Assembly (NCBI GenBank): GCA_003116975.1
Contig: BGKB01000096.1
Location: forward strand, 209,760 to 273,759
Direction: 5' to 3'
Origin: Aurantiochytrium sp. KH105
Taxonomy: Eukaryota; Sar; Bigyra; Thraustochytrida; Thraustochytriidae
Length of the DNA: 64,000 bases
The translations under genes and the position numbers were made by a program. Shown piece by piece: positions 1 through 64,000 of the stretch. The notes below the pieces were generated by a model. The model was not told where the DNA came from, searched no databases, and saw nothing but the letters and a program-made list of their open reading frames with translations. Positions within the stretch are counted from its first letter, which is position 1, and each line of letters begins with the position of its first letter.

Positions 1-731
1 GCGTTGGCGCTCTGTACAATGGCCTGCGGCCTAGCCTCATCATGGCCGTTCCATCCACGGTGCTATACTTTTCTAGCTACGACTACTTGCGCAACACGTT
101 GGGCCAGGACTTCAACATGAAGCCAACCGTTGCAGCCCTCGTGGCCGGAAGCTCGGCACGAATGCTTGCGGCAACTGTCATTTCTCCGCTCGAACTCGTG
201 CGAACAAAAATGCAGGCGAGTAACGTTCCGCAGACAATGCTGCACCTCGTCAGGACACAGATTGAGCGCAAGGGCGTGACCTCGCTCTGGCAAGGCCTTT
301 CGCCGACACTCTTTCGCGATGTGCCGTTTTCGGCCATTTATTGGGCCGTTGTGGAGCGCAGCAAAACCACATACCGTCCGGGAATTGCAAAGTGGCTTCA
401 TCGCCAGTATGGACCGACGAATGCTTTGGAAGAGTTCACGGTCTCTTTTTTCTCTGGAGCCACTGGTGGCATGGTAGCGGCAACGCTCACCAATCCCTTT
501 GACGTCATCAAGACGCGCCGCCAGGTCTTCGACTACTCCCCAGACATTTCGCCCGAAGTGTTACGAAAGGAGGCTTCTTCAATCAACATTGCACGCAAGA
601 TTTTGAATACTGAAGGTGCGGCTGGTTTCATGGTCGGTCTCACGCCACGTCTCGCAAAAACCATTCCAGCTTGCGCGATTATGCTCAGTTCTTACGAAGC
701 GAGCAAGCGTCTTTTTGCCAACATGTCATAG
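1..731 (+). CDS. Mitochondrial carrier, SLC25A39/40 (MTM1)-like, 5' end outside window
   Basis: The frame is open from base 3, so the gene begins upstream; the ATG at 42 is internal, because the residues before it (VGALYNGLRPSLIM) already form a carrier repeat end. About 242 residues are visible and end in TAG at 729-731. Two carrier signature motifs of the PxD/ExxKxxxQ type are seen (SPLELVRTKMQ and TNPFDVIKTRRQ), each followed by the usual aromatic/glycine helix pattern. RDVPFSAIYW is typical of the SLC25A39/40 and yeast Mtm1 branch, which is linked to mitochondrial glutathione import and to iron/manganese handling. The protein would sit in the mitochondrial inner membrane with six helices, the first of them outside the window. 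The family is certain; the subfamily rests on that motif. Confidence 0.88.
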   Translation, partial: VGALYNGLRPSLIMAVPSTVLYFSSYDYLRNTLGQDFNMKPTVAALVAGSSARMLAATVISPLELVRTKMQASNVPQTMLHLVRTQIERKGVTSLWQGLSPTLFRDVPFSAIYWAVVERSKTTYRPGIAKWLHRQYGPTNALEEFTVSFFSGATGGMVAATLTNPFDVIKTRRQVFDYSPDISPEVLRKEASSINIARKILNTEGAAGFMVGLTPRLAKTIPACAIMLSSYEASKRLFANMS

Positions 732-1187
732 TACCGCCGTCCTTGCATTGTATCCCGCCCCGTAATGGCCCCACCGAAGCGCGGGCCAAGACCATGCTTC
801 TGACCAAAAACATAAATCTAAAAGGACCGACTGCACGAACCAACACACATGCTATAGTTAGCCAGCCTACTCCGTAGGACTTTGTCACATGAGACTTTGT
901 CATAAGAGAATTAACCTGAGATCTAGCCACAAAAGGACAAAAAGAAATTGGAAATAACCTTCACCTCATCTTTAAAGGAAGTGACGCTTTCGTGTTGCGA
1001 CGCCATCCTCTCGTTTTCTTCCTCTTTTAGCCGTTATGAAAGACTCCCATCACTGCACCGAAAGGACATTGCAAGCTTGACTCGTGTGCCAAGCCACCGA
1101 AAATAAAGGATTTTTTGCATCTTCTGCAGAAAACGTGAAATGCAAGCGCGTCAGAACATAACCCTCGCTCATTACAAATGCACAAAT
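732..1187. other. Convergent 3' intergenic region
   Basis: 456 bases between the carrier stop (+) and the roadblock gene stop (-). It should hold both 3' UTRs. It is AT-richer than the flanking coding DNA, and I see no ORF or RNA gene in it. Confidence 0.6.
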
Positions 1188-1728
1188 TTAGTTTGCCTTT
1201 AGCGGTTCCTGAATAGCCACCATGGTAAAGTTTGCTCCCGGAGCCACAATCATTTCGTAGTTGCGTGTCTTGAGTCGGAGGCATTCCACCTCATTCTATT
1301 CCATGCGAGGCATTGTCAGTTTTCTCATCGTCCCGTGCCTTCTCCTTCTCCTTCTCTTTCTCCGAGGGGAAGGGGGGAGGAATGTGGTCATGAGGAAAGA
1401 AGAGTTTTAACTTACGTTGGGTGGAGCAAGCATGTCTTGGCAGCCCTGTGAGCAGTGGTTTACAAGATTTGCTACGGTCCCGGCAAGCTGTACGCACTTG
1501 CGGTAGCCACCATCTCCTTCTTCACTGGGCCAGCCTTCATACCGCAGCACAATACCATCCTTGTTGAACACCACGTAGCGCGTGACGTTCTCAATGGCCA
1601 TGACCCGCTTGATGACCTCGTCTACCTCATTGCCGGGCTGCCCGCTTGTCGTCTGCACACAATGTTAGCCTCGTCGTCCCGCTCGCACGGACAAGAAAAA
1701 GTAGAGCGAGCTCACAGGCACGTACCAT
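1188..1728 (-). CDS. Dynein light chain roadblock/LC7-type, three exons
   Basis: Exons on the minus strand are 1726-1728 (ATG only), 1416-1652 and 1188-1289. The introns are 73 and 126 bases, with GTACGT and GTAAGT donors and CAG and GAG acceptors, both phase 0. The spliced protein is 113 residues, close to the ~96-residue DYNLRB family. It contains EVDEVIKRVMAIENVTRYVV near the N-terminus, the NKDGIVLRY strand, and ends with LRLKTRNYEMIVAPGANF..VAIQEP, matching the roadblock C-terminal strands (family: LRIR.KK.EIMVAP). Roadblock chains dimerise and bind dynein intermediate chain in cytoplasmic and axonemal dyneins; some members scaffold small GTPases instead. The odd point is that exon 1 contributes only the start codon. 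Other donors further upstream were weaker. The body is certain; exon 1 is likely. Confidence 0.85.
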
Positions 1729-2321
1729 CTTCTTCTCTCCTTTTCGAGCGAGCAGTCGCTTGCCTCGAAGAACTCCTCTCTCTTGCGCTCTCGCACGCGC
1801 CAAAACTATTGCCGCTGCGCGCTGCGCGTTTGGTCCACGCCGTCTCGCTCGCAATTCTTCTGGCTTCACATGCTCTGGGCGTGAAGACCGTTGAGCGTTC
1901 CAAAGGTGCCAGCTCGTGAACCTCTTGATCCACCATCGCGATTGGGAGGGAGCCTAAACGTCTCGTCACAGCTTATTGTAGGCTCGGGCCCAGTCGCATT
2001 TTCGAATGACGCAGCTCTTGCAAAAGTCAAGTCTCGTCTCGTCTCGTCTCATCTCGTCACGTCCGCCGTTCGTGGATCAAGCCGAGCTTTGTGAAAGAAA
2101 AAAAGCTGGAATTCCAATCCTAGGCTCACCGACGTTGACTTGACTAGGCCACTACTAACTTATAAGTAGTAATGAGGTTCGTGAACGGATAAATGACATT
2201 ACTCTTCTTGCGATTCGACCTTGGGTAGCCGCACCTTGTGCACTGCACGCGCTCGCGGACTCTGGTGAACAAACGGGGGTCGTTTGGACCTGCTGCTGCC
2301 GCGCGCGAGGCGGGCTCCGGG
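1729..2321. promoter_or_regulatory. Divergent promoter region between roadblock and IQ-protein genes
   Basis: 593 bases between two divergent start codons. It holds a TCTCG-type short tandem run near 2035-2060 and a perfect 10-base palindrome ACTTATAAGT near 2158 that includes TATAA, about 160 bases before the IQ-protein ATG. Calling it a TATA box is inference. Confidence 0.4.
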
Positions 2322-5300
2322 ATGCCTCACGGACGCAGGTCGAGGCCGGGGCCTGGCGCTGCGAAGCCGCCGCTCAAATTGCCCGTGCTCCGACAGCACG
2401 CTGCAAGCGTCACGAATGTAGAGCTCGAAGTACCCGCGTGGCAACGCGCAGACGCAGCGCAAAAACAGGGCAGAGCACGACGCTTGAAGGTGGCCCAGCG
2501 CATGCTCGACAACTCGTACGAGAATCAGCATGAACGGAAATTATCCAACGCAGACAGGATCACCATGCTCCGACGTGCTAAAATGCGCAGGGCGCGTGAG
2601 CTCGACAAGGAATCCCTCGAGTTGCAGCGAGTAGCAGAACTTGACGAAATTATCCGCAAAGGTCGACAAGCTGCCGCAGAAGCCATTCAGCGTGCCGAAC
2701 GTCAAATTGTGCCAGCCCTGCTTGACGCGAGTAAAACCTCTGTCATGCTCACCAAAGGTCCGAGTCTCCACGCTGGCACATACCGAAACGTCTCCGAGGT
2801 GCAAGACTACCTCAACTCTTTTCGATCTGACTTTGGCAACGATGAGATGGATGATCTTCAGCCGCCCGCCTTTTTATTCTCCCAAGAGGATGCTCTCAAT
2901 GTCCCGGCACAAGACGATTCTGATCTCGACGATACCGGCGAGTCCCAAGGTGGCATTTTTGGACTCACCCAGGCAATGGCCAGTCCAGGATCTGGACCTG
3001 CGGTACCCTCAACCCAGGGTCTGGGTCACTTTGCCGGTGGAGACGAGCTTGCTCAAGCATCCAATGACTCGCGTCTCGAAATTGCTCGTGAAGGACAACA
3101 ACATACGCAGTCTCTGGACGCTTCAAAGGCGCCGGCCTACTCAAACCAAGGAAAGTCGTATCGCAAGTTTCGCAGGCTTGAGATGGAAAGGGTGCATAAA
3201 CCCAGTGCAGTCGCGCGAGGTCCGGCAGCGACGGCACCGGACACCCGCGTTCCACGCATTGGCCGCACGCCACATTTGCCAGAAAACACCAAGCTCATTG
3301 CGATTGAATTTGACATTCTCAAAGAAATCTCAGTGCGCGAAGAGCTTGTGAACATTTCTCGCAAATGCTTTGTTCGTCTCGTGGACACAGTGGAAATTCT
3401 TCGGGACCTCCGCCTCAAAATTGATGAAATGCGCTTCACTCGACGTCATATTCCACCTGCAATTGACGCAAACGCGGGAAAGAAGAACGACTCGCCAAAG
3501 CTGGATCCCCGCATGGTGAAAAGACAACTTATTGCGACGCTCGTTGCGCAAAAGCAGCGACTTATTGAAATGCAGACCGAGCTCAGGGGTGAGCTTGTTC
3601 GGCTTCGTGCGTCAACGAGCAAAGTTGCAAGTGCCATTCAGCAATGGCGCAAGGCCGTGCGCGCGGAGGAAAATCGTCTTGAGCTTGATGCGAGCTTTCC
3701 CATATTCGACTGGTTCGGCGTGAACTACCTTGTTAAAATGCAGACCGACATGAGCTTTTTGGATGGTAAAACTGATCCCCGCGTCGAAAGGGATGAGCAC
3801 GGTAAAACTTTGACGGCACGCCGCGGGGTGAAGCAGAAGATAACTCGAGCTTCTCTCAAGCAAGATAGTTGCGTTTCTCTCAAGGCACTCGAGGACAAGT
3901 CCAAAAGCTCGTCGAGACAGCTTCAGTACACGGCAAGCATTGCCTTCGAGACACCTGCGCACATTCTCGTCGGCAAGTGGATCGGTTTCGCTCCAGACGG
4001 GAATCCACTCTTACTCCCGCCCAAGGGCCATGACCCTCTTGCCGACCTTGAACGCTGGACAAAGCTAGAGGACGAGCGCCAGGTGGCCCAACGCCAGGCG
4101 GATATGCGCAAACAAATCTTTTTCGGGTTGCAAACCGGCAAGACTGCGTTGGAGATCTTTGAGGCCGCTTCTGGAGACACCAGGCACGCGCCCGCCTCGG
4201 AACAGAGTCGGGGTGCGGTCATGACTTCTTTTCGTGCTGGGGCAGGACGGCGTGGTCTCACGATTATAATCCATCGCTCGCCCTCCGACTCCGCACAGGA
4301 CGATGTTGACAAGAGCAGGCCCCTTTCTGCTCGAGGATATCATGACGCGGAGCGCCCGCGATTTGCCGGTCTCGGCCGTTTTCTGGTTTCGCCACGGTTT
4401 CAGCAAGATAATGCCGACGACGATGACGACGACGACGACGACGATGTCGATGATGAAGCGAGCGGTAAGAAAGCCGAAACGCAAAATGCATCGTCCGGAG
4501 AGAATTCTACATCATCATCTTCGGCAGCAGCAGCAGCGGCGGCAGCAGCAGCAGCCGCAACAAAACGTGTCGTACCTGCGAGCAGGCAACAAAGAGCACC
4601 CCTTCAGCCGAACGAATTTCCTGAAACGCGGGGGCGCGCATTCGATTTAGCCTTGGCCCCCCAAGATCAACCACTCGTGAGTTGTGTCAAGGATCCAAGC
4701 GTTGGAGCAGCATTTTCCGCAATCGCCTCGGATATTGTCAAAGAAAGCGCAGCCATCGAAGAGTGGAAGCTTGAAAAGGCTCGCGAGCAGCAGCGCAAGC
4801 TACAAGCATATGACCCGGTGGCCAACACGGCGGCGCGCGGAGGCCGCGACGAGGCGCTAGATCGCTACTTGGCCAAGCAAGCCGAGCCAGAGGACCGCGA
4901 GTCGTTGCGCAAGCGTGCGGAAGACACTTCCGAACGAGAAACCTCCCAGCCCACAGTCCAGGGAGGGACGCTCACAACTGACACCATAGCAAGCGATGCC
5001 AAGACCAAGACTCGAAGCGAGCATGGCAGTGTAGACCTCGAAGAGCAGCATCTCTTGCGTACTCGAGGGTTTATTCGCAATCCAGAGGTAAGACGGGCCA
5101 TTTCCCGTATTGACACGAGCGCAGTAGAGGCGAACCGAGCGGAACGCATGCGACTTGAAAGGGAGCTGTCGCATCTTGGACCAGCGAGACCCTCAATGAC
5201 GCCAGAGCAGGCGCAAGCGCGCAAGGAGCTCGAGCTCAAGCTGAGCATTTTGCGAAGCGGCGTCTCGAGCAAAGTTTTCAATCGCAGACTTTTAGACCTG

Positions 5301-6005
5301 GATGAAAGCGAAGTGCGGGCTGCCGCGCAAGCCCAAGCTCAGGCAGAAAGAGCAGCGACGCGAGTCCAGTCGATCGCGCGGATGCACCTGGGGCGAAAGA
5401 GCTACCTGGACCTTCTCGATGATGAAAAATATCTTCAAAAGCTCTCGCAAGAAGAAATGATGGAGCGCAGCGTCGAGGACGTGGCTGCGACGATGATCCA
5501 AATGCACTTTCGAGGATTCTTTTGCCGAAAAGAGTGTCAGCTGCGTGAGGCAACACGGCTAATGAACGAAGAGGCAGAGCGCAAAGCGCGGGAGGAGACA
5601 ATGCAAGAGGAACTCGAGCGACGCAAGGTCGAAGAGATCCGTGAGCGGGGCCGTCAACGTCGACTCGAACTAGCCCAGGCCAAAGAGGCTCGCGCAAAGC
5701 AGGACGCACTCGACGCCGCCGAGAAAGCTCAGGCTGCACGCACCATTTCTCGCAGTATCAAATTACATGTTGACCACAGTCGCCAAAAGCAGCTTGCGCT
5801 GCGAAAGCTTCAAGAGACACGGCAGGACAAGGCCGCGATCGTCATTCAGGCGCAAACGAGGGGCTTGCTTGTGCGCCTTCACGCCGCAACCCTGCATGCA
5901 AGAGAACGACAGCGTCGACGAGGCGAAGAGGCAAGGCGTCATGCGCGAGAAGAATACGCGCAATTGTATGCCTCGACGCCCCGTGATGAAAACGACTTGA
6001 AGTGA
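2322..6005 (+). CDS. IQ-motif coiled-coil protein (1227 aa)
   Basis: Single-exon gene. The frame is open back to a GTG at 2238, but the first ATG is 2322 (MPHGRRSRPG), so I start there. The N-terminal half is disordered and charged. An Asp run (4419-4445) and an Ala run (4525-4560) are encoded in the middle. The C-terminal third has three IQ calmodulin-binding motifs at about residues 1012-1030 (TRVQSIARMHLGRK), 1055-1075 (TMIQMHFRGFFCRK) and 1170-1190 (IVIQAQTRGLLVR), separated by long Glu/Arg/Lys coiled-coil stretches. This layout suits a cytoskeletal, basal-body or ciliary calmodulin-binding protein. I do not recognise a named orthologue. It is convergent with the LRR-kinase gene, with only 51 bases between the stop codons. 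Confidence 0.8.
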   Translation: MPHGRRSRPGPGAAKPPLKLPVLRQHAASVTNVELEVPAWQRADAAQKQGRARRLKVAQRMLDNSYENQHERKLSNADRITMLRRAKMRRARELDKESLELQRVAELDEIIRKGRQAAAEAIQRAERQIVPALLDASKTSVMLTKGPSLHAGTYRNVSEVQDYLNSFRSDFGNDEMDDLQPPAFLFSQEDALNVPAQDDSDLDDTGESQGGIFGLTQAMASPGSGPAVPSTQGLGHFAGGDELAQASNDSRLEIAREGQQHTQSLDASKAPAYSNQGKSYRKFRRLEMERVHKPSAVARGPAATAPDTRVPRIGRTPHLPENTKLIAIEFDILKEISVREELVNISRKCFVRLVDTVEILRDLRLKIDEMRFTRRHIPPAIDANAGKKNDSPKLDPRMVKRQLIATLVAQKQRLIEMQTELRGELVRLRASTSKVASAIQQWRKAVRAEENRLELDASFPIFDWFGVNYLVKMQTDMSFLDGKTDPRVERDEHGKTLTARRGVKQKITRASLKQDSCVSLKALEDKSKSSSRQLQYTASIAFETPAHILVGKWIGFAPDGNPLLLPPKGHDPLADLERWTKLEDERQVAQRQADMRKQIFFGLQTGKTALEIFEAASGDTRHAPASEQSRGAVMTSFRAGAGRRGLTIIIHRSPSDSAQDDVDKSRPLSARGYHDAERPRFAGLGRFLVSPRFQQDNADDDDDDDDDDVDDEASGKKAETQNASSGENSTSSSSAAAAAAAAAAAATKRVVPASRQQRAPLQPNEFPETRGRAFDLALAPQDQPLVSCVKDPSVGAAFSAIASDIVKESAAIEEWKLEKAREQQRKLQAYDPVANTAARGGRDEALDRYLAKQAEPEDRESLRKRAEDTSERETSQPTVQGGTLTTDTIASDAKTKTRSEHGSVDLEEQHLLRTRGFIRNPEVRRAISRIDTSAVEANRAERMRLERELSHLGPARPSMTPEQAQARKELELKLSILRSGVSSKVFNRRLLDLDESEVRAAAQAQAQAERAATRVQSIARMHLGRKSYLDLLDDEKYLQKLSQEEMMERSVEDVAATMIQMHFRGFFCRKECQLREATRLMNEEAERKAREETMQEELERRKVEEIRERGRQRRLELAQAKEARAKQDALDAAEKAQAARTISRSIKLHVDHSRQKQLALRKLQETRQDKAAIVIQAQTRGLLVRLHAATLHARERQRRRGEEARRHAREEYAQLYASTPRDENDLK

Positions 6006-6056
6006 GGCGTATCAACAAATTCCGCATTTGAACCGTAGAGCGCTTAATTTTTTTGT

Positions 6057-9000
6057 TTATTTTCCCACAAAGAACGAGTGACGAAGCAAATCTCTCATGC
6101 TGATGCGCTCATTTGGATTGCCAACAAGGCACTTGCTCACGGCATCCCTTGCCGCCTCGACTTCAGAGAGTGTGCCGTTCAAACCTTCGACATATTCTGC
6201 CTCAGATTGCTGCCTGATACGCTCGAGACGTCCTTGATCTAGCGCCAGCCAGTCCATGAGCTCCGCTTTGTCTCCTATATCGATCAAGTTGTTGTTTCTC
6301 TCGTCGAGCAAAAAGAGGTGTGTGCCCGAAAGTAACTGATACAGGAGAACTCCGAATCCCCAGACATCCATGGCCGCAGAAGCTCGTAGCGTTTGGTCAG
6401 CGTTTTCTCTATTGCGAAGATGCCAACGAGCCACTTCAGGTGCAGCATAGCCGAGACTGACTTTCTTTGTCACAGGATCGCCAAAAATGGCCGAGGCATC
6501 CAAATCAATCAGCTGCCAGTCTTCGTCCTCTGCAGACCTTGCGTCGCGTGACGATGCACGCCACGCTTCCGAAACATAGAGTCCGCTTGGATTCGTTGCA
6601 AAAGTCGAGGACCGAGAGCTTGACATACGGACAGCATTGCGAGGCTCGACATCTCCGTGGATGCGTCCGCTTTCGTGCAGTTCCAAAAGGCTTTCTGCGA
6701 GCTTTTGTGCAATATGCCGTGCTTTTTGCAGATTGCGTCCCGCAAAGCGCTCCGCACTCATGGCCTGAGAAAGTGTACGCGATCCTCGTGGCATGACCAA
6801 GCAGAGCTTCTCTTCGTGGTCGCGTCTTGCTTGAGCATCCTCGGGCCACAGCAGCTGCACGCAGCCCCTTGTTGGTGTTTCGCGGGCCTTGATCTCGCGA
6901 TCAAATTGCTCTCGTCTGCGCATAATTTTGAGCGCTACAGGACGATCGCTCGCCAAGACATCAGTCGCGAAGCGCACGACGCATGTTCCGGATTCGTACT
7001 CCGGCGGGCCCTCGGAGATGAGATATCGGCCCAAAAAGGTGCCGTATGTCATGGCCCAACGTCGAGTATTACGGTTCGTGCGCGCAAGGGAGCGAACTGA
7101 ACGTCCCATTCTATCTTCTGCGTTCATGAGTCGCAGGCCCTGATCCGGGGGAAGGTGCGCAAAGATGAAATCTCTGCAAAATTCTTCGGGAAGCGCATGC
7201 TCCGCGCCCCGAGGTCGGCACTGCAACAAGGCGTGCAAGATGGGGATTTGGTGCTCCTCTGGGATGTTCTCGCCCTCTTCCGTTTGCAGCCACAGCCTGT
7301 AGCCTCCAAAATAATCTGTCAGTGGGTCGTCCGGGATGACAGCCAGGTATAGGAACACTGCAAAGATGTGTGCATCTTGTCGCGCCAACGCGTGTGCAAA
7401 TGTAGACCACGTGCCTTGATTATCTGCAAAGATGGTGTAGCAGATCATATCGGCACGCTCCGAAGGCGAGAGTGGTCTTCGTTCCACTCCGCCATGGCCT
7501 CGCTGACCACTGCGACATGACCATAAATCGGCCCACTCCAAGCCTGTGGGTAGCCTCTGCAAACCTCTGTGCGCGAGTCAGACTCTTGTTTCTCTTCTTT
7601 TTTCCACCTTTACTCGTTCGGGAGACCTCGACATGAAGTAGAAAAAGTAGCATAATGAAAACGTACTTGATAGAGATGAGTGTCCTGTTCTTTTCCAGCA
7701 AGCGAGCAAGAGTTGCTTCGCCCTTGAGATCGAACTCATTGTTCTCGATGCTATTTGCTCGTGTGAGTCGTTGTCCAAAGATTCTCCTGTTCTTCGCGAT
7801 AGCTTGAATCTACAAACTTACTCGAGTACCTGAAGCGCGTTGGTTCCAGAGAGAACCTCTGCAAGTGCGACGGCGCATTGCGGTCCGAGCTTGTTGGAGC
7901 CAAGACTATGTAAAGAATGGGACTGTCAGCTCACGATAATCATTTGAGGACCCAATTTCAGCATTTGGCAATCACGACATGAAGGACAACGTACTTAAGC
8001 TCTCTGAGCGTTGTGTTTCTTGCAAGCGCTTCAGTCAGCGCTTCAGCGGCCGTGTCATCAATGTTCGTCTTGTGAAGACTGCAAGAGAGTAGGCCAAAAC
8101 GCGTCAGTTAGTATTGTCGACCTACTCTGTCTTGACTCAACTTGTCTTGTCTTGCCTTGCGTGCTTCTGCATTGAGTAACCTACCAAAGCGACTTGAGGG
8201 AAACGTTAGACGCCAGGCCTCTTGCCAGTAGTTTGAAGCCCTCTGTGCCAATGGCGTTATCACCAAGACTGTGATGTGATGCGTATGTGCTTGTGAGCTT
8301 TCTGAAATGCATGATTGCCTGGACGTATGCAAGCACCGCACTTACCCGAGCTTGGAAAGGGTTCTGTTTTGTTGAAGAGCTTCGCATAGAACCTGTGCGG
8401 CAGACATGTCGATATTATTCTGACCGAGACTGCGCGCGTGACTCTGTTAGACGAATTTCTTCGAATGTGGGGAGAGCTTCTCCGATATTGCATCAACGTA
8501 CTCCAGCGTAGACAGCGCAGCGTTCTTAAGAAGAGCCCGACCAATAGCTTGGGTGCCTCGAGGCCCAAAATTGTTTGCTCGAAGGCTATGTATATCGTCA
8601 GCCCTGTATACTCTTGTTCCTCGGCCGATCAGCGCCATGACTTACCTGAGAGAGGTGATTGATGTATTCTCTTCAAGGGCTATGGCTATGGCTTCTGCGC
8701 TTACTGTGTCAAGTTTTGCGGAGTCCAAACTAATTTCAAAGGTAGAGCGCGAAGTCAGTATACGTTTGCTTGGTGACGCGGTCATTTCAAATCGTACTTG
8801 AGTGTCTGTAGCGAGCTCTCTCCTGACATTACATCAGCAAGCGCTTGGGCTTCAGCTGAACAAAGTCTCATGCCTTGAAGACTGTTGTTTCGCTCCTTGT
8901 TAGGTTACGTTCAGATGGGTTAAATCGGAAACCTGTCACGCAATTCAACATACCTGAGCATAACTAGTGCGCACGGTGGGCTCATGGCTTTTGCGAAAGC

Positions 9001-11109
9001 TTCAGTCCCAAGGTTGTCGATTGCAGAGTTCTCGGACAGACTGCAAAATTGTCAGCAACGTATTTTTGAAAAAAAGGGGGGGGGGGAAGAGGATACACGA
9101 GGGGACTTACTCTAGCGTCCCGAGCGTTTTGCATTCGGTGGCGGCTTGAAAGAGGGCTTGAGCGCCTTCGTTGCCGACTTTTGCATTTTGTAGGCTTTTT
9201 GATATTGATCCAATTCAAATGTGAGCGAACTCAAGACTTTCTTGCTGATGCGACCATGATAACTCACACTACGATCTTGAGAGCCGGGTGCTGAGCAATT
9301 GACTTTGCGAGAGCTTGAGCGCCCTCATCCCCAATACTGTTGCTTGCGAGACTGCTCGAACCTTGTCAGTACGTCTCCTATAGAGAGCGGACAAGCAAAC
9401 AAGTTGTTTGTCTTTCTTATTTGCTCCATAATTGTAACGTACTTGATCTCAGTGAGCGTGGAATTCTGAGCAAGTCCTTGGGCCAGCGCTTTGGCGCCTT
9501 CAGAGTTGATCCCATTATTGTTGAGCCTGAGGAGGAATCAAAGAGTCAGATTGTTTGCTTTGCGTTTGCAGGGAGGAGATGTTTCGACCACGACAGAACT
9601 TACGGCATTAAAGTGAGTGAAGCATTCTTGGCCAGTGCCTCGGCAAGAGAGAGAGCCCCGTCGTCCTTGATGCAATTTCGCGAAAGTCTGGAAAACTAGT
9701 TCTTGTCAGCATTTGGGGTTTTCTTGACTTAGCATGCAGCCATGACTTACACGAGGGTCGTAAGTGTAACGTTTTGAGCCAAGGCTCCCGCAAGCGCTTT
9801 TGCGCCCGCTGCGCAAATGGAATTGCTCGAGAGGCTGGTAAGGATGCAGGTTTAGTCTTTGCGTTATTTCACAGAAATTGTTTTTCTTTTCAACTTACTC
9901 GAGCTCGCGCAGCGAGTGATTCTGCGCAAGGGCTTCCGCAAACGCTTCAGCGCCGACGTCTCCAATCATGTTTGAACCAAGGCTGGTGAAGATATCGTCA
10001 TTGCAAATGTGAGTAAGCTTGCGTTATTTGGACATGCGCGAATCTTTCCGTACCTGCATGTGGCAAGCGCAGCATGTCCAGCCAAAGCTCTTGCCAACGC
10101 TTGTGCGCCGGATGTCCCAATCACATTCGAGGAGAGGCTTTTTTGGAGGTGACCGTCAGTGTTCATGTTAGATTCGATAAAGTGACGTTTGCCTGCGAGA
10201 AACGTACGTAAGCACCTGGAGGGCGTGATTTTGACCGAGTGCGTTTGCCAAGGCCTGCGCGCCAGCGTCGCCGATACGGCTATCGGAGAGACTGTAACTC
10301 GCGGCGCAACCTCGCGGCGCGCGCGTTAGCTTTGAGACGTTGCCAGCCGAGCGATTGTTTTGAAGACGTACTTTATGGCTGTGAGCGTGGCGCTCTGGGC
10401 AATCGGCAACGCGAGGGCGAGGGCGCCTGAATCACCGAGGCCATTGCTGCAGAGCCTGAAAAATGTAACGAGGTTAGATGTGCGCGACGTCACTACCGTT
10501 TAGGTCTTGCGTCGACTTACGTCAATGAAGCTAGGCTGCGATTCATGATCAAGCCTCTCGCAAGCGCCTCGATGCCTTGGGCATCGAGCCGGTAGACCAG
10601 AATGCTGTCATTGTGACGTTAGTTAGGATATAGCAAGCTTGAGGCGCATGAAGACGCGATGATCAACTCACGCAAGACTTTCGAGTGCCGTGCTCTCGGC
10701 AAGAGCTTCGGCCAGGGCCTGAGTACCTGCATCGCCAAGAGCTCTGCCATCGTTGCATTCGAGGCTGTTGTTGTGCGTCGTGCGTGGGCAAGTGAGCGAG
10801 AACTTGTTCGTTTCCTTTCCTCCTCAAATCATCATCCAGCAAAGTACAACGACTTTGCCATCGATGAATAACGTACTAAATATCTCTTTGTCCCTCGACG
10901 ATTTGCTCGAGGGCGCGGCCCACGCCGTAGGGGATATCGTTGAGCGCGAGAAGGTTGTCCTCGAGCTCGTCCGCGTCGGAGACACTTTCTTGCTCCTCGT
11001 GGTCATCGACGGGAATGCCGATCGCCGCGGAGCGGTTCGCGGTCGGTGGCACGACTCGCGTCTGGCGCCTTCGCGCGGTGCGTCTCAGTCGTTGCGCAAG
11101 GTTCCACAT
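6057..11109 (-). CDS. LRR (RNI-type) protein kinase-like protein, 22 exons
   Basis: I traced one gene through phase-2 introns. Exon 1 (10877-11109) starts at ATG 11109 (MWNLAQRLRRTARRR). Twenty short exons of about 84-95 bases follow, for example 10672-10764, each encoding one 28-residue ribonuclease-inhibitor-type LRR (pattern L..N.IG..GA.ALA.AL..N..L..L). The last LRR exon ends near 7667 with AA|GTACGT and joins exon 22 (6057-7566) in frame, giving ISIK-GLQRLPTGLEW. Exon 22 carries a linker and a kinase fold: VALKIM near 6930, HGDVEPRN near 6650 in place of HRDxKxxN, LIDLD near 6500 in place of DFG, then GYAAPEV and DVWGFGVLLYQLLSG. The Lys-to-Glu change in the catalytic loop and DLD make it atypical, perhaps a pseudokinase. 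LRR number and order are clear; exact ends of each middle exon are approximate. Confidence 0.8.
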
Positions 11110-11339
11110 GCTGTCTGTCTCGTTGTTTCTCGCGTCGATTGGGGGCGGGGGGGGGGGGGGGAAACGGGCGAACGTGCTGGCGATTCTTTTGATTGTGCGA
11201 TTGTGCGCGGTGCACACGCGGATTGGCGCGATTTGTCAGAAAAAAAAAAAAGAGAGAAAAACAAGAAAAAAAGGCGGAAAAGAAAATCTTTCGTCCTTTG
11301 CTGGAGTAGTAGTATAGGCTTGGAGGACTATACGTAGTA
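11110..11339. promoter_or_regulatory. Spacer with poly-C/poly-G and poly-T/poly-A tracts upstream of the LRR-kinase
   Basis: 230 bases between the VPS10 stop and the LRR-kinase ATG. On the + strand it contains a G-run near 11146-11160 and an A-rich run near 11240-11282, so the minus-strand gene has C- and T-tracts in its leader or promoter. Confidence 0.4.
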
Positions 11340-14195
11340 TCAAACAATATCGCCCTTGTCTCCACCGTCATCTTCTCCGAAGATGTCGAGGGAGGCGGCC
11401 GTTGGCGGGGCCCGAAGAACCGGGACCGAAGCTGCTGGCGTTGGTGTGTGGCGGTAACGAAGCGCCTTGTCGTGGTCTGCATCCCTCGTGGAGATGAGTT
11501 GAGGCTCATCAAAATCCTCGTTGAAGTCACCATCCGAGGCGACATCGTCGACAAAGCTGTGTGAGCCATGCATGTCGTCGTCGCCCATGTCTGCGTCGGC
11601 AAAGTCCATGCCTGCCTGGCCATCAGGGGAATGCATTCGGGAGTAACGCATCCCACTAAAGGTACCCGTGCGACGCAGACGGACCGACTCCTTGAAGATC
11701 TCCCAGCAGGACTTGACATCGTTGCCAAAGTCCTGCGTGCCAAAAGAATCAAGTGGACCCTTCCGCTGCTTGAAGTTCATGTACAGCATGATGGCCACCA
11801 TGCCAAAGATGATGAAAAGTACAGCCCAGCCACCCCGACTAACACCAAAGACTCCACGCGTGCAGCTAAAGGTGGTCGGACCAAGATTTTTGCCGCCCTC
11901 GCACGTGTTGCCGCCCACGAGGCGGTAGCCATTGCTGATTGAGTAAAATCCGCTCTCGGGGCATTCTTCAGGTGGCCCGAGCGTCTCGTTGGCCACAGAT
12001 GGGTCGCGCACGCAAGGTCCATGAGCGACATTTCTACGAAAGCCAAAGTCACACTCGTAGTCTCTCTCGGAGCACGCGCAGTTGCGCACAAAACGCTTGG
12101 CCTCAAACTGCATTGGAGTGAAGCAGCGCGCGTCGCACTTGCGCCGCAAATACGTCACCTCACGACCGAGATGGCATGTGGATCCCGCGCCAAGGCCCTC
12201 AGCATCTGCGTCGCGCGGACTCCAGAGCTCGTAGTCACTCGTTGGGTTCTGAGGCATGGAGGCACCAGTACATTCGCGCTGATGCAAGCCAGAGAAATCA
12301 AGCGTGATGATCACACCCTTTTCGCTACTTCCGGCGCTAAATCCGAAAATGTGAAAGACGCGGCTCACGGCAGAAGGTTCAACAATGATGTTTTCCACGT
12401 CCATGGGCTGCTGCGAGAACTGAATCTCCGTCCACGTCTTGCCGTGGTCCCAGGAGTAAATGAGACTCGTTGTCGGCTGGTCGTCGCGCGCCATGAGAAT
12501 GAGTTCGCCATGGGCCCCAATTTCGTAAATGTGACTGCCCTTTCGAATTTCAGACCAGGACACGCCGCCGTCAGAGGAAAAGTAGGTGCTTTCCTCGCCT
12601 TCGCGAGAAGACAAATGTGTGCCAACATTGCCGACACCCATGATGATGCCGACGGCAGCCGGCGAGCTGTAGATGGGCGCGTAGGGCGTGCCATGCCCGT
12701 GGAGATGAAGACCACAGTCGCTTGTTGCGCAGGTGATGGGTTTGCCGTTGGCATCGACAGTCGGTGCACGAAGCAGGGTCCATTCGCCGCCGCGGTCAAA
12801 GGAAATGACAGTCTTGACTTGCGTTGCAGGACGCCGAAGCTTGACTTGATGGCTGCCGACCATTTGATTTCCTTCGGTGTCTGATCCGTCGCTCTCTTCG
12901 TCGCGCTCGCGACGAGCTGCAGCAAAGTTTTCGAGTTCTTCGACGTTGTCCACGTAATTTGCCATGTAGACACCTTCAATGCTGAGAATGCGGTCAAAGT
13001 CGCAGCGCCCGCCATGGTTGCGCACATTATCTCTGAGAGAAAAGGTGTAGTTGCCGCCTGTGCTATCGCTCACGTAGACGTGGCCGTAACCGTAGCTATC
13101 ATGGAGATGATTCACGTGGAGGAAGACGACGCCCGTGTTGGAATCGAGGATTGTGAAGCTCTTTTGGGTGAGACGAAAGGGCATCTGGGCCTCGTAAAAG
13201 GATGCACAGCGGTCAGCGCTCATGAGGAGCTTGACCGGGGAGCGTCCATCCGTAGAGACTTGTGCCACGAAAATAAAGTGCTGCGTAAAGAGGAATTTGT
13301 TGCCGCCTGGTACGAGCGTCCGCTCGGACTTGAATTTATCTTCGCTAAGGATCAGAGAGACGTCCACATCCCAGCTTCCAAAGTGCTGATCGCCGGTGTT
13401 CTGTGTAGGATTCGTCGTGACAAGGACGGTTTTAGGGTCATGGGTTGCGAGGCTCTTTTTGTTGCGGTCAAAAAGGTGCCAGCCAGCTTCGTCGGCGCTG
13501 GTCGTTTGCTCACCGGTATTCTGGACGCGGCCGAGGCCGCGCTCGCTAGCGGCCAGCCGGTCGAACCAATCGGCTTGGACAACGTATTTGCGTAGGAGCG
13601 AAAAAGATTTGCCCGCGTTCTCACTCATGTAGAGAGCTTTGTAGCATGCCTCTTTGCCATTGGCGTCTTTGCCATCATCGAGGTCATTGGCACTGCTGGG
13701 CTTGCTGGTGGGGGCGGGAGTCATTCGGCATTTGGGGGAGTACGCGGTGACGAGCATGAGCGTGGAGATAGTAGGATGAAGGTGGAGCTCGGCAACGGGC
13801 GCGGGCGTTCTAAATGTGCGAAAGCTTGCGCCGCCGTCGGATGAAAAGTATTGCACCACGCCCTTGGAAATGAGGCCGACCACGTCGGGATTGCTCGGGT
13901 GTTGGATGATGCGGCGAATTTGCGCGTCCTCTGCCGCAAGAGACCCGCTCTCGGGCGCGGGAAGCTGGGCGGGCCCTAATTTCTCAAACGTGATGCCGCT
14001 GTTGAGACTGCGGTGGACGTCCATGGCGTTTGTGAGCACTAGCACGGTCGATTTGCGCGCGCCTACCCATCGCATGTCGTCCACTTCGCCATCGAACTCG
14101 TAGTCGTACTGTTTGATGAGGTTCTCGTCGCCCGCGGCGGTCGCAACCAGCGTGGCTAGCGCCACGGCCGCTGCCACTCGGAGGAAGCGGCGCAT
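11340..14195 (-). CDS. VPS10/sortilin-family sorting receptor (951 aa)
   Basis: The ATG is at 14195. A signal peptide (MRRFLRVAAAVALATLVATA, residues 1-21) leads into a VPS10 ten-bladed propeller with repeated Asp-box motifs, such as SSDGGASF, DRGGEW, SSDGGVSW and DHGKTW. A cysteine-rich stretch follows (about residues 660-770, with CDARC and CACSERDYEC), matching the Sortilin_C/10CC module. One membrane helix (about 785-807, WAVLFIIFGMVAIMLYM) and a cytosolic tail of about 145 residues rich in acidic patches (FVDDVASDGDFNEDFDEP) complete it. VPS10 receptors carry hydrolases from Golgi to endosome/vacuole and recycle by retromer; yeast Vps10 has two propellers, sortilins one as here. The family and topology are certain; the cargo is unknown. 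It lies in tandem with the LRR-kinase, 230 bases upstream. Confidence 0.92.
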   Translation of the reverse strand: MRRFLRVAAAVALATLVATAAGDENLIKQYDYEFDGEVDDMRWVGARKSTVLVLTNAMDVHRSLNSGITFEKLGPAQLPAPESGSLAAEDAQIRRIIQHPSNPDVVGLISKGVVQYFSSDGGASFRTFRTPAPVAELHLHPTISTLMLVTAYSPKCRMTPAPTSKPSSANDLDDGKDANGKEACYKALYMSENAGKSFSLLRKYVVQADWFDRLAASERGLGRVQNTGEQTTSADEAGWHLFDRNKKSLATHDPKTVLVTTNPTQNTGDQHFGSWDVDVSLILSEDKFKSERTLVPGGNKFLFTQHFIFVAQVSTDGRSPVKLLMSADRCASFYEAQMPFRLTQKSFTILDSNTGVVFLHVNHLHDSYGYGHVYVSDSTGGNYTFSLRDNVRNHGGRCDFDRILSIEGVYMANYVDNVEELENFAAARRERDEESDGSDTEGNQMVGSHQVKLRRPATQVKTVISFDRGGEWTLLRAPTVDANGKPITCATSDCGLHLHGHGTPYAPIYSSPAAVGIIMGVGNVGTHLSSREGEESTYFSSDGGVSWSEIRKGSHIYEIGAHGELILMARDDQPTTSLIYSWDHGKTWTEIQFSQQPMDVENIIVEPSAVSRVFHIFGFSAGSSEKGVIITLDFSGLHQRECTGASMPQNPTSDYELWSPRDADAEGLGAGSTCHLGREVTYLRRKCDARCFTPMQFEAKRFVRNCACSERDYECDFGFRRNVAHGPCVRDPSVANETLGPPEECPESGFYSISNGYRLVGGNTCEGGKNLGPTTFSCTRGVFGVSRGGWAVLFIIFGMVAIMLYMNFKQRKGPLDSFGTQDFGNDVKSCWEIFKESVRLRRTGTFSGMRYSRMHSPDGQAGMDFADADMGDDDMHGSHSFVDDVASDGDFNEDFDEPQLISTRDADHDKALRYRHTPTPAASVPVLRAPPTAASLDIFGEDDGGDKGDIV

Positions 14196-15366
14196 GGCGC
14201 CCTTTCTTGTCTGGCTGCGCGCTACAGCTCACGCTCGTACTTTGCGTCCGTGTCCTGGCGCAAGGGTACTGCTGCCACGCTACACTTACACGCACGTCTG
14301 GACGCGTGCGTGCGTGTTCGGACTGGGCTCGATCTTGCTGGATGGCACGCGGCTGCTGCAGCAGCACAGCGGCTGACCCAATCTCTCTCGCGTTCTGCGA
14401 GTATGGCCGAGAGCGCGACGGGCAAGTCGTGCAGCGGGAGGGCTCTCCGGCCGCGCCGCGCACGAGCCTCGGCGAGTCGCTCGCGAGAGAATCGTGGTTT
14501 GGACGCGCTTCTGCTCTGCTCTTTATCTTTCGTGCCCTCCTTCGGCTTTTCATCGAAGAGAAGACAAAGAGACGTTCCCGCGCAGCCTACCCCCGGACTA
14601 AACTTGTCTCAAACTCAACCTAGCAATACAGTGAACCCTCTGGGAACTAGTGAGGGGGCTCATGAGACCACGGAGTAGCAAATTCAGATATTATAGTCGA
14701 TAACTAGTTGAGCATAGGTTGTTATGATGTGGAAAACTAGTGGATATAACTATGTATTGTCGATTGAGGTGTGCGATGTGGCAGCTCGAGATAGCTGTGC
14801 ACTGCACACGCGGCGAGCGTCCCTGTGTGTGTGAATCTGCAGCAGCCTGCACGCGGCAAGTGCTGCTGCTGCTGGTTGGCCAACTGGCTGGCAGGCTGGC
14901 TGGCTGGCAGGCTGGCTGGCAGGACAAACCAACCTCCGTCGTGGAGTCGAGGAGGACGGAGTAACAGCCGTTTCGCACAAGCAGAAGAGGACAAAGCCGG
15001 TAGGTTAGATCTACTACCAACAGGTAGAATAGCGCCAGCTGCAGCTCTTCCTTTCCGCCGCCCCCACCCACTCCCCTCGTCTCTCATTCACCACTGGAGA
15101 AAGCTGGTAGCTTTCGAATCTGTGCACACATTCATTCATGATGCCTGGCTGCACATTTTATGCCACCACATTTTGCCCCGTCTTCCTTGTTACCTCTAAT
15201 CTATCCGACCAATCGACGAGGAGAGGAAAAGGCGTCTGCAAAGGCCAACAAGCAAACCTCTTTTGCCTCTCTCGAGTGCTCGCTCGCTCGCACGCACGCA
15301 AGCTCCTCCGCACGCACGCCAGAAAGCAAAGCAAGCAAGGTGCTACGCTGTGTCGCCCCAACGAAG
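14196..15366. promoter_or_regulatory. Divergent intergenic region between VPS10 and the small LRR membrane gene
   Basis: About 1.2 kb holding both promoters. It contains a GGCTGGCA-type imperfect tandem array (14876-14925) and a run of CGCT/GCAC short repeats (15280-15325) just before the downstream ATG. I see no supported gene. Confidence 0.5.
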
Positions 15367-16693
15367 ATGGGTGTTCTCTACAAGCTCCTGGCCGTCGCGG
15401 CTCCTCTGGCCCTCACGCTCGAGGTCGCTGACGCCGCGTGCACGACGGTAAGCTCCTCGCTCACCTGCACGGATATCACCTCGTACCCGGACATTGCCGA
15501 CCCGAGCGCCATCGAGACTTTGTACGTTGTAGGAGCGCATGCTCGCGCGGGGTCTCTCTCTCTCTCTCGTCCGAGACACGCACGGATCAAAAGTCGCGAG
15601 CTGAGAAGAAGAAAGAGACGATCCCATTGGCGCAGTGCCATGTCGGTCACGAGAGCCGCGGATTGACGCTGACTAACACTGACTTGCTCTCTGCTCGTCC
15701 TCGCACAGCTCCATCACCAGTAGCTCGGGATTCGAAGACCTGCCTACGAGCATTAGCCTGCTCACGAACCTCAAGAGCCTGTACGTGTCCCAGTTCTTTT
15801 CGTCAATCGATGTAGAATGTTCTGTCTGAGAATCTATCGGGGGCTTGGTATCTGACTAACAATGCGTGCGTGAGCAAACAGTATCATCTCGGAGACTGCG
15901 CTTGAGGCCATTCCTGATGAAGTGAGCGCTCTCACGAGTCTTACGCAGCTGTACGTGCAAAGTGGGAGGGAAGAAGAGAAGCGCGTTCTCAGCTTCATGC
16001 GACTAACAACAACAATCAATCAATCAATCAATCAACCATTGCTTTCCGCGGTCACAGGAACGTACCCAGCAATGCCATCTCGTATCTCCCGGAGAGCCTT
16101 GGCACGCTCTCGGCGCTCCAGATCCTGTACGTTACCAGAACCCCCTCGAATCGAAGTAAAGGCAGTTTTCTGACGTGAGCCTTTGTACTCAGTGCGATCA
16201 ACGGAAATGATGTGGGAACGCTTCCTCTGAGCACGGCCATGCAGGCGCTTGCGTCCATTTCGGCGCAGAACAACGAGATTGAGACGATCCCTTCGGTTAT
16301 CTCGGACCTTGAGGCGCTCACGTATCTGTAAGTGTTGTGAAGGAAAAAGAAGAGAGAGCGAGCGAGTGAGCGAGCGAAAAGGAGGAAAAAGTCGAGCAGT
16401 TGTTCAACTTACGATCAAGACATGACGCGACATGACATGGGATGTTGCACAGGAATCTTGCAAACAACCCTCTGTGTGGCGATATCTCCGCGACGGAAAA
16501 TGTGTCGACGCTGGTCCTGCCGGACGAGGTGGGCGAGTGCGATGACGGCCTGAGCATGGCCGTCATTATTGCGATTCCCCTCGCCTTTGTCGCTCTTGCC
16601 GTGTGCTGCCTCGGATGCTTGTGGCATCACAAGTATCGCGGTGCTGGCAAGAACCGTACGGGCAACAGCGCGGGCCAGCATCAGCTCTGGTAA
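15367..16693 (+). CDS. Small LRR single-pass membrane protein, six exons (246 aa)
   Basis: Exons are 15367-15521, 15709-15780, 15882-15950, 16058-16126, 16193-16327 and 16453-16693. All introns are phase 2 with GTACGT/GTAAGT-type donors and CAG acceptors, and the spliced frame is open to TAA at 16691. The protein has a signal peptide (MGVLYKLLAVAAPLALTLEV, then ADAAC), a short Cys-containing cap, and about five to six SDS22-like LRRs (LPTSISLLTNLKSL, IPDEVSALTSLTQL, LPESLGTLSALQIL). After these come a C-terminal cap with Cys residues, a membrane helix (MAVIIAIPLAFVALAVCCLG) and a short basic tail (HHKYRGAGKNRTG). It is probably a cell-surface or endomembrane recognition protein; the ligand is unknown. 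Introns fall at the same position in each repeat, as in the LRR-kinase gene nearby. Confidence 0.85.
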
Positions 16694-17393
16694 GCGTCAA
16701 CGAAATGTGTTGTCGTTGTCGCGACCAAACAAGCGCGCCCCGATTCTTCTATCGCGCTTGTCGATGTTAAATTCTAAGGAATGATTTTTTCTCACTAATT
16801 GGCGCGTCGAGCAAGGCAGTCCTTCTTGACGCCATCGTGGCCGTGCCCGTCTTCCGCGACACTCTTGCGCGCACATAAAGGCTCGCAATTCTATGAGCTC
16901 GCGCCATTTGCAAGAGACGTTCGTCGCCGTCATCACCTTTCGTCGCCTTTGTCACTGCTGCTCAGGCGTGCGAAACATCGCGCGGCCTCATCACACGCGA
17001 GCATGTCCATGGTCTTGCTCGTCTGACCGCCCGCGTGCGCCTGCTTGGCCAGGTGTAGGACTCGTTAGGAGCCACTTACGCTGTTAGACCCGCCAAAGTT
17101 GGTGGTGGCTGCGAGGCCTCGAGCAGCAGAACCGGAGCGCGACTCGCGCACGAGAGACCCAGCGCGGCGAAGCCCGTGCGCGGGAGCGAGGGCGGGGGAG
17201 CGTACGCAGAGCACCGCGCGGTCGCTGGCGGTGCTGCTGCGCTCGCGCGCGCGTGCGAGAGAGAGAGACGAGAGCGGCAGACATTGAGAGCTCTCGAGAG
17301 AGGGACCGCTACGCGCCTTTGCGTGCTCGCGCGCTGTAGAAGCGAGGGACCTGGAGCCAGGCGAAGGCGAAGGCGAGCGCGAGCGCGAGCACG
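16694..17393. other. Intergenic region before the Rex4-like gene
   Basis: 700 bases between two plus-strand genes. The second half (17100-17390) is very GC-rich with GCGAGA/GAGCGC short repeats and is likely promoter and 5' UTR of the exonuclease gene. I see no supported ORF. Confidence 0.5.
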
Positions 17394-18425
17394 ATGGCAG
17401 CCAAGAAGAAGTCCGGCAGCGCCAGCGCGAAAAAGGCGAAAAAGCAAAAGTTGCAGCGGAAGCAGCAAAAGAAAAAGCAGCTCGAAGCGAAGAAGGCCAA
17501 GGTTGCTACTGCCACCAAGGCCGCAGGCCCCGACGCGAACTGGCGCGCCCTCTTGGAGAAGGGCGTGGCGGGTGATGGCGCGAGGTCCTCGTCGTCTTCG
17601 TCTTCTGCGGCAGCGAAGAGGCGACAGCAAAAGCGCGACCGGCCGGGCGCTGACGAGTCTGCAACATATGGCAGCTCGATCGACTGGACACGAAGGAACG
17701 CCAAGTCTATGGAAGCGCGAATGGTGGCTCTCGATTGCGAAATGGTCGGCGTGGGCACCAGCGACGAGAGTAGACTTGCGCGTGTATGTGTAGTGAACGA
17801 GCGCGGCGAGGTTATGTTAGATAGGTACAGCAAGCCGATGGAGGAAGTGACCAACTACCGGACACAGTTTAGTGGAATTCGGCCCAGCGATCTCAAGGGA
17901 GCGCCCTCGTTCTGGGAGGTTCAGGTTGAGGTCGCTGATTTGGTGCGCGGCAAAATGCTTGTGGGTCATCAACTTCGAAGCGATCTTGAAGTCCTCATGT
18001 TGAAGCATCCGCGCTCGCTTTTGCGCGATACGGCCCTGTATGCGCCGCTGCGTCGCGTGAATGCGGAGACGGGCCGCACGCATGCGGCCAAGCTACGGGA
18101 TCTCTGCCTTAACGAACTTGGCAAGGTCATTCAGGATGGTGAGCATGACCCGTACGTGGATGCGCGGGCTGCGCTCGAAATTTACAAGAAACACTCTACC
18201 GCATGGGAGCGCCGCGTCTTGGAACTTCGTGCAGCCCGTCATACGGCGCGAGAGAAGAAGCGCGACAAGCGAGGCTCTGACCGCGATATTTTGCCCAGTA
18301 CAATTGATTTGACTACTAATCGCACGGGGCCCTCCGGGACCTCGGCGTCAGAGTCAGTTTCGACTGATACGCAGGCCGACGTCTTTGCGAGACCGCCGCG
18401 CACGCGCAAGCACAAGCGGTCGTAA
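17394..18425 (+). CDS. Rex4/ISG20-type DEDDh 3'-5' exonuclease
   Basis: ATG at 17394, 343 residues. The N-terminus is a Lys/Ala/Ser-rich tail (AAKKKSGSASAKKAKKQK) fit for nucleolar targeting. The DEDDh exonuclease domain covers about 108-275. The visible catalytic residues are D114 and E116 in ALDCEMVG, D197 in GHQLRSDLEVL, and H251 with D256 in EHDPYVDARAAL. DCEMVG and the SGIRPSDL block are typical of the Rex4 (REXO4) group, which acts in pre-rRNA processing. The C-terminal tail is basic (TRKHKRS). It converges with the PEMT-like gene. Function in rRNA processing is inferred from the family. Confidence 0.9.
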   Translation: MAAKKKSGSASAKKAKKQKLQRKQQKKKQLEAKKAKVATATKAAGPDANWRALLEKGVAGDGARSSSSSSSAAAKRRQQKRDRPGADESATYGSSIDWTRRNAKSMEARMVALDCEMVGVGTSDESRLARVCVVNERGEVMLDRYSKPMEEVTNYRTQFSGIRPSDLKGAPSFWEVQVEVADLVRGKMLVGHQLRSDLEVLMLKHPRSLLRDTALYAPLRRVNAETGRTHAAKLRDLCLNELGKVIQDGEHDPYVDARAALEIYKKHSTAWERRVLELRAARHTAREKKRDKRGSDRDILPSTIDLTTNRTGPSGTSASESVSTDTQADVFARPPRTRKHKRS

Positions 18426-18840
18426 TCATGTATTTGGCAGTCAGGCAAACTCAAAAGGTCCATCTTTTGTAGCGTATCGTACCTTGTCCCGAGTCATTGA
18501 GAGATGCGATAGAGAGGTTGTGATTTATTCATCCATTCCAACGAGGGGCTAGACCTAGCTGGAGAACGAGACATAAAAGGAAATCGACTTGTCTTTTTTT
18601 TTTTTTACGAAAATTTGCAGAGAATGCGTGGAAGCTTGCAACTTTGGGATGAAAACTAGTGGAGTTTAAATGAGGGCGTGGAGACTTTGAATAAAAGCTT
18701 GCAGAGCCATGTTGTGCCAAATATATGAGTCGCGTCAATTGGGACAAGTGAATTGTAGAAGAGAAAAAGGAAAAGGGGGGTTAGGAAGGGGGTTTGGGAG
18801 GGCAAAATTTGAGTTCCTTTTACTTTTGGCGAGGTCCTTT
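18426..18840. other. Convergent 3' intergenic region
   Basis: 415 bases between the stops of the Rex4-like (+) and PEMT-like (-) genes, including a T-run near 18593-18606. It is presumably both 3' UTRs; I see no further feature. Confidence 0.5.
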
Positions 18841-19689
18841 TTACAGGTGCTGCTCCACCATGGAAGAGAAAAAGTAAAAGATGGTCATGATCACGCCAAT
18901 GGCATAGATGCCCGCCGACACAGAGGCAGAAGTAGCACAAAGAAGGACACCGCCCCAGATTGACACTGTCGCACCCAGGTATTGGGGATGGGGCACCACG
19001 CTAAAGGGGAATCCAAAGACCCAAGGAACGGTTTGCCCAAGGCGGCAACCGTAATAAACGCCAGCCTCGCCAATCGACTGGTAGACACCGCCGTTGAAGA
19101 GCTGGCCAAGCATGAAAAGCTCGCCGGCAAGAATGAGCTGCGCCGTGCTTCGGGAACCTAGAAACGTTAAGGCCTCGTGCGGAAGTTCAACGAGGTTGTC
19201 GGTTGACAACCAATAGTCGAGACCAAAGTACCAAACGGCGAGAGCGCAGGCTTGAAAGGCCTTGATGCCGTGAGCCATCATAGCAAAGACCTGAAAAGGC
19301 TCACCGATGGGCTTGACGAGCCGATAAAAGATGCTTGCGTTGGTCCAGACGATAAAGTAAAAGACGTGAGGGGTCGAGAGCGCAGCCACAATGTACCAGA
19401 AGCGCGGATCGTCAAGAAATCCACGTTCGTTCATTGCCTGTTTGATGTGCAGGTCCTTGACGAGATTCTGCGCCAACTCTTGGGGGGATTGCTTCTCAAG
19501 GGCAACGAGAATGAGCCACGGCACGGCCACGGCTACGAAAATGGCGCCCTGCAGCATACGGTCCGTGTAGGGTCCCTCTGCCTTGGCCGTCATGGCTTCA
19601 TCCGCCTTTGCGGCGGCTTGAGACTGCTGCTGCTGCTGCTGCTTTGCTGCGCCCTTGGCGTTCTTTCGCTGTACGGGGACGGAGGACAT
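18841..19689 (-). CDS. Phospholipid N-methyltransferase, PEMT-like (282 aa)
   Basis: I take the first true ATG at 19689 (MSSVPVQRKN); the open frame upstream starts only at a GTG. A Gln-rich N-terminal tail (residues 17-25) precedes five hydrophobic segments at about 45-64, 97-115, 143-160, 183-199 and 240-275. The C-terminal block has GVYYGCRLGQ, the VPHPQYLG motif and the final SSMVEQHL, matching the SAM-binding signature of the phosphatidylethanolamine/phospholipid methyltransferase family (PEMT, yeast Opi3). These ER membrane enzymes convert monomethyl-PE to phosphatidylcholine. At 282 residues it is longer than human PEMT mainly because of the N-terminal tail. Exact substrate step is inferred. 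Confidence 0.83.
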   Translation of the reverse strand: MSSVPVQRKNAKGAAKQQQQQQSQAAAKADEAMTAKAEGPYTDRMLQGAIFVAVAVPWLILVALEKQSPQELAQNLVKDLHIKQAMNERGFLDDPRFWYIVAALSTPHVFYFIVWTNASIFYRLVKPIGEPFQVFAMMAHGIKAFQACALAVWYFGLDYWLSTDNLVELPHEALTFLGSRSTAQLILAGELFMLGQLFNGGVYQSIGEAGVYYGCRLGQTVPWVFGFPFSVVPHPQYLGATVSIWGGVLLCATSASVSAGIYAIGVIMTIFYFFSSMVEQHL

Positions 19690-21753
19690 GATGCTGCTGG
19701 CGCGGGTGGTGGTGCTCCTTCCGAAAACGCAAGGCGCTCCTGGGCTCAATCGCTTGCTCGTTCGCTCAGACGAGGGAGCACGATGCTCTCTGCGCACTGC
19801 CAGCTCAATACCGCGCAGACAGCGACCGGAGCCAGCGACTGACCAAAGCAGGTGACCGTGCGGCCCTCCACGTCGACAAAGTTGTACTGCCCTGCCCGAT
19901 CGATCGAGCGATCTTACAGTGCGCAGGCGATATCACCATCATCGTGCGGCAGCGGCTGCGGTATTCTATATGTTAAAGTATATACTTCGATACGACGTGC
20001 CTTTTGGAAAAGAATGCAGTATATTCTGTGGCAATCTGCATCTTTCGTACCTCGATGCAGGATATCCTACGATAATTTGCATCTTTCGTAATACGAGCGT
20101 GCGTTGTGCAGACCGCGGTAAGGCAACAGAGAGCACGAAAGGGGTGTGCGCGCGAGATCCGTTTCAATGGAATGAAGTTCAGGTCCCCGCGCCGCGGGCC
20201 TCCTTATACATGCTACAGCCAGTCAAGGCGCGAGTGAAAGAGAAGCTGCAGCGGAGATCTCGCCGTCTCTGCGACGGAGTTTACGGCCTCGAAAACACGT
20301 TATTTGTGTTGGTGGCCTTGCTGCGAAGGTAATCTAATCTCCGCCCCAAGCATGTACGCACGCAAGCAAGCTAGCTAGCTAGCTTACCACGAACGAGCGA
20401 ACATTTTGTCAGTTGCGAGGCAAGCGATTGACTGTGAACAAGGGCCCCCGGAAGCGAGCGCTCGTTCGCTTCGCGCTCGATCGCTCCCTAGAAATGAGAG
20501 ACAATGAATAGATGCGTTGCGAGGCAGCCCCTCAGGGGAGGTCATTCTTTGCTTGCTTCGGAGCGAAGATAGATGCCTGCCTGGACGATTTCGAAAGCAC
20601 TGGACGGCGCAGCCTTTGCTTTTCCTGGCGGGTTTTGCCTCGAAAGCGGTAACGAGCTAGCCACTTCGTTGGCGCTCAGGGTCCGTCAGCACGCGTCGCG
20701 GTTTCTTGCTGTAGGCTTGGGCGCCTTCGCCCCGCAGTGCTCGTGTGTACTGCGACGCGGCGCGGAGGTCTGGCCGCGGACCCTGCGCGCAAGGCTGAAC
20801 ACAGCTCGCCCCTCGCGCTTCTCGCGCGCCTCCGCGCCCCCCCTCCCGGCCGCCTCTGCGGTCGGGCGACGCGAGTGCGCGCAGATTGATCACATTTCTT
20901 CGATCTCAGCCACAATCGAGGTCAAGTTGCGATTTTAGCCAGGCACGCTCAAGATTTTCCTGCCCAGGCTCGTCCCCGTCCTCGTCCTCCGCGACAGTAA
21001 GCGTCGACTTCCTCGCTTTCTTCGCTTTTTGCCGCTGCGAGCCGCGCGCAACATCTCCGAAGAGGGCGGCCTCCATTCGTTCGTTCGATCGATCGATCGA
21101 TCGATCGTCCGATCGGAGCAAGATTGATCGTTCGTTCGATCGTTCATTCGTTCGTTGTTTTCCTCGCGCTTCCTTCCTTCCTCTGCCCTTTCTTGTTCTC
21201 CTCAAAACGCTAAACAGAGCAGCGACGAGGCGCAAGCCGCGCCGCCGACGCCCGCGCTAGCCGGCCCCCCCGCGCGCGCAGACTCGCTCGGGAGACCGCA
21301 CGCGAGCGCGCTCGGGAGACCGGCCGCGCGCACGCACGCACGCACGCTCGCTCGCTCGCTCGCTCGCTCGCTCGCCCGGCGCGACGCGCGCGGAGCGAAG
21401 GGAGGCGAGCGAGAGAGAGGACGGAGAGCGAGCGACGCGCTCGCCGCCGCGCCATCTCGAGGCCGCCTCGCGGCGCGCACGGGTCTCGCGCAAAAGCCGC
21501 GCAGCGAGCACGCGCACGGGCCTCGCGCGAGCACCAGCGCCAGCGCCAGCGCCAGCGCCGCGCGGAGCAGGCGCAAGACGGCCCGGAGAGGGAGGCAGAC
21601 GACCAAGAGAGATTTCCAGGGTTTGAACGCGCGGCGAGGAGAAGAACCCGCTGCGCGGAGGCCGTGCAGCGCAGTTCATTGCCGTGCAGCACAACTTCAA
21701 AACACAAGAGGGCGCAGATCGCGTCGTGGCGAGGTAGCAAGTAGAGAGCCACG
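19690..21753. promoter_or_regulatory. 2-kb divergent intergenic region with simple repeats
   Basis: This is the region between the PEMT-like start (-) and the PP2C-kinase start (+). It holds a direct repeat TGCATCTTTCGTA (near 20038 and 20078), an inverted repeat around GAAGCGAGCGCTCG (20452-20475), a GATC run (21088-21110), a CGCT tetranucleotide run (21343-21374) and a CCAGCG run (21533-21560). None of the short ORFs here has convincing support. The last 500 bases are probably the promoter and 5' UTR of the PP2C gene. Confidence 0.5.
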
Positions 21754-24700
21754 ATGGATAACCGCGATGAACCGATTCCGGTGGCAAAACTCAAGGCGGC
21801 CAAGTCGAGCGCTGAAGATCTCGCGCATAGCCTGATCCCGGAGACGCTCGACAAGTGCACGGCACCGGAACCTGACGTGGAGGATGGACTCACGCAAGAC
21901 GAAAAGTTCTTGGCCATTAGCCGTCTCGAAGTGTCCGGCCGCACGCGATCGTCCAAGGAAGCACAAACCCGGGAAATTTATCGTTTCGAGGGCGAAAACG
22001 CGGCGGCATCGGGCGAGGCAGAAGGCGCAACGGGGGCGTCGAGCAACGGGCCAAAGTCCAAGTCACCCGTGCTGACCTTGCGGTACGGCTGGGTGTGCCA
22101 GTGCGGCTTTTACCCCGAGGATCTGAGCAAAAAGAACCAGGACAACCTCTTGGTGGCACCAGACTTGGGACCCAAGTACCCTGATTTGAGTCTTTTCGGC
22201 GTCTTTGACGGTCATGGGCGCTACGGCACAGAATGCAGCACATATGCCGTCGACAAATTCAGCAAATGCATGCTGCATCACAAGCAGCTACGCTCGGCTC
22301 CCGAAACCGCTTTTGAAGACTCGTTGATCAAGGTGAACAAGGAGATGCACAAGCAAAAGCGCAAGCGCAAAGGCCCCACCTTTTTTGATGACACGCTCGC
22401 AGGGACAACATGCATCTCTGCCCTCTTTGTAGAGGATGATGTGATTGTGGCCAATGTGGGTGACTCTCGGGCGATCCTTGCGTCTGACATGGGTGGGGGA
22501 CGCATCATGGCGCAGCCGCTCAGCGCCGATCAGACGCCGTACCGCGCGGACGAGCGCGATCGATGCAGACAGGCCGGCGCGGTCGTCATGACCATGGACC
22601 AGCTCGAGGGCTACAAGCCCTATGATCCGAGTGTCGAGGAATGGGGCGACGAGGAGGACGACGGCGGCGATCCACCCCGCCTGTGGCTTCCCAACAAGGG
22701 GTGCCCCGGCGTTGCTTTTACGCGGAGTCTTGGCGACGAGATGGCCGAGTCGATTGGGTGCTGCCCAAACCCGGAAGTCCTTCGCCGGAAATTGACGCCG
22801 CACGACCGCTTTATTGTCATCGCCAGTGACGGCGTCTTTGAGTTCCTTTCGTCGCAGACCGTGGTGGACATGGTTGCTAAGTTCGACGACCCCTATGAGG
22901 CAGCGCGCGCTCTTGTGACTGAGTCGTACAAGTTGTGGCTGCACTACGAAGTGCGCACCGATGACATTACGGCCATTGTCATTTTCACGGAGCACCACGA
23001 GGCTGCCAAGGTGGGCTTGAATAACTTAACCCCCGGACGCAGCCCAGAAATGGGCATGACCTTGTCGGCTACGGGCTCCTTTCGCAGCTACGACGCCCTC
23101 CTGGCAATGGAGAAGCAGAATCGTCCTGTGCGGCGCGAAATGTCGCGCACGAAGCGCGCGCTCATCGAGGCATCGACCGTCTTTGAAGAAGAGGAGGAAG
23201 ACGATGATGACGCCGAGTCTGAGCGGCCGCCCAAGTCTGCCGAGGAGATTGAGGAGATCAAAATGGCAATTTCGACCAACTTTTTGTTCCAGCACCTCAA
23301 CCCGATGCAGCTCGATGAGGTTCTGGCAGCCTTTGAGTCAAAGCCCGTCAAGGCGGGGGAGACGATCATTTCGCAAGGCGAGCACGGTGACAACTTTTAC
23401 GTGGTTGGATCCGGCGAATACGACTGTTTTCTCAAGCAAGAAGGTTCCGAGGAACAGCGCAAGGTGCACACATATGTCTCGCGCGCCGGCAGTGTGGGTA
23501 ACCCTTCCTTTGGTGAGCTCGCACTCATGTATTCCAAGCCTCGTGCGGCCTCGGTGGTGGCCAAGACAGACGGCCAGCTCTGGGCTCTGGGTCGCAAGAC
23601 GTTCCGGCGTGTCCTGATCAAGCGCCCGAACAAGGAACTGATTCGCGTCCTTCGCACGGTCAAGATTTTGGAGACCTTGGGCAAGGGCCAGCTCCAGCGT
23701 CTTGCGGATCAAGTGTCGGAAGTCTCGTACAACGATGGCGAGACCATCATCAAGCAGGGCGACATGGGCGACACAATGTACATTGTCAAGGAAGGCGGGG
23801 TGCGATGTCTGATCTCCGAAGAGACAGATCCGGCCAAGATTGATCCGTCCAAGGGCAAGGAGGTGATGCGGCTCGAGGCAGGTAGCTACTTTGGCGAACG
23901 CTCATTGCTCAATGCCGAGCCCCGTGCCGCGAGTGTGCTCTCGGTGGGCAAGACCATTTGCTTTTACATTAGCAAAAATTCGTTCGAGCAGGTGCTCGGT
24001 CCCCTGGGGGACATCATTGCGCGCCATGCGCGAAAGCGCGAGCTCGAGAGTCTGGCAGCGGCGGATATGCCCATTCGCTGTGCCGCGGCCGGCGTCCCCT
24101 TTGACGTTCCGCTCGAGGGCGTCACGCCCAAAGCCGTGATTCACACTTCGGACACAATTCGCTACCGCGTCGTCAACGTCCGCGGCGCGGAGTCCCCGTG
24201 CACGCTGAAATCCTTTGATCGCAAGGCCGTGATGGCTGCGAAAACGGAGAACATGCCACTTCGCGACCGCGCGCTCCTACCCATTGCTGCTGTCGAGGAG
24301 CTGCCCTCGCTCATTGCTGATACTTCGCGTCGGAGCCACGATGGTGCGTCGCAAGGTATTTCGCGTGGCCTCAGCAACCTTGGCCGCTCCGGCGCGGGTG
24401 GAAGCGCCTCGGTCAATGTGTACGAGCCGATTTTCCCCATTCTCAAGACATTTGTAGGCCACGATGGCCTGCACGTGGCTCTTGCGGGCGTTGCTTGCGG
24501 TACGCTGCACGACTTCATGGCGGAGCCCCTTGAGGAGGATGTGGTTCGTTTTGTGGCTGCTAATATTGTCGTCATTTTGGATCGTCTGCACGAGCGCAAT
24601 ATTCTCGCTCGTTCGATCAATCCGCAAACGCTCATGCTCAACTCGCAAGGCTACGTTTCTCTGGCAGATCTTGGTTGCGGAAAGTACATGGAAGATACGA

Positions 24701-25176
24701 GTATTCGCACCTTTACCATGTGCGGAGATCCAGGCTATGTTGCTCCTGAGCAGGTGCTCAACGCGGGCCACGGCCTGGAGGTTGACTTTTGGGCCCTGGG
24801 CATTCTCACCTATGAAATGCTCACATCAAAGTTGCCCTTTAACGAGACGGACCTCTTTTCGCAGATCACGAACTTTGACCCGAACTCGCTCGACTTGCCC
24901 AAAGAGCTCTCCAAGGAGGCTCGTGACTTTCTTCACGATCTTCTTCAGCCCTCGCCGGATCGCCGCCTTTCGAACCTCGAGGACACGCGTCAGCACCCGT
25001 TTCTGGCCAAGGTTGATTTCGACGCCATTTGCACTGGAACCTTTCCCTCGCCGCTTCACGAGGCTGCGCAGAACGCCCTGCAGGAAATTTTGACCACGCC
25101 TACTCCGCGTGAGGAGGCCATTGACTCGGGAACTCTTGAGAAGATCCCCATCTCTGCATGGTTCAAGAACTTTTGA
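21754..25176 (+). CDS. PP2C phosphatase - two cyclic-nucleotide-binding domains - AGC kinase-like fusion (1140 aa)
   Basis: ATG at 21754, single exon. The PP2C phosphatase covers about 100-420 and keeps its metal-binding motifs: VFDGHG, VANVGDSRA, FTRSLGDE, ASDGVFEF and RTDDITAIV. CNB1 (about 505-625) and CNB2 (about 630-755) follow, with phosphate-binding cassettes FGELALMYSKPRAAS (from 586) and FGERSLLNAEPRAAS (from 713). Both have Ala where cGMP-specific PKG sites usually have Thr. The kinase-like region (about 800-1090) keeps K819 and CGDPGYVAPEQV, but the catalytic loop reads ARSINPQT (952-959) instead of (Y/H)RDLKPEN, and DFG is DLG (972-974). No Gly-rich loop is evident. The same fusion order is known from plant and algal PP2C-PKG proteins. 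It probably acts as a cyclic-nucleotide-controlled phosphatase; kinase activity is doubtful. Confidence 0.9.
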   Translation: MDNRDEPIPVAKLKAAKSSAEDLAHSLIPETLDKCTAPEPDVEDGLTQDEKFLAISRLEVSGRTRSSKEAQTREIYRFEGENAAASGEAEGATGASSNGPKSKSPVLTLRYGWVCQCGFYPEDLSKKNQDNLLVAPDLGPKYPDLSLFGVFDGHGRYGTECSTYAVDKFSKCMLHHKQLRSAPETAFEDSLIKVNKEMHKQKRKRKGPTFFDDTLAGTTCISALFVEDDVIVANVGDSRAILASDMGGGRIMAQPLSADQTPYRADERDRCRQAGAVVMTMDQLEGYKPYDPSVEEWGDEEDDGGDPPRLWLPNKGCPGVAFTRSLGDEMAESIGCCPNPEVLRRKLTPHDRFIVIASDGVFEFLSSQTVVDMVAKFDDPYEAARALVTESYKLWLHYEVRTDDITAIVIFTEHHEAAKVGLNNLTPGRSPEMGMTLSATGSFRSYDALLAMEKQNRPVRREMSRTKRALIEASTVFEEEEEDDDDAESERPPKSAEEIEEIKMAISTNFLFQHLNPMQLDEVLAAFESKPVKAGETIISQGEHGDNFYVVGSGEYDCFLKQEGSEEQRKVHTYVSRAGSVGNPSFGELALMYSKPRAASVVAKTDGQLWALGRKTFRRVLIKRPNKELIRVLRTVKILETLGKGQLQRLADQVSEVSYNDGETIIKQGDMGDTMYIVKEGGVRCLISEETDPAKIDPSKGKEVMRLEAGSYFGERSLLNAEPRAASVLSVGKTICFYISKNSFEQVLGPLGDIIARHARKRELESLAAADMPIRCAAAGVPFDVPLEGVTPKAVIHTSDTIRYRVVNVRGAESPCTLKSFDRKAVMAAKTENMPLRDRALLPIAAVEELPSLIADTSRRSHDGASQGISRGLSNLGRSGAGGSASVNVYEPIFPILKTFVGHDGLHVALAGVACGTLHDFMAEPLEEDVVRFVAANIVVILDRLHERNILARSINPQTLMLNSQGYVSLADLGCGKYMEDTSIRTFTMCGDPGYVAPEQVLNAGHGLEVDFWALGILTYEMLTSKLPFNETDLFSQITNFDPNSLDLPKELSKEARDFLHDLLQPSPDRRLSNLEDTRQHPFLAKVDFDAICTGTFPSPLHEAAQNALQEILTTPTPREEAIDSGTLEKIPISAWFKNF

Positions 25177-25679
25177 GAGAGAAAAAGGAAAAGAAAAAGA
25201 AGAGCAGAAACAAAGCACCGAGCATTGTGAAGGCATGTGTCGTATCACATGATCGCCATGCCGCCCTTCGTCAGCATTATCAGTCAGCATGCGTCATCAT
25301 CGTCAACGTCATGGCATGAATGTGTAATCTTTCTTGTGGTTGTCGCCAAATAAGTATCATCATCAAGATCATTATCTTTTAAAACCTCGATTGCTTTGGT
25401 GCAAACCTGCACAGCTTGGTTTCGTGGTTGCCATTGCACGCAAGTCACCTATGCTGTATACGATATGGACTGAGCTGAGTGACGATTTGCAGAGAAACCT
25501 TACTGTTAGTGTGGCCGCATTTATCTCCAGCACCAGCTATCTGGCTGTAGACAATCCTAGGTGGTTGCATTTACTTGCAGCACCGACCACGTGTAGAGAA
25601 GCCTTGTTATTGATTTCACTTGCATCTGTAGGGACGGACACCGTGGTGGCTGCTTTCTGGTTGCTGTTTTCTTGCAGCA
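25177..25679. other. 3' flank of the PP2C-kinase gene
   Basis: About 500 bases with A-rich 3' UTR-like sequence at the start (25177-25230). The open frames that run on into the minisatellite have no recognisable protein. Confidence 0.4.
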
Positions 25680-25987
25680 CCTTTGCAATCGCTTTGACCT
25701 TGGCGGTTGCTTTGACCTTTGCGGTTGCTTTGACCTTTGCGGTTGCTTTGACCTTTGCAATCGCTTTGACCTTGGCGGTTGCTTTGACCTTTGCGGTTGC
25801 TTTGGCCTTTGCGGTTGCTTTGACCTTTGTGGTTACTTTGACCTTTGCAATCGCTTTGACCTTGGCGGTTGCTTTGACCTTTGTGGTTACTTTGACCTTT
25901 GCAATCGCTTTGACCTTGGCGGTTGCTTTGACCTTTGCAATTGCTTTGACCTTTGCGGTTGCTTTGGCCTTTGCGGTTGCTTTGACA
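25680..25987. repeat. 18-bp minisatellite, about 17 copies
   Basis: Tandem units close to GCTTTGACCTTTGCGGTT, with variants (TTGGCGGTT, TTTGTGGTTA, TTTGCAATC, TTTGGCC). The variants recur in a higher-order pattern of three to five units. GCAGCACCTTTGC occurs at both borders. As 18 is divisible by three, several frames stay open through it, but the peptides are pure repeat (for example KVKATA) and I do not call a gene. Confidence 0.88.
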
Positions 25988-26618
25988 TGCAGCACCTTTG
26001 CGGCTGATCGACCGGACACCACACACCCGGGGGACTGGCTCGTGCCATTGTTCTCCGGGTGCTACGAGTCGCCACCACCGTGCCGGAGAGAACGCGCTCC
26101 CTCCTTCCTGTCCGCGCGTGCCGAAAGTGTCCGGAACCCGCGGCGGTAGTTTTTCCGTTTCCCCGCGTTCGCTTTGTTACGTAGGGGCTGTGACGAGAAC
26201 GCACCGGGGAAACCGGGGGAAACTTTTGAATTTTAAACGTTTGAACGGGGAATGCAGGGAAACGAGCCGCGAGTGCGCTCTCGCTCGCCGCTCTCGCCGC
26301 GAGAGCAGACCAGAATCGCGGGAGCGGAGAAAGGCGACGATACGACATCCCAGCCAGCCGCGCGCTGCTTTGCGGAGAGACACGCAGCGGCGCCGCGCTA
26401 GCTCGCAGACTCGCAGACGCTCGCGGGCACGCAGACGCTCGCTCGCGCGTCGAGACGCTCGCTCGCTCGCTCGCCCGCCAGCCCGCCCGCCCACCAGCCA
26501 CGGCGCGAGGAGGAGAGACTGGGGCCGAAGCGAGATTGGGAACCGCAGGAAAGGATTGAGAGCGCTCGTGAAAGGACTTGCGAACTTTCTGAAGAAAGTT
26601 CGGGTCCCGCGGAGAAGA
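25988..26618. promoter_or_regulatory. Upstream region of the unrecognised 558-aa gene
   Basis: 631 bases, very GC-rich in the second half, with a CGCT/GCTCG run at 26425-26475 and CCCGCC repeats. The downstream frame stays open across it without ATG-supported homology, so I treat it as promoter and 5' UTR. Confidence 0.4.
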
Positions 26619-28295
26619 ATGACGACGGCGCGGAGCATGGCGCGAGTGGAGATTGTGGCGCAGCCGGAGGCGGTCTTTTGCAACGCGGAAGGCCCCATCG
26701 CAACGTACCTGCTCCGAGTGGCGTTTGTACTTCGGTGCCGGAGCCTGGAAGCGCTCGAGTCGCTGGGGAAGGTGAAACTGAAGTTTGGTCTGTGCGCCGA
26801 AGGTTCGCGCGAAACATTCGATAAGTTCCTGGACCTGCGCCCCGAAAAGTCGACGATGGAGCTGTCCAAGGAAAATATGAGCGGACAAGTATTTTTTCGC
26901 GTGCAAGGCATTTGCTCCAAGCACCTGAAGCAGGCCAGGTTCAAGCTTGTTATTCGCTCGCGATGCTCACACGTGGCGGGAACCACGTCTGCGTATTTCC
27001 TCGTACTGACAAAACGCAGGCTTTTGCGCAAGGTGCATCGCGATATTGAGCGCGTACGACGCAGAGAGGTTCATCGTGTCATAGATGGCTTTTTGCAGGT
27101 GTTCACGCCCAAACTCTTGTCATCGGCTTGCCTCGGAGCGTACATGACTCCATTTCTGAAAGTCTGTGGCATTTCTGAGAACGAGGCGCCCGATCATGGG
27201 TATCCCATGCTGGACCAGCAACCGCAGTTCCTTGGTCCGCTCGAAGAACCTCGTTGGTTCAGGCGTGCTGGGGCTGAGACGATGGTCAAGTTGGAGAGCA
27301 CGCCGCTGGCACCAGTTAAGCAAGCGAATCAAACGTGCGCCAGGCTGGGCGCTCACAACGCTCGCAAGCGAAGCGCCCCGCTCTCGTCTTGCGTTTCTCG
27401 TAAGCAACGCAAGACATCAAAAGGACCAATGACGAAGCTGACCGACGTGAAACGCGAAGCTTCGAGCGAGAAGGATGCGGCGCGTAATGCACCGACGGAC
27501 TCGCCGCGTTCCAAGTATATTATTCGCAATCACTGTGTGACGCCCTCTCCGCCCCCCGCGTCTCCGTCCTCGTCATCCTCATTGGCAGCGGCCGCGAGCG
27601 TGCGAGGCGCTACCGCTTCATCCTCGTCGTGCTCGACATTTGTCTCTGCCAAGCAGCTCTTTGTCTCGAATCCGACGCAGCCGCCGTCGCAGCTCTTTGG
27701 CTTTGACGACACTTTCGGGATGCACGATGATATCCCAGGAGACGCCTTTGTGCTGATGGATGCTCCCTGCACAGAGAATGACAAAGACTACGACACGGAC
27801 TCGCAGGCTTCGTGCGTGCCCGAAAACGAGATCACAAGCGGCAATGCAGACGCCGACTTTTTCCACGTAAGTGCCCTGGCAGACAAGCACTGGCAAGAAG
27901 ACGCGAGCCTTGGCAAAGATGAAGGTCGCAACAGTACCATTTTGAAACGACTCAATTCGCTTGCTAGCGAGGGTCGCTCTCCGCCCTTGGAACTAAATGC
28001 TGCAGCTTGGAGCAAGAATATGTCTATATCTGATGAAGCGACGAGAACGACAAAGAAGGTCGAGACCGCTGGCCAATGCGGCAGGAAAATCGAAGAACTC
28101 AAGCGAGCGGACTCTCTCGCGAGCTACTTTGACTTGAGCTCGTGGCGGCGTGCTTCTTTTTCGAGCCATCGGAGTCTTACGGCACTGCCCGAGTCTGGCA
28201 TGGATAACTTTGAACCTCTGCGTCTGGACCAAGTTTGGAGTACGTCAGAGCGCGGGTCACATGAGGGCAATGACCTTGCGGACTTTATCATTTGA
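26619..28295 (+). CDS. Unrecognised protein with possible beta-sandwich N-terminal domain (558 aa)
   Basis: I start at ATG 26619 (MTTARSMARVEIVAQPE); MARVEIV at 26637 is a second option. The frame is open far upstream through GC-rich repeats, but the composition there is not protein-like. Residues about 6-150 look folded, with alternating hydrophobic strands (VEIVAQPEAVFCN, TYLLRVAFVLRC, KVKLKFGL) and the block LKQARFKLVIRSRC...SAYFLVLTKRR, ending in a basic stretch (LLRKVHRDIERVRRRE). The strand pattern and the Lys/Arg ending resemble Ig-like DNA-binding folds, but I cannot name a family. The rest is Ser/Pro/acidic disordered sequence. A nuclear regulator is possible but unproven. Confidence 0.6.
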   Translation: MTTARSMARVEIVAQPEAVFCNAEGPIATYLLRVAFVLRCRSLEALESLGKVKLKFGLCAEGSRETFDKFLDLRPEKSTMELSKENMSGQVFFRVQGICSKHLKQARFKLVIRSRCSHVAGTTSAYFLVLTKRRLLRKVHRDIERVRRREVHRVIDGFLQVFTPKLLSSACLGAYMTPFLKVCGISENEAPDHGYPMLDQQPQFLGPLEEPRWFRRAGAETMVKLESTPLAPVKQANQTCARLGAHNARKRSAPLSSCVSRKQRKTSKGPMTKLTDVKREASSEKDAARNAPTDSPRSKYIIRNHCVTPSPPPASPSSSSSLAAAASVRGATASSSSCSTFVSAKQLFVSNPTQPPSQLFGFDDTFGMHDDIPGDAFVLMDAPCTENDKDYDTDSQASCVPENEITSGNADADFFHVSALADKHWQEDASLGKDEGRNSTILKRLNSLASEGRSPPLELNAAAWSKNMSISDEATRTTKKVETAGQCGRKIEELKRADSLASYFDLSSWRRASFSSHRSLTALPESGMDNFEPLRLDQVWSTSERGSHEGNDLADFII

Positions 28296-28699
28296 ACAAA
28301 AGATTCAAGAGACAAGGGCCAGAGAGAAAAGAAGAAAAGAAGCCTCTCTCGCATCGTTGAAGATCGAACAGAAGAATAATAATTTCAACCTCTTCATGAT
28401 TCTCTCCTTTGCCATTGATTACGAATGATCATTGTAATTCAAAACCTCCGTCTTGCCCACAACTACACTCCACAAGAGTCTATCTTCTGAGCTTTGCAAA
28501 GCAAAGCAACGCAACGCAAAGGCAAAAGGAACAACAAAATGAAAGAGCAAAGTCTCTGATAGATTGATCACCCGGTGAAAGGCTAAGATGAACATGAGGG
28601 AGCGGGGCAGTGGCAGGTCGAGCACGCAAGCGTACAGCAGACTCAGCAAACAACACATAGACAAATACAAGCGCCGCAGATAAAGATTGCCCCCAACGC
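28296..28699. other. Convergent 3' intergenic region
   Basis: 404 bases between the stops of the 558-aa gene (+) and the bHLH gene (-). A-rich with AAGCAAAGCAACGCAACGCA short repeats near 28498; presumably 3' UTRs. Confidence 0.5.
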
Positions 28700-29761
28700 T
28701 TAAAAGGAGACAGGCGGCGGAAGATCGTCAGCGGTTGTGGGCATGGGCGGCGCGAGCAAGGGCGGAGGCAAGGCGTCGTCGTTGATTTGCGCCAGCTCCT
28801 CGACCTCGTCAAAGGCCATCATTTCGTCCTTGATGGCCGTAGGGTGGTCCCAGTCCATGGGCGACATGACGTCCGGAATGTGCGAGGGGAATTCGCTCTG
28901 TGTTTGCGGATTGCTCGCCGCAGACCGATCGGCGCGCGCCTGCGCGGCAGATTCGAGCATCTCTGCGGAGGCCTCGCCGCCTTCTTCCTCGATAGCCTTG
29001 ATAACAGCCATGAGAATGGTGGCCTTATCGCGGTTCTCCTTGGGGAGGCCAACGAGGTCGGCGAGTTCCTCATAGTAATCGTTTTCTTTGCTGCGACGCG
29101 CCTTTTCGCGAACAGACTTGCGTTGACGCCGGAGAATCAAACGTTGTTTGCGGCGCGCCTCGCGCTCCTCAGGCGTGAGCTTGGTGCGGCGTGACCGCGG
29201 TTTCTTGGGAACGCGCTGCTGCAGAATGGCCTCATCTCCGAGCGGAACCGGCGGAGCATCATTCTTGGGCATGTCGCTGGCCTGCGACGACGATGCCAGC
29301 TGAGCAGCGTGCTTTGTAGGAGGCTGCGGCACTGACATTGGCATGGAGACGGCAGGGGTGGTGTTGTTGCCGTGATAGTCGAAGGAAGTGGGCGGAAGAG
29401 GAGGACGAAATGGGGCTGGAGCCGCAGAGGATGTTTGGCCGCTGCCGAGGTCGCTGCCGAACGGAGCGGAGCGCGGCAGTGCGTAGTACGTGCCAAAGAG
29501 CTCCCCCGCGGGCGGCGGCGCAGGTGCCGGTTCGGGATGAACGTTGGCTGGACCAGCACCAGCGCCCGCGGTGTCCAGGGAAAGAATATCGAGCACCGTC
29601 TCGAGGCCGTCGGGCTTGGACGCCGACGTTGTAAAGGGGGGAGAATAATCGTTTACGCCAGAGTCGAACGCGGGAAAGAGGTCGCTCGACGGCACCATGG
29701 GGCCGCGCGACTCCTCCTGGGCCGCGAGTTTATCGAAAACATCGTCGCCCAAGAAGGCCAT
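28700..29761 (-). CDS. bHLH-like transcription factor (353 aa)
   Basis: ATG at 29761 (MAFLGDDVFDKLAAQ). The first half is Pro/Ser/Ala-rich and acidic, as in activation domains. About residues 190-262 carry a strongly basic region (EREARRKQRLILRRQRKSVR), then EKARRSKENDYYEELADLVG, a short loop (LPKENR) and helix 2 (DKATILMAVIKAIEEE). The R-x-x-E-N and DKATIL-x-x-VI pattern is that of MYC/USF-like bHLH domains; the long basic stretch could also suggest a bZIP, but there is no clear leucine heptad. The acidic/Pro tail (DEVEELAQINDDALPPP) follows. Predicted nuclear DNA-binding dimer. It is the next gene, divergently placed, upstream of the dioxygenase pair; whether it regulates them is unknown. 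Confidence 0.75.
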   Translation of the reverse strand: MAFLGDDVFDKLAAQEESRGPMVPSSDLFPAFDSGVNDYSPPFTTSASKPDGLETVLDILSLDTAGAGAGPANVHPEPAPAPPPAGELFGTYYALPRSAPFGSDLGSGQTSSAAPAPFRPPLPPTSFDYHGNNTTPAVSMPMSVPQPPTKHAAQLASSSQASDMPKNDAPPVPLGDEAILQQRVPKKPRSRRTKLTPEEREARRKQRLILRRQRKSVREKARRSKENDYYEELADLVGLPKENRDKATILMAVIKAIEEEGGEASAEMLESAAQARADRSAASNPQTQSEFPSHIPDVMSPMDWDHPTAIKDEMMAFDEVEELAQINDDALPPPLLAPPMPTTADDLPPPVSF

Positions 29762-30671
29762 CTTGCACGCTCGCGTCTGCGCGGTCGATCTGTGCGCGCG
29801 CCACCGCGCGAGTCTGTGGGGGCGGGGGGGGGAGCGCGAGGTGGACCAAGGGATGCGAGAGGAGGGAAGGAGGCGAGGTAGGTGGTCTGCCGGCGCGCAG
29901 CGCCCAGGGCTCGCGGTCTCTGCGTTCGCGATGCGTCTCCGCGTGTACGTCGACGCAGTTAGGAGATCAATTGGGCGGCGCGTGCCGCTTTTTCGCTCTT
30001 TCGTAATTTACTTGTTTACGATTATTTCCTCGGTTAGTCTGTTTCAGTATCCGAGAATTGACGACAAACGCGGGTCGCCCCGACAACCTGGTCGAGGGCG
30101 AGCAGAAAGGATGGGACAGCAGCACGTAAGACGACCGCTCAGCTGTGTTGTCAAGTTCACGAGGTCCAGCATTGGCTTTTCAGAAGTTGATTACCATGGA
30201 CAATCGTTCGTTGCGCGTAGTTGGTGAGTATACACACGAGCAATCCAGCTCGTCTCCGAGTCCTCAGCGTCTGTCTGTCTCCGTTTCTGTGGACGGTCAA
30301 CCAGAGCACGCCCCTGCACGGAGACGAGACGACGCGTCCTTGGTCGGAATCCATTTTTGCTTTTTCCCCCTCCACCCGACCTTGCTCGCCATGCTCGCGC
30401 CGTCCTGCGCCGAAGAGACTCTTTCTCCCGCTTTCGGCGGCTTTCCGGGTCAAAAAGTCACGTCGGTCAAGGGGGAAGGGGAAGGGAGAAATCGTGACAC
30501 AAGTCCATTTGGACAGAGTCTGAAAGTACTAGCGCGCGAGCACCGAGTGCAAAACCAGAACGGGCGGCGCGAGCGAGGAGCTGAAAGGGGCGCGAGGAGC
30601 CGGGCGCGCGAGGACACGCTTCGTTGCCGCGTGCGCGCGTGCGAGAGAGAGAGAAGGAGAAGGAGATAGAG
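29762..30671. promoter_or_regulatory. Divergent promoter region, bHLH gene and first dioxygenase
   Basis: 910 bases. It holds a G-run near 29820-29832 and a possible upstream exon: CAG acceptor near 30182, ATG at 30196 and GTGAGT donor at 30224. If real, it would add a short N-terminus to the first dioxygenase gene, but I could not identify a matching acceptor with confidence. Confidence 0.35.
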
Positions 30672-32174
30672 ATGGAGGGAGCAGACCGTGGCAGAATGTT
30701 GAAACGCGAGAGCGACGTCGCAGAGCTCGACGAGGACCTGGAACCTGAACGCAGCTCGACAGCAGCCAGTGTGACCGATTGCGATGTGAAGAGGGAGAAG
30801 CGTTCGCGAACTGATGCCGACGAAGTTGCATCGGTATCGACGTTTGCACCTTCGACGCAGACCTCCATGTCCCTTTCGCAAGATATGTCTGGCTTCGGCT
30901 CGCAGAGCACCGTTGGCGAATTCCAGCAAGCTCTCAACGCAGCACAAGATAGCGCGACGGCTGTCGTAAGAACAGAAGGATCCTTGTCCTCGTCATCGTC
31001 CTCCTCGTCTTCTGAATCTTCTGAATCCGAAGGAGAAGAAGGAAGAGGAGGAGGAGGAGGAGGAGGAGGAGGAGAACCGGGCGGTTTTGGAGGAGACGGA
31101 GGAGATCCAGATGGCTCTGATGAAGAAGGACATCGCGATTGCCACAGACTTGGATACACCCCAGACGACGCCGCACGCCAGCTAAAATCCGAAGGGTTCT
31201 TGCTGGTTCCCGTCCCATGGATGACTGAGGCAGTACGTCAACACAAGCTCGAGACGGTACTTGAAGAGGCACGGCGCTTTCCCGAGTTCCGAGATGGCGC
31301 GACGCATTATGCCTTGGGCTCAATGTACGCGCTCAGCAACCCAGCTTCATTCCATAATTTGGCCGTCCGCGATCTTCGCATGAGCGCCATGGCTGAACTT
31401 GTGCCCCTCTTCAGGAGCTATGCGAGAAACCAGGTTTCTCTGAATGAATCTCGGCCATGGAAGCTCGAGCAGATCATCGATCGTCTCGTCATTCCACCGC
31501 AAAACAAAGTATCGAGACGAAGAAATTTTCGCGTGGATGAAGTCGACGCAAACGCTCGTCATGGGGATCTAATCTTTGGAAGCTGGTGGAACCTCAGCGG
31601 GGAGAATCAAAAATTTTCCTTTAAAGAGAACTCGCACCTTCACGAGAGCGGACAAAACTCCACGAATCGGCAACCTGCACGTTCGAACAGGCCGAGCAGA
31701 ACGGTTGATGTCCCACCGGGTCAGATTTTGCTTTTCCACGACCACATTGAGCAGAAAACGGAAGCCCCGGGCGTGCGACTCTTCATGGGCTGGAGGCTGA
31801 CAAGGTCAGAAAATGGACCTTTGACACGGGGTTTGCGAGAGAGTCTGCAGAGTCAGGCCGTGATCAACCTCAAATCGGGAAGGGCACCGCTCATGTACGA
31901 AAATCAGCATTGGTCCTTTCATCCGGAGAAGGTCGTCGAATTTACTCAGAATAACATTGCCGATTGCTGCCAGATAGATCGTGAGGCGACTGGATCAGAT
32001 GCCCCAATTATTCGCGTTGTTGCGAACCCCATGTCAAGTCTCCGAGAATACGGCTTGGAAATGTACCCCGAATACTCTCAAAGTGAAGCCAGCATTCTGC
32101 TTCCAAACTCGAGTTGGACTCTTTATTGTGGATGTCGCGGCCCAAATGCTTGGAAAACGGTGCACTTGTCGTAG
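30672..32174 (+). CDS. PhyH-like 2OG-Fe(II) dioxygenase paralogue lacking iron-ligand histidines (500 aa)
   Basis: ATG at 30672 (MEGADRGRM); the open frame upstream begins only with TTG. Residues 1-160 are disordered, with Ser, Glu and Gly runs. From about 163 (CHRLGYTPDDAARQL) to the end it parallels the downstream gene: NPASFHN, MAELVPLF.SYAR, WKLEQ.IDR, IFG.WWN, RLF.GWRLT and the C-terminal CGC motif. In the double-stranded beta-helix, the intact paralogue has HRD and LHEI; here these positions are R287-V288-D289 and Q361, so both histidine ligands are lost while the 2OG-binding Arg (R369, RLFMGWRL) remains. It is therefore predicted to be catalytically dead, perhaps a scaffold or regulator of its neighbour. 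Start 562 bases before the ATG of its paralogue's gene from the stop; same strand, tandem duplicate. Confidence 0.78.
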   Translation: MEGADRGRMLKRESDVAELDEDLEPERSSTAASVTDCDVKREKRSRTDADEVASVSTFAPSTQTSMSLSQDMSGFGSQSTVGEFQQALNAAQDSATAVVRTEGSLSSSSSSSSSESSESEGEEGRGGGGGGGGGEPGGFGGDGGDPDGSDEEGHRDCHRLGYTPDDAARQLKSEGFLLVPVPWMTEAVRQHKLETVLEEARRFPEFRDGATHYALGSMYALSNPASFHNLAVRDLRMSAMAELVPLFRSYARNQVSLNESRPWKLEQIIDRLVIPPQNKVSRRRNFRVDEVDANARHGDLIFGSWWNLSGENQKFSFKENSHLHESGQNSTNRQPARSNRPSRTVDVPPGQILLFHDHIEQKTEAPGVRLFMGWRLTRSENGPLTRGLRESLQSQAVINLKSGRAPLMYENQHWSFHPEKVVEFTQNNIADCCQIDREATGSDAPIIRVVANPMSSLREYGLEMYPEYSQSEASILLPNSSWTLYCGCRGPNAWKTVHLS

Positions 32175-32735
32175 ACTTACCCTTGGAAAGGTTTCTTCAC
32201 AGTCCGAGCTCTTATCAATTTCTATTTCTGCAAAAGAGAAAAGTAGCAAAGAAGATAGGTTTATTTAGCTTTCGAACACATTCTGCAGCACGCGAAAAGA
32301 GAGCAGTCGGCCATCGTCGCTCTCATTGCCTCGATACAAAATCTCTATGCCGCGACCCCGCCCTGATTGCGAGGATGCCCACATCGGGATCGGGATATAT
32401 CTGTTTGAAGTCACTGAAAATCTTCTGCCAATCGCCGACTCAGCCCAAGAGCTTCTTCATGATGTTGTTTTATTGATGTCTACGTGAGTGGAAAATGTCC
32501 GAGTTAAAGTTCAACTCGCAGTCAGTCACGCTTGACCAATAACGAAAATCGAAAAGGCGTTGCGCGCCCTGGCGAAGAAAGTTTGGCAGCGTCGATCGAT
32601 CCTCGCGTGGGGAATGGGTGCCACGCATTCACGCAACAACCTCGGCTTCCTCAGCCAGCTCTCGGGCTCGCGTGGCGAGACGTGCGGTCGCCTCTAAGTA
32701 CACTCGCACTGAGCGCAGTAGGTCCTGGCATCGTC
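32175..32735. promoter_or_regulatory. Spacer between the two dioxygenase genes
   Basis: 561 bases. It should contain the 3' UTR of the first and promoter of the second dioxygenase gene. The second gene's frame is open back to 32532 but only through TTG/GTG codons. Confidence 0.45.
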
Positions 32736-34511
32736 ATGGACACGCAAGAAACGGAAACGTTCCCTCCGAGCGACTTTGAAGACCTTGACCGCGCGGATCA
32801 CCCGCGCGACGGCGGCGGCTCGGAGTCGCGCGGCGCGAACAGAAAGCCCGGCTCCCAGGGCAAACTCTATATGGAAAACCAAGCGTCGCTCGCCGGCTGG
32901 TCAGGCCAGCGAGAACGAGCGCACGGGGGGTCGCTCTCGTCGCGCTCTCGTGCTGCTCGCGAGAGTGCACATATGAGTGTCGGGGAGAGTGCCGGCGAGA
33001 GCGCGCCATTTCCCAGGGCCTCCGATGCCAGCGTCACCTCCAGCAGCACCAGCACCAGCAGCACCATGCAGCAGAACCGTAACCTAAAGGAGAAGCGCAA
33101 GAAAGAAGGTAAAAAATCACGCAGAGTCGAAGGCATGGAGAGTGCGAGGCAAACATCATCAGCTCAAGCCGAAGAAGAAGTAGAAAAGGACGAAGAAAGC
33201 GAGAAAAGTCAAAAGTGGCGTGAGAGGGAAGAGAGACGCAAGAAGAAAGCTCGTGCTCGAAGAGAAAAAGAGCACGAAGACGAGGTCGCTTCTTTGCCGA
33301 CGGTCGCAAATTCAACCATGGCAGACTGGCCGTCCTCGCTACCCGCAACACAGGAAGAAGAGTTCGCTCTTGCCGATGGCACAAGCACGTCTCCGTCTGA
33401 CGCGCTCGAGGCTCCCGAGATCAACCTGCATCGCCAGGGACGAGAGCACGAGGCCTGCCACCCCCTCGCGTATGAGCCAGATCAGGCTGCAGACGAGCTT
33501 GCCAAGAACGGATGGGTTTGCGTGCGATTTAGTTGGATGACGCCCCCTCGCCTTGACCAATTACGAGAGTCGCTTCTTGAAGACGTGCGAAACTTTCCAG
33601 AATTCAAGCCCAATGCAGACTCGCACGTGCTTGGAGGCTTTTCGGCACTTGGAAATCCAGCGTCCTTTCACAACTCTTCCGTGCGTGAACTTCGCATGTA
33701 CGCCATGGCAGAACTGGTACCGCTCTTCTCCAGCTACGCACGAAAGCATCTCACCGGCAACCCTGGACAACAATGGAAACTTGAACAGCTCGTGGATCGT
33801 ATGATGCTGCGGCCCAAAGGCGCTACGCCCTCCGCAGAGGCATGGCATCGCGACGAAGCCCCAGATGCACGGGACGATGATTGCATCTTTGGAGGATGGT
33901 GGAATTTCAACAACGAATCGCAGTTCTTTTCGTGCGTTCCGGGGTCCCACTCCGGCGTGAGAGGCCACTCCGGCTTTGGTACTGTGCAAGACAAGGAAGA
34001 GAAGAAAATATACGCGGCGAAGAAGCATCAAGTCGACGTGCGGGCGGGCCATATGCTCATTTTTCATGAGCATATACTCCACGAAATTGTCGCCCGCAAA
34101 AGCAAGGTCGATTTGCTACGACTTTTTATTGGATGGAGACTCACGCAGGCGACTACACCACTGACACCAAACTTGCGGGAGCTCCTCGAGAATCAGGCCG
34201 TCATCCCACTCAAGTCAAAGCAAGTGCCTCCGATGTACGCAAAGCTACATTGGACGAATTGGCGCGACAAGATCGTCAACTTTACGCAGCGTAATATTGT
34301 TGATGCTTGCACGTGTGAGCGGACTGTGGGTTCCGGGAGCGCTAAAGGCACTGTCCTTCGCATTGTTGACCAGCATATGAAGAGTCTCCGCGAGTATAAC
34401 TTGCCCAGATATTCATCGTATAACCCCAACGAGATCAGCATCCTCTTTCCAGACTCCAACTGGACCACCAACTGCGGATGCGGGAAAAGCGGGGTTTTCA
34501 AACGTTTGTAA
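32736..34511 (+). CDS. PhyH-like 2OG-Fe(II) dioxygenase, intact active site (591 aa)
   Basis: ATG at 32736 (MDTQETETFPPSDF). Residues 1-240 are disordered, with Ser, Lys/Arg and Glu blocks (KKARARREKEHEDE) that could hold a nuclear localisation signal. The catalytic part, about 245-591, has H371 and D373 in AWHRDEAP, H449 in HEHILHEIV and R462 in LRLFIGWRL. This is the HxD...H...R set of the double-stranded beta-helix 2-oxoglutarate/Fe(II) dioxygenases, with phytanoyl-CoA-hydroxylase-like spacing (distal His to Arg 13 residues; GSHSG after FFSCVP). The C-terminal extension (MYAKLHWTNW, SILFPDSNW, CGCG) is shared with the upstream paralogue. Family members hydroxylate lipids, small molecules, proteins or nucleic acids; the substrate here is not shown. 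Converges with giant gene A. Confidence 0.82.
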   Translation: MDTQETETFPPSDFEDLDRADHPRDGGGSESRGANRKPGSQGKLYMENQASLAGWSGQRERAHGGSLSSRSRAARESAHMSVGESAGESAPFPRASDASVTSSSTSTSSTMQQNRNLKEKRKKEGKKSRRVEGMESARQTSSAQAEEEVEKDEESEKSQKWREREERRKKKARARREKEHEDEVASLPTVANSTMADWPSSLPATQEEEFALADGTSTSPSDALEAPEINLHRQGREHEACHPLAYEPDQAADELAKNGWVCVRFSWMTPPRLDQLRESLLEDVRNFPEFKPNADSHVLGGFSALGNPASFHNSSVRELRMYAMAELVPLFSSYARKHLTGNPGQQWKLEQLVDRMMLRPKGATPSAEAWHRDEAPDARDDDCIFGGWWNFNNESQFFSCVPGSHSGVRGHSGFGTVQDKEEKKIYAAKKHQVDVRAGHMLIFHEHILHEIVARKSKVDLLRLFIGWRLTQATTPLTPNLRELLENQAVIPLKSKQVPPMYAKLHWTNWRDKIVNFTQRNIVDACTCERTVGSGSAKGTVLRIVDQHMKSLREYNLPRYSSYNPNEISILFPDSNWTTNCGCGKSGVFKRL

Positions 34512-35294
34512 TTTTGGTTCTTTAGTTGACGACGTGCGGGAAGATATGACGAGGCCCATGTTGACTGAAGAGTTGACGAAAGTCAGTGCTGTAAGCCACT
34601 GTACAAATTGCTCTCAGAGAGACAATTTGCTTTGCGGGTGCCGTTGCTCGATTGCAAAGTCCTCAGACTTTTCATCTTTATGCGTCCTGGCGTTGCTCTT
34701 GCTCTCGTGGACTCACACTCTCCACTCCCCCAGAGAATCGACCTCAACACCCAAGTTTGACGCTTGTATACTCTTCAATCACGCAAGATTGGCGCAGGCG
34801 ACGCAGTATTCCGTGCGGCACATGGGTCCCGCTTTTTGACATACTTGTTTTCAATAACTTACATAGAGAAGTTTCGCAAAGGAGTTGATGACGTGTTTTG
34901 TATTGTTTTGTTTTGTTTTGTTTTGTTTTGTTTTCCCCAGTTTACGGTTCCCACTGACCAGAAGGTCAATCTAAATGGAAACATTCCCGCAATTCTAAAA
35001 GATCTTCGCACCTACGTTTGTGCGAAAAGGTCGAACAATGCCGTTGCTGGTCTTGACCCTCCATTTGAACTCATGAACTAATGGAGCAAATAATAATTCG
35101 GTCAAAAAGTTTGACGCTCCGGACTCGAAAGAATGTCTTTGGGAGGACGAGCCTGCACGAATGGCCCAAATGAGTATGCTGCATTCGTCGATAACATATC
35201 AGCGTACCATGAGCTAGACTTGAGCGGGAAGAAAATGATAGTCGGCCAAGTACGTATTGACATGAATGTTAAAGTTCTTGGGATTTATTTCAAA
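34512..35294. other. Convergent intergenic region with a TTTTG run
   Basis: 783 bases between the stops of the intact dioxygenase (+) and giant gene A (-). It includes a GTTTT pentanucleotide run (about 34895-34936). A short plus-strand ORF at 35133 runs antisense into gene A and is not called. Confidence 0.5.
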
Positions 35295-38200
35295 TTACGG
35301 CCAAAGCACCCGTCTAAGGCCATTGCGAAGAGTACCAAGGCCATTTGTAACTTCGTCTTTTCGTTCTGCTGACATCACTGCGTCCGGTAAGAGTTCCTTC
35401 ACTTTTGCAATCTTGATCCACCTAAATATGTCTTCGCTGGTCCTCGTCGAAGGAGCCCGTAGATGCTGATTCAGCTGGTCGAGAAACTCGGAAGGAAGAC
35501 GGCCATTGTTGAGCCTTTCGGTATAGTCCGTCAGGCGCTCGAGTAATCGTGACCGAATGCCAGAGTCAAGTGTCACGGTTTCCGTGCGGTTTCTTGACTG
35601 CGCCTCGGCCTCGCGAGTGGCCGCTTCTTCTTCTTTTTCTTCTTCTTCTTTTTCTTTCTCTTCTTCTTGCTCTTCTTCTTGCTCTTCTTCTTGCTCTTCT
35701 TCGTCTTCCTCTTCTTCTTGCTCTTCTTCGTCTTCCTCTTCTTCTTCTTCTTCTCCTCTCTCCACTTCTTCATCTGGTAATTCCTCATTTGATTCTGGTT
35801 GCGCTTCTGCGCCCGTGTCTCTGTAATATCGGTATCTCGAGCGGAATACTTCGTCGCTTTTCGCTTCTAGCACCCTCCGTCTGAGCGGCTGCCGCAGTGT
35901 TCGGATACCAGCCTTCCATTTTTCCTCGTCGTACTGGCTCATATCCAGCGCCTCATTGACATTTGTTACGTTCAGTGCAGTGAGGAAGTCATCACCGTCT
36001 CTGCACTTCGCGAGCTGCTCTTCAGCATAGTGGAAGACTTCAGGCGGTAGTCTCTTGTGTTCCTTTTTCTTTTCCTCTTCCTTTTTCCTGGCTCGGTCGA
36101 GACACGACTGAAGCTCATTCCGTAATTCTTCTGTCATTGTCTCTTCACTCGCCTCTGGGGTGCTAGCTTCCACCCCATTATCCGACGGCCTGGGAGAGTT
36201 CAGGTCTTGAGGTTCTGCACTGGATTCTTCTTCTTCTTCTTCTTCTTCTTCTTCTTCTTCTTTTTCTTCTTCTGCTGCTGCTGCTGCTTCTTGCACCCTA
36301 CGTCTGAGCGGCTGTTTCAGTGTTTGGATACCAGCCTTCCATTTTCCCTCGTCGTACTGGCTCATATCCAGCGCCTCATTGACGTTCGTTACGTTCAGTG
36401 CAGTGAGGAAGTCATCACCGTTTCTGCACTTCGCGAGCTGCTCTTCAGCATAGCGGAAGACTTCAGGGGGTAGTCTCTTGTTCTCCTTTTCCTTTTCCTC
36501 TTCCTTTTTCCTGGCCCGGTCGAGACACGACTGAAGCTCATTTCGCAATTCTTCTGTCATTGTCTCTTCACTCGCCTCTGGAGAGCCAGCTTCCACCCTA
36601 TTTTCCGACGGCCCGGGAGCGTTGCGGTCTTGAGCTTCTGCACTCGTGCTCATTTGGTCGTTCATGCTCTCCTGAGGTGACTCGTAATTGCGCTGCGCTC
36701 GGAGACTATCAATATCGCGTCTGAGCGCATATTTGAGCGAAGTGATGGCAGTTTTTGCACCCTCATTGAATGCGTCGCCGTTGACGCGCTTGAAAACGCT
36801 GGGGCTGAGTTTGTTGATGAACTCCTTGAAGCCCTTGCACCTTCTGAGCTGTTCTTCGGCATGCTGAAAATAGCTGTTTGGTAGGGGCGTCGATCCACTA
36901 TTGGCCTTTTCGAGACACTTTTGACAGACCTCTCGCATCTCGTCATCAAAGCTGTCACTTTCGGCGTCGGGGTCTGTTTCCGAGGGAGTTGGCGCTTGAA
37001 AAGCGCTCACCTGAGAACTTATACCTCGGGCCTGTGTTCGTAACGGGGTGGAAGGCGCGTTCTCCGTGCTTGTAGCTCGTGGCGCCGCTGGACTAGATTG
37101 GCTTGGCTCGTCGTGGTTGCCATTATCAGCCACAGAATGTTTCCGAAATTTCGTCATCTCGCGCTTGAGCGCTTGTTTGAGCGAATTTATGGACGTCTTT
37201 GCATCCTCAGTCAGTGCATCATCGTCAACATCGTCGTCATCGAGCGAGCTTTCGCGCTTGAAAACGCTGGGGCTGAGTTTGTTGATGAACTCCTTGAAGC
37301 CCTTGCACCTTCTGAGCTGTTCTTCGGCATGCTGAAAATAGCTGTTTGGTAGGGGCGTCGATCCACTCTTGGCCTTTTCGAGACACTTTCGACAGATCTC
37401 TCGCATCTCGTCATCAAGGCTGTCATTTTTGGCGTCGGGGTCTGTTTCCGGGGGAGTTGGCATCGATGTGGCTTGCAGGCGTTCATGCCCTTCTTTCTGC
37501 CTGTCCATGATCGGTGACTCCATCGCCGAAGAGTGCGAACTCTTAACCTCCCCCTTAGGGGCGACCGACCCAAACTCTTTTTCAGGACGCTGCCGCTTGC
37601 CGGTGCGATCGTCATTGTTATCGGGCGGGAATCGTTTGCGAGACGCCGACTCCTGCTTGAGGCGCACCGGAGTTTGAGCGCGTTTCTGCGAAGGTGTACT
37701 GCCCTGCGATAAAGAGCGTTTCTTACCTCGGCGCTTTTCAGACTTAAGAGACGTAAGAGACGACCGAGAGGCTGCAGAGCTTGATGATGATGACCGCCGC
37801 TGGAGCACAGGTCTCACGATATCTGCGGGCATAGAACCAACGAGTATAAGGCGGCACGCAAAAGGCGTGTCAACGACTGCCTCATTGTGAAGATACAGCT
37901 TGCAGCCAACGCGATCTTTCAGGTCGACCACCCCGACACTCAAAAGTTCCCCGGAAACTTCTTGGAAGTGCTCCTCGTCGCAAGTCCGAATTACAATGAG
38001 AAGCTTGGAGAAATGAGGGGGCGTATGCAACGCAAGAGTGTTATACTTGCTGACTTTGGAAAACTCCACGAGGCAAACTTGGATGGAGTGGGGCGTGGGT
38101 CCGCCAGAATCATCAATCCAGTGATATACTTCAGACGCCCAGCGATCCGCCGGGGAGAATGAGCTTCTCATGTGCCCTGAAACCGGCGGCACTGCCTTGA

Positions 38201-41200
38201 GACCACCCTGAGTATCTCGAAAATGTTCCAGTGCAGGCCGTAAACCGTCAGGAAAGCTAAGAGACTCAATAATCTTGCGGTTCGCTCGCCTGCTTCCAAG
38301 CTTGAGGTTTTTCTTGTGGTGAAAGAAACGATTCACCTTGAGGCAAACGAGGCCCGCCTCATCCACAAGGTGGTTAAACTCGACGTCTTCCCAAAACGTT
38401 TTCACAGGAAAGAACACACCCTTTTTCACGGTGCTCTTAACGTTCAGGTAAATGAATGAATACACCGAGTATGAGATCATGAATGGATGCTCCGACTCCG
38501 TCTGGCGAGCTTGTGCATCTCGCCGAATGCCAATGAGGCCGTAATTCTCGGCGCCCCCGATAAACTGATCCGTGTTTGTTGCTCGCGCCGTTGGGTCGGC
38601 GCGAGGCGCGGGTTTACTGCGAACTAGTGCCCGGGGCCACTCGTGCATGCGTTTATCCTGAAACTGCTCGGAGCGTTTCTGGACAATTGCCTCCACTCCT
38701 TTCATCACTGTTGCAAACGTGCAAGGTGCAGGACCTTGCCTGAGAGTCTGCAAGGGCACACTGTCATCAACGAGAGTTCGCTCGTAGCAAACGTCCACAT
38801 TGTCATCAAGGATCCACACCCAATTGAGCTTAAGCTGAGAGGCGGCGAGCTGGATGAAGAGTCGGGCAAAACCGATCCCACCACGGTCTGCAAATACGAA
38901 CTCACCGGGTCGCTTTTTGGATGGCATTTTGGAAGGGAGCCCAAGCACGAGATGGGCCGACCCGTACGCAGCGACGTAATCATCGAACTGTTTTCCGCTG
39001 CGTACCACGATGCATACCACCGTGCGTAGGCTGTCCCCGTCTTTGGGAATGGCACAGTCGTAGTCTAACAGGGCAACGCCTGCGCGATTGTACGATGGAA
39101 CAAAGGCCCAGCGAACAGACTGTGTCCCGTGAGACTTGCGCACTGTCCGTGTCGCCGTGTCCACATTGAGCAAAGACGTTTCCGGGCTGGAACCGTCGGC
39201 ACCCATGAACACCTCAGCCCCATGGACGTCCGCGCGCACCGCAAGACCGCAGAAACCGCTGTACGGCACAGATAAGCAGGCTCCCTCCCCAATGAAGCTC
39301 AGATCAGTCATGATATGCTGCTTTGCATTATAGACATTGTCAAACTGAGGCGTCACAGGCCGCGCAGCAACAGGTGCGTAGGCAGTGTGCATTTGTGTGT
39401 GCTTTGAGCGCGTGACAAGCATTTGATGAGATCGCACACGCACCCCAGCTTGAATTGGATGCTGTCCTCGAGCACCAGCGTCCCAGAGCATGCTTTGCAC
39501 ATATACCTTTGCAGCCCGAAGGTGCTGCACGAAACGTTGCATCACAGAAGTACCTTCCAAAGGCGGGGCCGGTTGGGTGTTGTTTTCTGCGAGCGCGCCG
39601 GACAGCTTGGAGACATTCTCATCTTGCAATTGTTCCGCAACTTTGTCTTCCCATTCACCGGAGAAACGTCCGTCAAAGTTTACGCACGCGATCGCAATGT
39701 CGGGCCTCGAACAGCGCGAGTTCTCAAAAGGTTTATCAAATGCTGGGTTTCGGTCCAGCTTCCTGATCTTCGCCAAGCCCGCCTCACTTTGAATTGCTTC
39801 ACCATCTTCTGCGCGGAGATAATTCTTGTAATTCGCGAGCCACCTCTTCCCTTGCTCGCAAGCTAACATCAGCGCAAGAATACGTTGCTGCATGACGGTC
39901 GGGTGATACTGGCCCTTGTTCGGTTTGTCGTACTTAACACGCAACTGCGGAAACTTTGATACGACCAAATTGCCCCAGTATGGCAGCGTCCATAGTTTCC
40001 TGGGTACGGGCACCATGGGCGGAGGTGCCATCGGCACATCGAGCTCGATCACATCCTTTAAAAGGCGGATAAAGTGTAGGTATGTCCCTGTTTTACCCTG
40101 CTGGCACTGGGCCATGAGCAAGAGTCGGCGAGGATCTTGCCCGCCATTGTACGAGCTATCGTAATGCAAGTTTCTTCCCGCCACAATAATCCCCTCGTCG
40201 CCAGCTTCTTTCCCCTCTGCTGCGCCTGCTCCTCGTCTAGCTCTTCTCGTTGGAGCAACTGGCCGCTGTCTGCGGTAGGCGACGAGGTCATGTAGAGGAT
40301 TCGTGACGTCAATCTCACCATTGTCGTTGAAACTCGCGCTTGGCACCGGGGGTCTTCTTCGGCCTCGACCAGGCCCTGCAATGTAGTTGTCAAGCTGCCC
40401 AGGGATGCATTGATCGATGCGCCGCATACCCCAGGTGCCGCGATACTTGTGCTCGATTGCCTTTTGTACTTGGTTGTTGAAGCGATCCTTGTTCATCAAT
40501 ACTGTTGGCAGCACGTGCACATAGCGTTTCGCCGTCCAAATACCAAACCGAGACTGTACGCCAGCATCTTCCGAAGTGAGTTGAAGAGCTCGAAGCAGCC
40601 CACTTCGAAGCTGGTGCTCAGAGTCGGCATGAAAGCGTACTTGCTTGCCAGGATCTAGCACCGCGTAACTCCCACCCTTTGCAAAGAAACGTTTCACGTC
40701 ATTGTCTGCAAAGAAGGAAGCGAGATCCTCTTCGAGGGCTGTCCACTCCACATTGTCCGTACCGTCGTCGTGAGCGGTTTTCATCACCTTGAAGCAAGCT
40801 ATCGATGACTCGTCGGCATCAAGGCCCGGATACCGACACACGCGGCCGAATTCTTGCACAAATGTGGAGTACGTCTTTGATGAACGTAGACGAATGTCGA
40901 GAAAACGAAACGAGTGCGGGAACGTGTCACCCATTCGACCCTTCTCGCAGAGAATCACAATCGCGGGCAGATTCTCGAGATCCTCGTACTTGGCTTCCTT
41001 TTGCACTGACTTGGGCTCGTGGCCCTTTTCTGCGGCTTCGAGCTCTTCGCGAGCCTTAGCCTCTGCAAAAGCTGTATTCACGCGGTCGACCAGAGTCTCA
41101 GGGTCCTCTGGTTTGTCACGTTGCAGACTTGGGTGCCGCAGGTCGCGTGTCAAGGTCCAGTCTTCAATTTGACTCAAGAGACTAGTCGCACCCCGTGAAG

Positions 41201-44200
41201 CCTCCTCTCTCCTGCCGCTTCTACTTCTTCTCTTCGCGTCATTTCCGCCCACATCTGCAATAACGCTCAGCACACCGCCATGTTTCGCATCGGTGAGCTC
41301 GAGCTTTTTCAGCGCGCTGCGGAGACAGTCCTGAATCGACAAGTTCTCGTCAGTCTCGTATACGCGAACGACTGCCATCCGACCAGTGTGGTATTGCGGG
41401 TCCACGTCGAGCAGGTCATGGAGGAGACGGTCCGTTTCGTTGTACCATGTCTGAGATGTATTCCCCTGCTCATCTGCATGATCTTCCATGTTGCGCTCTA
41501 GCTTTTCTGAGACAATGTATTGCCAGGCCAAGAGCCAGGCGCTCGCAATGTAAGATTTGCGATCATTGCAGTCACGCCCCGGTAAGGGAGCCTTGCTCTG
41601 ATTGTTCTCGTCCTCTTGGCACAATAAGGCTTCGAGCGCGTCAACCCAGTCCTGGCCGAGACGGACACGCAATGCTTCTCTCACGTCGTGCTCACGAAGC
41701 TCGCTCCATACCTCAGTGTACATTCGGTTGAGAAGCACATTGATGACCGGCTGCACAGATGCATCTTCTGTGCCATCAGCACTCTTGAAGCTGCCGACTT
41801 CCATAGATTGCCTGCGCGAGGCATTTGGCCAGAGCTTGGTCGCAAAACCGAGGTGTGAGGCGAACCTCTTCAGCAAGTTGTCGTCGCAAGCATCCTGGCG
41901 AATAACGTCCTTATTGAGTGCTTTGAAGATCGTTGTTCGTTCGTCATCCTTGGTGCCAGAGTTCCACAATTTAGGCAGGAATTCCACGCGATAAACAGCC
42001 AGAAAGACCAGTGACAAGAGGTAGTCGACCATGATAAAGTGCCCGTCATAAAGTGGTGTCGAGCTGGCCACCCTCGTACCAATCTGCTTGCGCTTCGCAT
42101 TGTTTCTTTTGCCGAACGCAGCATCCATGTTGTCCTTCATCGTCTGGAAGGCTTCGTCTCGCAATACGCGCTGGCGCCGACGAGGAAGGCAGTCGGGTGC
42201 GATATCTTGATGTACCTGGTCCGTGTCGCAGAAGAGAGGGAGACTAGATGCTCGGATCATAGACGTTGTAAGGCTTGCTGCATTCGCTCCTGTAGTTTTC
42301 TCTGCCTTTTTATTTTTGTCTCGGCGAAAACCAAGCCAGAACATCAGGCCTGTACCGGGCGCAAATGCATCGTCTTCAATCTGAATCACATTTGGCAATT
42401 CGAGTTTGATGTAGCTGTTCAATGATGTCGAGAAGACAGGGCCGTGTCTGAAACCTGTTGTTGAGTTTTCCGCGAGAGCGATTGAAACTGCCTTTGTGAG
42501 CACATGGCAATAGGCGCTGTACTCGTGCGTGGGAAAGCGAAAAACTTGACCATGCAGACCACGTGGATTTACTTCTATCACGCGCTGCGCGTTACCTTCT
42601 GTCGTGACCTTGAGACGGAGGGGATGGATATTCTCGGGGACAGCCCACGTTGCGGTTTCTACGTAGTAGTCCATGCTTCTGTAAAGCGAGGCATCTCTGT
42701 GCCAGCAGACGACATTCTGTGGGGCAATACGAGACTTGTTCGTTAGAACGTTCTGTGGGGTGGCTGACACCAGCAAACGCAAGACATTCTTGCCGTTAAG
42801 AAGCTCGTTGTTGAGCAACCAGTCGTGTGCCCCGTTCTTCGTAGGCGCGTAGTGACACTCGTCGGCGATGATGACAAGAAGGGTTCTCGGGTCCCGCGCC
42901 TCGGCCTCCATCCAGTCACGATGGTCCTGCATCACAGTATGAGGAACCTTGGTGTGCTTGAGCACTCGACCGTTCTCGAGCATGGCCCGACGGACTCGAT
43001 CTGCGGTTTGGGACTGGAGTGAGTTGAAGTTGGGTGTCAGCACAACGAATGAAACCTTGTCAAAGCGAGAGACCCAATCTGGTTTTTCTTGTTCAGGAAA
43101 CAAAGCCCTTCCTGCCTTTTGAAAGAGTTCTTCTGCAACATCACGCTGCTCAGGGTGCGCGACGTCAGGCTGCGCCTCTCCGGGAGGTTGCAGAGTAATC
43201 CTCTCGCGATCGATTGCATTTTCGGGCAACGATATACACACGCAGAGGATCGAGCGTTTCTCGCTCTCACTGAGCTTTTCGTCGCGCTCGGGGTCGTAGG
43301 CCATTCGCACGTCAGGATGAGGGCGTTGGCGGAGCTTGAGTCCAAGGCGCGCAAGCGCACGAGCAAGCTGTTCCCAGGCTATGTTCTTGCGCGTTTCTAC
43401 AATGGCGTCACCATCGCCAAGGAGGAGCTCTCGAGCGACCTCCTGTCGCGCCGTAACTGCTTCTGGGAAAAGGGGCATGGTGAGCTCAAATTGACCCTCT
43501 TGCTCGTGAGCATCCCCAGTACCACGCGTCACAAAATAAATTTGCACGGGCTGGTCTTCTCCCAAGACATCTGTGTCGTCTTCATTTTCGTCTTCAATGT
43601 CTTCGGCCTCCTGGGCACTTCGACTTTGCTCAAGAAGTTCCCGAATGCGCCTGCGCTCATCGGGGTGGATCACGAGGATAATACTTTCAATGTCTTCTTC
43701 ATCCATGTCACGCAACACGATCACGCGAGTTCCCGAAGCCTCTGCTTCGGCGAGCTCGTTTTGGAGCTCGTTTTGCAAGCTGTCGGACTTTCGGAGCTGC
43801 ACGTAGGTCATGCTTCTCCTGCCGCTCCTTCGTAGCGGTTGAAGGGCGGATTCACTTTGAGAGGAAAGGCGCTTTTCAGCGAAATTAGCGAGCAGATTTC
43901 GAACATCGCTGAGATCCGTAGGCACATTGAGAGAGGCGTCGTTGACGCTCGCCAAGGGCCCGTCGCCGATGATTTCGTTCAAGCAGATACTGAGAATGTC
44001 GAGGCCCTCAATTTTTCTCTTGACATTCCCCCAGTAAACCGTGTAGACTTTCTTAAGACCATCAACATCCTCGAGGCCCCCAAGCGCGCCAGCGACGGTC
44101 GAGACCTCGTCGCCTTCAGTTGTCGCCGCGTCAAGGCCCTCCGGCAGCCAGCAAACACGCAGAAGCTCGGTGAGCGCCGCAATCTCGAGTCTGTCTCTCC

Positions 44201-44321
44201 CGCCTTCGCTCGCCAGCGCCAGCAGCGCCTCGGGGCTGTTATCCACCTCGTCCGCGAAGTCGTCCGCGCGCTGCGCGTTCACGACCAGCGCCAGCGGCGC
44301 GTCCTGCCTGCCTTTGCTCAT
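35295..44321 (-). CDS. GREB1-like giant protein A: circularly permuted SF2 helicase + TAGT-like glycosyltransferase + five C-terminal modules (3008 aa)
   Basis: ATG at 44321, one exon. A conserved N-terminal domain (1-60, LVVNAQRADDF..NSP) is followed by helicase motifs in permuted order: Ia at T429 (VVLTPNFNSLQSQ), II D487-E-C-H (ADECHY), III S519 (LLVSATP), V-like at G1128 (CEKGRMGDTFPHSF), VI at Q1156 (QEFGRVCRYPG), and only then Walker A G1409-K-T (AQCQQGKTGTY). The region 1760-2020 reads as a glycosyltransferase: VVCIVVRSG, AHLVLGLP, then WILDDNVDVCYE with D1839-D1840-N1841, and VEFNHLVDEAGLVC. A small domain (about 2060-2150) shared with the LRR neighbour follows. The tail holds five helical modules (about 2297-3008) separated by Ser/Glu-rich linkers. 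This matches the cpSF2-TAGT arrangement described for GREB1 and relatives of the base J glucosyltransferase. Sugar and acceptor are unknown. Confidence 0.85.
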   Translation of the reverse strand: MSKGRQDAPLALVVNAQRADDFADEVDNSPEALLALASEGGRDRLEIAALTELLRVCWLPEGLDAATTEGDEVSTVAGALGGLEDVDGLKKVYTVYWGNVKRKIEGLDILSICLNEIIGDGPLASVNDASLNVPTDLSDVRNLLANFAEKRLSSQSESALQPLRRSGRRSMTYVQLRKSDSLQNELQNELAEAEASGTRVIVLRDMDEEDIESIILVIHPDERRRIRELLEQSRSAQEAEDIEDENEDDTDVLGEDQPVQIYFVTRGTGDAHEQEGQFELTMPLFPEAVTARQEVARELLLGDGDAIVETRKNIAWEQLARALARLGLKLRQRPHPDVRMAYDPERDEKLSESEKRSILCVCISLPENAIDRERITLQPPGEAQPDVAHPEQRDVAEELFQKAGRALFPEQEKPDWVSRFDKVSFVVLTPNFNSLQSQTADRVRRAMLENGRVLKHTKVPHTVMQDHRDWMEAEARDPRTLLVIIADECHYAPTKNGAHDWLLNNELLNGKNVLRLLVSATPQNVLTNKSRIAPQNVVCWHRDASLYRSMDYYVETATWAVPENIHPLRLKVTTEGNAQRVIEVNPRGLHGQVFRFPTHEYSAYCHVLTKAVSIALAENSTTGFRHGPVFSTSLNSYIKLELPNVIQIEDDAFAPGTGLMFWLGFRRDKNKKAEKTTGANAASLTTSMIRASSLPLFCDTDQVHQDIAPDCLPRRRQRVLRDEAFQTMKDNMDAAFGKRNNAKRKQIGTRVASSTPLYDGHFIMVDYLLSLVFLAVYRVEFLPKLWNSGTKDDERTTIFKALNKDVIRQDACDDNLLKRFASHLGFATKLWPNASRRQSMEVGSFKSADGTEDASVQPVINVLLNRMYTEVWSELREHDVREALRVRLGQDWVDALEALLCQEDENNQSKAPLPGRDCNDRKSYIASAWLLAWQYIVSEKLERNMEDHADEQGNTSQTWYNETDRLLHDLLDVDPQYHTGRMAVVRVYETDENLSIQDCLRSALKKLELTDAKHGGVLSVIADVGGNDAKRRSRSGRREEASRGATSLLSQIEDWTLTRDLRHPSLQRDKPEDPETLVDRVNTAFAEAKAREELEAAEKGHEPKSVQKEAKYEDLENLPAIVILCEKGRMGDTFPHSFRFLDIRLRSSKTYSTFVQEFGRVCRYPGLDADESSIACFKVMKTAHDDGTDNVEWTALEEDLASFFADNDVKRFFAKGGSYAVLDPGKQVRFHADSEHQLRSGLLRALQLTSEDAGVQSRFGIWTAKRYVHVLPTVLMNKDRFNNQVQKAIEHKYRGTWGMRRIDQCIPGQLDNYIAGPGRGRRRPPVPSASFNDNGEIDVTNPLHDLVAYRRQRPVAPTRRARRGAGAAEGKEAGDEGIIVAGRNLHYDSSYNGGQDPRRLLLMAQCQQGKTGTYLHFIRLLKDVIELDVPMAPPPMVPVPRKLWTLPYWGNLVVSKFPQLRVKYDKPNKGQYHPTVMQQRILALMLACEQGKRWLANYKNYLRAEDGEAIQSEAGLAKIRKLDRNPAFDKPFENSRCSRPDIAIACVNFDGRFSGEWEDKVAEQLQDENVSKLSGALAENNTQPAPPLEGTSVMQRFVQHLRAAKVYVQSMLWDAGARGQHPIQAGVRVRSHQMLVTRSKHTQMHTAYAPVAARPVTPQFDNVYNAKQHIMTDLSFIGEGACLSVPYSGFCGLAVRADVHGAEVFMGADGSSPETSLLNVDTATRTVRKSHGTQSVRWAFVPSYNRAGVALLDYDCAIPKDGDSLRTVVCIVVRSGKQFDDYVAAYGSAHLVLGLPSKMPSKKRPGEFVFADRGGIGFARLFIQLAASQLKLNWVWILDDNVDVCYERTLVDDSVPLQTLRQGPAPCTFATVMKGVEAIVQKRSEQFQDKRMHEWPRALVRSKPAPRADPTARATNTDQFIGGAENYGLIGIRRDAQARQTESEHPFMISYSVYSFIYLNVKSTVKKGVFFPVKTFWEDVEFNHLVDEAGLVCLKVNRFFHHKKNLKLGSRRANRKIIESLSFPDGLRPALEHFRDTQGGLKAVPPVSGHMRSSFSPADRWASEVYHWIDDSGGPTPHSIQVCLVEFSKVSKYNTLALHTPPHFSKLLIVIRTCDEEHFQEVSGELLSVGVVDLKDRVGCKLYLHNEAVVDTPFACRLILVGSMPADIVRPVLQRRSSSSSSAASRSSLTSLKSEKRRGKKRSLSQGSTPSQKRAQTPVRLKQESASRKRFPPDNNDDRTGKRQRPEKEFGSVAPKGEVKSSHSSAMESPIMDRQKEGHERLQATSMPTPPETDPDAKNDSLDDEMREICRKCLEKAKSGSTPLPNSYFQHAEEQLRRCKGFKEFINKLSPSVFKRESSLDDDDVDDDALTEDAKTSINSLKQALKREMTKFRKHSVADNGNHDEPSQSSPAAPRATSTENAPSTPLRTQARGISSQVSAFQAPTPSETDPDAESDSFDDEMREVCQKCLEKANSGSTPLPNSYFQHAEEQLRRCKGFKEFINKLSPSVFKRVNGDAFNEGAKTAITSLKYALRRDIDSLRAQRNYESPQESMNDQMSTSAEAQDRNAPGPSENRVEAGSPEASEETMTEELRNELQSCLDRARKKEEEKEKENKRLPPEVFRYAEEQLAKCRNGDDFLTALNVTNVNEALDMSQYDEGKWKAGIQTLKQPLRRRVQEAAAAAEEEKEEEEEEEEEEEESSAEPQDLNSPRPSDNGVEASTPEASEETMTEELRNELQSCLDRARKKEEEKKKEHKRLPPEVFHYAEEQLAKCRDGDDFLTALNVTNVNEALDMSQYDEEKWKAGIRTLRQPLRRRVLEAKSDEVFRSRYRYYRDTGAEAQPESNEELPDEEVERGEEEEEEEDEEEQEEEEDEEEQEEEQEEEQEEEKEKEEEEKEEEAATREAEAQSRNRTETVTLDSGIRSRLLERLTDYTERLNNGRLPSEFLDQLNQHLRAPSTRTSEDIFRWIKIAKVKELLPDAVMSAERKDEVTNGLGTLRNGLRRVLWP
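35298..37430 (-). repeat. Five-fold repeat of a ~90-residue helical module in gene A
   Basis: Coding repeats at about 37135-37430, 36670-36960, 36290-36580, 35865-36150 and 35298-35570. Core pattern: an acidic helix, then LP..(F/Y)..(A)EEQL..C....(D/E)F...(L/I)......, and a final helix ending L(K/R)..LRR. Copies 1 and 2 are near twins, as are 3 and 4; copy 5 is the most diverged and matches the single module at the end of giant protein C. Confidence 0.8.
35630..35765. repeat. Trinucleotide (TTC/GAA) coding repeat
   Basis: Near-pure CTT/TTC repeats on the + strand encode the long Glu-rich linker between modules 4 and 5 of giant protein A. A second, shorter run lies at about 36222-36275. Both are candidate sites for length polymorphism. 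Confidence 0.85.
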
Positions 44322-44685
44322 GGCCGTCTCCGCCTTTGAGTTTTGCTTCGACGTCGCAGGCCTGCCTCCTCTCGATCATATAGTCATTCCCATCCTGCTC
44401 TACTCGTGTACCTCCCAGCAGGTGCAGCTGCAGCTGCAGCTCGCGCGCCACGTCATGCACGACAATTCCCGTTCTACTGGTGCGTGCTGCGGGGGCTTCT
44501 CCGACTGCGGGGCACAATCGTGCTGGTGGTCCCCGACTGAGTCGCCTCCCTCTTCCCACACCTCTTACCTTGTCCGGATACCTTCTCCAGCACACAATCG
44601 GCCACAGTTGGCGAAGATTTTCGCCCACCGCGGAGCGCGTGCACGAGCACGAGTATGCGAGGATGCGAGCCGGGCAGTCTCCGAA
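44322..44685. promoter_or_regulatory. Compact bidirectional promoter, giant gene A and the LRR gene
   Basis: 364 bases separate the divergent start codons of gene A (44321, -) and the LRR gene (44686, +). It contains GCAGGTGCAGCTGCAGCTGCAG (two bases over a simple GCAGCT repeat; near 44419-44440) with CAGCTG E-box-like sites. Shared control of the two genes is inferred from the spacing. Confidence 0.5.
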
Positions 44686-46128
44686 ATGGGCAGCTCCAGC
44701 AGCAGAAGCGAGGCCGCGGCCGGCAGCGGCAGCGGCGCCCTGCGCGGCGGCGGCAGCGGCGGTCGCGCGGCAGGGACGGCGGCGGCGGGTCGCGAGGAGA
44801 GCCATGGCGCTGCGCTCGGCCGCGCGGAGGAACCCGCGACGGACTTCGCGGAGGCCTCCCTCGCGGAAAACATGAGCCTGGCAGCGACTATTTTGCACTC
44901 GGCGCTCGCGGCCACGACGAGACTCGACCTGCGCAGCGTCGCGCTTGGAGACCAGGGCCTGGAGATGCTCGAGGGCAACCTCTACGCGGCTGGAAACCTC
45001 GAGCGGCTCGATCTCAGCGAGACGGGACTTGGGGACGAAGGCGCCGAGCGACTTGCTCGCATCATCATCGAGAACACAAGGCTGTGCGAAACTCTCAGAG
45101 ACTTGCGGCTGGCGGGCAATAATATTGGGGTGCGCGGAGCAAAAGCACTTTCGAAGCTGATGTACCACAAGTGCGACTTCGAAATTATCGATCTCAGCAG
45201 CAACACATCGCTGTCGAATGACGGGGCAGCGACGCTTTTGGAAACAGCAATGATTAGCCGGCCTTCCCAGCTCCGACTCACGGGCTGCGACCTCTCAGAC
45301 GATGTTCTCGATGCTATCGCAAAAATCATCAGGTCACAACATCATCCCTGGACATCAGATGAAGCTTTTGCTAGACTTTATGAGAAAGTGACCGGAGGGT
45401 TCCGTGTGCCCCCACGCGGAAGTTTGCATAGAAGGCTCGTAATTGACCTCATTGACAACTCCTTTTCAGCCCCAAAGCTCAACAATCTCGCACAGCTGGT
45501 AACCGTGCTCGGGAAATTATGTTTAATAAAAGTGACTCTTGTCGAGAACACAAATGCAAGCGTGGCTCTTCAACTTGTTGCTCCTCGGGAAGTCCAAAGT
45601 CTGGCAGATGTAATTAGAGGTCTCGGACGTCAGCGGATTACCGTGGAAGAGCCACTCTCCCATCGTGTCCCAACGTGGGTCTCTGATCCATGGGCATCCA
45701 GCGTCGCTGGCATTTTCGAGCAAGCCACTGCACCGAGTGCTTCTCAGGAATACCCATTACACATTAGTGTGGTCGAGGTCGCAAATGATGATGGTCTCAC
45801 TTCCCGGGCATTTCAGGTCGACAGACACCTTCTGCGCGGAGATGTCCTTATTCTCTTTCGAGAAGAAGATCAGCATCTCATCAGAAAGGATGTGCTTGCA
45901 ACGCGCCGTCGATTCTCCGTGGAGGAAATTCTCTGCCACGAGCCACCTGAACGAGCGCTGCGCGCTTTGCTTTTACGAACCAATATTGCGCCACCTATCA
46001 TCGGTGCCGACTTGACCGCCTTTCCGCCTAGTTTTGGAGCAACGAACGGCACACCTTCTCCATCGACGTCCAAGCGTGTGGCAGAAACAGACACTCCAAG
46101 CAGATCACCGAAAAAGAAGAAAAACTGA
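44686..46128 (+). CDS. LRR protein sharing a C-terminal domain with the GREB1-like giants (480 aa)
   Basis: ATG at 44686 (MGSSSSRSEAAAG). The start resembles a myristoylation site (M-G-S-S-S-S). An Ala/Gly-rich stretch (residues 10-55) precedes about five ribonuclease-inhibitor-type LRRs (70-225: LDLRSVALGDQGLEML, LDLSETGLGDEGAERL, LRLAGNNIGVRGAKAL). The second half carries two similar blocks, about 265-315 (LIKVTLVENTNASVALQLVA) and 333-400 (DPWASSVAGIFEQ...HISVVEVAN...DVLILFREEDQHLI). These align by eye with the segment after the TAGT domain in giants A, B and C (WASEVYHW...VCLVEF...LALH...LLIVIRTCDEEHF). The C-terminus is a Lys-rich nuclear-signal-like tail (SRSPKKKKN). No introns, unlike the two other LRR genes here. 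It is probably a partner or adaptor of the giants. Confidence 0.75.
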   Translation: MGSSSSRSEAAAGSGSGALRGGGSGGRAAGTAAAGREESHGAALGRAEEPATDFAEASLAENMSLAATILHSALAATTRLDLRSVALGDQGLEMLEGNLYAAGNLERLDLSETGLGDEGAERLARIIIENTRLCETLRDLRLAGNNIGVRGAKALSKLMYHKCDFEIIDLSSNTSLSNDGAATLLETAMISRPSQLRLTGCDLSDDVLDAIAKIIRSQHHPWTSDEAFARLYEKVTGGFRVPPRGSLHRRLVIDLIDNSFSAPKLNNLAQLVTVLGKLCLIKVTLVENTNASVALQLVAPREVQSLADVIRGLGRQRITVEEPLSHRVPTWVSDPWASSVAGIFEQATAPSASQEYPLHISVVEVANDDGLTSRAFQVDRHLLRGDVLILFREEDQHLIRKDVLATRRRFSVEEILCHEPPERALRALLLRTNIAPPIIGADLTAFPPSFGATNGTPSPSTSKRVAETDTPSRSPKKKKN

Positions 46129-46425
46129 CGGTCAACGGAGGAAAATGCGAATTCGATGACGGATGCGAATGTAGGGGAGAGCCGGAACATAGTCGAAGTG
46201 CAGCAAACAAACACTTGGAAAGGATGCGGATACGTTGTATGTCATGACGAACACTCTTTGGCCATGCATCTCTTGTGAGCACAAGCTAAAGAGCATGTTG
46301 GAAAGATATAAACATGCTGAGCGTCAAAATGCTACGCACAAAAACACTTTGGATCTCAGCATTCACTTTTAAACGGGGTAAGACAATTCATTCTTTACTG
46401 CATGAACAAAGCCGTCCTATACAGT
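46129..46425. other. Convergent 3' intergenic region
   Basis: 297 bases between the LRR gene stop (+) and giant gene B stop (-); AT-rich, presumably both 3' UTRs. Confidence 0.5.
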
Positions 46426-49400
46426 TTAGTTGCCCAGCTGAGAACGCCCATCATTGGATGTGATGCATTCTCCGGCTGGTATGTATTCGCTGTACTTTCT
46501 CAGGTCCTCCATGAGCTTTTCGCGCTGCTCTGGTCCATCATAGGCGTCCTCACCAACAGTAAAATCCCTTTTAAAGGCCGACGATTGTCGCCTCTTGTCT
46601 CGACTCTTGCACTGATCATCCTCTAGACAGCGACTACAAAACGCGTGGTCTTTATAACGTGGTTGATCACAGGAATCCGTGTCACAGAGATGAGCATTTT
46701 GCTCGATGTGCCTTCTGCAGTAAAACGATTTCTTCCTCTCACTGCGCTTGATCTTGCGGTGGCACGTAAATACAGGTTCGCGACGGTCTTCGAGGGAGCT
46801 CAAGTCGGGTGTGTCGTCCTCCAAATTCGTCTCGGCCCTTCTGTGGCTTCGAAGCTCAGTAAATCTGCAGAGTTTCTTGCGAAAATCCTTGCATTTGAAT
46901 AGCTCGCGCGGGTCCATGTGATTTTCGCAAACGTTATATCCTCTGTACGTATCAGCGCCACATTTTTCTTCGTTTTCAAGGACTTCACTGCAAGTTGTCG
47001 AGCGGATCATATCGTATTGAGGAGTGGGGCTATCGTCACGGTGTGACACGATCGAAGTTTGCGCAGCACAGCTGCCGTCTTCTTTGCTCGACGAACTTGC
47101 CCTCCTCTTCTTAGTCTGTTTTTCGTCCTCTTTGCTCGACGAACTTGCCCTCCTCTTCTTGGTCTGTTTTCCGTCCTCTTTGCTTGATGAACTTGCCCTT
47201 CTTTCTTTGGTCTGTTTCTCGCTCAATGCGGAATCATAGCTTCTCTTGATGGCACGCCGCTGTTGAATGACCTGCGGCGAAGCGAGAGAGTCCACGTCCA
47301 TGCCAGGCGGCGATCCAAGGGACGAATCGCTCATACAATCGGCCATGTTTGTTGCAGACTGTAGAGACGACTTCTCCGCAGACAGCGAGGTATTGGATGC
47401 GAGACTCGCACTCCTCTCAAGCGACGTGGTTGATGCTTTGTCTTGAGGACTCAGCCGAGAGCGAGAGCGAGAGCGCCTGGGAGCTGATGAGTCTGCCGCT
47501 GGCGACTTGTCGGACAAACTACTGACGGAGATGCGTCGCCGTTTCTCCAAGCTTTGCCCGGATCGAACACCGGTGTCAACAATTCCCGGTTGAATCGATC
47601 TCAAGCTTGAGTCCGACTCCAAGCGATGCAGTGACATTCTCCTGCTTTTGCCCGAAATTGAAGCCAAAGACGACGAAGATCTCCGCGGCTTGAGCCGCGA
47701 GGAAACGTTCGTGCCGGAACCAGTATCGGTAGTTGACCCGTGTTGTTGGAATGGCTGCAGCTCGCTAGTGTCGAAAAGCAGGAGTCTCGCCAGAAGTGCA
47801 TCCTCGGATCTGACCTCCTCGTGAAGGTGCAACGTGCACTTGGGACGATCTTTGAGCTGAAAGAAACTCGTATCCTGCAGCGCACTCATTTCTTCAAAGT
47901 GCTTCTCGTCACTAGAACGCACAACAACAAGGACCTTTCCAACGTTCTCGGGTGCATACAAAGCCAATGTGTTGAAGTTGTTGCAATCCGAGGCTTCCAA
48001 TAGGCACACATGGAGGGTTCCGCCCTCTTGCGAAGCAATCCAGCTGCGTGTTTCACTCGCCCAGCAGTTAGCTGCGGAGAACTGCTTTGGCGCCAACTTC
48101 GAGACGGCTTGCGTTGCCAACAGGGTGCCGTACTTGTCTCTAAAATGCTCAAGCGCAGCTTTAAGACTTGGATAGTGCAGCGAAGTAACAAATTTGCGCG
48201 CGGGTGCCTTTCTGCCAGGCTGCAGGTTTCTCTGGTGGAGGAAAAAGCGATTTGTTCGAAGGCAGACAAGCCCCGCCTCGTCGATCAAATGGTTGAATTC
48301 TACGTTCTCCCAGTGCTGCTTCGCGGGAAAAAGAGCTCCAGTCTGAACCGTGCGCGCGACGTTGAGGTAAAGGAAAGTTTTCACCATTCCAGAAACCTGA
48401 AATGGAAGTTCGTCCTCTGATATTTGACCATCACGAGGAAAAGGGCGAATTCCAATCAGCCCATACTGGTCTGAGCCACCCGTCCATTCTGCTTTGGTAC
48501 TTGCTCCCTCGTTGGCCATGGGTGGGAGACTCTCGCGTCGAATAACTGGCTCGCTTGGTGGCCAGTTTGCCATGCGCTTCTTCTCTGTGTTGACTGCAAA
48601 TGCGGTGTCTTCCCCATGCACGATGTCCTCAACCCCTCTCATCACTGCAGAAAAGGTACAGGGTTTTGGTATTTTTGGTTGAGCCAAGGCTGTAGGACTT
48701 TTATCAGCATCAGCATCATCATTGTCCACGAGGTCTCGCTGAAAGCAGACGTCAACATCGTCATCTAGGATCCAAACCCATGACAGATCGAGATCGCTCG
48801 CAACGAGTTGAATAAAGAGCCGCGCAAAGCCATACGGGCCATTTTCCAGGTGCGATACGTTCTCTTCTAGCTGACTTGGCAACGTCAAGCGAGATGGGAG
48901 ACTCAGGACGAGATGTGCGGACCCATATGATGCAACGTATTCCTCAAATTGTCGGCCACTGCGAACTACAATGCAGATAACGGTAGGTTTAATGTCGTCG
49001 TTGCGCGGAATGGCATGTTCATAGTCCAACAGCGCAACTCCAGCGCGATCAAAGGAGGGAACAAAGACCCATCGAACTGCGCTCGCGTCGGCCAGGGTTT
49101 TCATGTTGCGAGCCTCCAAATTTACTTCGAACAAACTCATCCGCGACTCGTTCATGCCATTGGAAATGAATCCCTGTACATGATTGGCATGTGCGTCGGC
49201 TGTCAAGCCCTGGAATCCAGCATAGGGAATGGACAAACTGACGTCTTCTCCAACGAGCTGGAGATCCGTGATGACGTGCGGCTTTTCTCGGTAGCGTCTA
49301 TCAAAGAGAGGGGAGACCTTCCGCGCGGCTACCGCCGCGTACGTCGCATGTCGTTGAGCAAATTGGGCTCGCGTCAAAGGTGGAAGTTGTACTTCGGACT

Positions 49401-52400
49401 GGATCATCAACGCGCGCTTTGCGATGTCTTTGACCTCTTGGCTCTGTGCAAGTGTTGCCTGAAGCACTGCACTTTTAGGCGAAGTAAGGGTGAGACCTCC
49501 GGGGAGCGCCGCTTCCATCTTCTGAAGGTTTTCTTTGTCGTTTAGCTGTGCTTGAATGTCGTCTCTCCAGCTTCCCGTGAAGCGCCCATCGAAATTGATG
49601 CACTCGGCTGCTGTTTCCACATCATCGCAGTGAGACCCTTTGAAGGGAGGCGAGCTGGCCTGCAGATTCTCTTGTAGACTTCGCACGCAATCGACCCCAG
49701 CCTTGCTTTTGATTCCCTCTCCATCACCGGCAGAGAGATACTGCGTATATTTTTCGAGCCATCTTTCGGCATCTCTGCACGCCGCCAGGAGCGCAAGAAC
49801 CCGCTGTTGGAGCACGACCGGGTGTTGGTGACTTTTGCGGGGCTTGTCGTAAACTTCGCGCATAGGCGGGCATTTTGCAACAGCGAGGTCAGCCCAGTAT
49901 GGCCATCTCCAGCTTGGTCCTTTAATCGGCGCCAGTGCTGATGGCGACGCAGGAAAGTCAACTTCGATCGCCTCTTTTAAGAGACGGATAAAATGTAAGT
50001 ATGTCCCCGTTTTGCCTTGCTGGCACTGCGCCATTAACAAGAGACGGCGAGGGTCCTTGGTACCGTCATGATCGCAGTCATAATGCGCAGGCCGGCTGCC
50101 GTATGCCGTTAGGTCTCCGGGCACTTGGCTTCCACTGGGATACGTCTTACGGTAGGCAGCAATGTCATGCAGTGGGTTTTCCACGTTGATCGCCTCGGCC
50201 CCTTCGCTCGTCCGTCCAGGAACGGTTTTGGGATGGGCTGCTTTGCTCGTACGGCTGCGTTGATGAGTCCACATGTAGAGGTCGATGTTGCCCGGAATGC
50301 ACTGGTCGATTCGTTGAAGACCCCTAGCGTCGCGGTACTTATGCTCCACCGCCTTTTGAAGTTGCGCGTTGTAGCGCTTCGCATTCATGAGCACCGTTGG
50401 AAGCACGTGCACGTAGCGTTGCGCAGTCCAAGTGCCCAGCGAAGATCGTCGGGAAATTGACTGCTGCTGAAGAGACTGACGAAATTTTGAGCGAAAGTGC
50501 TGCTCAGAGTCGGCGTGAAAGCGGACCTCGTTGCCCGGATCCAGTACCGCAAAGCTACCACCCTTCGCAAAGTACTGCCTCACGCTATCACTAGATAAAA
50601 AGTGAGTGAGCGCCTCCTCGAGAGCGGTGTCCGCTTCCTGAGCATCGGCCTTCGTCACCTTGAAGCGTCCAATCGTCGCTTCGTCAGCATCAAGGGTCGG
50701 GTATCTACACACGCGTCCAAATTCCTGAACAAAGGTCGAAAATGTCTCGGAGGAGCGCAAGCGGATGTCCAAAAAACGAAACGAGTGGGGAAATGTGTCA
50801 CCCATGCGTCCTTTTTCGCACAAGATCACAATGCTGGGCAAATTTTCCAGGTCCTCGTACTTGGCCGTCTCTTCAGAAACAGGCGCTGGCTTCCGATTGT
50901 GTTGCTGAGCCTCGAATTCTTCTCGGGCTTTCGACTCCGCATAGGAGCGGTTGACACGGTCCACAATCGTTTCGCTCGCACCAGGCGCACGAGCTTGTTT
51001 TGTGGGGTGCCGCAAGTCGCGCGTCAGCGACCACGATTCGAGTCTCTGAAAGAGGCTCGTTGCGGCCCGGGCCTTCTTCATTTTACCTCTCGCTGCGCTT
51101 TCAGCTTTTTTTCCGTCACTCCCACCGACGTCTGCCACAACGCTCAAAATGCCCCCGTGTTCGACATGCGTGAGCCCAAGCTTCTTTAAAGCGCATCGCA
51201 AACAGTCCTGGATGGACAGGTTCTCGTCCGTCTCGTAGACGCGAATGACGGCCATACGGCCAGTGCGATACCGCGGGTGAACGTCGAGCAGATCGTGCAA
51301 GAGACGGTCGGTCTCGTTGAACCATGCTTCGGACGTATTCCCCTGCACGTGGGCGTCGTCTTCGCGATTGCGTGCGAGCTTTTCAGAGATGATATACTGC
51401 CAACCAAAACGCCAATGGCTATGTGAAGCCTCGTTTTCTTTGTACGGCAGAAGAGTCTTCATTTCGTCGACCCAAGCGTTTCCCAGCCGCTCTCGCAGTG
51501 TTTTTTGGACTTTTTCAAGTGCCAACTCTTTCCAGGCTCCTCGTACAGTCGCCTCGAGGAGAATATCCACGAGATGTTGGACAGAGGCCTCTTCAATACC
51601 ACCCGCAATGTCGAAGACGCAAACCTCACGTGCCTTGTTGATGCAAACCTCACGAGCCTTGCCGGGTGAATCTTCCAGTCTTTTGGCGAATCCGAGGTGA
51701 GTTGCGAACTCTACGAGAAGAGAAGTATTGAGGACAAGCTGACCGATATCATGGAGCTCGAGGTCCCTAAAGATAGTCTCGCGTTCAATGGACTGATCCC
51801 ATAACTTCTTGCGGTCAACGCGGTAGATGGCAAGGTACGTGAGCGAGAGAAGATAATCGGCCAAGACGATGTGCCCATCGTACAGCGGTGTGGAGGGCGA
51901 GACCTTTACTCCTTGTTGCTTGCGCTTTTGTGCCGTGCGTTTGCCATATGAGTCTTCAATAAGCTCACGGACAGTGTCAAAAGCAGCGTCCTTGAGCACG
52001 CGTTGCCTTCTTCGAGGCATACAATCCACTACAATATCGTTGTGCTCCTCTTTGCGCTCGGTGTCACAAAAGAGCGGGACGCTTGTAGCATTAAGCCTGA
52101 TACACTGTCTTGGCTTTCCACGAGTGGGCTTTTTCTTGTCGAGATCGATCTTGTCCCGCTCAAATCCAAGCCAGTACAGGACCCCGGAGCCCGTTTGAAA
52201 GTTCTCTGGTAGGATTTCCACATCACAAGGCATGTTGAGCACGATGCGCTCGCGGGCATAGGCGAAATATGTTGCATTCTTTGTCAGCCTTTGCGTTGCA
52301 TGAGCCGGAAGCGTTTCGCTGACACGAAGGTTGAGAACCTCACAAAATGCCTTGTATTCATGCATCGGGTAGCGAAAGTACCTTTTCCCGTCGGCGGTCA

Positions 52401-54141
52401 TCACGCGGGGATCAATAGAAAAGGTCTCGCCCTCAAACTTGAGCTGCAATGGGCTCACACCTTTTGGTACTGCCCACGTTGAGGTTTCCACGTAGTAGTC
52501 CATGCTACGATACAAGGAAGCTTCCGTGTACCACGATACGATGTTGTCATCTTTGATGCGCGAGTTGATCGTAAGTGTATTCTGAGGAGTCGCCGATACT
52601 AGAAGTCGCAGAACATTGTCGCTTTGTAACATATCGTTGTTCAGGAGCCAGTCATGAGCGCCATCCTTTGTGGGGGCAAAGTGACATTCGTCGGCGACGA
52701 TGACGAGGAGTGTTCGCGGATTCGACGCCTCGCGAATCATCCAGTCGCAATGGTCTTGCATCAACTTTTTCGGATACTTGGTGTGCTTGAGCACAAGGCC
52801 ATTATTAAGCATTGCGCCTCGCACGCGACCGGCGGTCTGCGATTGCAGCGAGTTGAAATTGGGTGTAAGCACAACGAAGGAAACCTTGTCAAAACGACCC
52901 ACCCAATCGAACTTCATGTCCTGATTTCCAAAGAGCGCGCGTGCGGCTTTACCAAAGAGTTTTTCGGCAATCATGCGCTGCTCTGGAAAGGTCACATCAG
53001 GCTGAGAAAGTCCCCCCAGCTTGTTGTGCATGTCCCTGCGCCGAATGGCTTCCGCTGGCACATGGAGCTCCACGCACAAAGTTGTTGGCTTCTCTTCCTC
53101 GGCGAGATCACCGTCACGCTCAACGTCGAAGGTCAACTTGATCTGCGCTTCCTTTGTATCACAAACTTTCATGCCAAAGCTCGCAAGCGCACGGGTAACC
53201 TGCTCCCAGGCACTATCCTTGCGCGTTTGGTAAACTGCATTGCAATCTTTTATGAGGAGCTCCTCTGCGAGAGCTCTGCGATCTGTCTCCGCTTCGGGTA
53301 GACTTGGCATGACCAGCTCGAGCTCACCTTCCTGTCCATGGACCTCATTGGAGCCTTTGGCCACGAAGACAATCCGAACAGGCTGCTCCTCGCCATCGAA
53401 CACGCTTTCACCTTCGAGCTCATTGTCGATTTCCTCCTTTTCTTGGCTTTCAGTACTTTTCGCGAGAAGATCGCGTGCGAGCGTAGTATCCGCGGATCCA
53501 AGAGCCACCACAATGCTCAATACACGACCATATCCCGCCTCTTTCGGTTCGTCCGCAGCGTCGCAAATGAGTATGATGCGAGTCTCATGGTCCCTACCGC
53601 CAATCTCTTCCAGCAGCTCCTCTTGCAAGCTCGCGGAATCCTCGAGACACTTGAAGAATTCACTAGCATTTACTCCAAATCTGAGCATTCGAGGCGTGAC
53701 CTCCTTGTTCCATCGCTTTGCCGCCAGCCCCGTCAACAGCTTGACAGTAAAGTCTGCGTGTCCCTCCGCGCGCAGACAGGCTTTGTCCACATCTGAGAGT
53801 CTCTGGATAATAGTCCCCTTAGTAGCGTCAGCTATGATACCCAGGCAGATTCCAAAGAGGTCGAGACCCTCAAACCCGCCTTCCTTGTACAGCTTCTTCA
53901 GCCCGGCCACATCCTCGAGCCCGTCCTCGTCCGTGTCCGCGAGCCAGCACACGCGCAGGAGCTGCGGCAACGCCTGCAAGTCCACCTTGCCCTCGCCGCT
54001 CAATTGCCGCAGCGCGGCCGGGCTGTTCTCCACCTCCTCCTCCAACTCCGTCGCGGCCTCCGCATTGATCACCAGCACCAGCGGCGGCGCCACGCTCGCC
54101 GCCGCCTCCTCGCGCGTCGCCTCCATCGCCGCCGCCTCCAT
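46426..54141 (-). CDS. GREB1-like giant protein B: circularly permuted SF2 helicase + TAGT-like glycosyltransferase + Cys/His-rich tail (2571 aa)
   Basis: I start at ATG 54141 (MEAAAMEATREEA), the first one beside the conserved N-terminal block LVLVINAEAATELEEEVENS; the frame is open to 54576, but that part is Arg-rich and not conserved. Helicase motifs are again permuted: Ia T426, II D484-E-C-H (VADECHF), III SATP, V-like EKGRMGDTFPHSF, VI Q1139 (QEFGRVCRY), Walker A G1376-K-T (QCQQGKTGTY). The glycosyltransferase motif is WILDDDVDVC with D1793-D1794-D1795, a full DDD where A and C have DDN. The post-TAGT small domain is present (WASETRSW...VCLLEASD). The Ser/Arg-rich linker has a 16-residue tandem repeat, and the tail (about 2385-2505) is rich in Cys/His (CENHMDP, FYCRRH, CSRCLEDDQC), shared with protein C. 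No helical module is present at the end. Confidence 0.84.
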   Translation of the reverse strand: MEAAAMEATREEAAASVAPPLVLVINAEAATELEEEVENSPAALRQLSGEGKVDLQALPQLLRVCWLADTDEDGLEDVAGLKKLYKEGGFEGLDLFGICLGIIADATKGTIIQRLSDVDKACLRAEGHADFTVKLLTGLAAKRWNKEVTPRMLRFGVNASEFFKCLEDSASLQEELLEEIGGRDHETRIILICDAADEPKEAGYGRVLSIVVALGSADTTLARDLLAKSTESQEKEEIDNELEGESVFDGEEQPVRIVFVAKGSNEVHGQEGELELVMPSLPEAETDRRALAEELLIKDCNAVYQTRKDSAWEQVTRALASFGMKVCDTKEAQIKLTFDVERDGDLAEEEKPTTLCVELHVPAEAIRRRDMHNKLGGLSQPDVTFPEQRMIAEKLFGKAARALFGNQDMKFDWVGRFDKVSFVVLTPNFNSLQSQTAGRVRGAMLNNGLVLKHTKYPKKLMQDHCDWMIREASNPRTLLVIVADECHFAPTKDGAHDWLLNNDMLQSDNVLRLLVSATPQNTLTINSRIKDDNIVSWYTEASLYRSMDYYVETSTWAVPKGVSPLQLKFEGETFSIDPRVMTADGKRYFRYPMHEYKAFCEVLNLRVSETLPAHATQRLTKNATYFAYARERIVLNMPCDVEILPENFQTGSGVLYWLGFERDKIDLDKKKPTRGKPRQCIRLNATSVPLFCDTERKEEHNDIVVDCMPRRRQRVLKDAAFDTVRELIEDSYGKRTAQKRKQQGVKVSPSTPLYDGHIVLADYLLSLTYLAIYRVDRKKLWDQSIERETIFRDLELHDIGQLVLNTSLLVEFATHLGFAKRLEDSPGKAREVCINKAREVCVFDIAGGIEEASVQHLVDILLEATVRGAWKELALEKVQKTLRERLGNAWVDEMKTLLPYKENEASHSHWRFGWQYIISEKLARNREDDAHVQGNTSEAWFNETDRLLHDLLDVHPRYRTGRMAVIRVYETDENLSIQDCLRCALKKLGLTHVEHGGILSVVADVGGSDGKKAESAARGKMKKARAATSLFQRLESWSLTRDLRHPTKQARAPGASETIVDRVNRSYAESKAREEFEAQQHNRKPAPVSEETAKYEDLENLPSIVILCEKGRMGDTFPHSFRFLDIRLRSSETFSTFVQEFGRVCRYPTLDADEATIGRFKVTKADAQEADTALEEALTHFLSSDSVRQYFAKGGSFAVLDPGNEVRFHADSEQHFRSKFRQSLQQQSISRRSSLGTWTAQRYVHVLPTVLMNAKRYNAQLQKAVEHKYRDARGLQRIDQCIPGNIDLYMWTHQRSRTSKAAHPKTVPGRTSEGAEAINVENPLHDIAAYRKTYPSGSQVPGDLTAYGSRPAHYDCDHDGTKDPRRLLLMAQCQQGKTGTYLHFIRLLKEAIEVDFPASPSALAPIKGPSWRWPYWADLAVAKCPPMREVYDKPRKSHQHPVVLQQRVLALLAACRDAERWLEKYTQYLSAGDGEGIKSKAGVDCVRSLQENLQASSPPFKGSHCDDVETAAECINFDGRFTGSWRDDIQAQLNDKENLQKMEAALPGGLTLTSPKSAVLQATLAQSQEVKDIAKRALMIQSEVQLPPLTRAQFAQRHATYAAVAARKVSPLFDRRYREKPHVITDLQLVGEDVSLSIPYAGFQGLTADAHANHVQGFISNGMNESRMSLFEVNLEARNMKTLADASAVRWVFVPSFDRAGVALLDYEHAIPRNDDIKPTVICIVVRSGRQFEEYVASYGSAHLVLSLPSRLTLPSQLEENVSHLENGPYGFARLFIQLVASDLDLSWVWILDDDVDVCFQRDLVDNDDADADKSPTALAQPKIPKPCTFSAVMRGVEDIVHGEDTAFAVNTEKKRMANWPPSEPVIRRESLPPMANEGASTKAEWTGGSDQYGLIGIRPFPRDGQISEDELPFQVSGMVKTFLYLNVARTVQTGALFPAKQHWENVEFNHLIDEAGLVCLRTNRFFLHQRNLQPGRKAPARKFVTSLHYPSLKAALEHFRDKYGTLLATQAVSKLAPKQFSAANCWASETRSWIASQEGGTLHVCLLEASDCNNFNTLALYAPENVGKVLVVVRSSDEKHFEEMSALQDTSFFQLKDRPKCTLHLHEEVRSEDALLARLLLFDTSELQPFQQHGSTTDTGSGTNVSSRLKPRRSSSSLASISGKSRRMSLHRLESDSSLRSIQPGIVDTGVRSGQSLEKRRRISVSSLSDKSPAADSSAPRRSRSRSRLSPQDKASTTSLERSASLASNTSLSAEKSSLQSATNMADCMSDSSLGSPPGMDVDSLASPQVIQQRRAIKRSYDSALSEKQTKERRASSSSKEDGKQTKKRRASSSSKEDEKQTKKRRASSSSKEDGSCAAQTSIVSHRDDSPTPQYDMIRSTTCSEVLENEEKCGADTYRGYNVCENHMDPRELFKCKDFRKKLCRFTELRSHRRAETNLEDDTPDLSSLEDRREPVFTCHRKIKRSERKKSFYCRRHIEQNAHLCDTDSCDQPRYKDHAFCSRCLEDDQCKSRDKRRQSSAFKRDFTVGEDAYDGPEQREKLMEDLRKYSEYIPAGECITSNDGRSQLGN
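47078..47222 (-). repeat. 48-bp coding tandem repeat, three copies
   Basis: Three near-identical copies encode KQTKKRRASSSSKEDE-type units in the linker of giant protein B. Each unit contains a basic KKRR cluster followed by a Ser run and an acidic end, like a repeated nuclear-signal or kinase-site motif. Confidence 0.85.
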
Positions 54142-54828
54142 CGCCGCCGCCCCCGCGACCCTCCCCGCGCTCGTTCGGGTTCTGCTCGTCGCCTTCCCAG
54201 TCAATCCGAGTTCGCCATCGCGACGGTCTTCGCGAAGGGATCTTTCTTCGCGTCTTCGTCCGTCGCCGCGGCGGCGGCGTCGTGTCACGATTTTTCCTCT
54301 CCTCGCCCGGAGGTACTGCGGGAACGCGGGGGAGGTGCGGGCAAATGCGGGCACCCACCCGGGCCGGAGGCAGGCTCGAAAATTCAAGCTGCGGGGCCGC
54401 GCGCAGCAGCCAGAGGAGGTGAGAGAGGGCTGGCTGGCTCTGAAGATAGATAGATTTATGTGAACGCAACGACAGGTGGCGAGGAGGTGGGCGGCTGCGC
54501 CTAGCGGCAGAGAGTAAGGCGGGAAGACGAGACGAGGCGAGGTTGCGTGCATGCGTTGGCAGGTGGGCAGGAGCACGGGATCGTGTCGTTATCGCCACGC
54601 GCCCGGCATGCCGAAGATGCGAAAAAGCCTTTGCCCCGCGCGTGATTGACTGGCTCTCTGAGCCAAGACTGACCATGGTGACCGGCCTAGCTCTGTGTCT
54701 CAGACTGGCTTTCTGAGCTTGTATACCGGTTCGGGACATATGAATAGCATTGCATCTATCAGGTTTGTTTGAAAGGTTTATTTCGTACGAAAGAGAACGA
54801 GCGAGACGAGAGAAAATGGGCTCTGTAC
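54142..54828. promoter_or_regulatory. Spacer between giant genes C and B
   Basis: 687 bases between C's stop and B's ATG, both on the minus strand. GC-rich with Arg-coding purine runs near B; likely the promoter and 5' UTR of B. A short GATA run lies near 54440-54450. Confidence 0.5.
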
Positions 54829-57800
54829 TCATGCGCCATCATAAAATTCGCGGCGCAGAGCGTTACGAAGCCTTGCAAGGCCGCTTTTGCATTTGTCGAT
54901 GCGCTCATCTGTTTGCTCATCAGAGTTGATGAACGACTGTGCCTTCTTGATAGTGATCCAGTCGAAGATGTCTTGGCTAGTTTTGCACGAAGTGACATGG
55001 GCAAGTAGCTCCTGATAGAACTCACGAGGAGGATTTCCGTCAGGTGCATACTTTGTCTTTAGATCTTGAATTTTCTTCTCAGCCTTGGCTTTCGTGGCTG
55101 CCGAAAGAGGCACAGAAGAAAACTTTCTTCTGCCCCCCGACGTTGGCTTCTGCGTACGTTTCTCGATGGATTTGGGTGTAACTGGGGCACCCCCTGCGCT
55201 TGTCCGAGAAGACAACCTCGACTTGTCATCACTTGAGGATGACGATGAGTTTGACAGTGCTACCGCACCATGCTCGGAGGATCCTTGAGACGAGGTTGAT
55301 TTTGTTGCTTTGGGAGTTGAGGTTTTGCTATCGTCAACCTCAGACTCTGCCTCAGACGAAGAATCGGCGAGTGGACTTGACAGGTCAATGACGAACTGAG
55401 CTGAGCTCGGACTGGGCGAATTGAGCTTTGTTTTCTCAGCCTCTTGTGGTTCGAGTGCTTGGGGATCCGAAGAGTTGTCTTCGCCTTTCTCGTGCTCGTC
55501 TTCGCCTTCCTCATCTCTCTCAACAATTTTAGTAAAGAGGGACGGGTCGATCTCGCTGGGGTCAACAATGCAGTCCTTCGGGGAGAGGAAGCGTGCGTTC
55601 TTGGTAATGCTGTTTATGATGCTTTTGCGAGTCTTGGCGGAAGGGTGTCCGTCACGATAGTCGCGTGGAATGTTTTCGGGTTTAAGCCTGATAAGCTGCT
55701 TGCCGGCGACTGCAAGCTTCTTCTTCTCAAGACAGTCCTTGCAGCAATTATAGTACCGGTAGCAGGCAGACCGGCAGTTGTCCACGGCACAGACGTCGTA
55801 CTTTTTCCTATGGTCTTTGCAAAAGGATGTTTCCTTTTCCTTATTTGCGTTGCAAGTAAAGGCGAAGGTGTACTTCGGACTCTCGCTGGCGTTTTTGAAG
55901 TGCGCTAGAGCTTTGTCACCGCCCTGCACAAGGCTCCAGTCGGCATCAAGACGCTTGATTTCATCTCTATCCTGCACAGGCTTAAGCGTTGCAGTGTAGT
56001 AGTATTCGACGCGCTTGCAAAGTTTGTTGCGGGGGTCGTTATGCTTAAATTTGATGGCGGGGGGGATGTGCTTGTTGCAGTAGCCGGGCGCGCTCTGGGC
56101 TGAGGGCTGCCCACAGCACTCGTTAGTCTCGGTGTTGATAATAATGGCGCAGGTGGCCTTCCTGCCTGCGGCCATGGAGTGCTTGCCGCAGAGGGGGCCG
56201 CCACGAACGGCAATATTAGTGCAGTCAATCCGTTTATTGGTCTTGGGGTGCACGTCCTGGCCGTTGCAGAGAGGGCGACCGTCGTCGGTGAAACGGGTTG
56301 CCCCTTCGTCTTTGCTAGAAGTGCGCTTGATCTCGAGACGAGACCTCTTGGGCAGTGTGCTCACATTGCCGTGTTCGTCGTCGCTCTCCACATTCCCGTG
56401 CTTGGGGGCATGCTCGAGGCCAGCATTGACGTCGGGGCGCACACGCTTCTTGCCAAAGTCCAACTCATTGGGTGGGTTGTCGTCCGAGGACACGTTGGTT
56501 TGGGCCGCTGAAGAGGTTGATAACTTGGAGGGAGTTGTTGAGGACAGGCTTGACGGATCCACAACTTTCAACTTCTTGCCCTCCTCATTACATTCGAGAG
56601 CAGTCTCAGTATGCGCGGACTTTAGGCTCTTGGTCGCAGACGCGTTAGATGTTGAGGCCAGCTCTGTGGCACTGTTGGGGCGTTTCTTGCCTCGCTCCAA
56701 GTCTCCGGAGCGACCAAAAGGGCTTGTGGAGGGGGAAACACTCGAGCGGTCATGCCCTGTATGCGGAATTCCAAAATCGCCGTGAGCGCTTTTACCGCCG
56801 CTCTTGTCATCCTCGTCATCGCCATTGTTGTCGATATTGTCGCCGTCGCCGTCGTTAGACGAGACAACTTTTACTTCTCGAGAGCTTGGCAGGGTAATTG
56901 CAGGTGGCTCGGTCCCTGCAAAGAACAACTTTGTAGCAAATGGGTCATCAATGTCCGCCTCGCGATAGATGCGAAAAGTGCAGTTCGGACGATTCTTCAG
57001 GGTTATGGTCTCGTTTCCCTCCTCGAGCTCACCAAACGCGCGAAGATCGTCGCGCCGAACAACAAAAAGAGAGTTCGTGGTCGAAGCGGGGACATGCAGG
57101 GCGATTCTATTGATCGCGCTGTCCGAAGCCGCCTCCAAAAAGTACACTGGAACCTTTGCGACACCCTCGCGAGAGCCTTCTCGTGCAACCCACTCTTGAA
57201 CAATGGCTGCCCAGCGATGCGAGGGCGGAAAACTTGCGCGTAGCTGACTTGAGAGCAGCTGGCCCGGCGCGAGACCGCCATATGTATCTCGGAAGTGTAC
57301 TAACGCTTCCTTCAGGTGCGTAAAGTGCGCAGGCGCTTCACTGAGAGAGTCACGTGCGGGTCCGCTTCGTGTTCCTAGCTTGAGATTTTTCTTGTGATGA
57401 TAGAAACGATTCACTTTGAGGCAAACGAGACCGGCCTCATCCACGAGGTGGTTAAACTCGACGTCTTCCCAAAACGTTTTCACAGGAAAATACACGCCGG
57501 CTCGCACCGTGCTGTCCACATTCAAGAGAATGAACGAGTACACAGAATAGGTGACAAGAAATGGAGCCTTGGGATCCTTTAGTCGGGCTTGAGCATCACG
57601 CCGAATGCCAATCAGCCCATACTGATCTGCTCCGCCTGTGAGCTGCCCTTTGGAACGGACAGGGAGGGTGCTGACCTCGGGTGCTGGGTGCCTGCGGATG
57701 CTAGGCCGTTTTGACCTCCGCACCTGCATTTGCTTCTCGTCGCCTGTCAATTGAATCGTTTCTTCCTCGTTTTGAACGATGTGCTCTACTCCAGTCATCA

Positions 57801-60800
57801 CGGTAACAAATGTACAAGGGTCTGGCGGTGCTTTCGGCGGGTTACTTGGTACATTGTCAAGAAGCATTCGCTCGTAGCACACATCAACGTTGTCGTCTAA
57901 AATCCAAACCCAGGGGAGGCCAAGCTCGGAAGCTGCGAGTTGGATGAAGAGTCGCGCATATCCGATGCCACCCTGTTCTGCCGTCACGGACTTCGTACGA
58001 TCCACCTTGGAAGGCATTTTCGGCGGCAGACCAAGCACAAGATGCGCCGACCCATAGTTAGCGACGTAGTCTTTGAATTGTTGGCCACTTCTCACAACAA
58101 TGCAAACCACTGTGCGTTTGCCCTGATTGTCTTTTTCGTCAGGTTCTGGTATCGCTTTCTCGTAATTTAAAAGAGCAACACCGGCACGATTGTATGAGGG
58201 GACAAATACCCAACGCACGTCCTTTGCCTCCTTGCGCGCGCTCATGCGCAGCGTCTCGGATACTTTGCTCACTGTCTTGGATACTTTGCTCGCCGGCTTG
58301 GGAACTTGGCTCACATCAAAGAGCGGGACGCGTTTCGACTTTGCATCAAGGTACACTTGCACGTTGTCCGCATCTGCATAGACGGACAAGCCTTGAAAAC
58401 CAGAATACGGCGCAGAGAGACTCACGCCCTCAGCGACGAGCTCGATGTTGTGAACCTCATGCTGTTTTTGGCAATACTTTTCGTCAAAGCTGCGCGAGAT
58501 TGACTTTGCAGCAACGCGTGAATACGCACGTTGTTGGGGCGTCGAAAAGGTCACTCGCTCCATGTTTTCCCGCGAAATCGAGTTGAGAGCCTTGCGATCA
58601 CGTCCTCGGGCTCCGGCGTCCCAAAGATGATTCTGCACATAGGCTTGCGCGGCGCGCAGACGCTGAGAAACAGAAGCATCCTGCGACTGTCCCAAGGAAC
58701 TTTTACGAAGCGCACTAAAAAGCATAGCTGTAGCTTCAGGACTATCCCAGATCTCCTGAAAGTTGATCTTCCACTCAGGAAGACTGAACCTGTCATCAAA
58801 ATTGACGCAGCGGAATGCGAGTTCGGTATCTGTGTGGTTGGCTGTGATAGGAGCTTCCTTTTTTCCGATAAATTTCTCGAGATCTTTGAGCACCTCCTTG
58901 CCTGCTTTTGACTGTATCGCCTCGCAATCTTCGACAAGAAGTTTCATAATGTAGAACTCTGACCACCATTCGCCTTGCTCCCCGGCAAGTGCGAGGAGAA
59001 GGAGGCGCTGCCTCATCACGGCCTCGTGGTATTGTCCGGTCTTGGGCTTGTCATAATCGTTCCTCATGGGCGGAAAACCAAGAGGACGGGATCCAATGAT
59101 CAAATTTCTCCAATATGGGAGGGACCAGCTAGCTCGCGCGACAGGTGGCAAGGGCTTGGGCGGCGCGGGAATAGCGACTTCTATGTGATCTTTAAGAAGC
59201 TTGATGAAATGAAGGTATGTTCCGGTCTTGCCTTGCTGGCATTGTGCGACAAGTAAAAGTCTACGAGGGTCCTTTTCACCATCTTGGGCCCAGTCATAAT
59301 GCGGCTGACGACTCTTGGATGATTTAGAGGACCGCTCATTGGCACCCGATTGGGGCTGCTGTGCACGATAAGCCCCATGATCGTGGAGCGGATTTATCAC
59401 CACTGTCGATCCGTTCTCAACGCGGATCAACTTCGGATGCGCTTTCTTTGTGGAGCGGCTTCGGTCGCTGGAGACGTAGAGGTCAAGTGGCCCTGGAATG
59501 CACTGATCGATGCGCTGAAGGCCATGCACATCACGATACTTGTGCTCGACTGCCTTTTGCAGCTGCGCGCCGAAGCGCTCTGCATTCATCAAAACTGTCG
59601 GCAGCACGTGCACGTACCGCTTGGCTTTCCACATCCCGAATCGAGCCCTCGAAGAGCTGCTCGGACAAAGAGCTGTTTCAAGCCTCGACCTGAATTGAAA
59701 TTCTGAGTCGGCATGGAAGCGGACCTCGTTGCCCGGATCCAGCACCGCGAAGCTGCCACCCTTGGCAAAGTAATCTTTAACATCACTCTTCCGAAAGAAT
59801 AAGTCCAGCTGACTTCGAAGCTCGGACTTATCCACCCCATCAGTGGATTCCGGGCCCCTCTTGATGGTTATGCCCTTTACGTTGCTGTCGTCAAGCCCTG
59901 GATAACGACACACGCGTCCAAATTCTTGAACAAAGGTAGAGTATGTTGGTGATGAGCGCAGACGAATATCTAGGAAGCGGAATGAGTGCGGAAAGGTATC
60001 CCCCATGCGGCCCTTTTCGCACAAAATGACAATGGTCGGCAGATTCTCCAGGTCCTCATACTTTGCAGTTCTTTGTACGTTTCTCGGTTTGGCTTGTTTC
60101 TTTTGCGCTTCGAGCATTTCTCGAGCCTTCGCCTCCGCAAAAGATCGATTGACGCGATCTTTCAAAGTTTCATGCGCGTCTGGATCGCTCTTCTGTTTGC
60201 TTGGGTGCCGGAGGTCTCGGTCCAGCACCCAGGACTCGATTTGAGTGAACAAGCTTGTCGCCCGTCGTCCGGGCCTTTGCTGCTCGTTGGTATTCCCCTT
60301 CTTGCCGTCACTCCCGCCAACATCGGCCACAACGCTGAGCAGGCCGCCATGGTCATTGTGCGTGAGCCCGAGTTTAATGAGGGCGCTGCGCAGGCAATCT
60401 TGAATGGAGAGGTTCTCATCAGTTTCATAGACGCGAATGACGGCCATGCGGCCTGTGCGGTACTTGGGATGAACGTCGAGCAGGTCGTGCAAGAGACGGT
60501 CTGTCTCGTTGTACCATGCCTGCGAGAGGTTGCCCTGCTGCTCGTTTAGATCTTCCAAATTGCCAGCCATCTTTTCTGACAGTACAAATTCCCAACCGAC
60601 TTGCCAATGATCGGGAGTATTGCGAACCTTTTTTTCCCTTAGCTTCTCCATTCGTTTTGTCCACTCCTCTCCAAAGCGTTTGTTTAGCACTTTATAGTCC
60701 GCTTCAGCCATTTGGTTCCAGGCGGCTTCTAAAGTCGCCGTGAGAAGAACATCGAGGACATGCTGCACGGAAGCTTTCTCAACGCCGCCTGCAATGAAGA

Positions 60801-63267
60801 ATCTGCTGACGTCCTTTCTCTCGTTCTTTTGGCGCCCAAGCTTTTTGGCAAAGCCTAGGTGAGTTGCAAATCGTTCGAGCATTTCTTCATTGGTCGCACG
60901 CGAGCCGATGTCAGCTTCATTCAGGGGCGCGAATATGCTTGTGCGATTCTGGTCAATCTTCCAAAGGTCGTCATGGGCGACACGGTAAACTGCCAGGTAT
61001 GTCAGCGAAAGAAGGTAGTCCGCTAGGATGATGTGACCGTCGAAGAGAGGTGTTGACGGCGCGACCCTGTTGGCTTGGTCTTTGCGCCGCGCGTCTGTAC
61101 GCTTTCCATAATTGTTTTCGACGAGTCGCCGAACTTCATCAAAGGCGTCGTCCTTGAGCACTCGTTGTCGACGACGCGGAAGGCAGTCCACCGTGTTTTC
61201 ATTCGCAGTGTCACACAGAAGAGGAATACCTGAGGCGAGCAAACCTATGCACGTCGTGCGTTTGTCCGTCTTCTCCTGGAGCTTGTCGATCTTCTCTTTG
61301 TCCTTGGAGAATCCGAGCCAATAAAGAAGACCAGACTCCTTTTCATACCCTTCCGCCTGGATCTTGACATCCTTTGGCATTTGGATCTGCACATGTTCTT
61401 TCCCCGAGATAGCACTAAAGAACTTTGCAGTCTTATTCATCTTCTCCTTGGCTTCCTTGGGCAAGATTTTTCGCAACTCCTCGTCAAGGACCTCGCAAAA
61501 GGCTTTGTACTCGTGCATGGGATAGCGAAATGGAAGTCCTCTCTCCGTCTTCATACGAGGATCAAGGCTGTAAGTTTCGTTGCCGTGTACGAGTTTGAGT
61601 GGCTGAATGCACTCTGGCACAGCCCAGGTAGCGGTCTCTACATAGTAGTCCATGCTCCGATACAGCGAAGTCTCTTCGAACCAGCAGATCACGTTAGCCT
61701 CATCGATACGCGATTTGCTCGTGAGCACGTTTTGAGGTGTTGCCGAAACGAGAAGACGAAGTACATTCATTCCCTCCAGTTCGGAGTTGTTGAGAAGCCA
61801 GTTGTGTGCGCCTTCCTGCGTTGGTCCATAGTGGCACTCGTCAGCGATGATGACAAGGAGCGTTCTTGGGGTCGAGGCCTCTCTGACCATCCATTGTCGG
61901 TGGTCTGACATAACCTTGTGTGGGACTTTTGTGTGCTTAAGTACAAGACCCCCTTCGAGGTTTGCGCGCGTAACTCGATCTGAGGTTTGCGTTTGGAGAG
62001 AGTTGAAGTTGGGCGTGAGCACTACAAAAGAAACTCTGTCGAATTGAGATGCCCACGACGCGTCTTTTGAAGACAGAATTACTTCTTTGGCTCTCTCAAA
62101 CAGCTTTTCGGCGATGAGGCGCTGCTCTGGATGAGCAACGTCGGGTTGAGCTGACCCTGCTTCTTGTTCAGGCAGATCGTCACGCTCAATCGCTTCATCT
62201 GGAATGGCAATGTGCACACTAAGGAAAACAGGCTTCTCATCGTCTTTGAGCTTGGAGTCTCTGGTCTGATCGAGCTTCATGGTGATGCGGTTGTCTTGGC
62301 GCTCGCGAAGTTTGAGTCCAAAGCTGGCCAAGGCGTGAGTGAGCTGTTCCCAAGCCCTCGATTTGCGCGCGCTCAGCAAAGCATCGTCATCTCTTGTAAG
62401 GATTTCTTGGGCAAGAGCTGCACGCTCATCAGAATTGCCAGGAAATGGCGGCATAGTAAGCTCCAATTCGCCTTGTTGTTTGCCGACCATGCTTGACTCG
62501 TTGATGACAAAGGACACCTGCACAGGTACGTCCACGCCAAGCAAGTCTGTGTCATCTTCGTCCTCGTTAGCAATGACATCATCTTCTTGGCTCTCGAGAC
62601 CCTTCTCGAGGAGTTGCTTTGCAAGGGAAACCTTGGATGATCCCAGCACGAGCAAAAGGCTGATAATGCTGCCACCTTCCGACTCGCGAATGGCGATCAC
62701 GCGAAATCGACCGTTGTCAGTTTTTTGAATCGCAGAAAGAAGATCGTTCTCGACGTCATCCGAGTCTTCAAATACTTCGGCGTATGCTCCTTTATCCTTG
62801 CGTTTCTCTCTCTTGGCTGTTTGCCGAAGGTTTTTAAACAAATTCCTGTTCTGACGCGACAGCTTCTTTGCGGCGAGATCCCGAAGAACTTCACGCACAT
62901 ACTCGATGTCCTCGTGGACTTCAATCCCAGCTTCGTCAGCAGCTTCGGCAGCGGATAGGAGGTGGCTGTCTGGGTCTGTAGCGATCTCGACGAGCGAGTA
63001 GGCGAAAAACTCGAGACCTTCCACAGTATGACCATTCGCTTTGTACTCCTTTCTGAGGCCTGCGACGTCCTGGAGACCCCCTTCATTCTCGCCACGCATC
63101 CACCACACGCGGAGGAGTTGCGGCAGCGCCTCTGCGTCGATCGTACCGTCTTTGCAGAGGTCCTGCACGGCCGCGGGGCTGTTCTCCACCTCCTCTTCAA
63201 ACCTCGTCGCGGGCTCCGCATTCAGCACCAGCACCAGCGGCCGCGGAGCGGTCTCGCTTGCCTCCAT
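54829..63267 (-). CDS. GREB1-like giant protein C: circularly permuted SF2 helicase + TAGT-like glycosyltransferase + Cys/His-rich region + one helical module (2812 aa)
   Basis: I start at ATG 63267 (MEASETAPRPLVLVLNAEP); the frame extends upstream only to a GTG. Motifs in order: Ia (VVLTPNFNSLQTQ), II D476-E-C-H (ADECHY), III LLVSATP, V-like EKGRMGDTFPHSF, VI QEFGRVCRYPG, then Walker A G1346-K-T (QCQQGKTGTY). The TAGT-like domain has D1791-D1792-N1793 (WILDDNVDVC) and VEFNHLVDEAGLVC. The small post-TAGT domain (WAAIVQEW...VYFLEAAS...IALHVP) is followed by a disordered linker, a Cys/His-rich region (about 2323-2540: CGKHSM, GYCNKH, FCKDHRKKYDVC, CCKDCLEKK) and a single C-terminal helical module (about 2720-2812) like the fifth module of A. 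It is the most complete of the three, with both tail types. Intronless, tandem upstream of B. Confidence 0.85.
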   Translation of the reverse strand: MEASETAPRPLVLVLNAEPATRFEEEVENSPAAVQDLCKDGTIDAEALPQLLRVWWMRGENEGGLQDVAGLRKEYKANGHTVEGLEFFAYSLVEIATDPDSHLLSAAEAADEAGIEVHEDIEYVREVLRDLAAKKLSRQNRNLFKNLRQTAKREKRKDKGAYAEVFEDSDDVENDLLSAIQKTDNGRFRVIAIRESEGGSIISLLLVLGSSKVSLAKQLLEKGLESQEDDVIANEDEDDTDLLGVDVPVQVSFVINESSMVGKQQGELELTMPPFPGNSDERAALAQEILTRDDDALLSARKSRAWEQLTHALASFGLKLRERQDNRITMKLDQTRDSKLKDDEKPVFLSVHIAIPDEAIERDDLPEQEAGSAQPDVAHPEQRLIAEKLFERAKEVILSSKDASWASQFDRVSFVVLTPNFNSLQTQTSDRVTRANLEGGLVLKHTKVPHKVMSDHRQWMVREASTPRTLLVIIADECHYGPTQEGAHNWLLNNSELEGMNVLRLLVSATPQNVLTSKSRIDEANVICWFEETSLYRSMDYYVETATWAVPECIQPLKLVHGNETYSLDPRMKTERGLPFRYPMHEYKAFCEVLDEELRKILPKEAKEKMNKTAKFFSAISGKEHVQIQMPKDVKIQAEGYEKESGLLYWLGFSKDKEKIDKLQEKTDKRTTCIGLLASGIPLLCDTANENTVDCLPRRRQRVLKDDAFDEVRRLVENNYGKRTDARRKDQANRVAPSTPLFDGHIILADYLLSLTYLAVYRVAHDDLWKIDQNRTSIFAPLNEADIGSRATNEEMLERFATHLGFAKKLGRQKNERKDVSRFFIAGGVEKASVQHVLDVLLTATLEAAWNQMAEADYKVLNKRFGEEWTKRMEKLREKKVRNTPDHWQVGWEFVLSEKMAGNLEDLNEQQGNLSQAWYNETDRLLHDLLDVHPKYRTGRMAVIRVYETDENLSIQDCLRSALIKLGLTHNDHGGLLSVVADVGGSDGKKGNTNEQQRPGRRATSLFTQIESWVLDRDLRHPSKQKSDPDAHETLKDRVNRSFAEAKAREMLEAQKKQAKPRNVQRTAKYEDLENLPTIVILCEKGRMGDTFPHSFRFLDIRLRSSPTYSTFVQEFGRVCRYPGLDDSNVKGITIKRGPESTDGVDKSELRSQLDLFFRKSDVKDYFAKGGSFAVLDPGNEVRFHADSEFQFRSRLETALCPSSSSRARFGMWKAKRYVHVLPTVLMNAERFGAQLQKAVEHKYRDVHGLQRIDQCIPGPLDLYVSSDRSRSTKKAHPKLIRVENGSTVVINPLHDHGAYRAQQPQSGANERSSKSSKSRQPHYDWAQDGEKDPRRLLLVAQCQQGKTGTYLHFIKLLKDHIEVAIPAPPKPLPPVARASWSLPYWRNLIIGSRPLGFPPMRNDYDKPKTGQYHEAVMRQRLLLLALAGEQGEWWSEFYIMKLLVEDCEAIQSKAGKEVLKDLEKFIGKKEAPITANHTDTELAFRCVNFDDRFSLPEWKINFQEIWDSPEATAMLFSALRKSSLGQSQDASVSQRLRAAQAYVQNHLWDAGARGRDRKALNSISRENMERVTFSTPQQRAYSRVAAKSISRSFDEKYCQKQHEVHNIELVAEGVSLSAPYSGFQGLSVYADADNVQVYLDAKSKRVPLFDVSQVPKPASKVSKTVSKVSETLRMSARKEAKDVRWVFVPSYNRAGVALLNYEKAIPEPDEKDNQGKRTVVCIVVRSGQQFKDYVANYGSAHLVLGLPPKMPSKVDRTKSVTAEQGGIGYARLFIQLAASELGLPWVWILDDNVDVCYERMLLDNVPSNPPKAPPDPCTFVTVMTGVEHIVQNEEETIQLTGDEKQMQVRRSKRPSIRRHPAPEVSTLPVRSKGQLTGGADQYGLIGIRRDAQARLKDPKAPFLVTYSVYSFILLNVDSTVRAGVYFPVKTFWEDVEFNHLVDEAGLVCLKVNRFYHHKKNLKLGTRSGPARDSLSEAPAHFTHLKEALVHFRDTYGGLAPGQLLSSQLRASFPPSHRWAAIVQEWVAREGSREGVAKVPVYFLEAASDSAINRIALHVPASTTNSLFVVRRDDLRAFGELEEGNETITLKNRPNCTFRIYREADIDDPFATKLFFAGTEPPAITLPSSREVKVVSSNDGDGDNIDNNGDDEDDKSGGKSAHGDFGIPHTGHDRSSVSPSTSPFGRSGDLERGKKRPNSATELASTSNASATKSLKSAHTETALECNEEGKKLKVVDPSSLSSTTPSKLSTSSAAQTNVSSDDNPPNELDFGKKRVRPDVNAGLEHAPKHGNVESDDEHGNVSTLPKRSRLEIKRTSSKDEGATRFTDDGRPLCNGQDVHPKTNKRIDCTNIAVRGGPLCGKHSMAAGRKATCAIIINTETNECCGQPSAQSAPGYCNKHIPPAIKFKHNDPRNKLCKRVEYYYTATLKPVQDRDEIKRLDADWSLVQGGDKALAHFKNASESPKYTFAFTCNANKEKETSFCKDHRKKYDVCAVDNCRSACYRYYNCCKDCLEKKKLAVAGKQLIRLKPENIPRDYRDGHPSAKTRKSIINSITKNARFLSPKDCIVDPSEIDPSLFTKIVERDEEGEDEHEKGEDNSSDPQALEPQEAEKTKLNSPSPSSAQFVIDLSSPLADSSSEAESEVDDSKTSTPKATKSTSSQGSSEHGAVALSNSSSSSSDDKSRLSSRTSAGGAPVTPKSIEKRTQKPTSGGRRKFSSVPLSAATKAKAEKKIQDLKTKYAPDGNPPREFYQELLAHVTSCKTSQDIFDWITIKKAQSFINSDEQTDERIDKCKSGLARLRNALRREFYDGA

Positions 63268-63952
63268 CCTCGGTCCAGCCGCCGCGGCGTTGCACGCGCG
63301 CGTGTGCGCTCCCGCTCTCTCCCTCGCCCGTACGCCGGGCTCAGCTTGCTTGCTCGTTTTTTTGTCGATCCGACATCTAGTATTGATCGCGAGCGAGGAT
63401 TTGCCGTGCGGGTTGATCAAGGTCCAGGTGGGTGACGTCACCGGTTACTACCAGTTAAGAAGTACTAGCGCTCGCCTACTGCTCGGGCTGGTCACCGCTG
63501 ACTGAGAAAAATCGCGGCTCGCTGCTCGACTCTGCTTCGCGCTGCTCTTCGCCGCCACCGTCAAGGTCCGCCTGGCCGTGGAGTGGGCGACGAACGTGGG
63601 GCTACGAAGCGCCGGCGGCCGCGACGCGCGCCGCTTTCGAGGCATCTCTGCGCGGCTGCAGCCGCTGGCTCCGCCGCCGCGGAGGCACCGCTGGAAGGAG
63701 CAAGAGGAAGTATGGAGGCAGTTTTCGTCGTGTGTGCATCTCTTCCCGGCGTGATATCGAGCAACGGAAAGAAAGCTTGAGCTTGAGCCGGGCGTCCACG
63801 AGCAAAACCAAACGCGACGCGTGCGGCAGAGAGCGACAGACCCGGCGCAGGAGAAAGAGTGGCGCGGCGCGAGCGCTCGCGGCGTAGAGTGCGACTCGTC
63901 TGGAGTGGTTTGGGGTGGACCGGAGAAGCTTGCAGACGGTCAACAGAAGATA
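63268..63952. promoter_or_regulatory. Region upstream of giant gene C
   Basis: 685 bases between C's ATG (-) and a possible plus-strand start at 63953. GC-rich; includes a GTGACGTCACC palindrome near 63432, which contains the CRE-like core TGACGTCA. Candidate divergent promoter. Confidence 0.45.
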
Positions 63953-64000
63953 ATGAAGGGCCAGCCGAAAACGAGGCGAGGTGCGGAAGCCAAGGAGGAA
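63953..64000 (+). CDS. Possible N-terminus of the next gene, cut by the window end
   Basis: ATG at 63953 opens a frame of 16 codons (MKGQPKTRRGAEAKEE) that runs off the end. Basic start and position opposite gene C make a divergent gene plausible, but 16 residues are too few to support a call beyond that. Confidence 0.25.
   Translation, partial: MKGQPKTRRGAEAKEE

Follow-up and report, generated by a model that had tools for sequence, protein, structure and literature searches.

Tandem GREB1-like genes with retained ATPase motifs and a TAGT domain in a thraustochytrid genome

Three long open reading frames on the minus strand of the Aurantiochytrium sp. KH105 DNA analyzed here, lying head to tail in the order C, B, A, each encode a protein with a circularly permuted SF2 helicase module followed by a TAGT glycosyltransferase-like domain (Table 1). 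Judged by their domain matches, proteins A, B, and C are new members of the known GREB1 family, one already annotated in Hondaea. What is new is the retention of the ATPase motifs and the gene neighborhood, not the family membership. The stretch of 64,000 nucleotides (the window) covers bases 209760 to 273759 of contig C96 in an assembly of 76.0 Mb and 367 contigs. Frame B is open from a GTG at 54576 (54576 to 46426; 2716 amino acids) and has Met codons at 54141 and then at 54126, the latter being the counterpart of the Hondaea model start. Frame C is open from a GTG at 63441 (63441 to 54829), and its first Met codon is the end coordinate given in an earlier note on this DNA.

Table 1. Window coordinates of the GREB1-like genes, their domains and motifs, and the adjoining PhyH-like genes
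Feature	Position	Strand	Remarks
Gene A, GREB1-like	35295..44321	-	Open frame with ATG at 44321, 3008 amino acids; Pfam cpSF2-GREB1 and TAGT; allele on contig C182
Gene B, GREB1-like	46426..54141	-	~2571 amino acids from first Met codon; Pfam cpSF2-GREB1 and TAGT
Gene C, GREB1-like	54829..63267	-	~2812 amino acids from first Met codon; Pfam cpSF2-GREB1 and TAGT
A, cpSF2-GREB1 domain	40038..43163	-	Residues 387-1428; PF20692, E 1.5e-107, 361.4 bits
B, cpSF2-GREB1 domain	49966..52995	-	Residues 528-1537; PF20692, E 3.8e-114, 383.3 bits
C, cpSF2-GREB1 domain	59191..62139	-	Residues 435-1417; PF20692, E 6.7e-156, 521.3 bits
A, TAGT match with WILDDN	38691..39104	-	Residues 1740-1877; PF20691, 37.3 bits, E 3.6e-9
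B, TAGT match with WILDDD	48706..49068	-	Residues 1837-1957; PF20691, 27.6 bits, E 3.3e-6
C, TAGT match with WILDDN	57868..58209	-	Residues 1745-1858; PF20691, 43.3 bits, E 5.2e-11; GT-A-like model
A, motif II DECH	42852..42863	-	Residue 487
B, motif II DECH	52681..52692	-	Residue 629
C, motif II DECH	61831..61842	-	Residue 534
A, Walker A AQCQQGKTGT	40083..40112	-	Residue 1404; after motif VI
B, Walker A AQCQQGKTGT	50002..50031	-	Residue 1516
C, Walker A AQCQQGKTGT	59218..59247	-	Residue 1399
PhyH-like 2-oxoglutarate/iron dioxygenase-type gene beside array	32532..34511	+	First Met codon about 32736
Tandem paralogue of PhyH-like gene	30624..32174	+	About 44% identical; HRD replaced by RVD on both haplotypes

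The earlier note had proposed GREB1-like helicase-glycosyltransferases and had named profile searches without a GREB1 or TAGT hit as the outcome that would speak against them. That outcome did not occur, and the Pfam search returned both domains in all three proteins. The cpSF2-GREB1 profile, described in Pfam as "circularly permuted SF2 helicase found in GREB1 proteins," was matched far above its curated cutoff of 26.2 bits. TAGT, located C-terminal to cpSF2-GREB1, exceeded its cutoff of 27.5 bits in all three proteins, marginally in B (by 0.1 bit), and the WILDD(N/D) stretch that the note had taken for a glycosyltransferase-like domain lies inside each TAGT match. GREB1_N, which is present in vertebrate GREB1, was absent from the Pfam matches of A, B, and C at E values up to 1. 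A profile search of the genome also gave no GREB1_N match, but its control was silent, and it shows no absence.

In all three proteins, the order of motifs is DECH, SATP (residues 519, 661, and 566 in A, B, and C, respectively), KGRMGDTFP, QEFGRVCR (1156, 1284, and 1172), QCQQGKTGT, and WILDD(N/D) (1836, 1935, and 1846). The motif names were given from our general knowledge of SF2 proteins, and we take the KGRMGDTFP stretch to be motif V; on this assignment, motifs I, Ia, II, III, V, and VI were all found in A, B, and C. The distance of ~200 to 250 residues between motif VI and Walker A reported earlier was confirmed (248, 232, and 227 residues from start to start in A, B, and C), as was the lack of a GKT upstream of motif Ia, since the sole GK[ST] there is an HGKS near the start of frame C, before the first Met codon. 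The proposed circular permutation likewise held, with Walker A following motif VI in A, B, and C and in 12 of 12 frames of the genome, and it was borne out by an order test in three of three proteins. In this test, the part with motifs Ia to III and the part with Walker A were taken from A, C, and P0007, a relative adjoining a Montipora protein in the tree, and three arrangements were scored against Pfam. In the natural order, the ResIII scores were 24.4 bits (P0007), 22.1 bits (C), and 21.4 bits (A). With Walker A moved to the standard place, they rose to 31.0, 29.0, and 28.0 bits, and the rearranged sequence gave a single ResIII match covering profile positions 12 to 163, 14 to 163, and 8 to 163, respectively, of 164. 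A shuffled Walker A in the same place gave 19.4, 12.9, and 16.3 bits. With the increase in all three rearrangements, the GKT stretch behaves like the missing piece of the SF2 core and not like a separate ATPase.

Structure prediction gave unequal results for the two modules. The AlphaFold2 model of the helicase part (residues 425 to 1480 of C) was of low confidence (mean pLDDT, 57.4; pTM, 0.47). The folds that it matched were non-SF2 ones (best Z score of 8.5, near background), and no SF2 helicase was among the best 50 rows of either structure comparison. All but one of the best ten structural alignments ran from model residues 7 to 13 to residues 992 to 1008, with 134 to 150 residues aligned. 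The N-terminal sheet of the model with its leading helix comprises ~130 residues, and the Walker A strand and helix lie at 970 to 996. The reach of the alignments thus suggests that this strand and helix may complete the N-terminal sheet. The earlier note had proposed to check whether the GKT loop packs against the DECH strand, and such packing is weakly indicated: the two residue ranges are joined, but at a pLDDT of 57.4 and in comparisons that returned non-SF2 folds. The TAGT model of C resembled GT-A glycosyltransferases, and a GT-A fold is predicted for this domain; the structural neighbors, judged by their titles, use many kinds of acceptors.

A protein search with C returned 12 proteins, three of which are "GREB1-like protein" of Hondaea fermentalgiana, a thraustochytrid. 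These proteins, so named at NCBI, belong to the same family and have both domains. One of them, P0004, is a model of 4793 residues whose halves are the counterparts of B and A, which are separate frames here; over the compared region, B is 92.6% identical to it, A is 92.2% identical, and the other haplotype of A is 95.3% identical. P0004 is probably a merged gene model. A profile search of 7990 scored candidates yielded 156 proteins, 120 of them listed. Among the matches listed, all 14 species-named rows other than Hondaea are stony corals (Montipora, Oculina, Stylophora, Porites, and Acropora), and the other 105 carry no species name. The uncharacterized coral proteins share the domain order and motifs of the window proteins at about 22 to 27% identity in the cpSF2 part, and some of them have ankyrin matches where the window proteins have their tails. 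A length-framed protein search for vertebrate GREB1, with most corals left out, returned five proteins, all from Hondaea. A literature search found no paper pairing a thraustochytrid with GREB1 and no protist GREB1 among the matches listed.

In an alignment of 125 proteins, in which the two-module P0004 is counted once and the profile matches are the 120 listed of 156, DECH, GKT, the motif VI residues, and the R, DD, and WE of TAGT were kept in all 125 and SAT was kept in 124; the candidates had been picked by shared words, which favors conserved motifs. This count replaces one made by regular expression (78 of 122 in full order), which was low because the pattern was misled by motif VI variants and by early DD(N/D)V look-alikes. 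In an unrooted tree built with FastTree from 38 selected sequences (1498 columns), those of thraustochytrids formed one group (support, 1.000) on a long branch among the others, and we infer that the copies multiplied separately in the thraustochytrid and coral lineages.

The genome holds 12 open frames with cpSF2-GREB1, the same 12 have TAGT, and no stop interrupts a match. They represent six loci, each present on both haplotypes: A, B, and C on contigs C96 and C182; D and E on C138 and C69; and F on C15 and C196. The three tandem copies of the earlier note, with their motifs kept, therefore stand but are half of a set of six loci on two haplotypes. C182 is about 95 to 97% identical to the window in DNA over long pieces. 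Matches to the PhyH, AlkB-like, and OGT families are also often paired on different contigs genome-wide, so the 76-Mb assembly probably consists of two haplotypes of about 38 Mb. The frame of F on C196 begins within the N-terminal region, and its 5' part is thus out of frame or lost. The helicase motifs are kept in the 12 frames except at locus E, where DDCH replaces DECH on both haplotypes (L029 and L031), a change that may impair its ATPase; F on C15 carries GKTGA. All 12 frames retain the TAGT DD, and the stretch taken as the catalytic WED reads GED in F and WEN in B on both haplotypes.

The six loci are under purifying selection. Allelic dN/dS values, computed between haplotypes with our own script for the NG86 method, were 0.28, 0.40, 0.30, 0.60, 0.56, and 0.42 for the N termini of A, B, C, D, E, and F, respectively. 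In the same order, they were 0.21, 0.14, 0.18, 0.31, 0.36, and 0.45 for cpSF2; 0.48, 0.66, 0.27, 0.81, 0.44, and 0.80 for the linker; 0.10, 0.30, 0.21, 0.32, 0.32, and 0.27 for TAGT; and 0.53, 0.44, 0.57, 0.68, 0.56, and 0.37 for the tail, the values of F being the least safe because its alignment is poor. The strongest constraint in A, B, and C falls on the cpSF2 and TAGT modules, and dN exceeded dS in no region where both could be computed. Between the paralogues A, B, and C, synonymous changes are mostly saturated.

The tails differ between paralogues. By eye, the tail of A (35295 to 37470) repeats a unit of ~65 residues ("LPNSYFQHAEEQL..." and "LPPEVF.YAEEQL...") that has no Pfam name; a similar unit seems to close both A and C (54829 to 55300 in C), and it is mirrored in DNA repeats D7 and D13 and two exact hits. 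Cys-rich stretches with CxxH endings lie in the tails of B (about residues 2500 to 2660) and C (about 2390 to 2570). There are three such stretches in the whole tail of B (one outside the cluster), two on its other haplotype, three in C on both haplotypes, and none in A, D, E, or F, at a shuffling expectation of about 0.4 to 0.5. These stretches are perhaps zinc binding; the Pfam search gave only a chance-level CxC6 match (E value of 0.76).

Beside gene A lies a pair of PhyH-like genes. The gene at 32532 to 34511 keeps, by eye, HRD (HxD), a distal His, and an Arg and scores 20.4 bits on the PhyH domain, below the cutoff of 22. Its paralogue had no PhyH score in the Pfam scan and, with its altered HRD, is a probable pseudoenzyme. 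Apart from the pair and its alleles, the genome searches found no member of this family, and the pair thus lies at one of the three array sites. Another 28 PhyH places, mostly haplotype pairs, are located elsewhere in the genome, and the contigs that carry loci D, E, and F have none of them. Relatives of this family were confirmed in none of six candidate stretches in viral contigs, and the searches gave no solved structural relative and no NCBIfam match above the cutoff. The intact gene is a candidate partner of the GREB1-like enzymes, although the adjacency was found by browsing the surroundings, had not been predicted, and may be a coincidence.

Nine neighboring frames were scanned, two of them without a match; the matches included a sortilin, a PP2C-kinase fusion, an HLH protein, an exonuclease, and a kinase. 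The fusion (21754 to 25176, plus strand) is a single protein that carries a PP2C phosphatase together with a protein kinase and two cyclic-nucleotide-binding stretches. At 25607 to 26040 lies a tandem repeat whose 17 overlapping register copies are spaced 18 bases apart. A selfish or viral element was rejected as the main reading, given these cellular-looking neighbors, the six loci, the lack of an inverted repeat of at least 60 nucleotides in the window (seed of 14), and the lack of viral or prokaryotic relatives. Of the stretches fitting the search patterns, 257 in viral contigs and 98 in prokaryote contigs, none was confirmed as a relative; these scans are weak because each used two short peptide patterns.

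Three further known systems are close to the window proteins. Phage T6 Ggt (beta-glucosyl-HMC-alpha-glucosyltransferase) has the Pfam TAGT domain, and its GI-x-x-(A/T)R and (I/L)DD(D/N) stretches align with those of the window TAGT; unlike the window proteins, it has only 261 residues and no helicase, and its reported substrate is glucosylated hydroxymethylcytosine. The kinetoplastid base J glucosyltransferase, JGT, is presumably also a TAGT member. According to one article (PMC10057400), base J synthesis involves a SNF2-type ATPase along with steps that hydroxylate and glucosylate a DNA base. In this system, DNA is made accessible by the SWI2/SNF2 ATPase of JBP2, and JGT adds glucose. Vertebrate GREB1 and GREB1L, according to a review (PMC6163654), have a permuted SF2 module fused to TAGT, as here; the review presumes that this module binds nucleic acid and states that it has no catalytic (helicase) activity.

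The analysis shows which domains the proteins contain, how their motifs are ordered and kept, how many copies there are, that they are under purifying selection, and which proteins are related to them. The reading that we tentatively prefer, at less than even confidence, is that A, B, C, and the three further loci encode ATP-driven nucleic-acid motors that move a sugar from a nucleotide sugar to a hydroxylated DNA base. ATP hydrolysis would drive the protein along nucleic acid or open it, the DD(N/D) pair would bind a metal and a nucleotide sugar, the acceptor would be a hydroxylated pyrimidine in DNA, and the differing tails would direct each paralogue to different chromatin targets. Base J synthesis serves as the model for this reading, except that motor and sugar transferase would be joined in one protein here, whereas JBP2 and JGT are separate proteins acting with a JBP hydroxylase. 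The reported biochemistry of the TAGT relatives, the SF2 module, and C5-methylase domains at three places in the genome point to a DNA acceptor, as do basic motifs and the lack of a membrane-like segment in the proteins, the last two having no control. A wider version, in which eukaryotic DNA hypermodification extends beyond kinetoplastids, GREB1-type motors glycosylate bases hydroxylated by the adjoining PhyH-type dioxygenase to give a new sugar-bearing base, and animal GREB1 descends from such an enzyme, is distinctly unlikely. Several observations argue against the preferred reading: the confinement of the dioxygenase pair to one array site and its subthreshold PhyH score; the poor helicase model, with no SF2 protein among the best 50 rows of either structure comparison; and the DDCH of E, the GED of F, and the WEN of B.

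The main rival of DNA-base glycosylation is glycosylation of proteins by chromatin-bound enzymes, in which the SF2 module would bind or move on nucleic acid while TAGT adds, e.g., GlcNAc to nuclear proteins. GREB1 has been reported (PMC10908778) to O-GlcNAcylate the estrogen receptor ER-alpha, a protein, which speaks against the preferred reading; the varied acceptors of the structural neighbors of the TAGT model also fit this rival. Genome searches with Tet_JBP and 2OG-FeII_Oxy_6 gave no match and lean the same way, but weakly, since their controls were silent and they show no absence. On the other side, the T6 enzyme and JGT, two TAGT relatives whose biochemistry has been reported, act on DNA, and the genome already has OGT-family genes, another route for nuclear protein glycosylation. 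We consider this rival somewhat unlikely.

Two further readings have lower standing. The proteins could belong to a conflict system in which an ATP-driven sensor uses glycosylation to mark or block invading nucleic acid and fast-changing tails provide recognition. Six thraustochytrid loci, several copies in single coral species (e.g., three Oculina rows among the matches listed), the grouping of copies by lineage in the unrooted tree, the similarity to ResIII, and the fastest divergence in the tails of A, B, and C (dN/dS, 0.44 to 0.57), with the linkers of B and A close behind, would fit such a role. It is nevertheless improbable, given that dN is nowhere above dS where both are computable, that the neighbors are ordinary cellular genes, and that the two pattern-seeded scans confirmed no viral or prokaryotic relative. 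About as improbable is a scaffold that has kept its folds and lost both the ATPase and the transferase activities, as the review cited above (PMC6163654) says of the vertebrate GREB1 helicase. The variant DDCH, GED, and WEN stretches would suit a scaffold, but the helicase motifs and the TAGT DD are kept in all 125 aligned proteins and both modules have low dN/dS, neither of which a dead enzyme would need.

GREB1 is studied in hormone-driven cancers, but it is poorly settled whether the helicase and the glycosyltransferase in it have enzymatic activity and what their substrates would be. The form described here keeps ATPase and transferase motifs in a unicellular lineage and in several diverged copies, and its retained helicase motifs are of interest beside the vertebrate module called noncatalytic in the review (PMC6163654). 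If the DNA-base reading is true, a eukaryote outside the kinetoplastids would carry sugar on its DNA. With the family present in a single-celled organism, a poorly understood family relevant to humans could likely be tested there.
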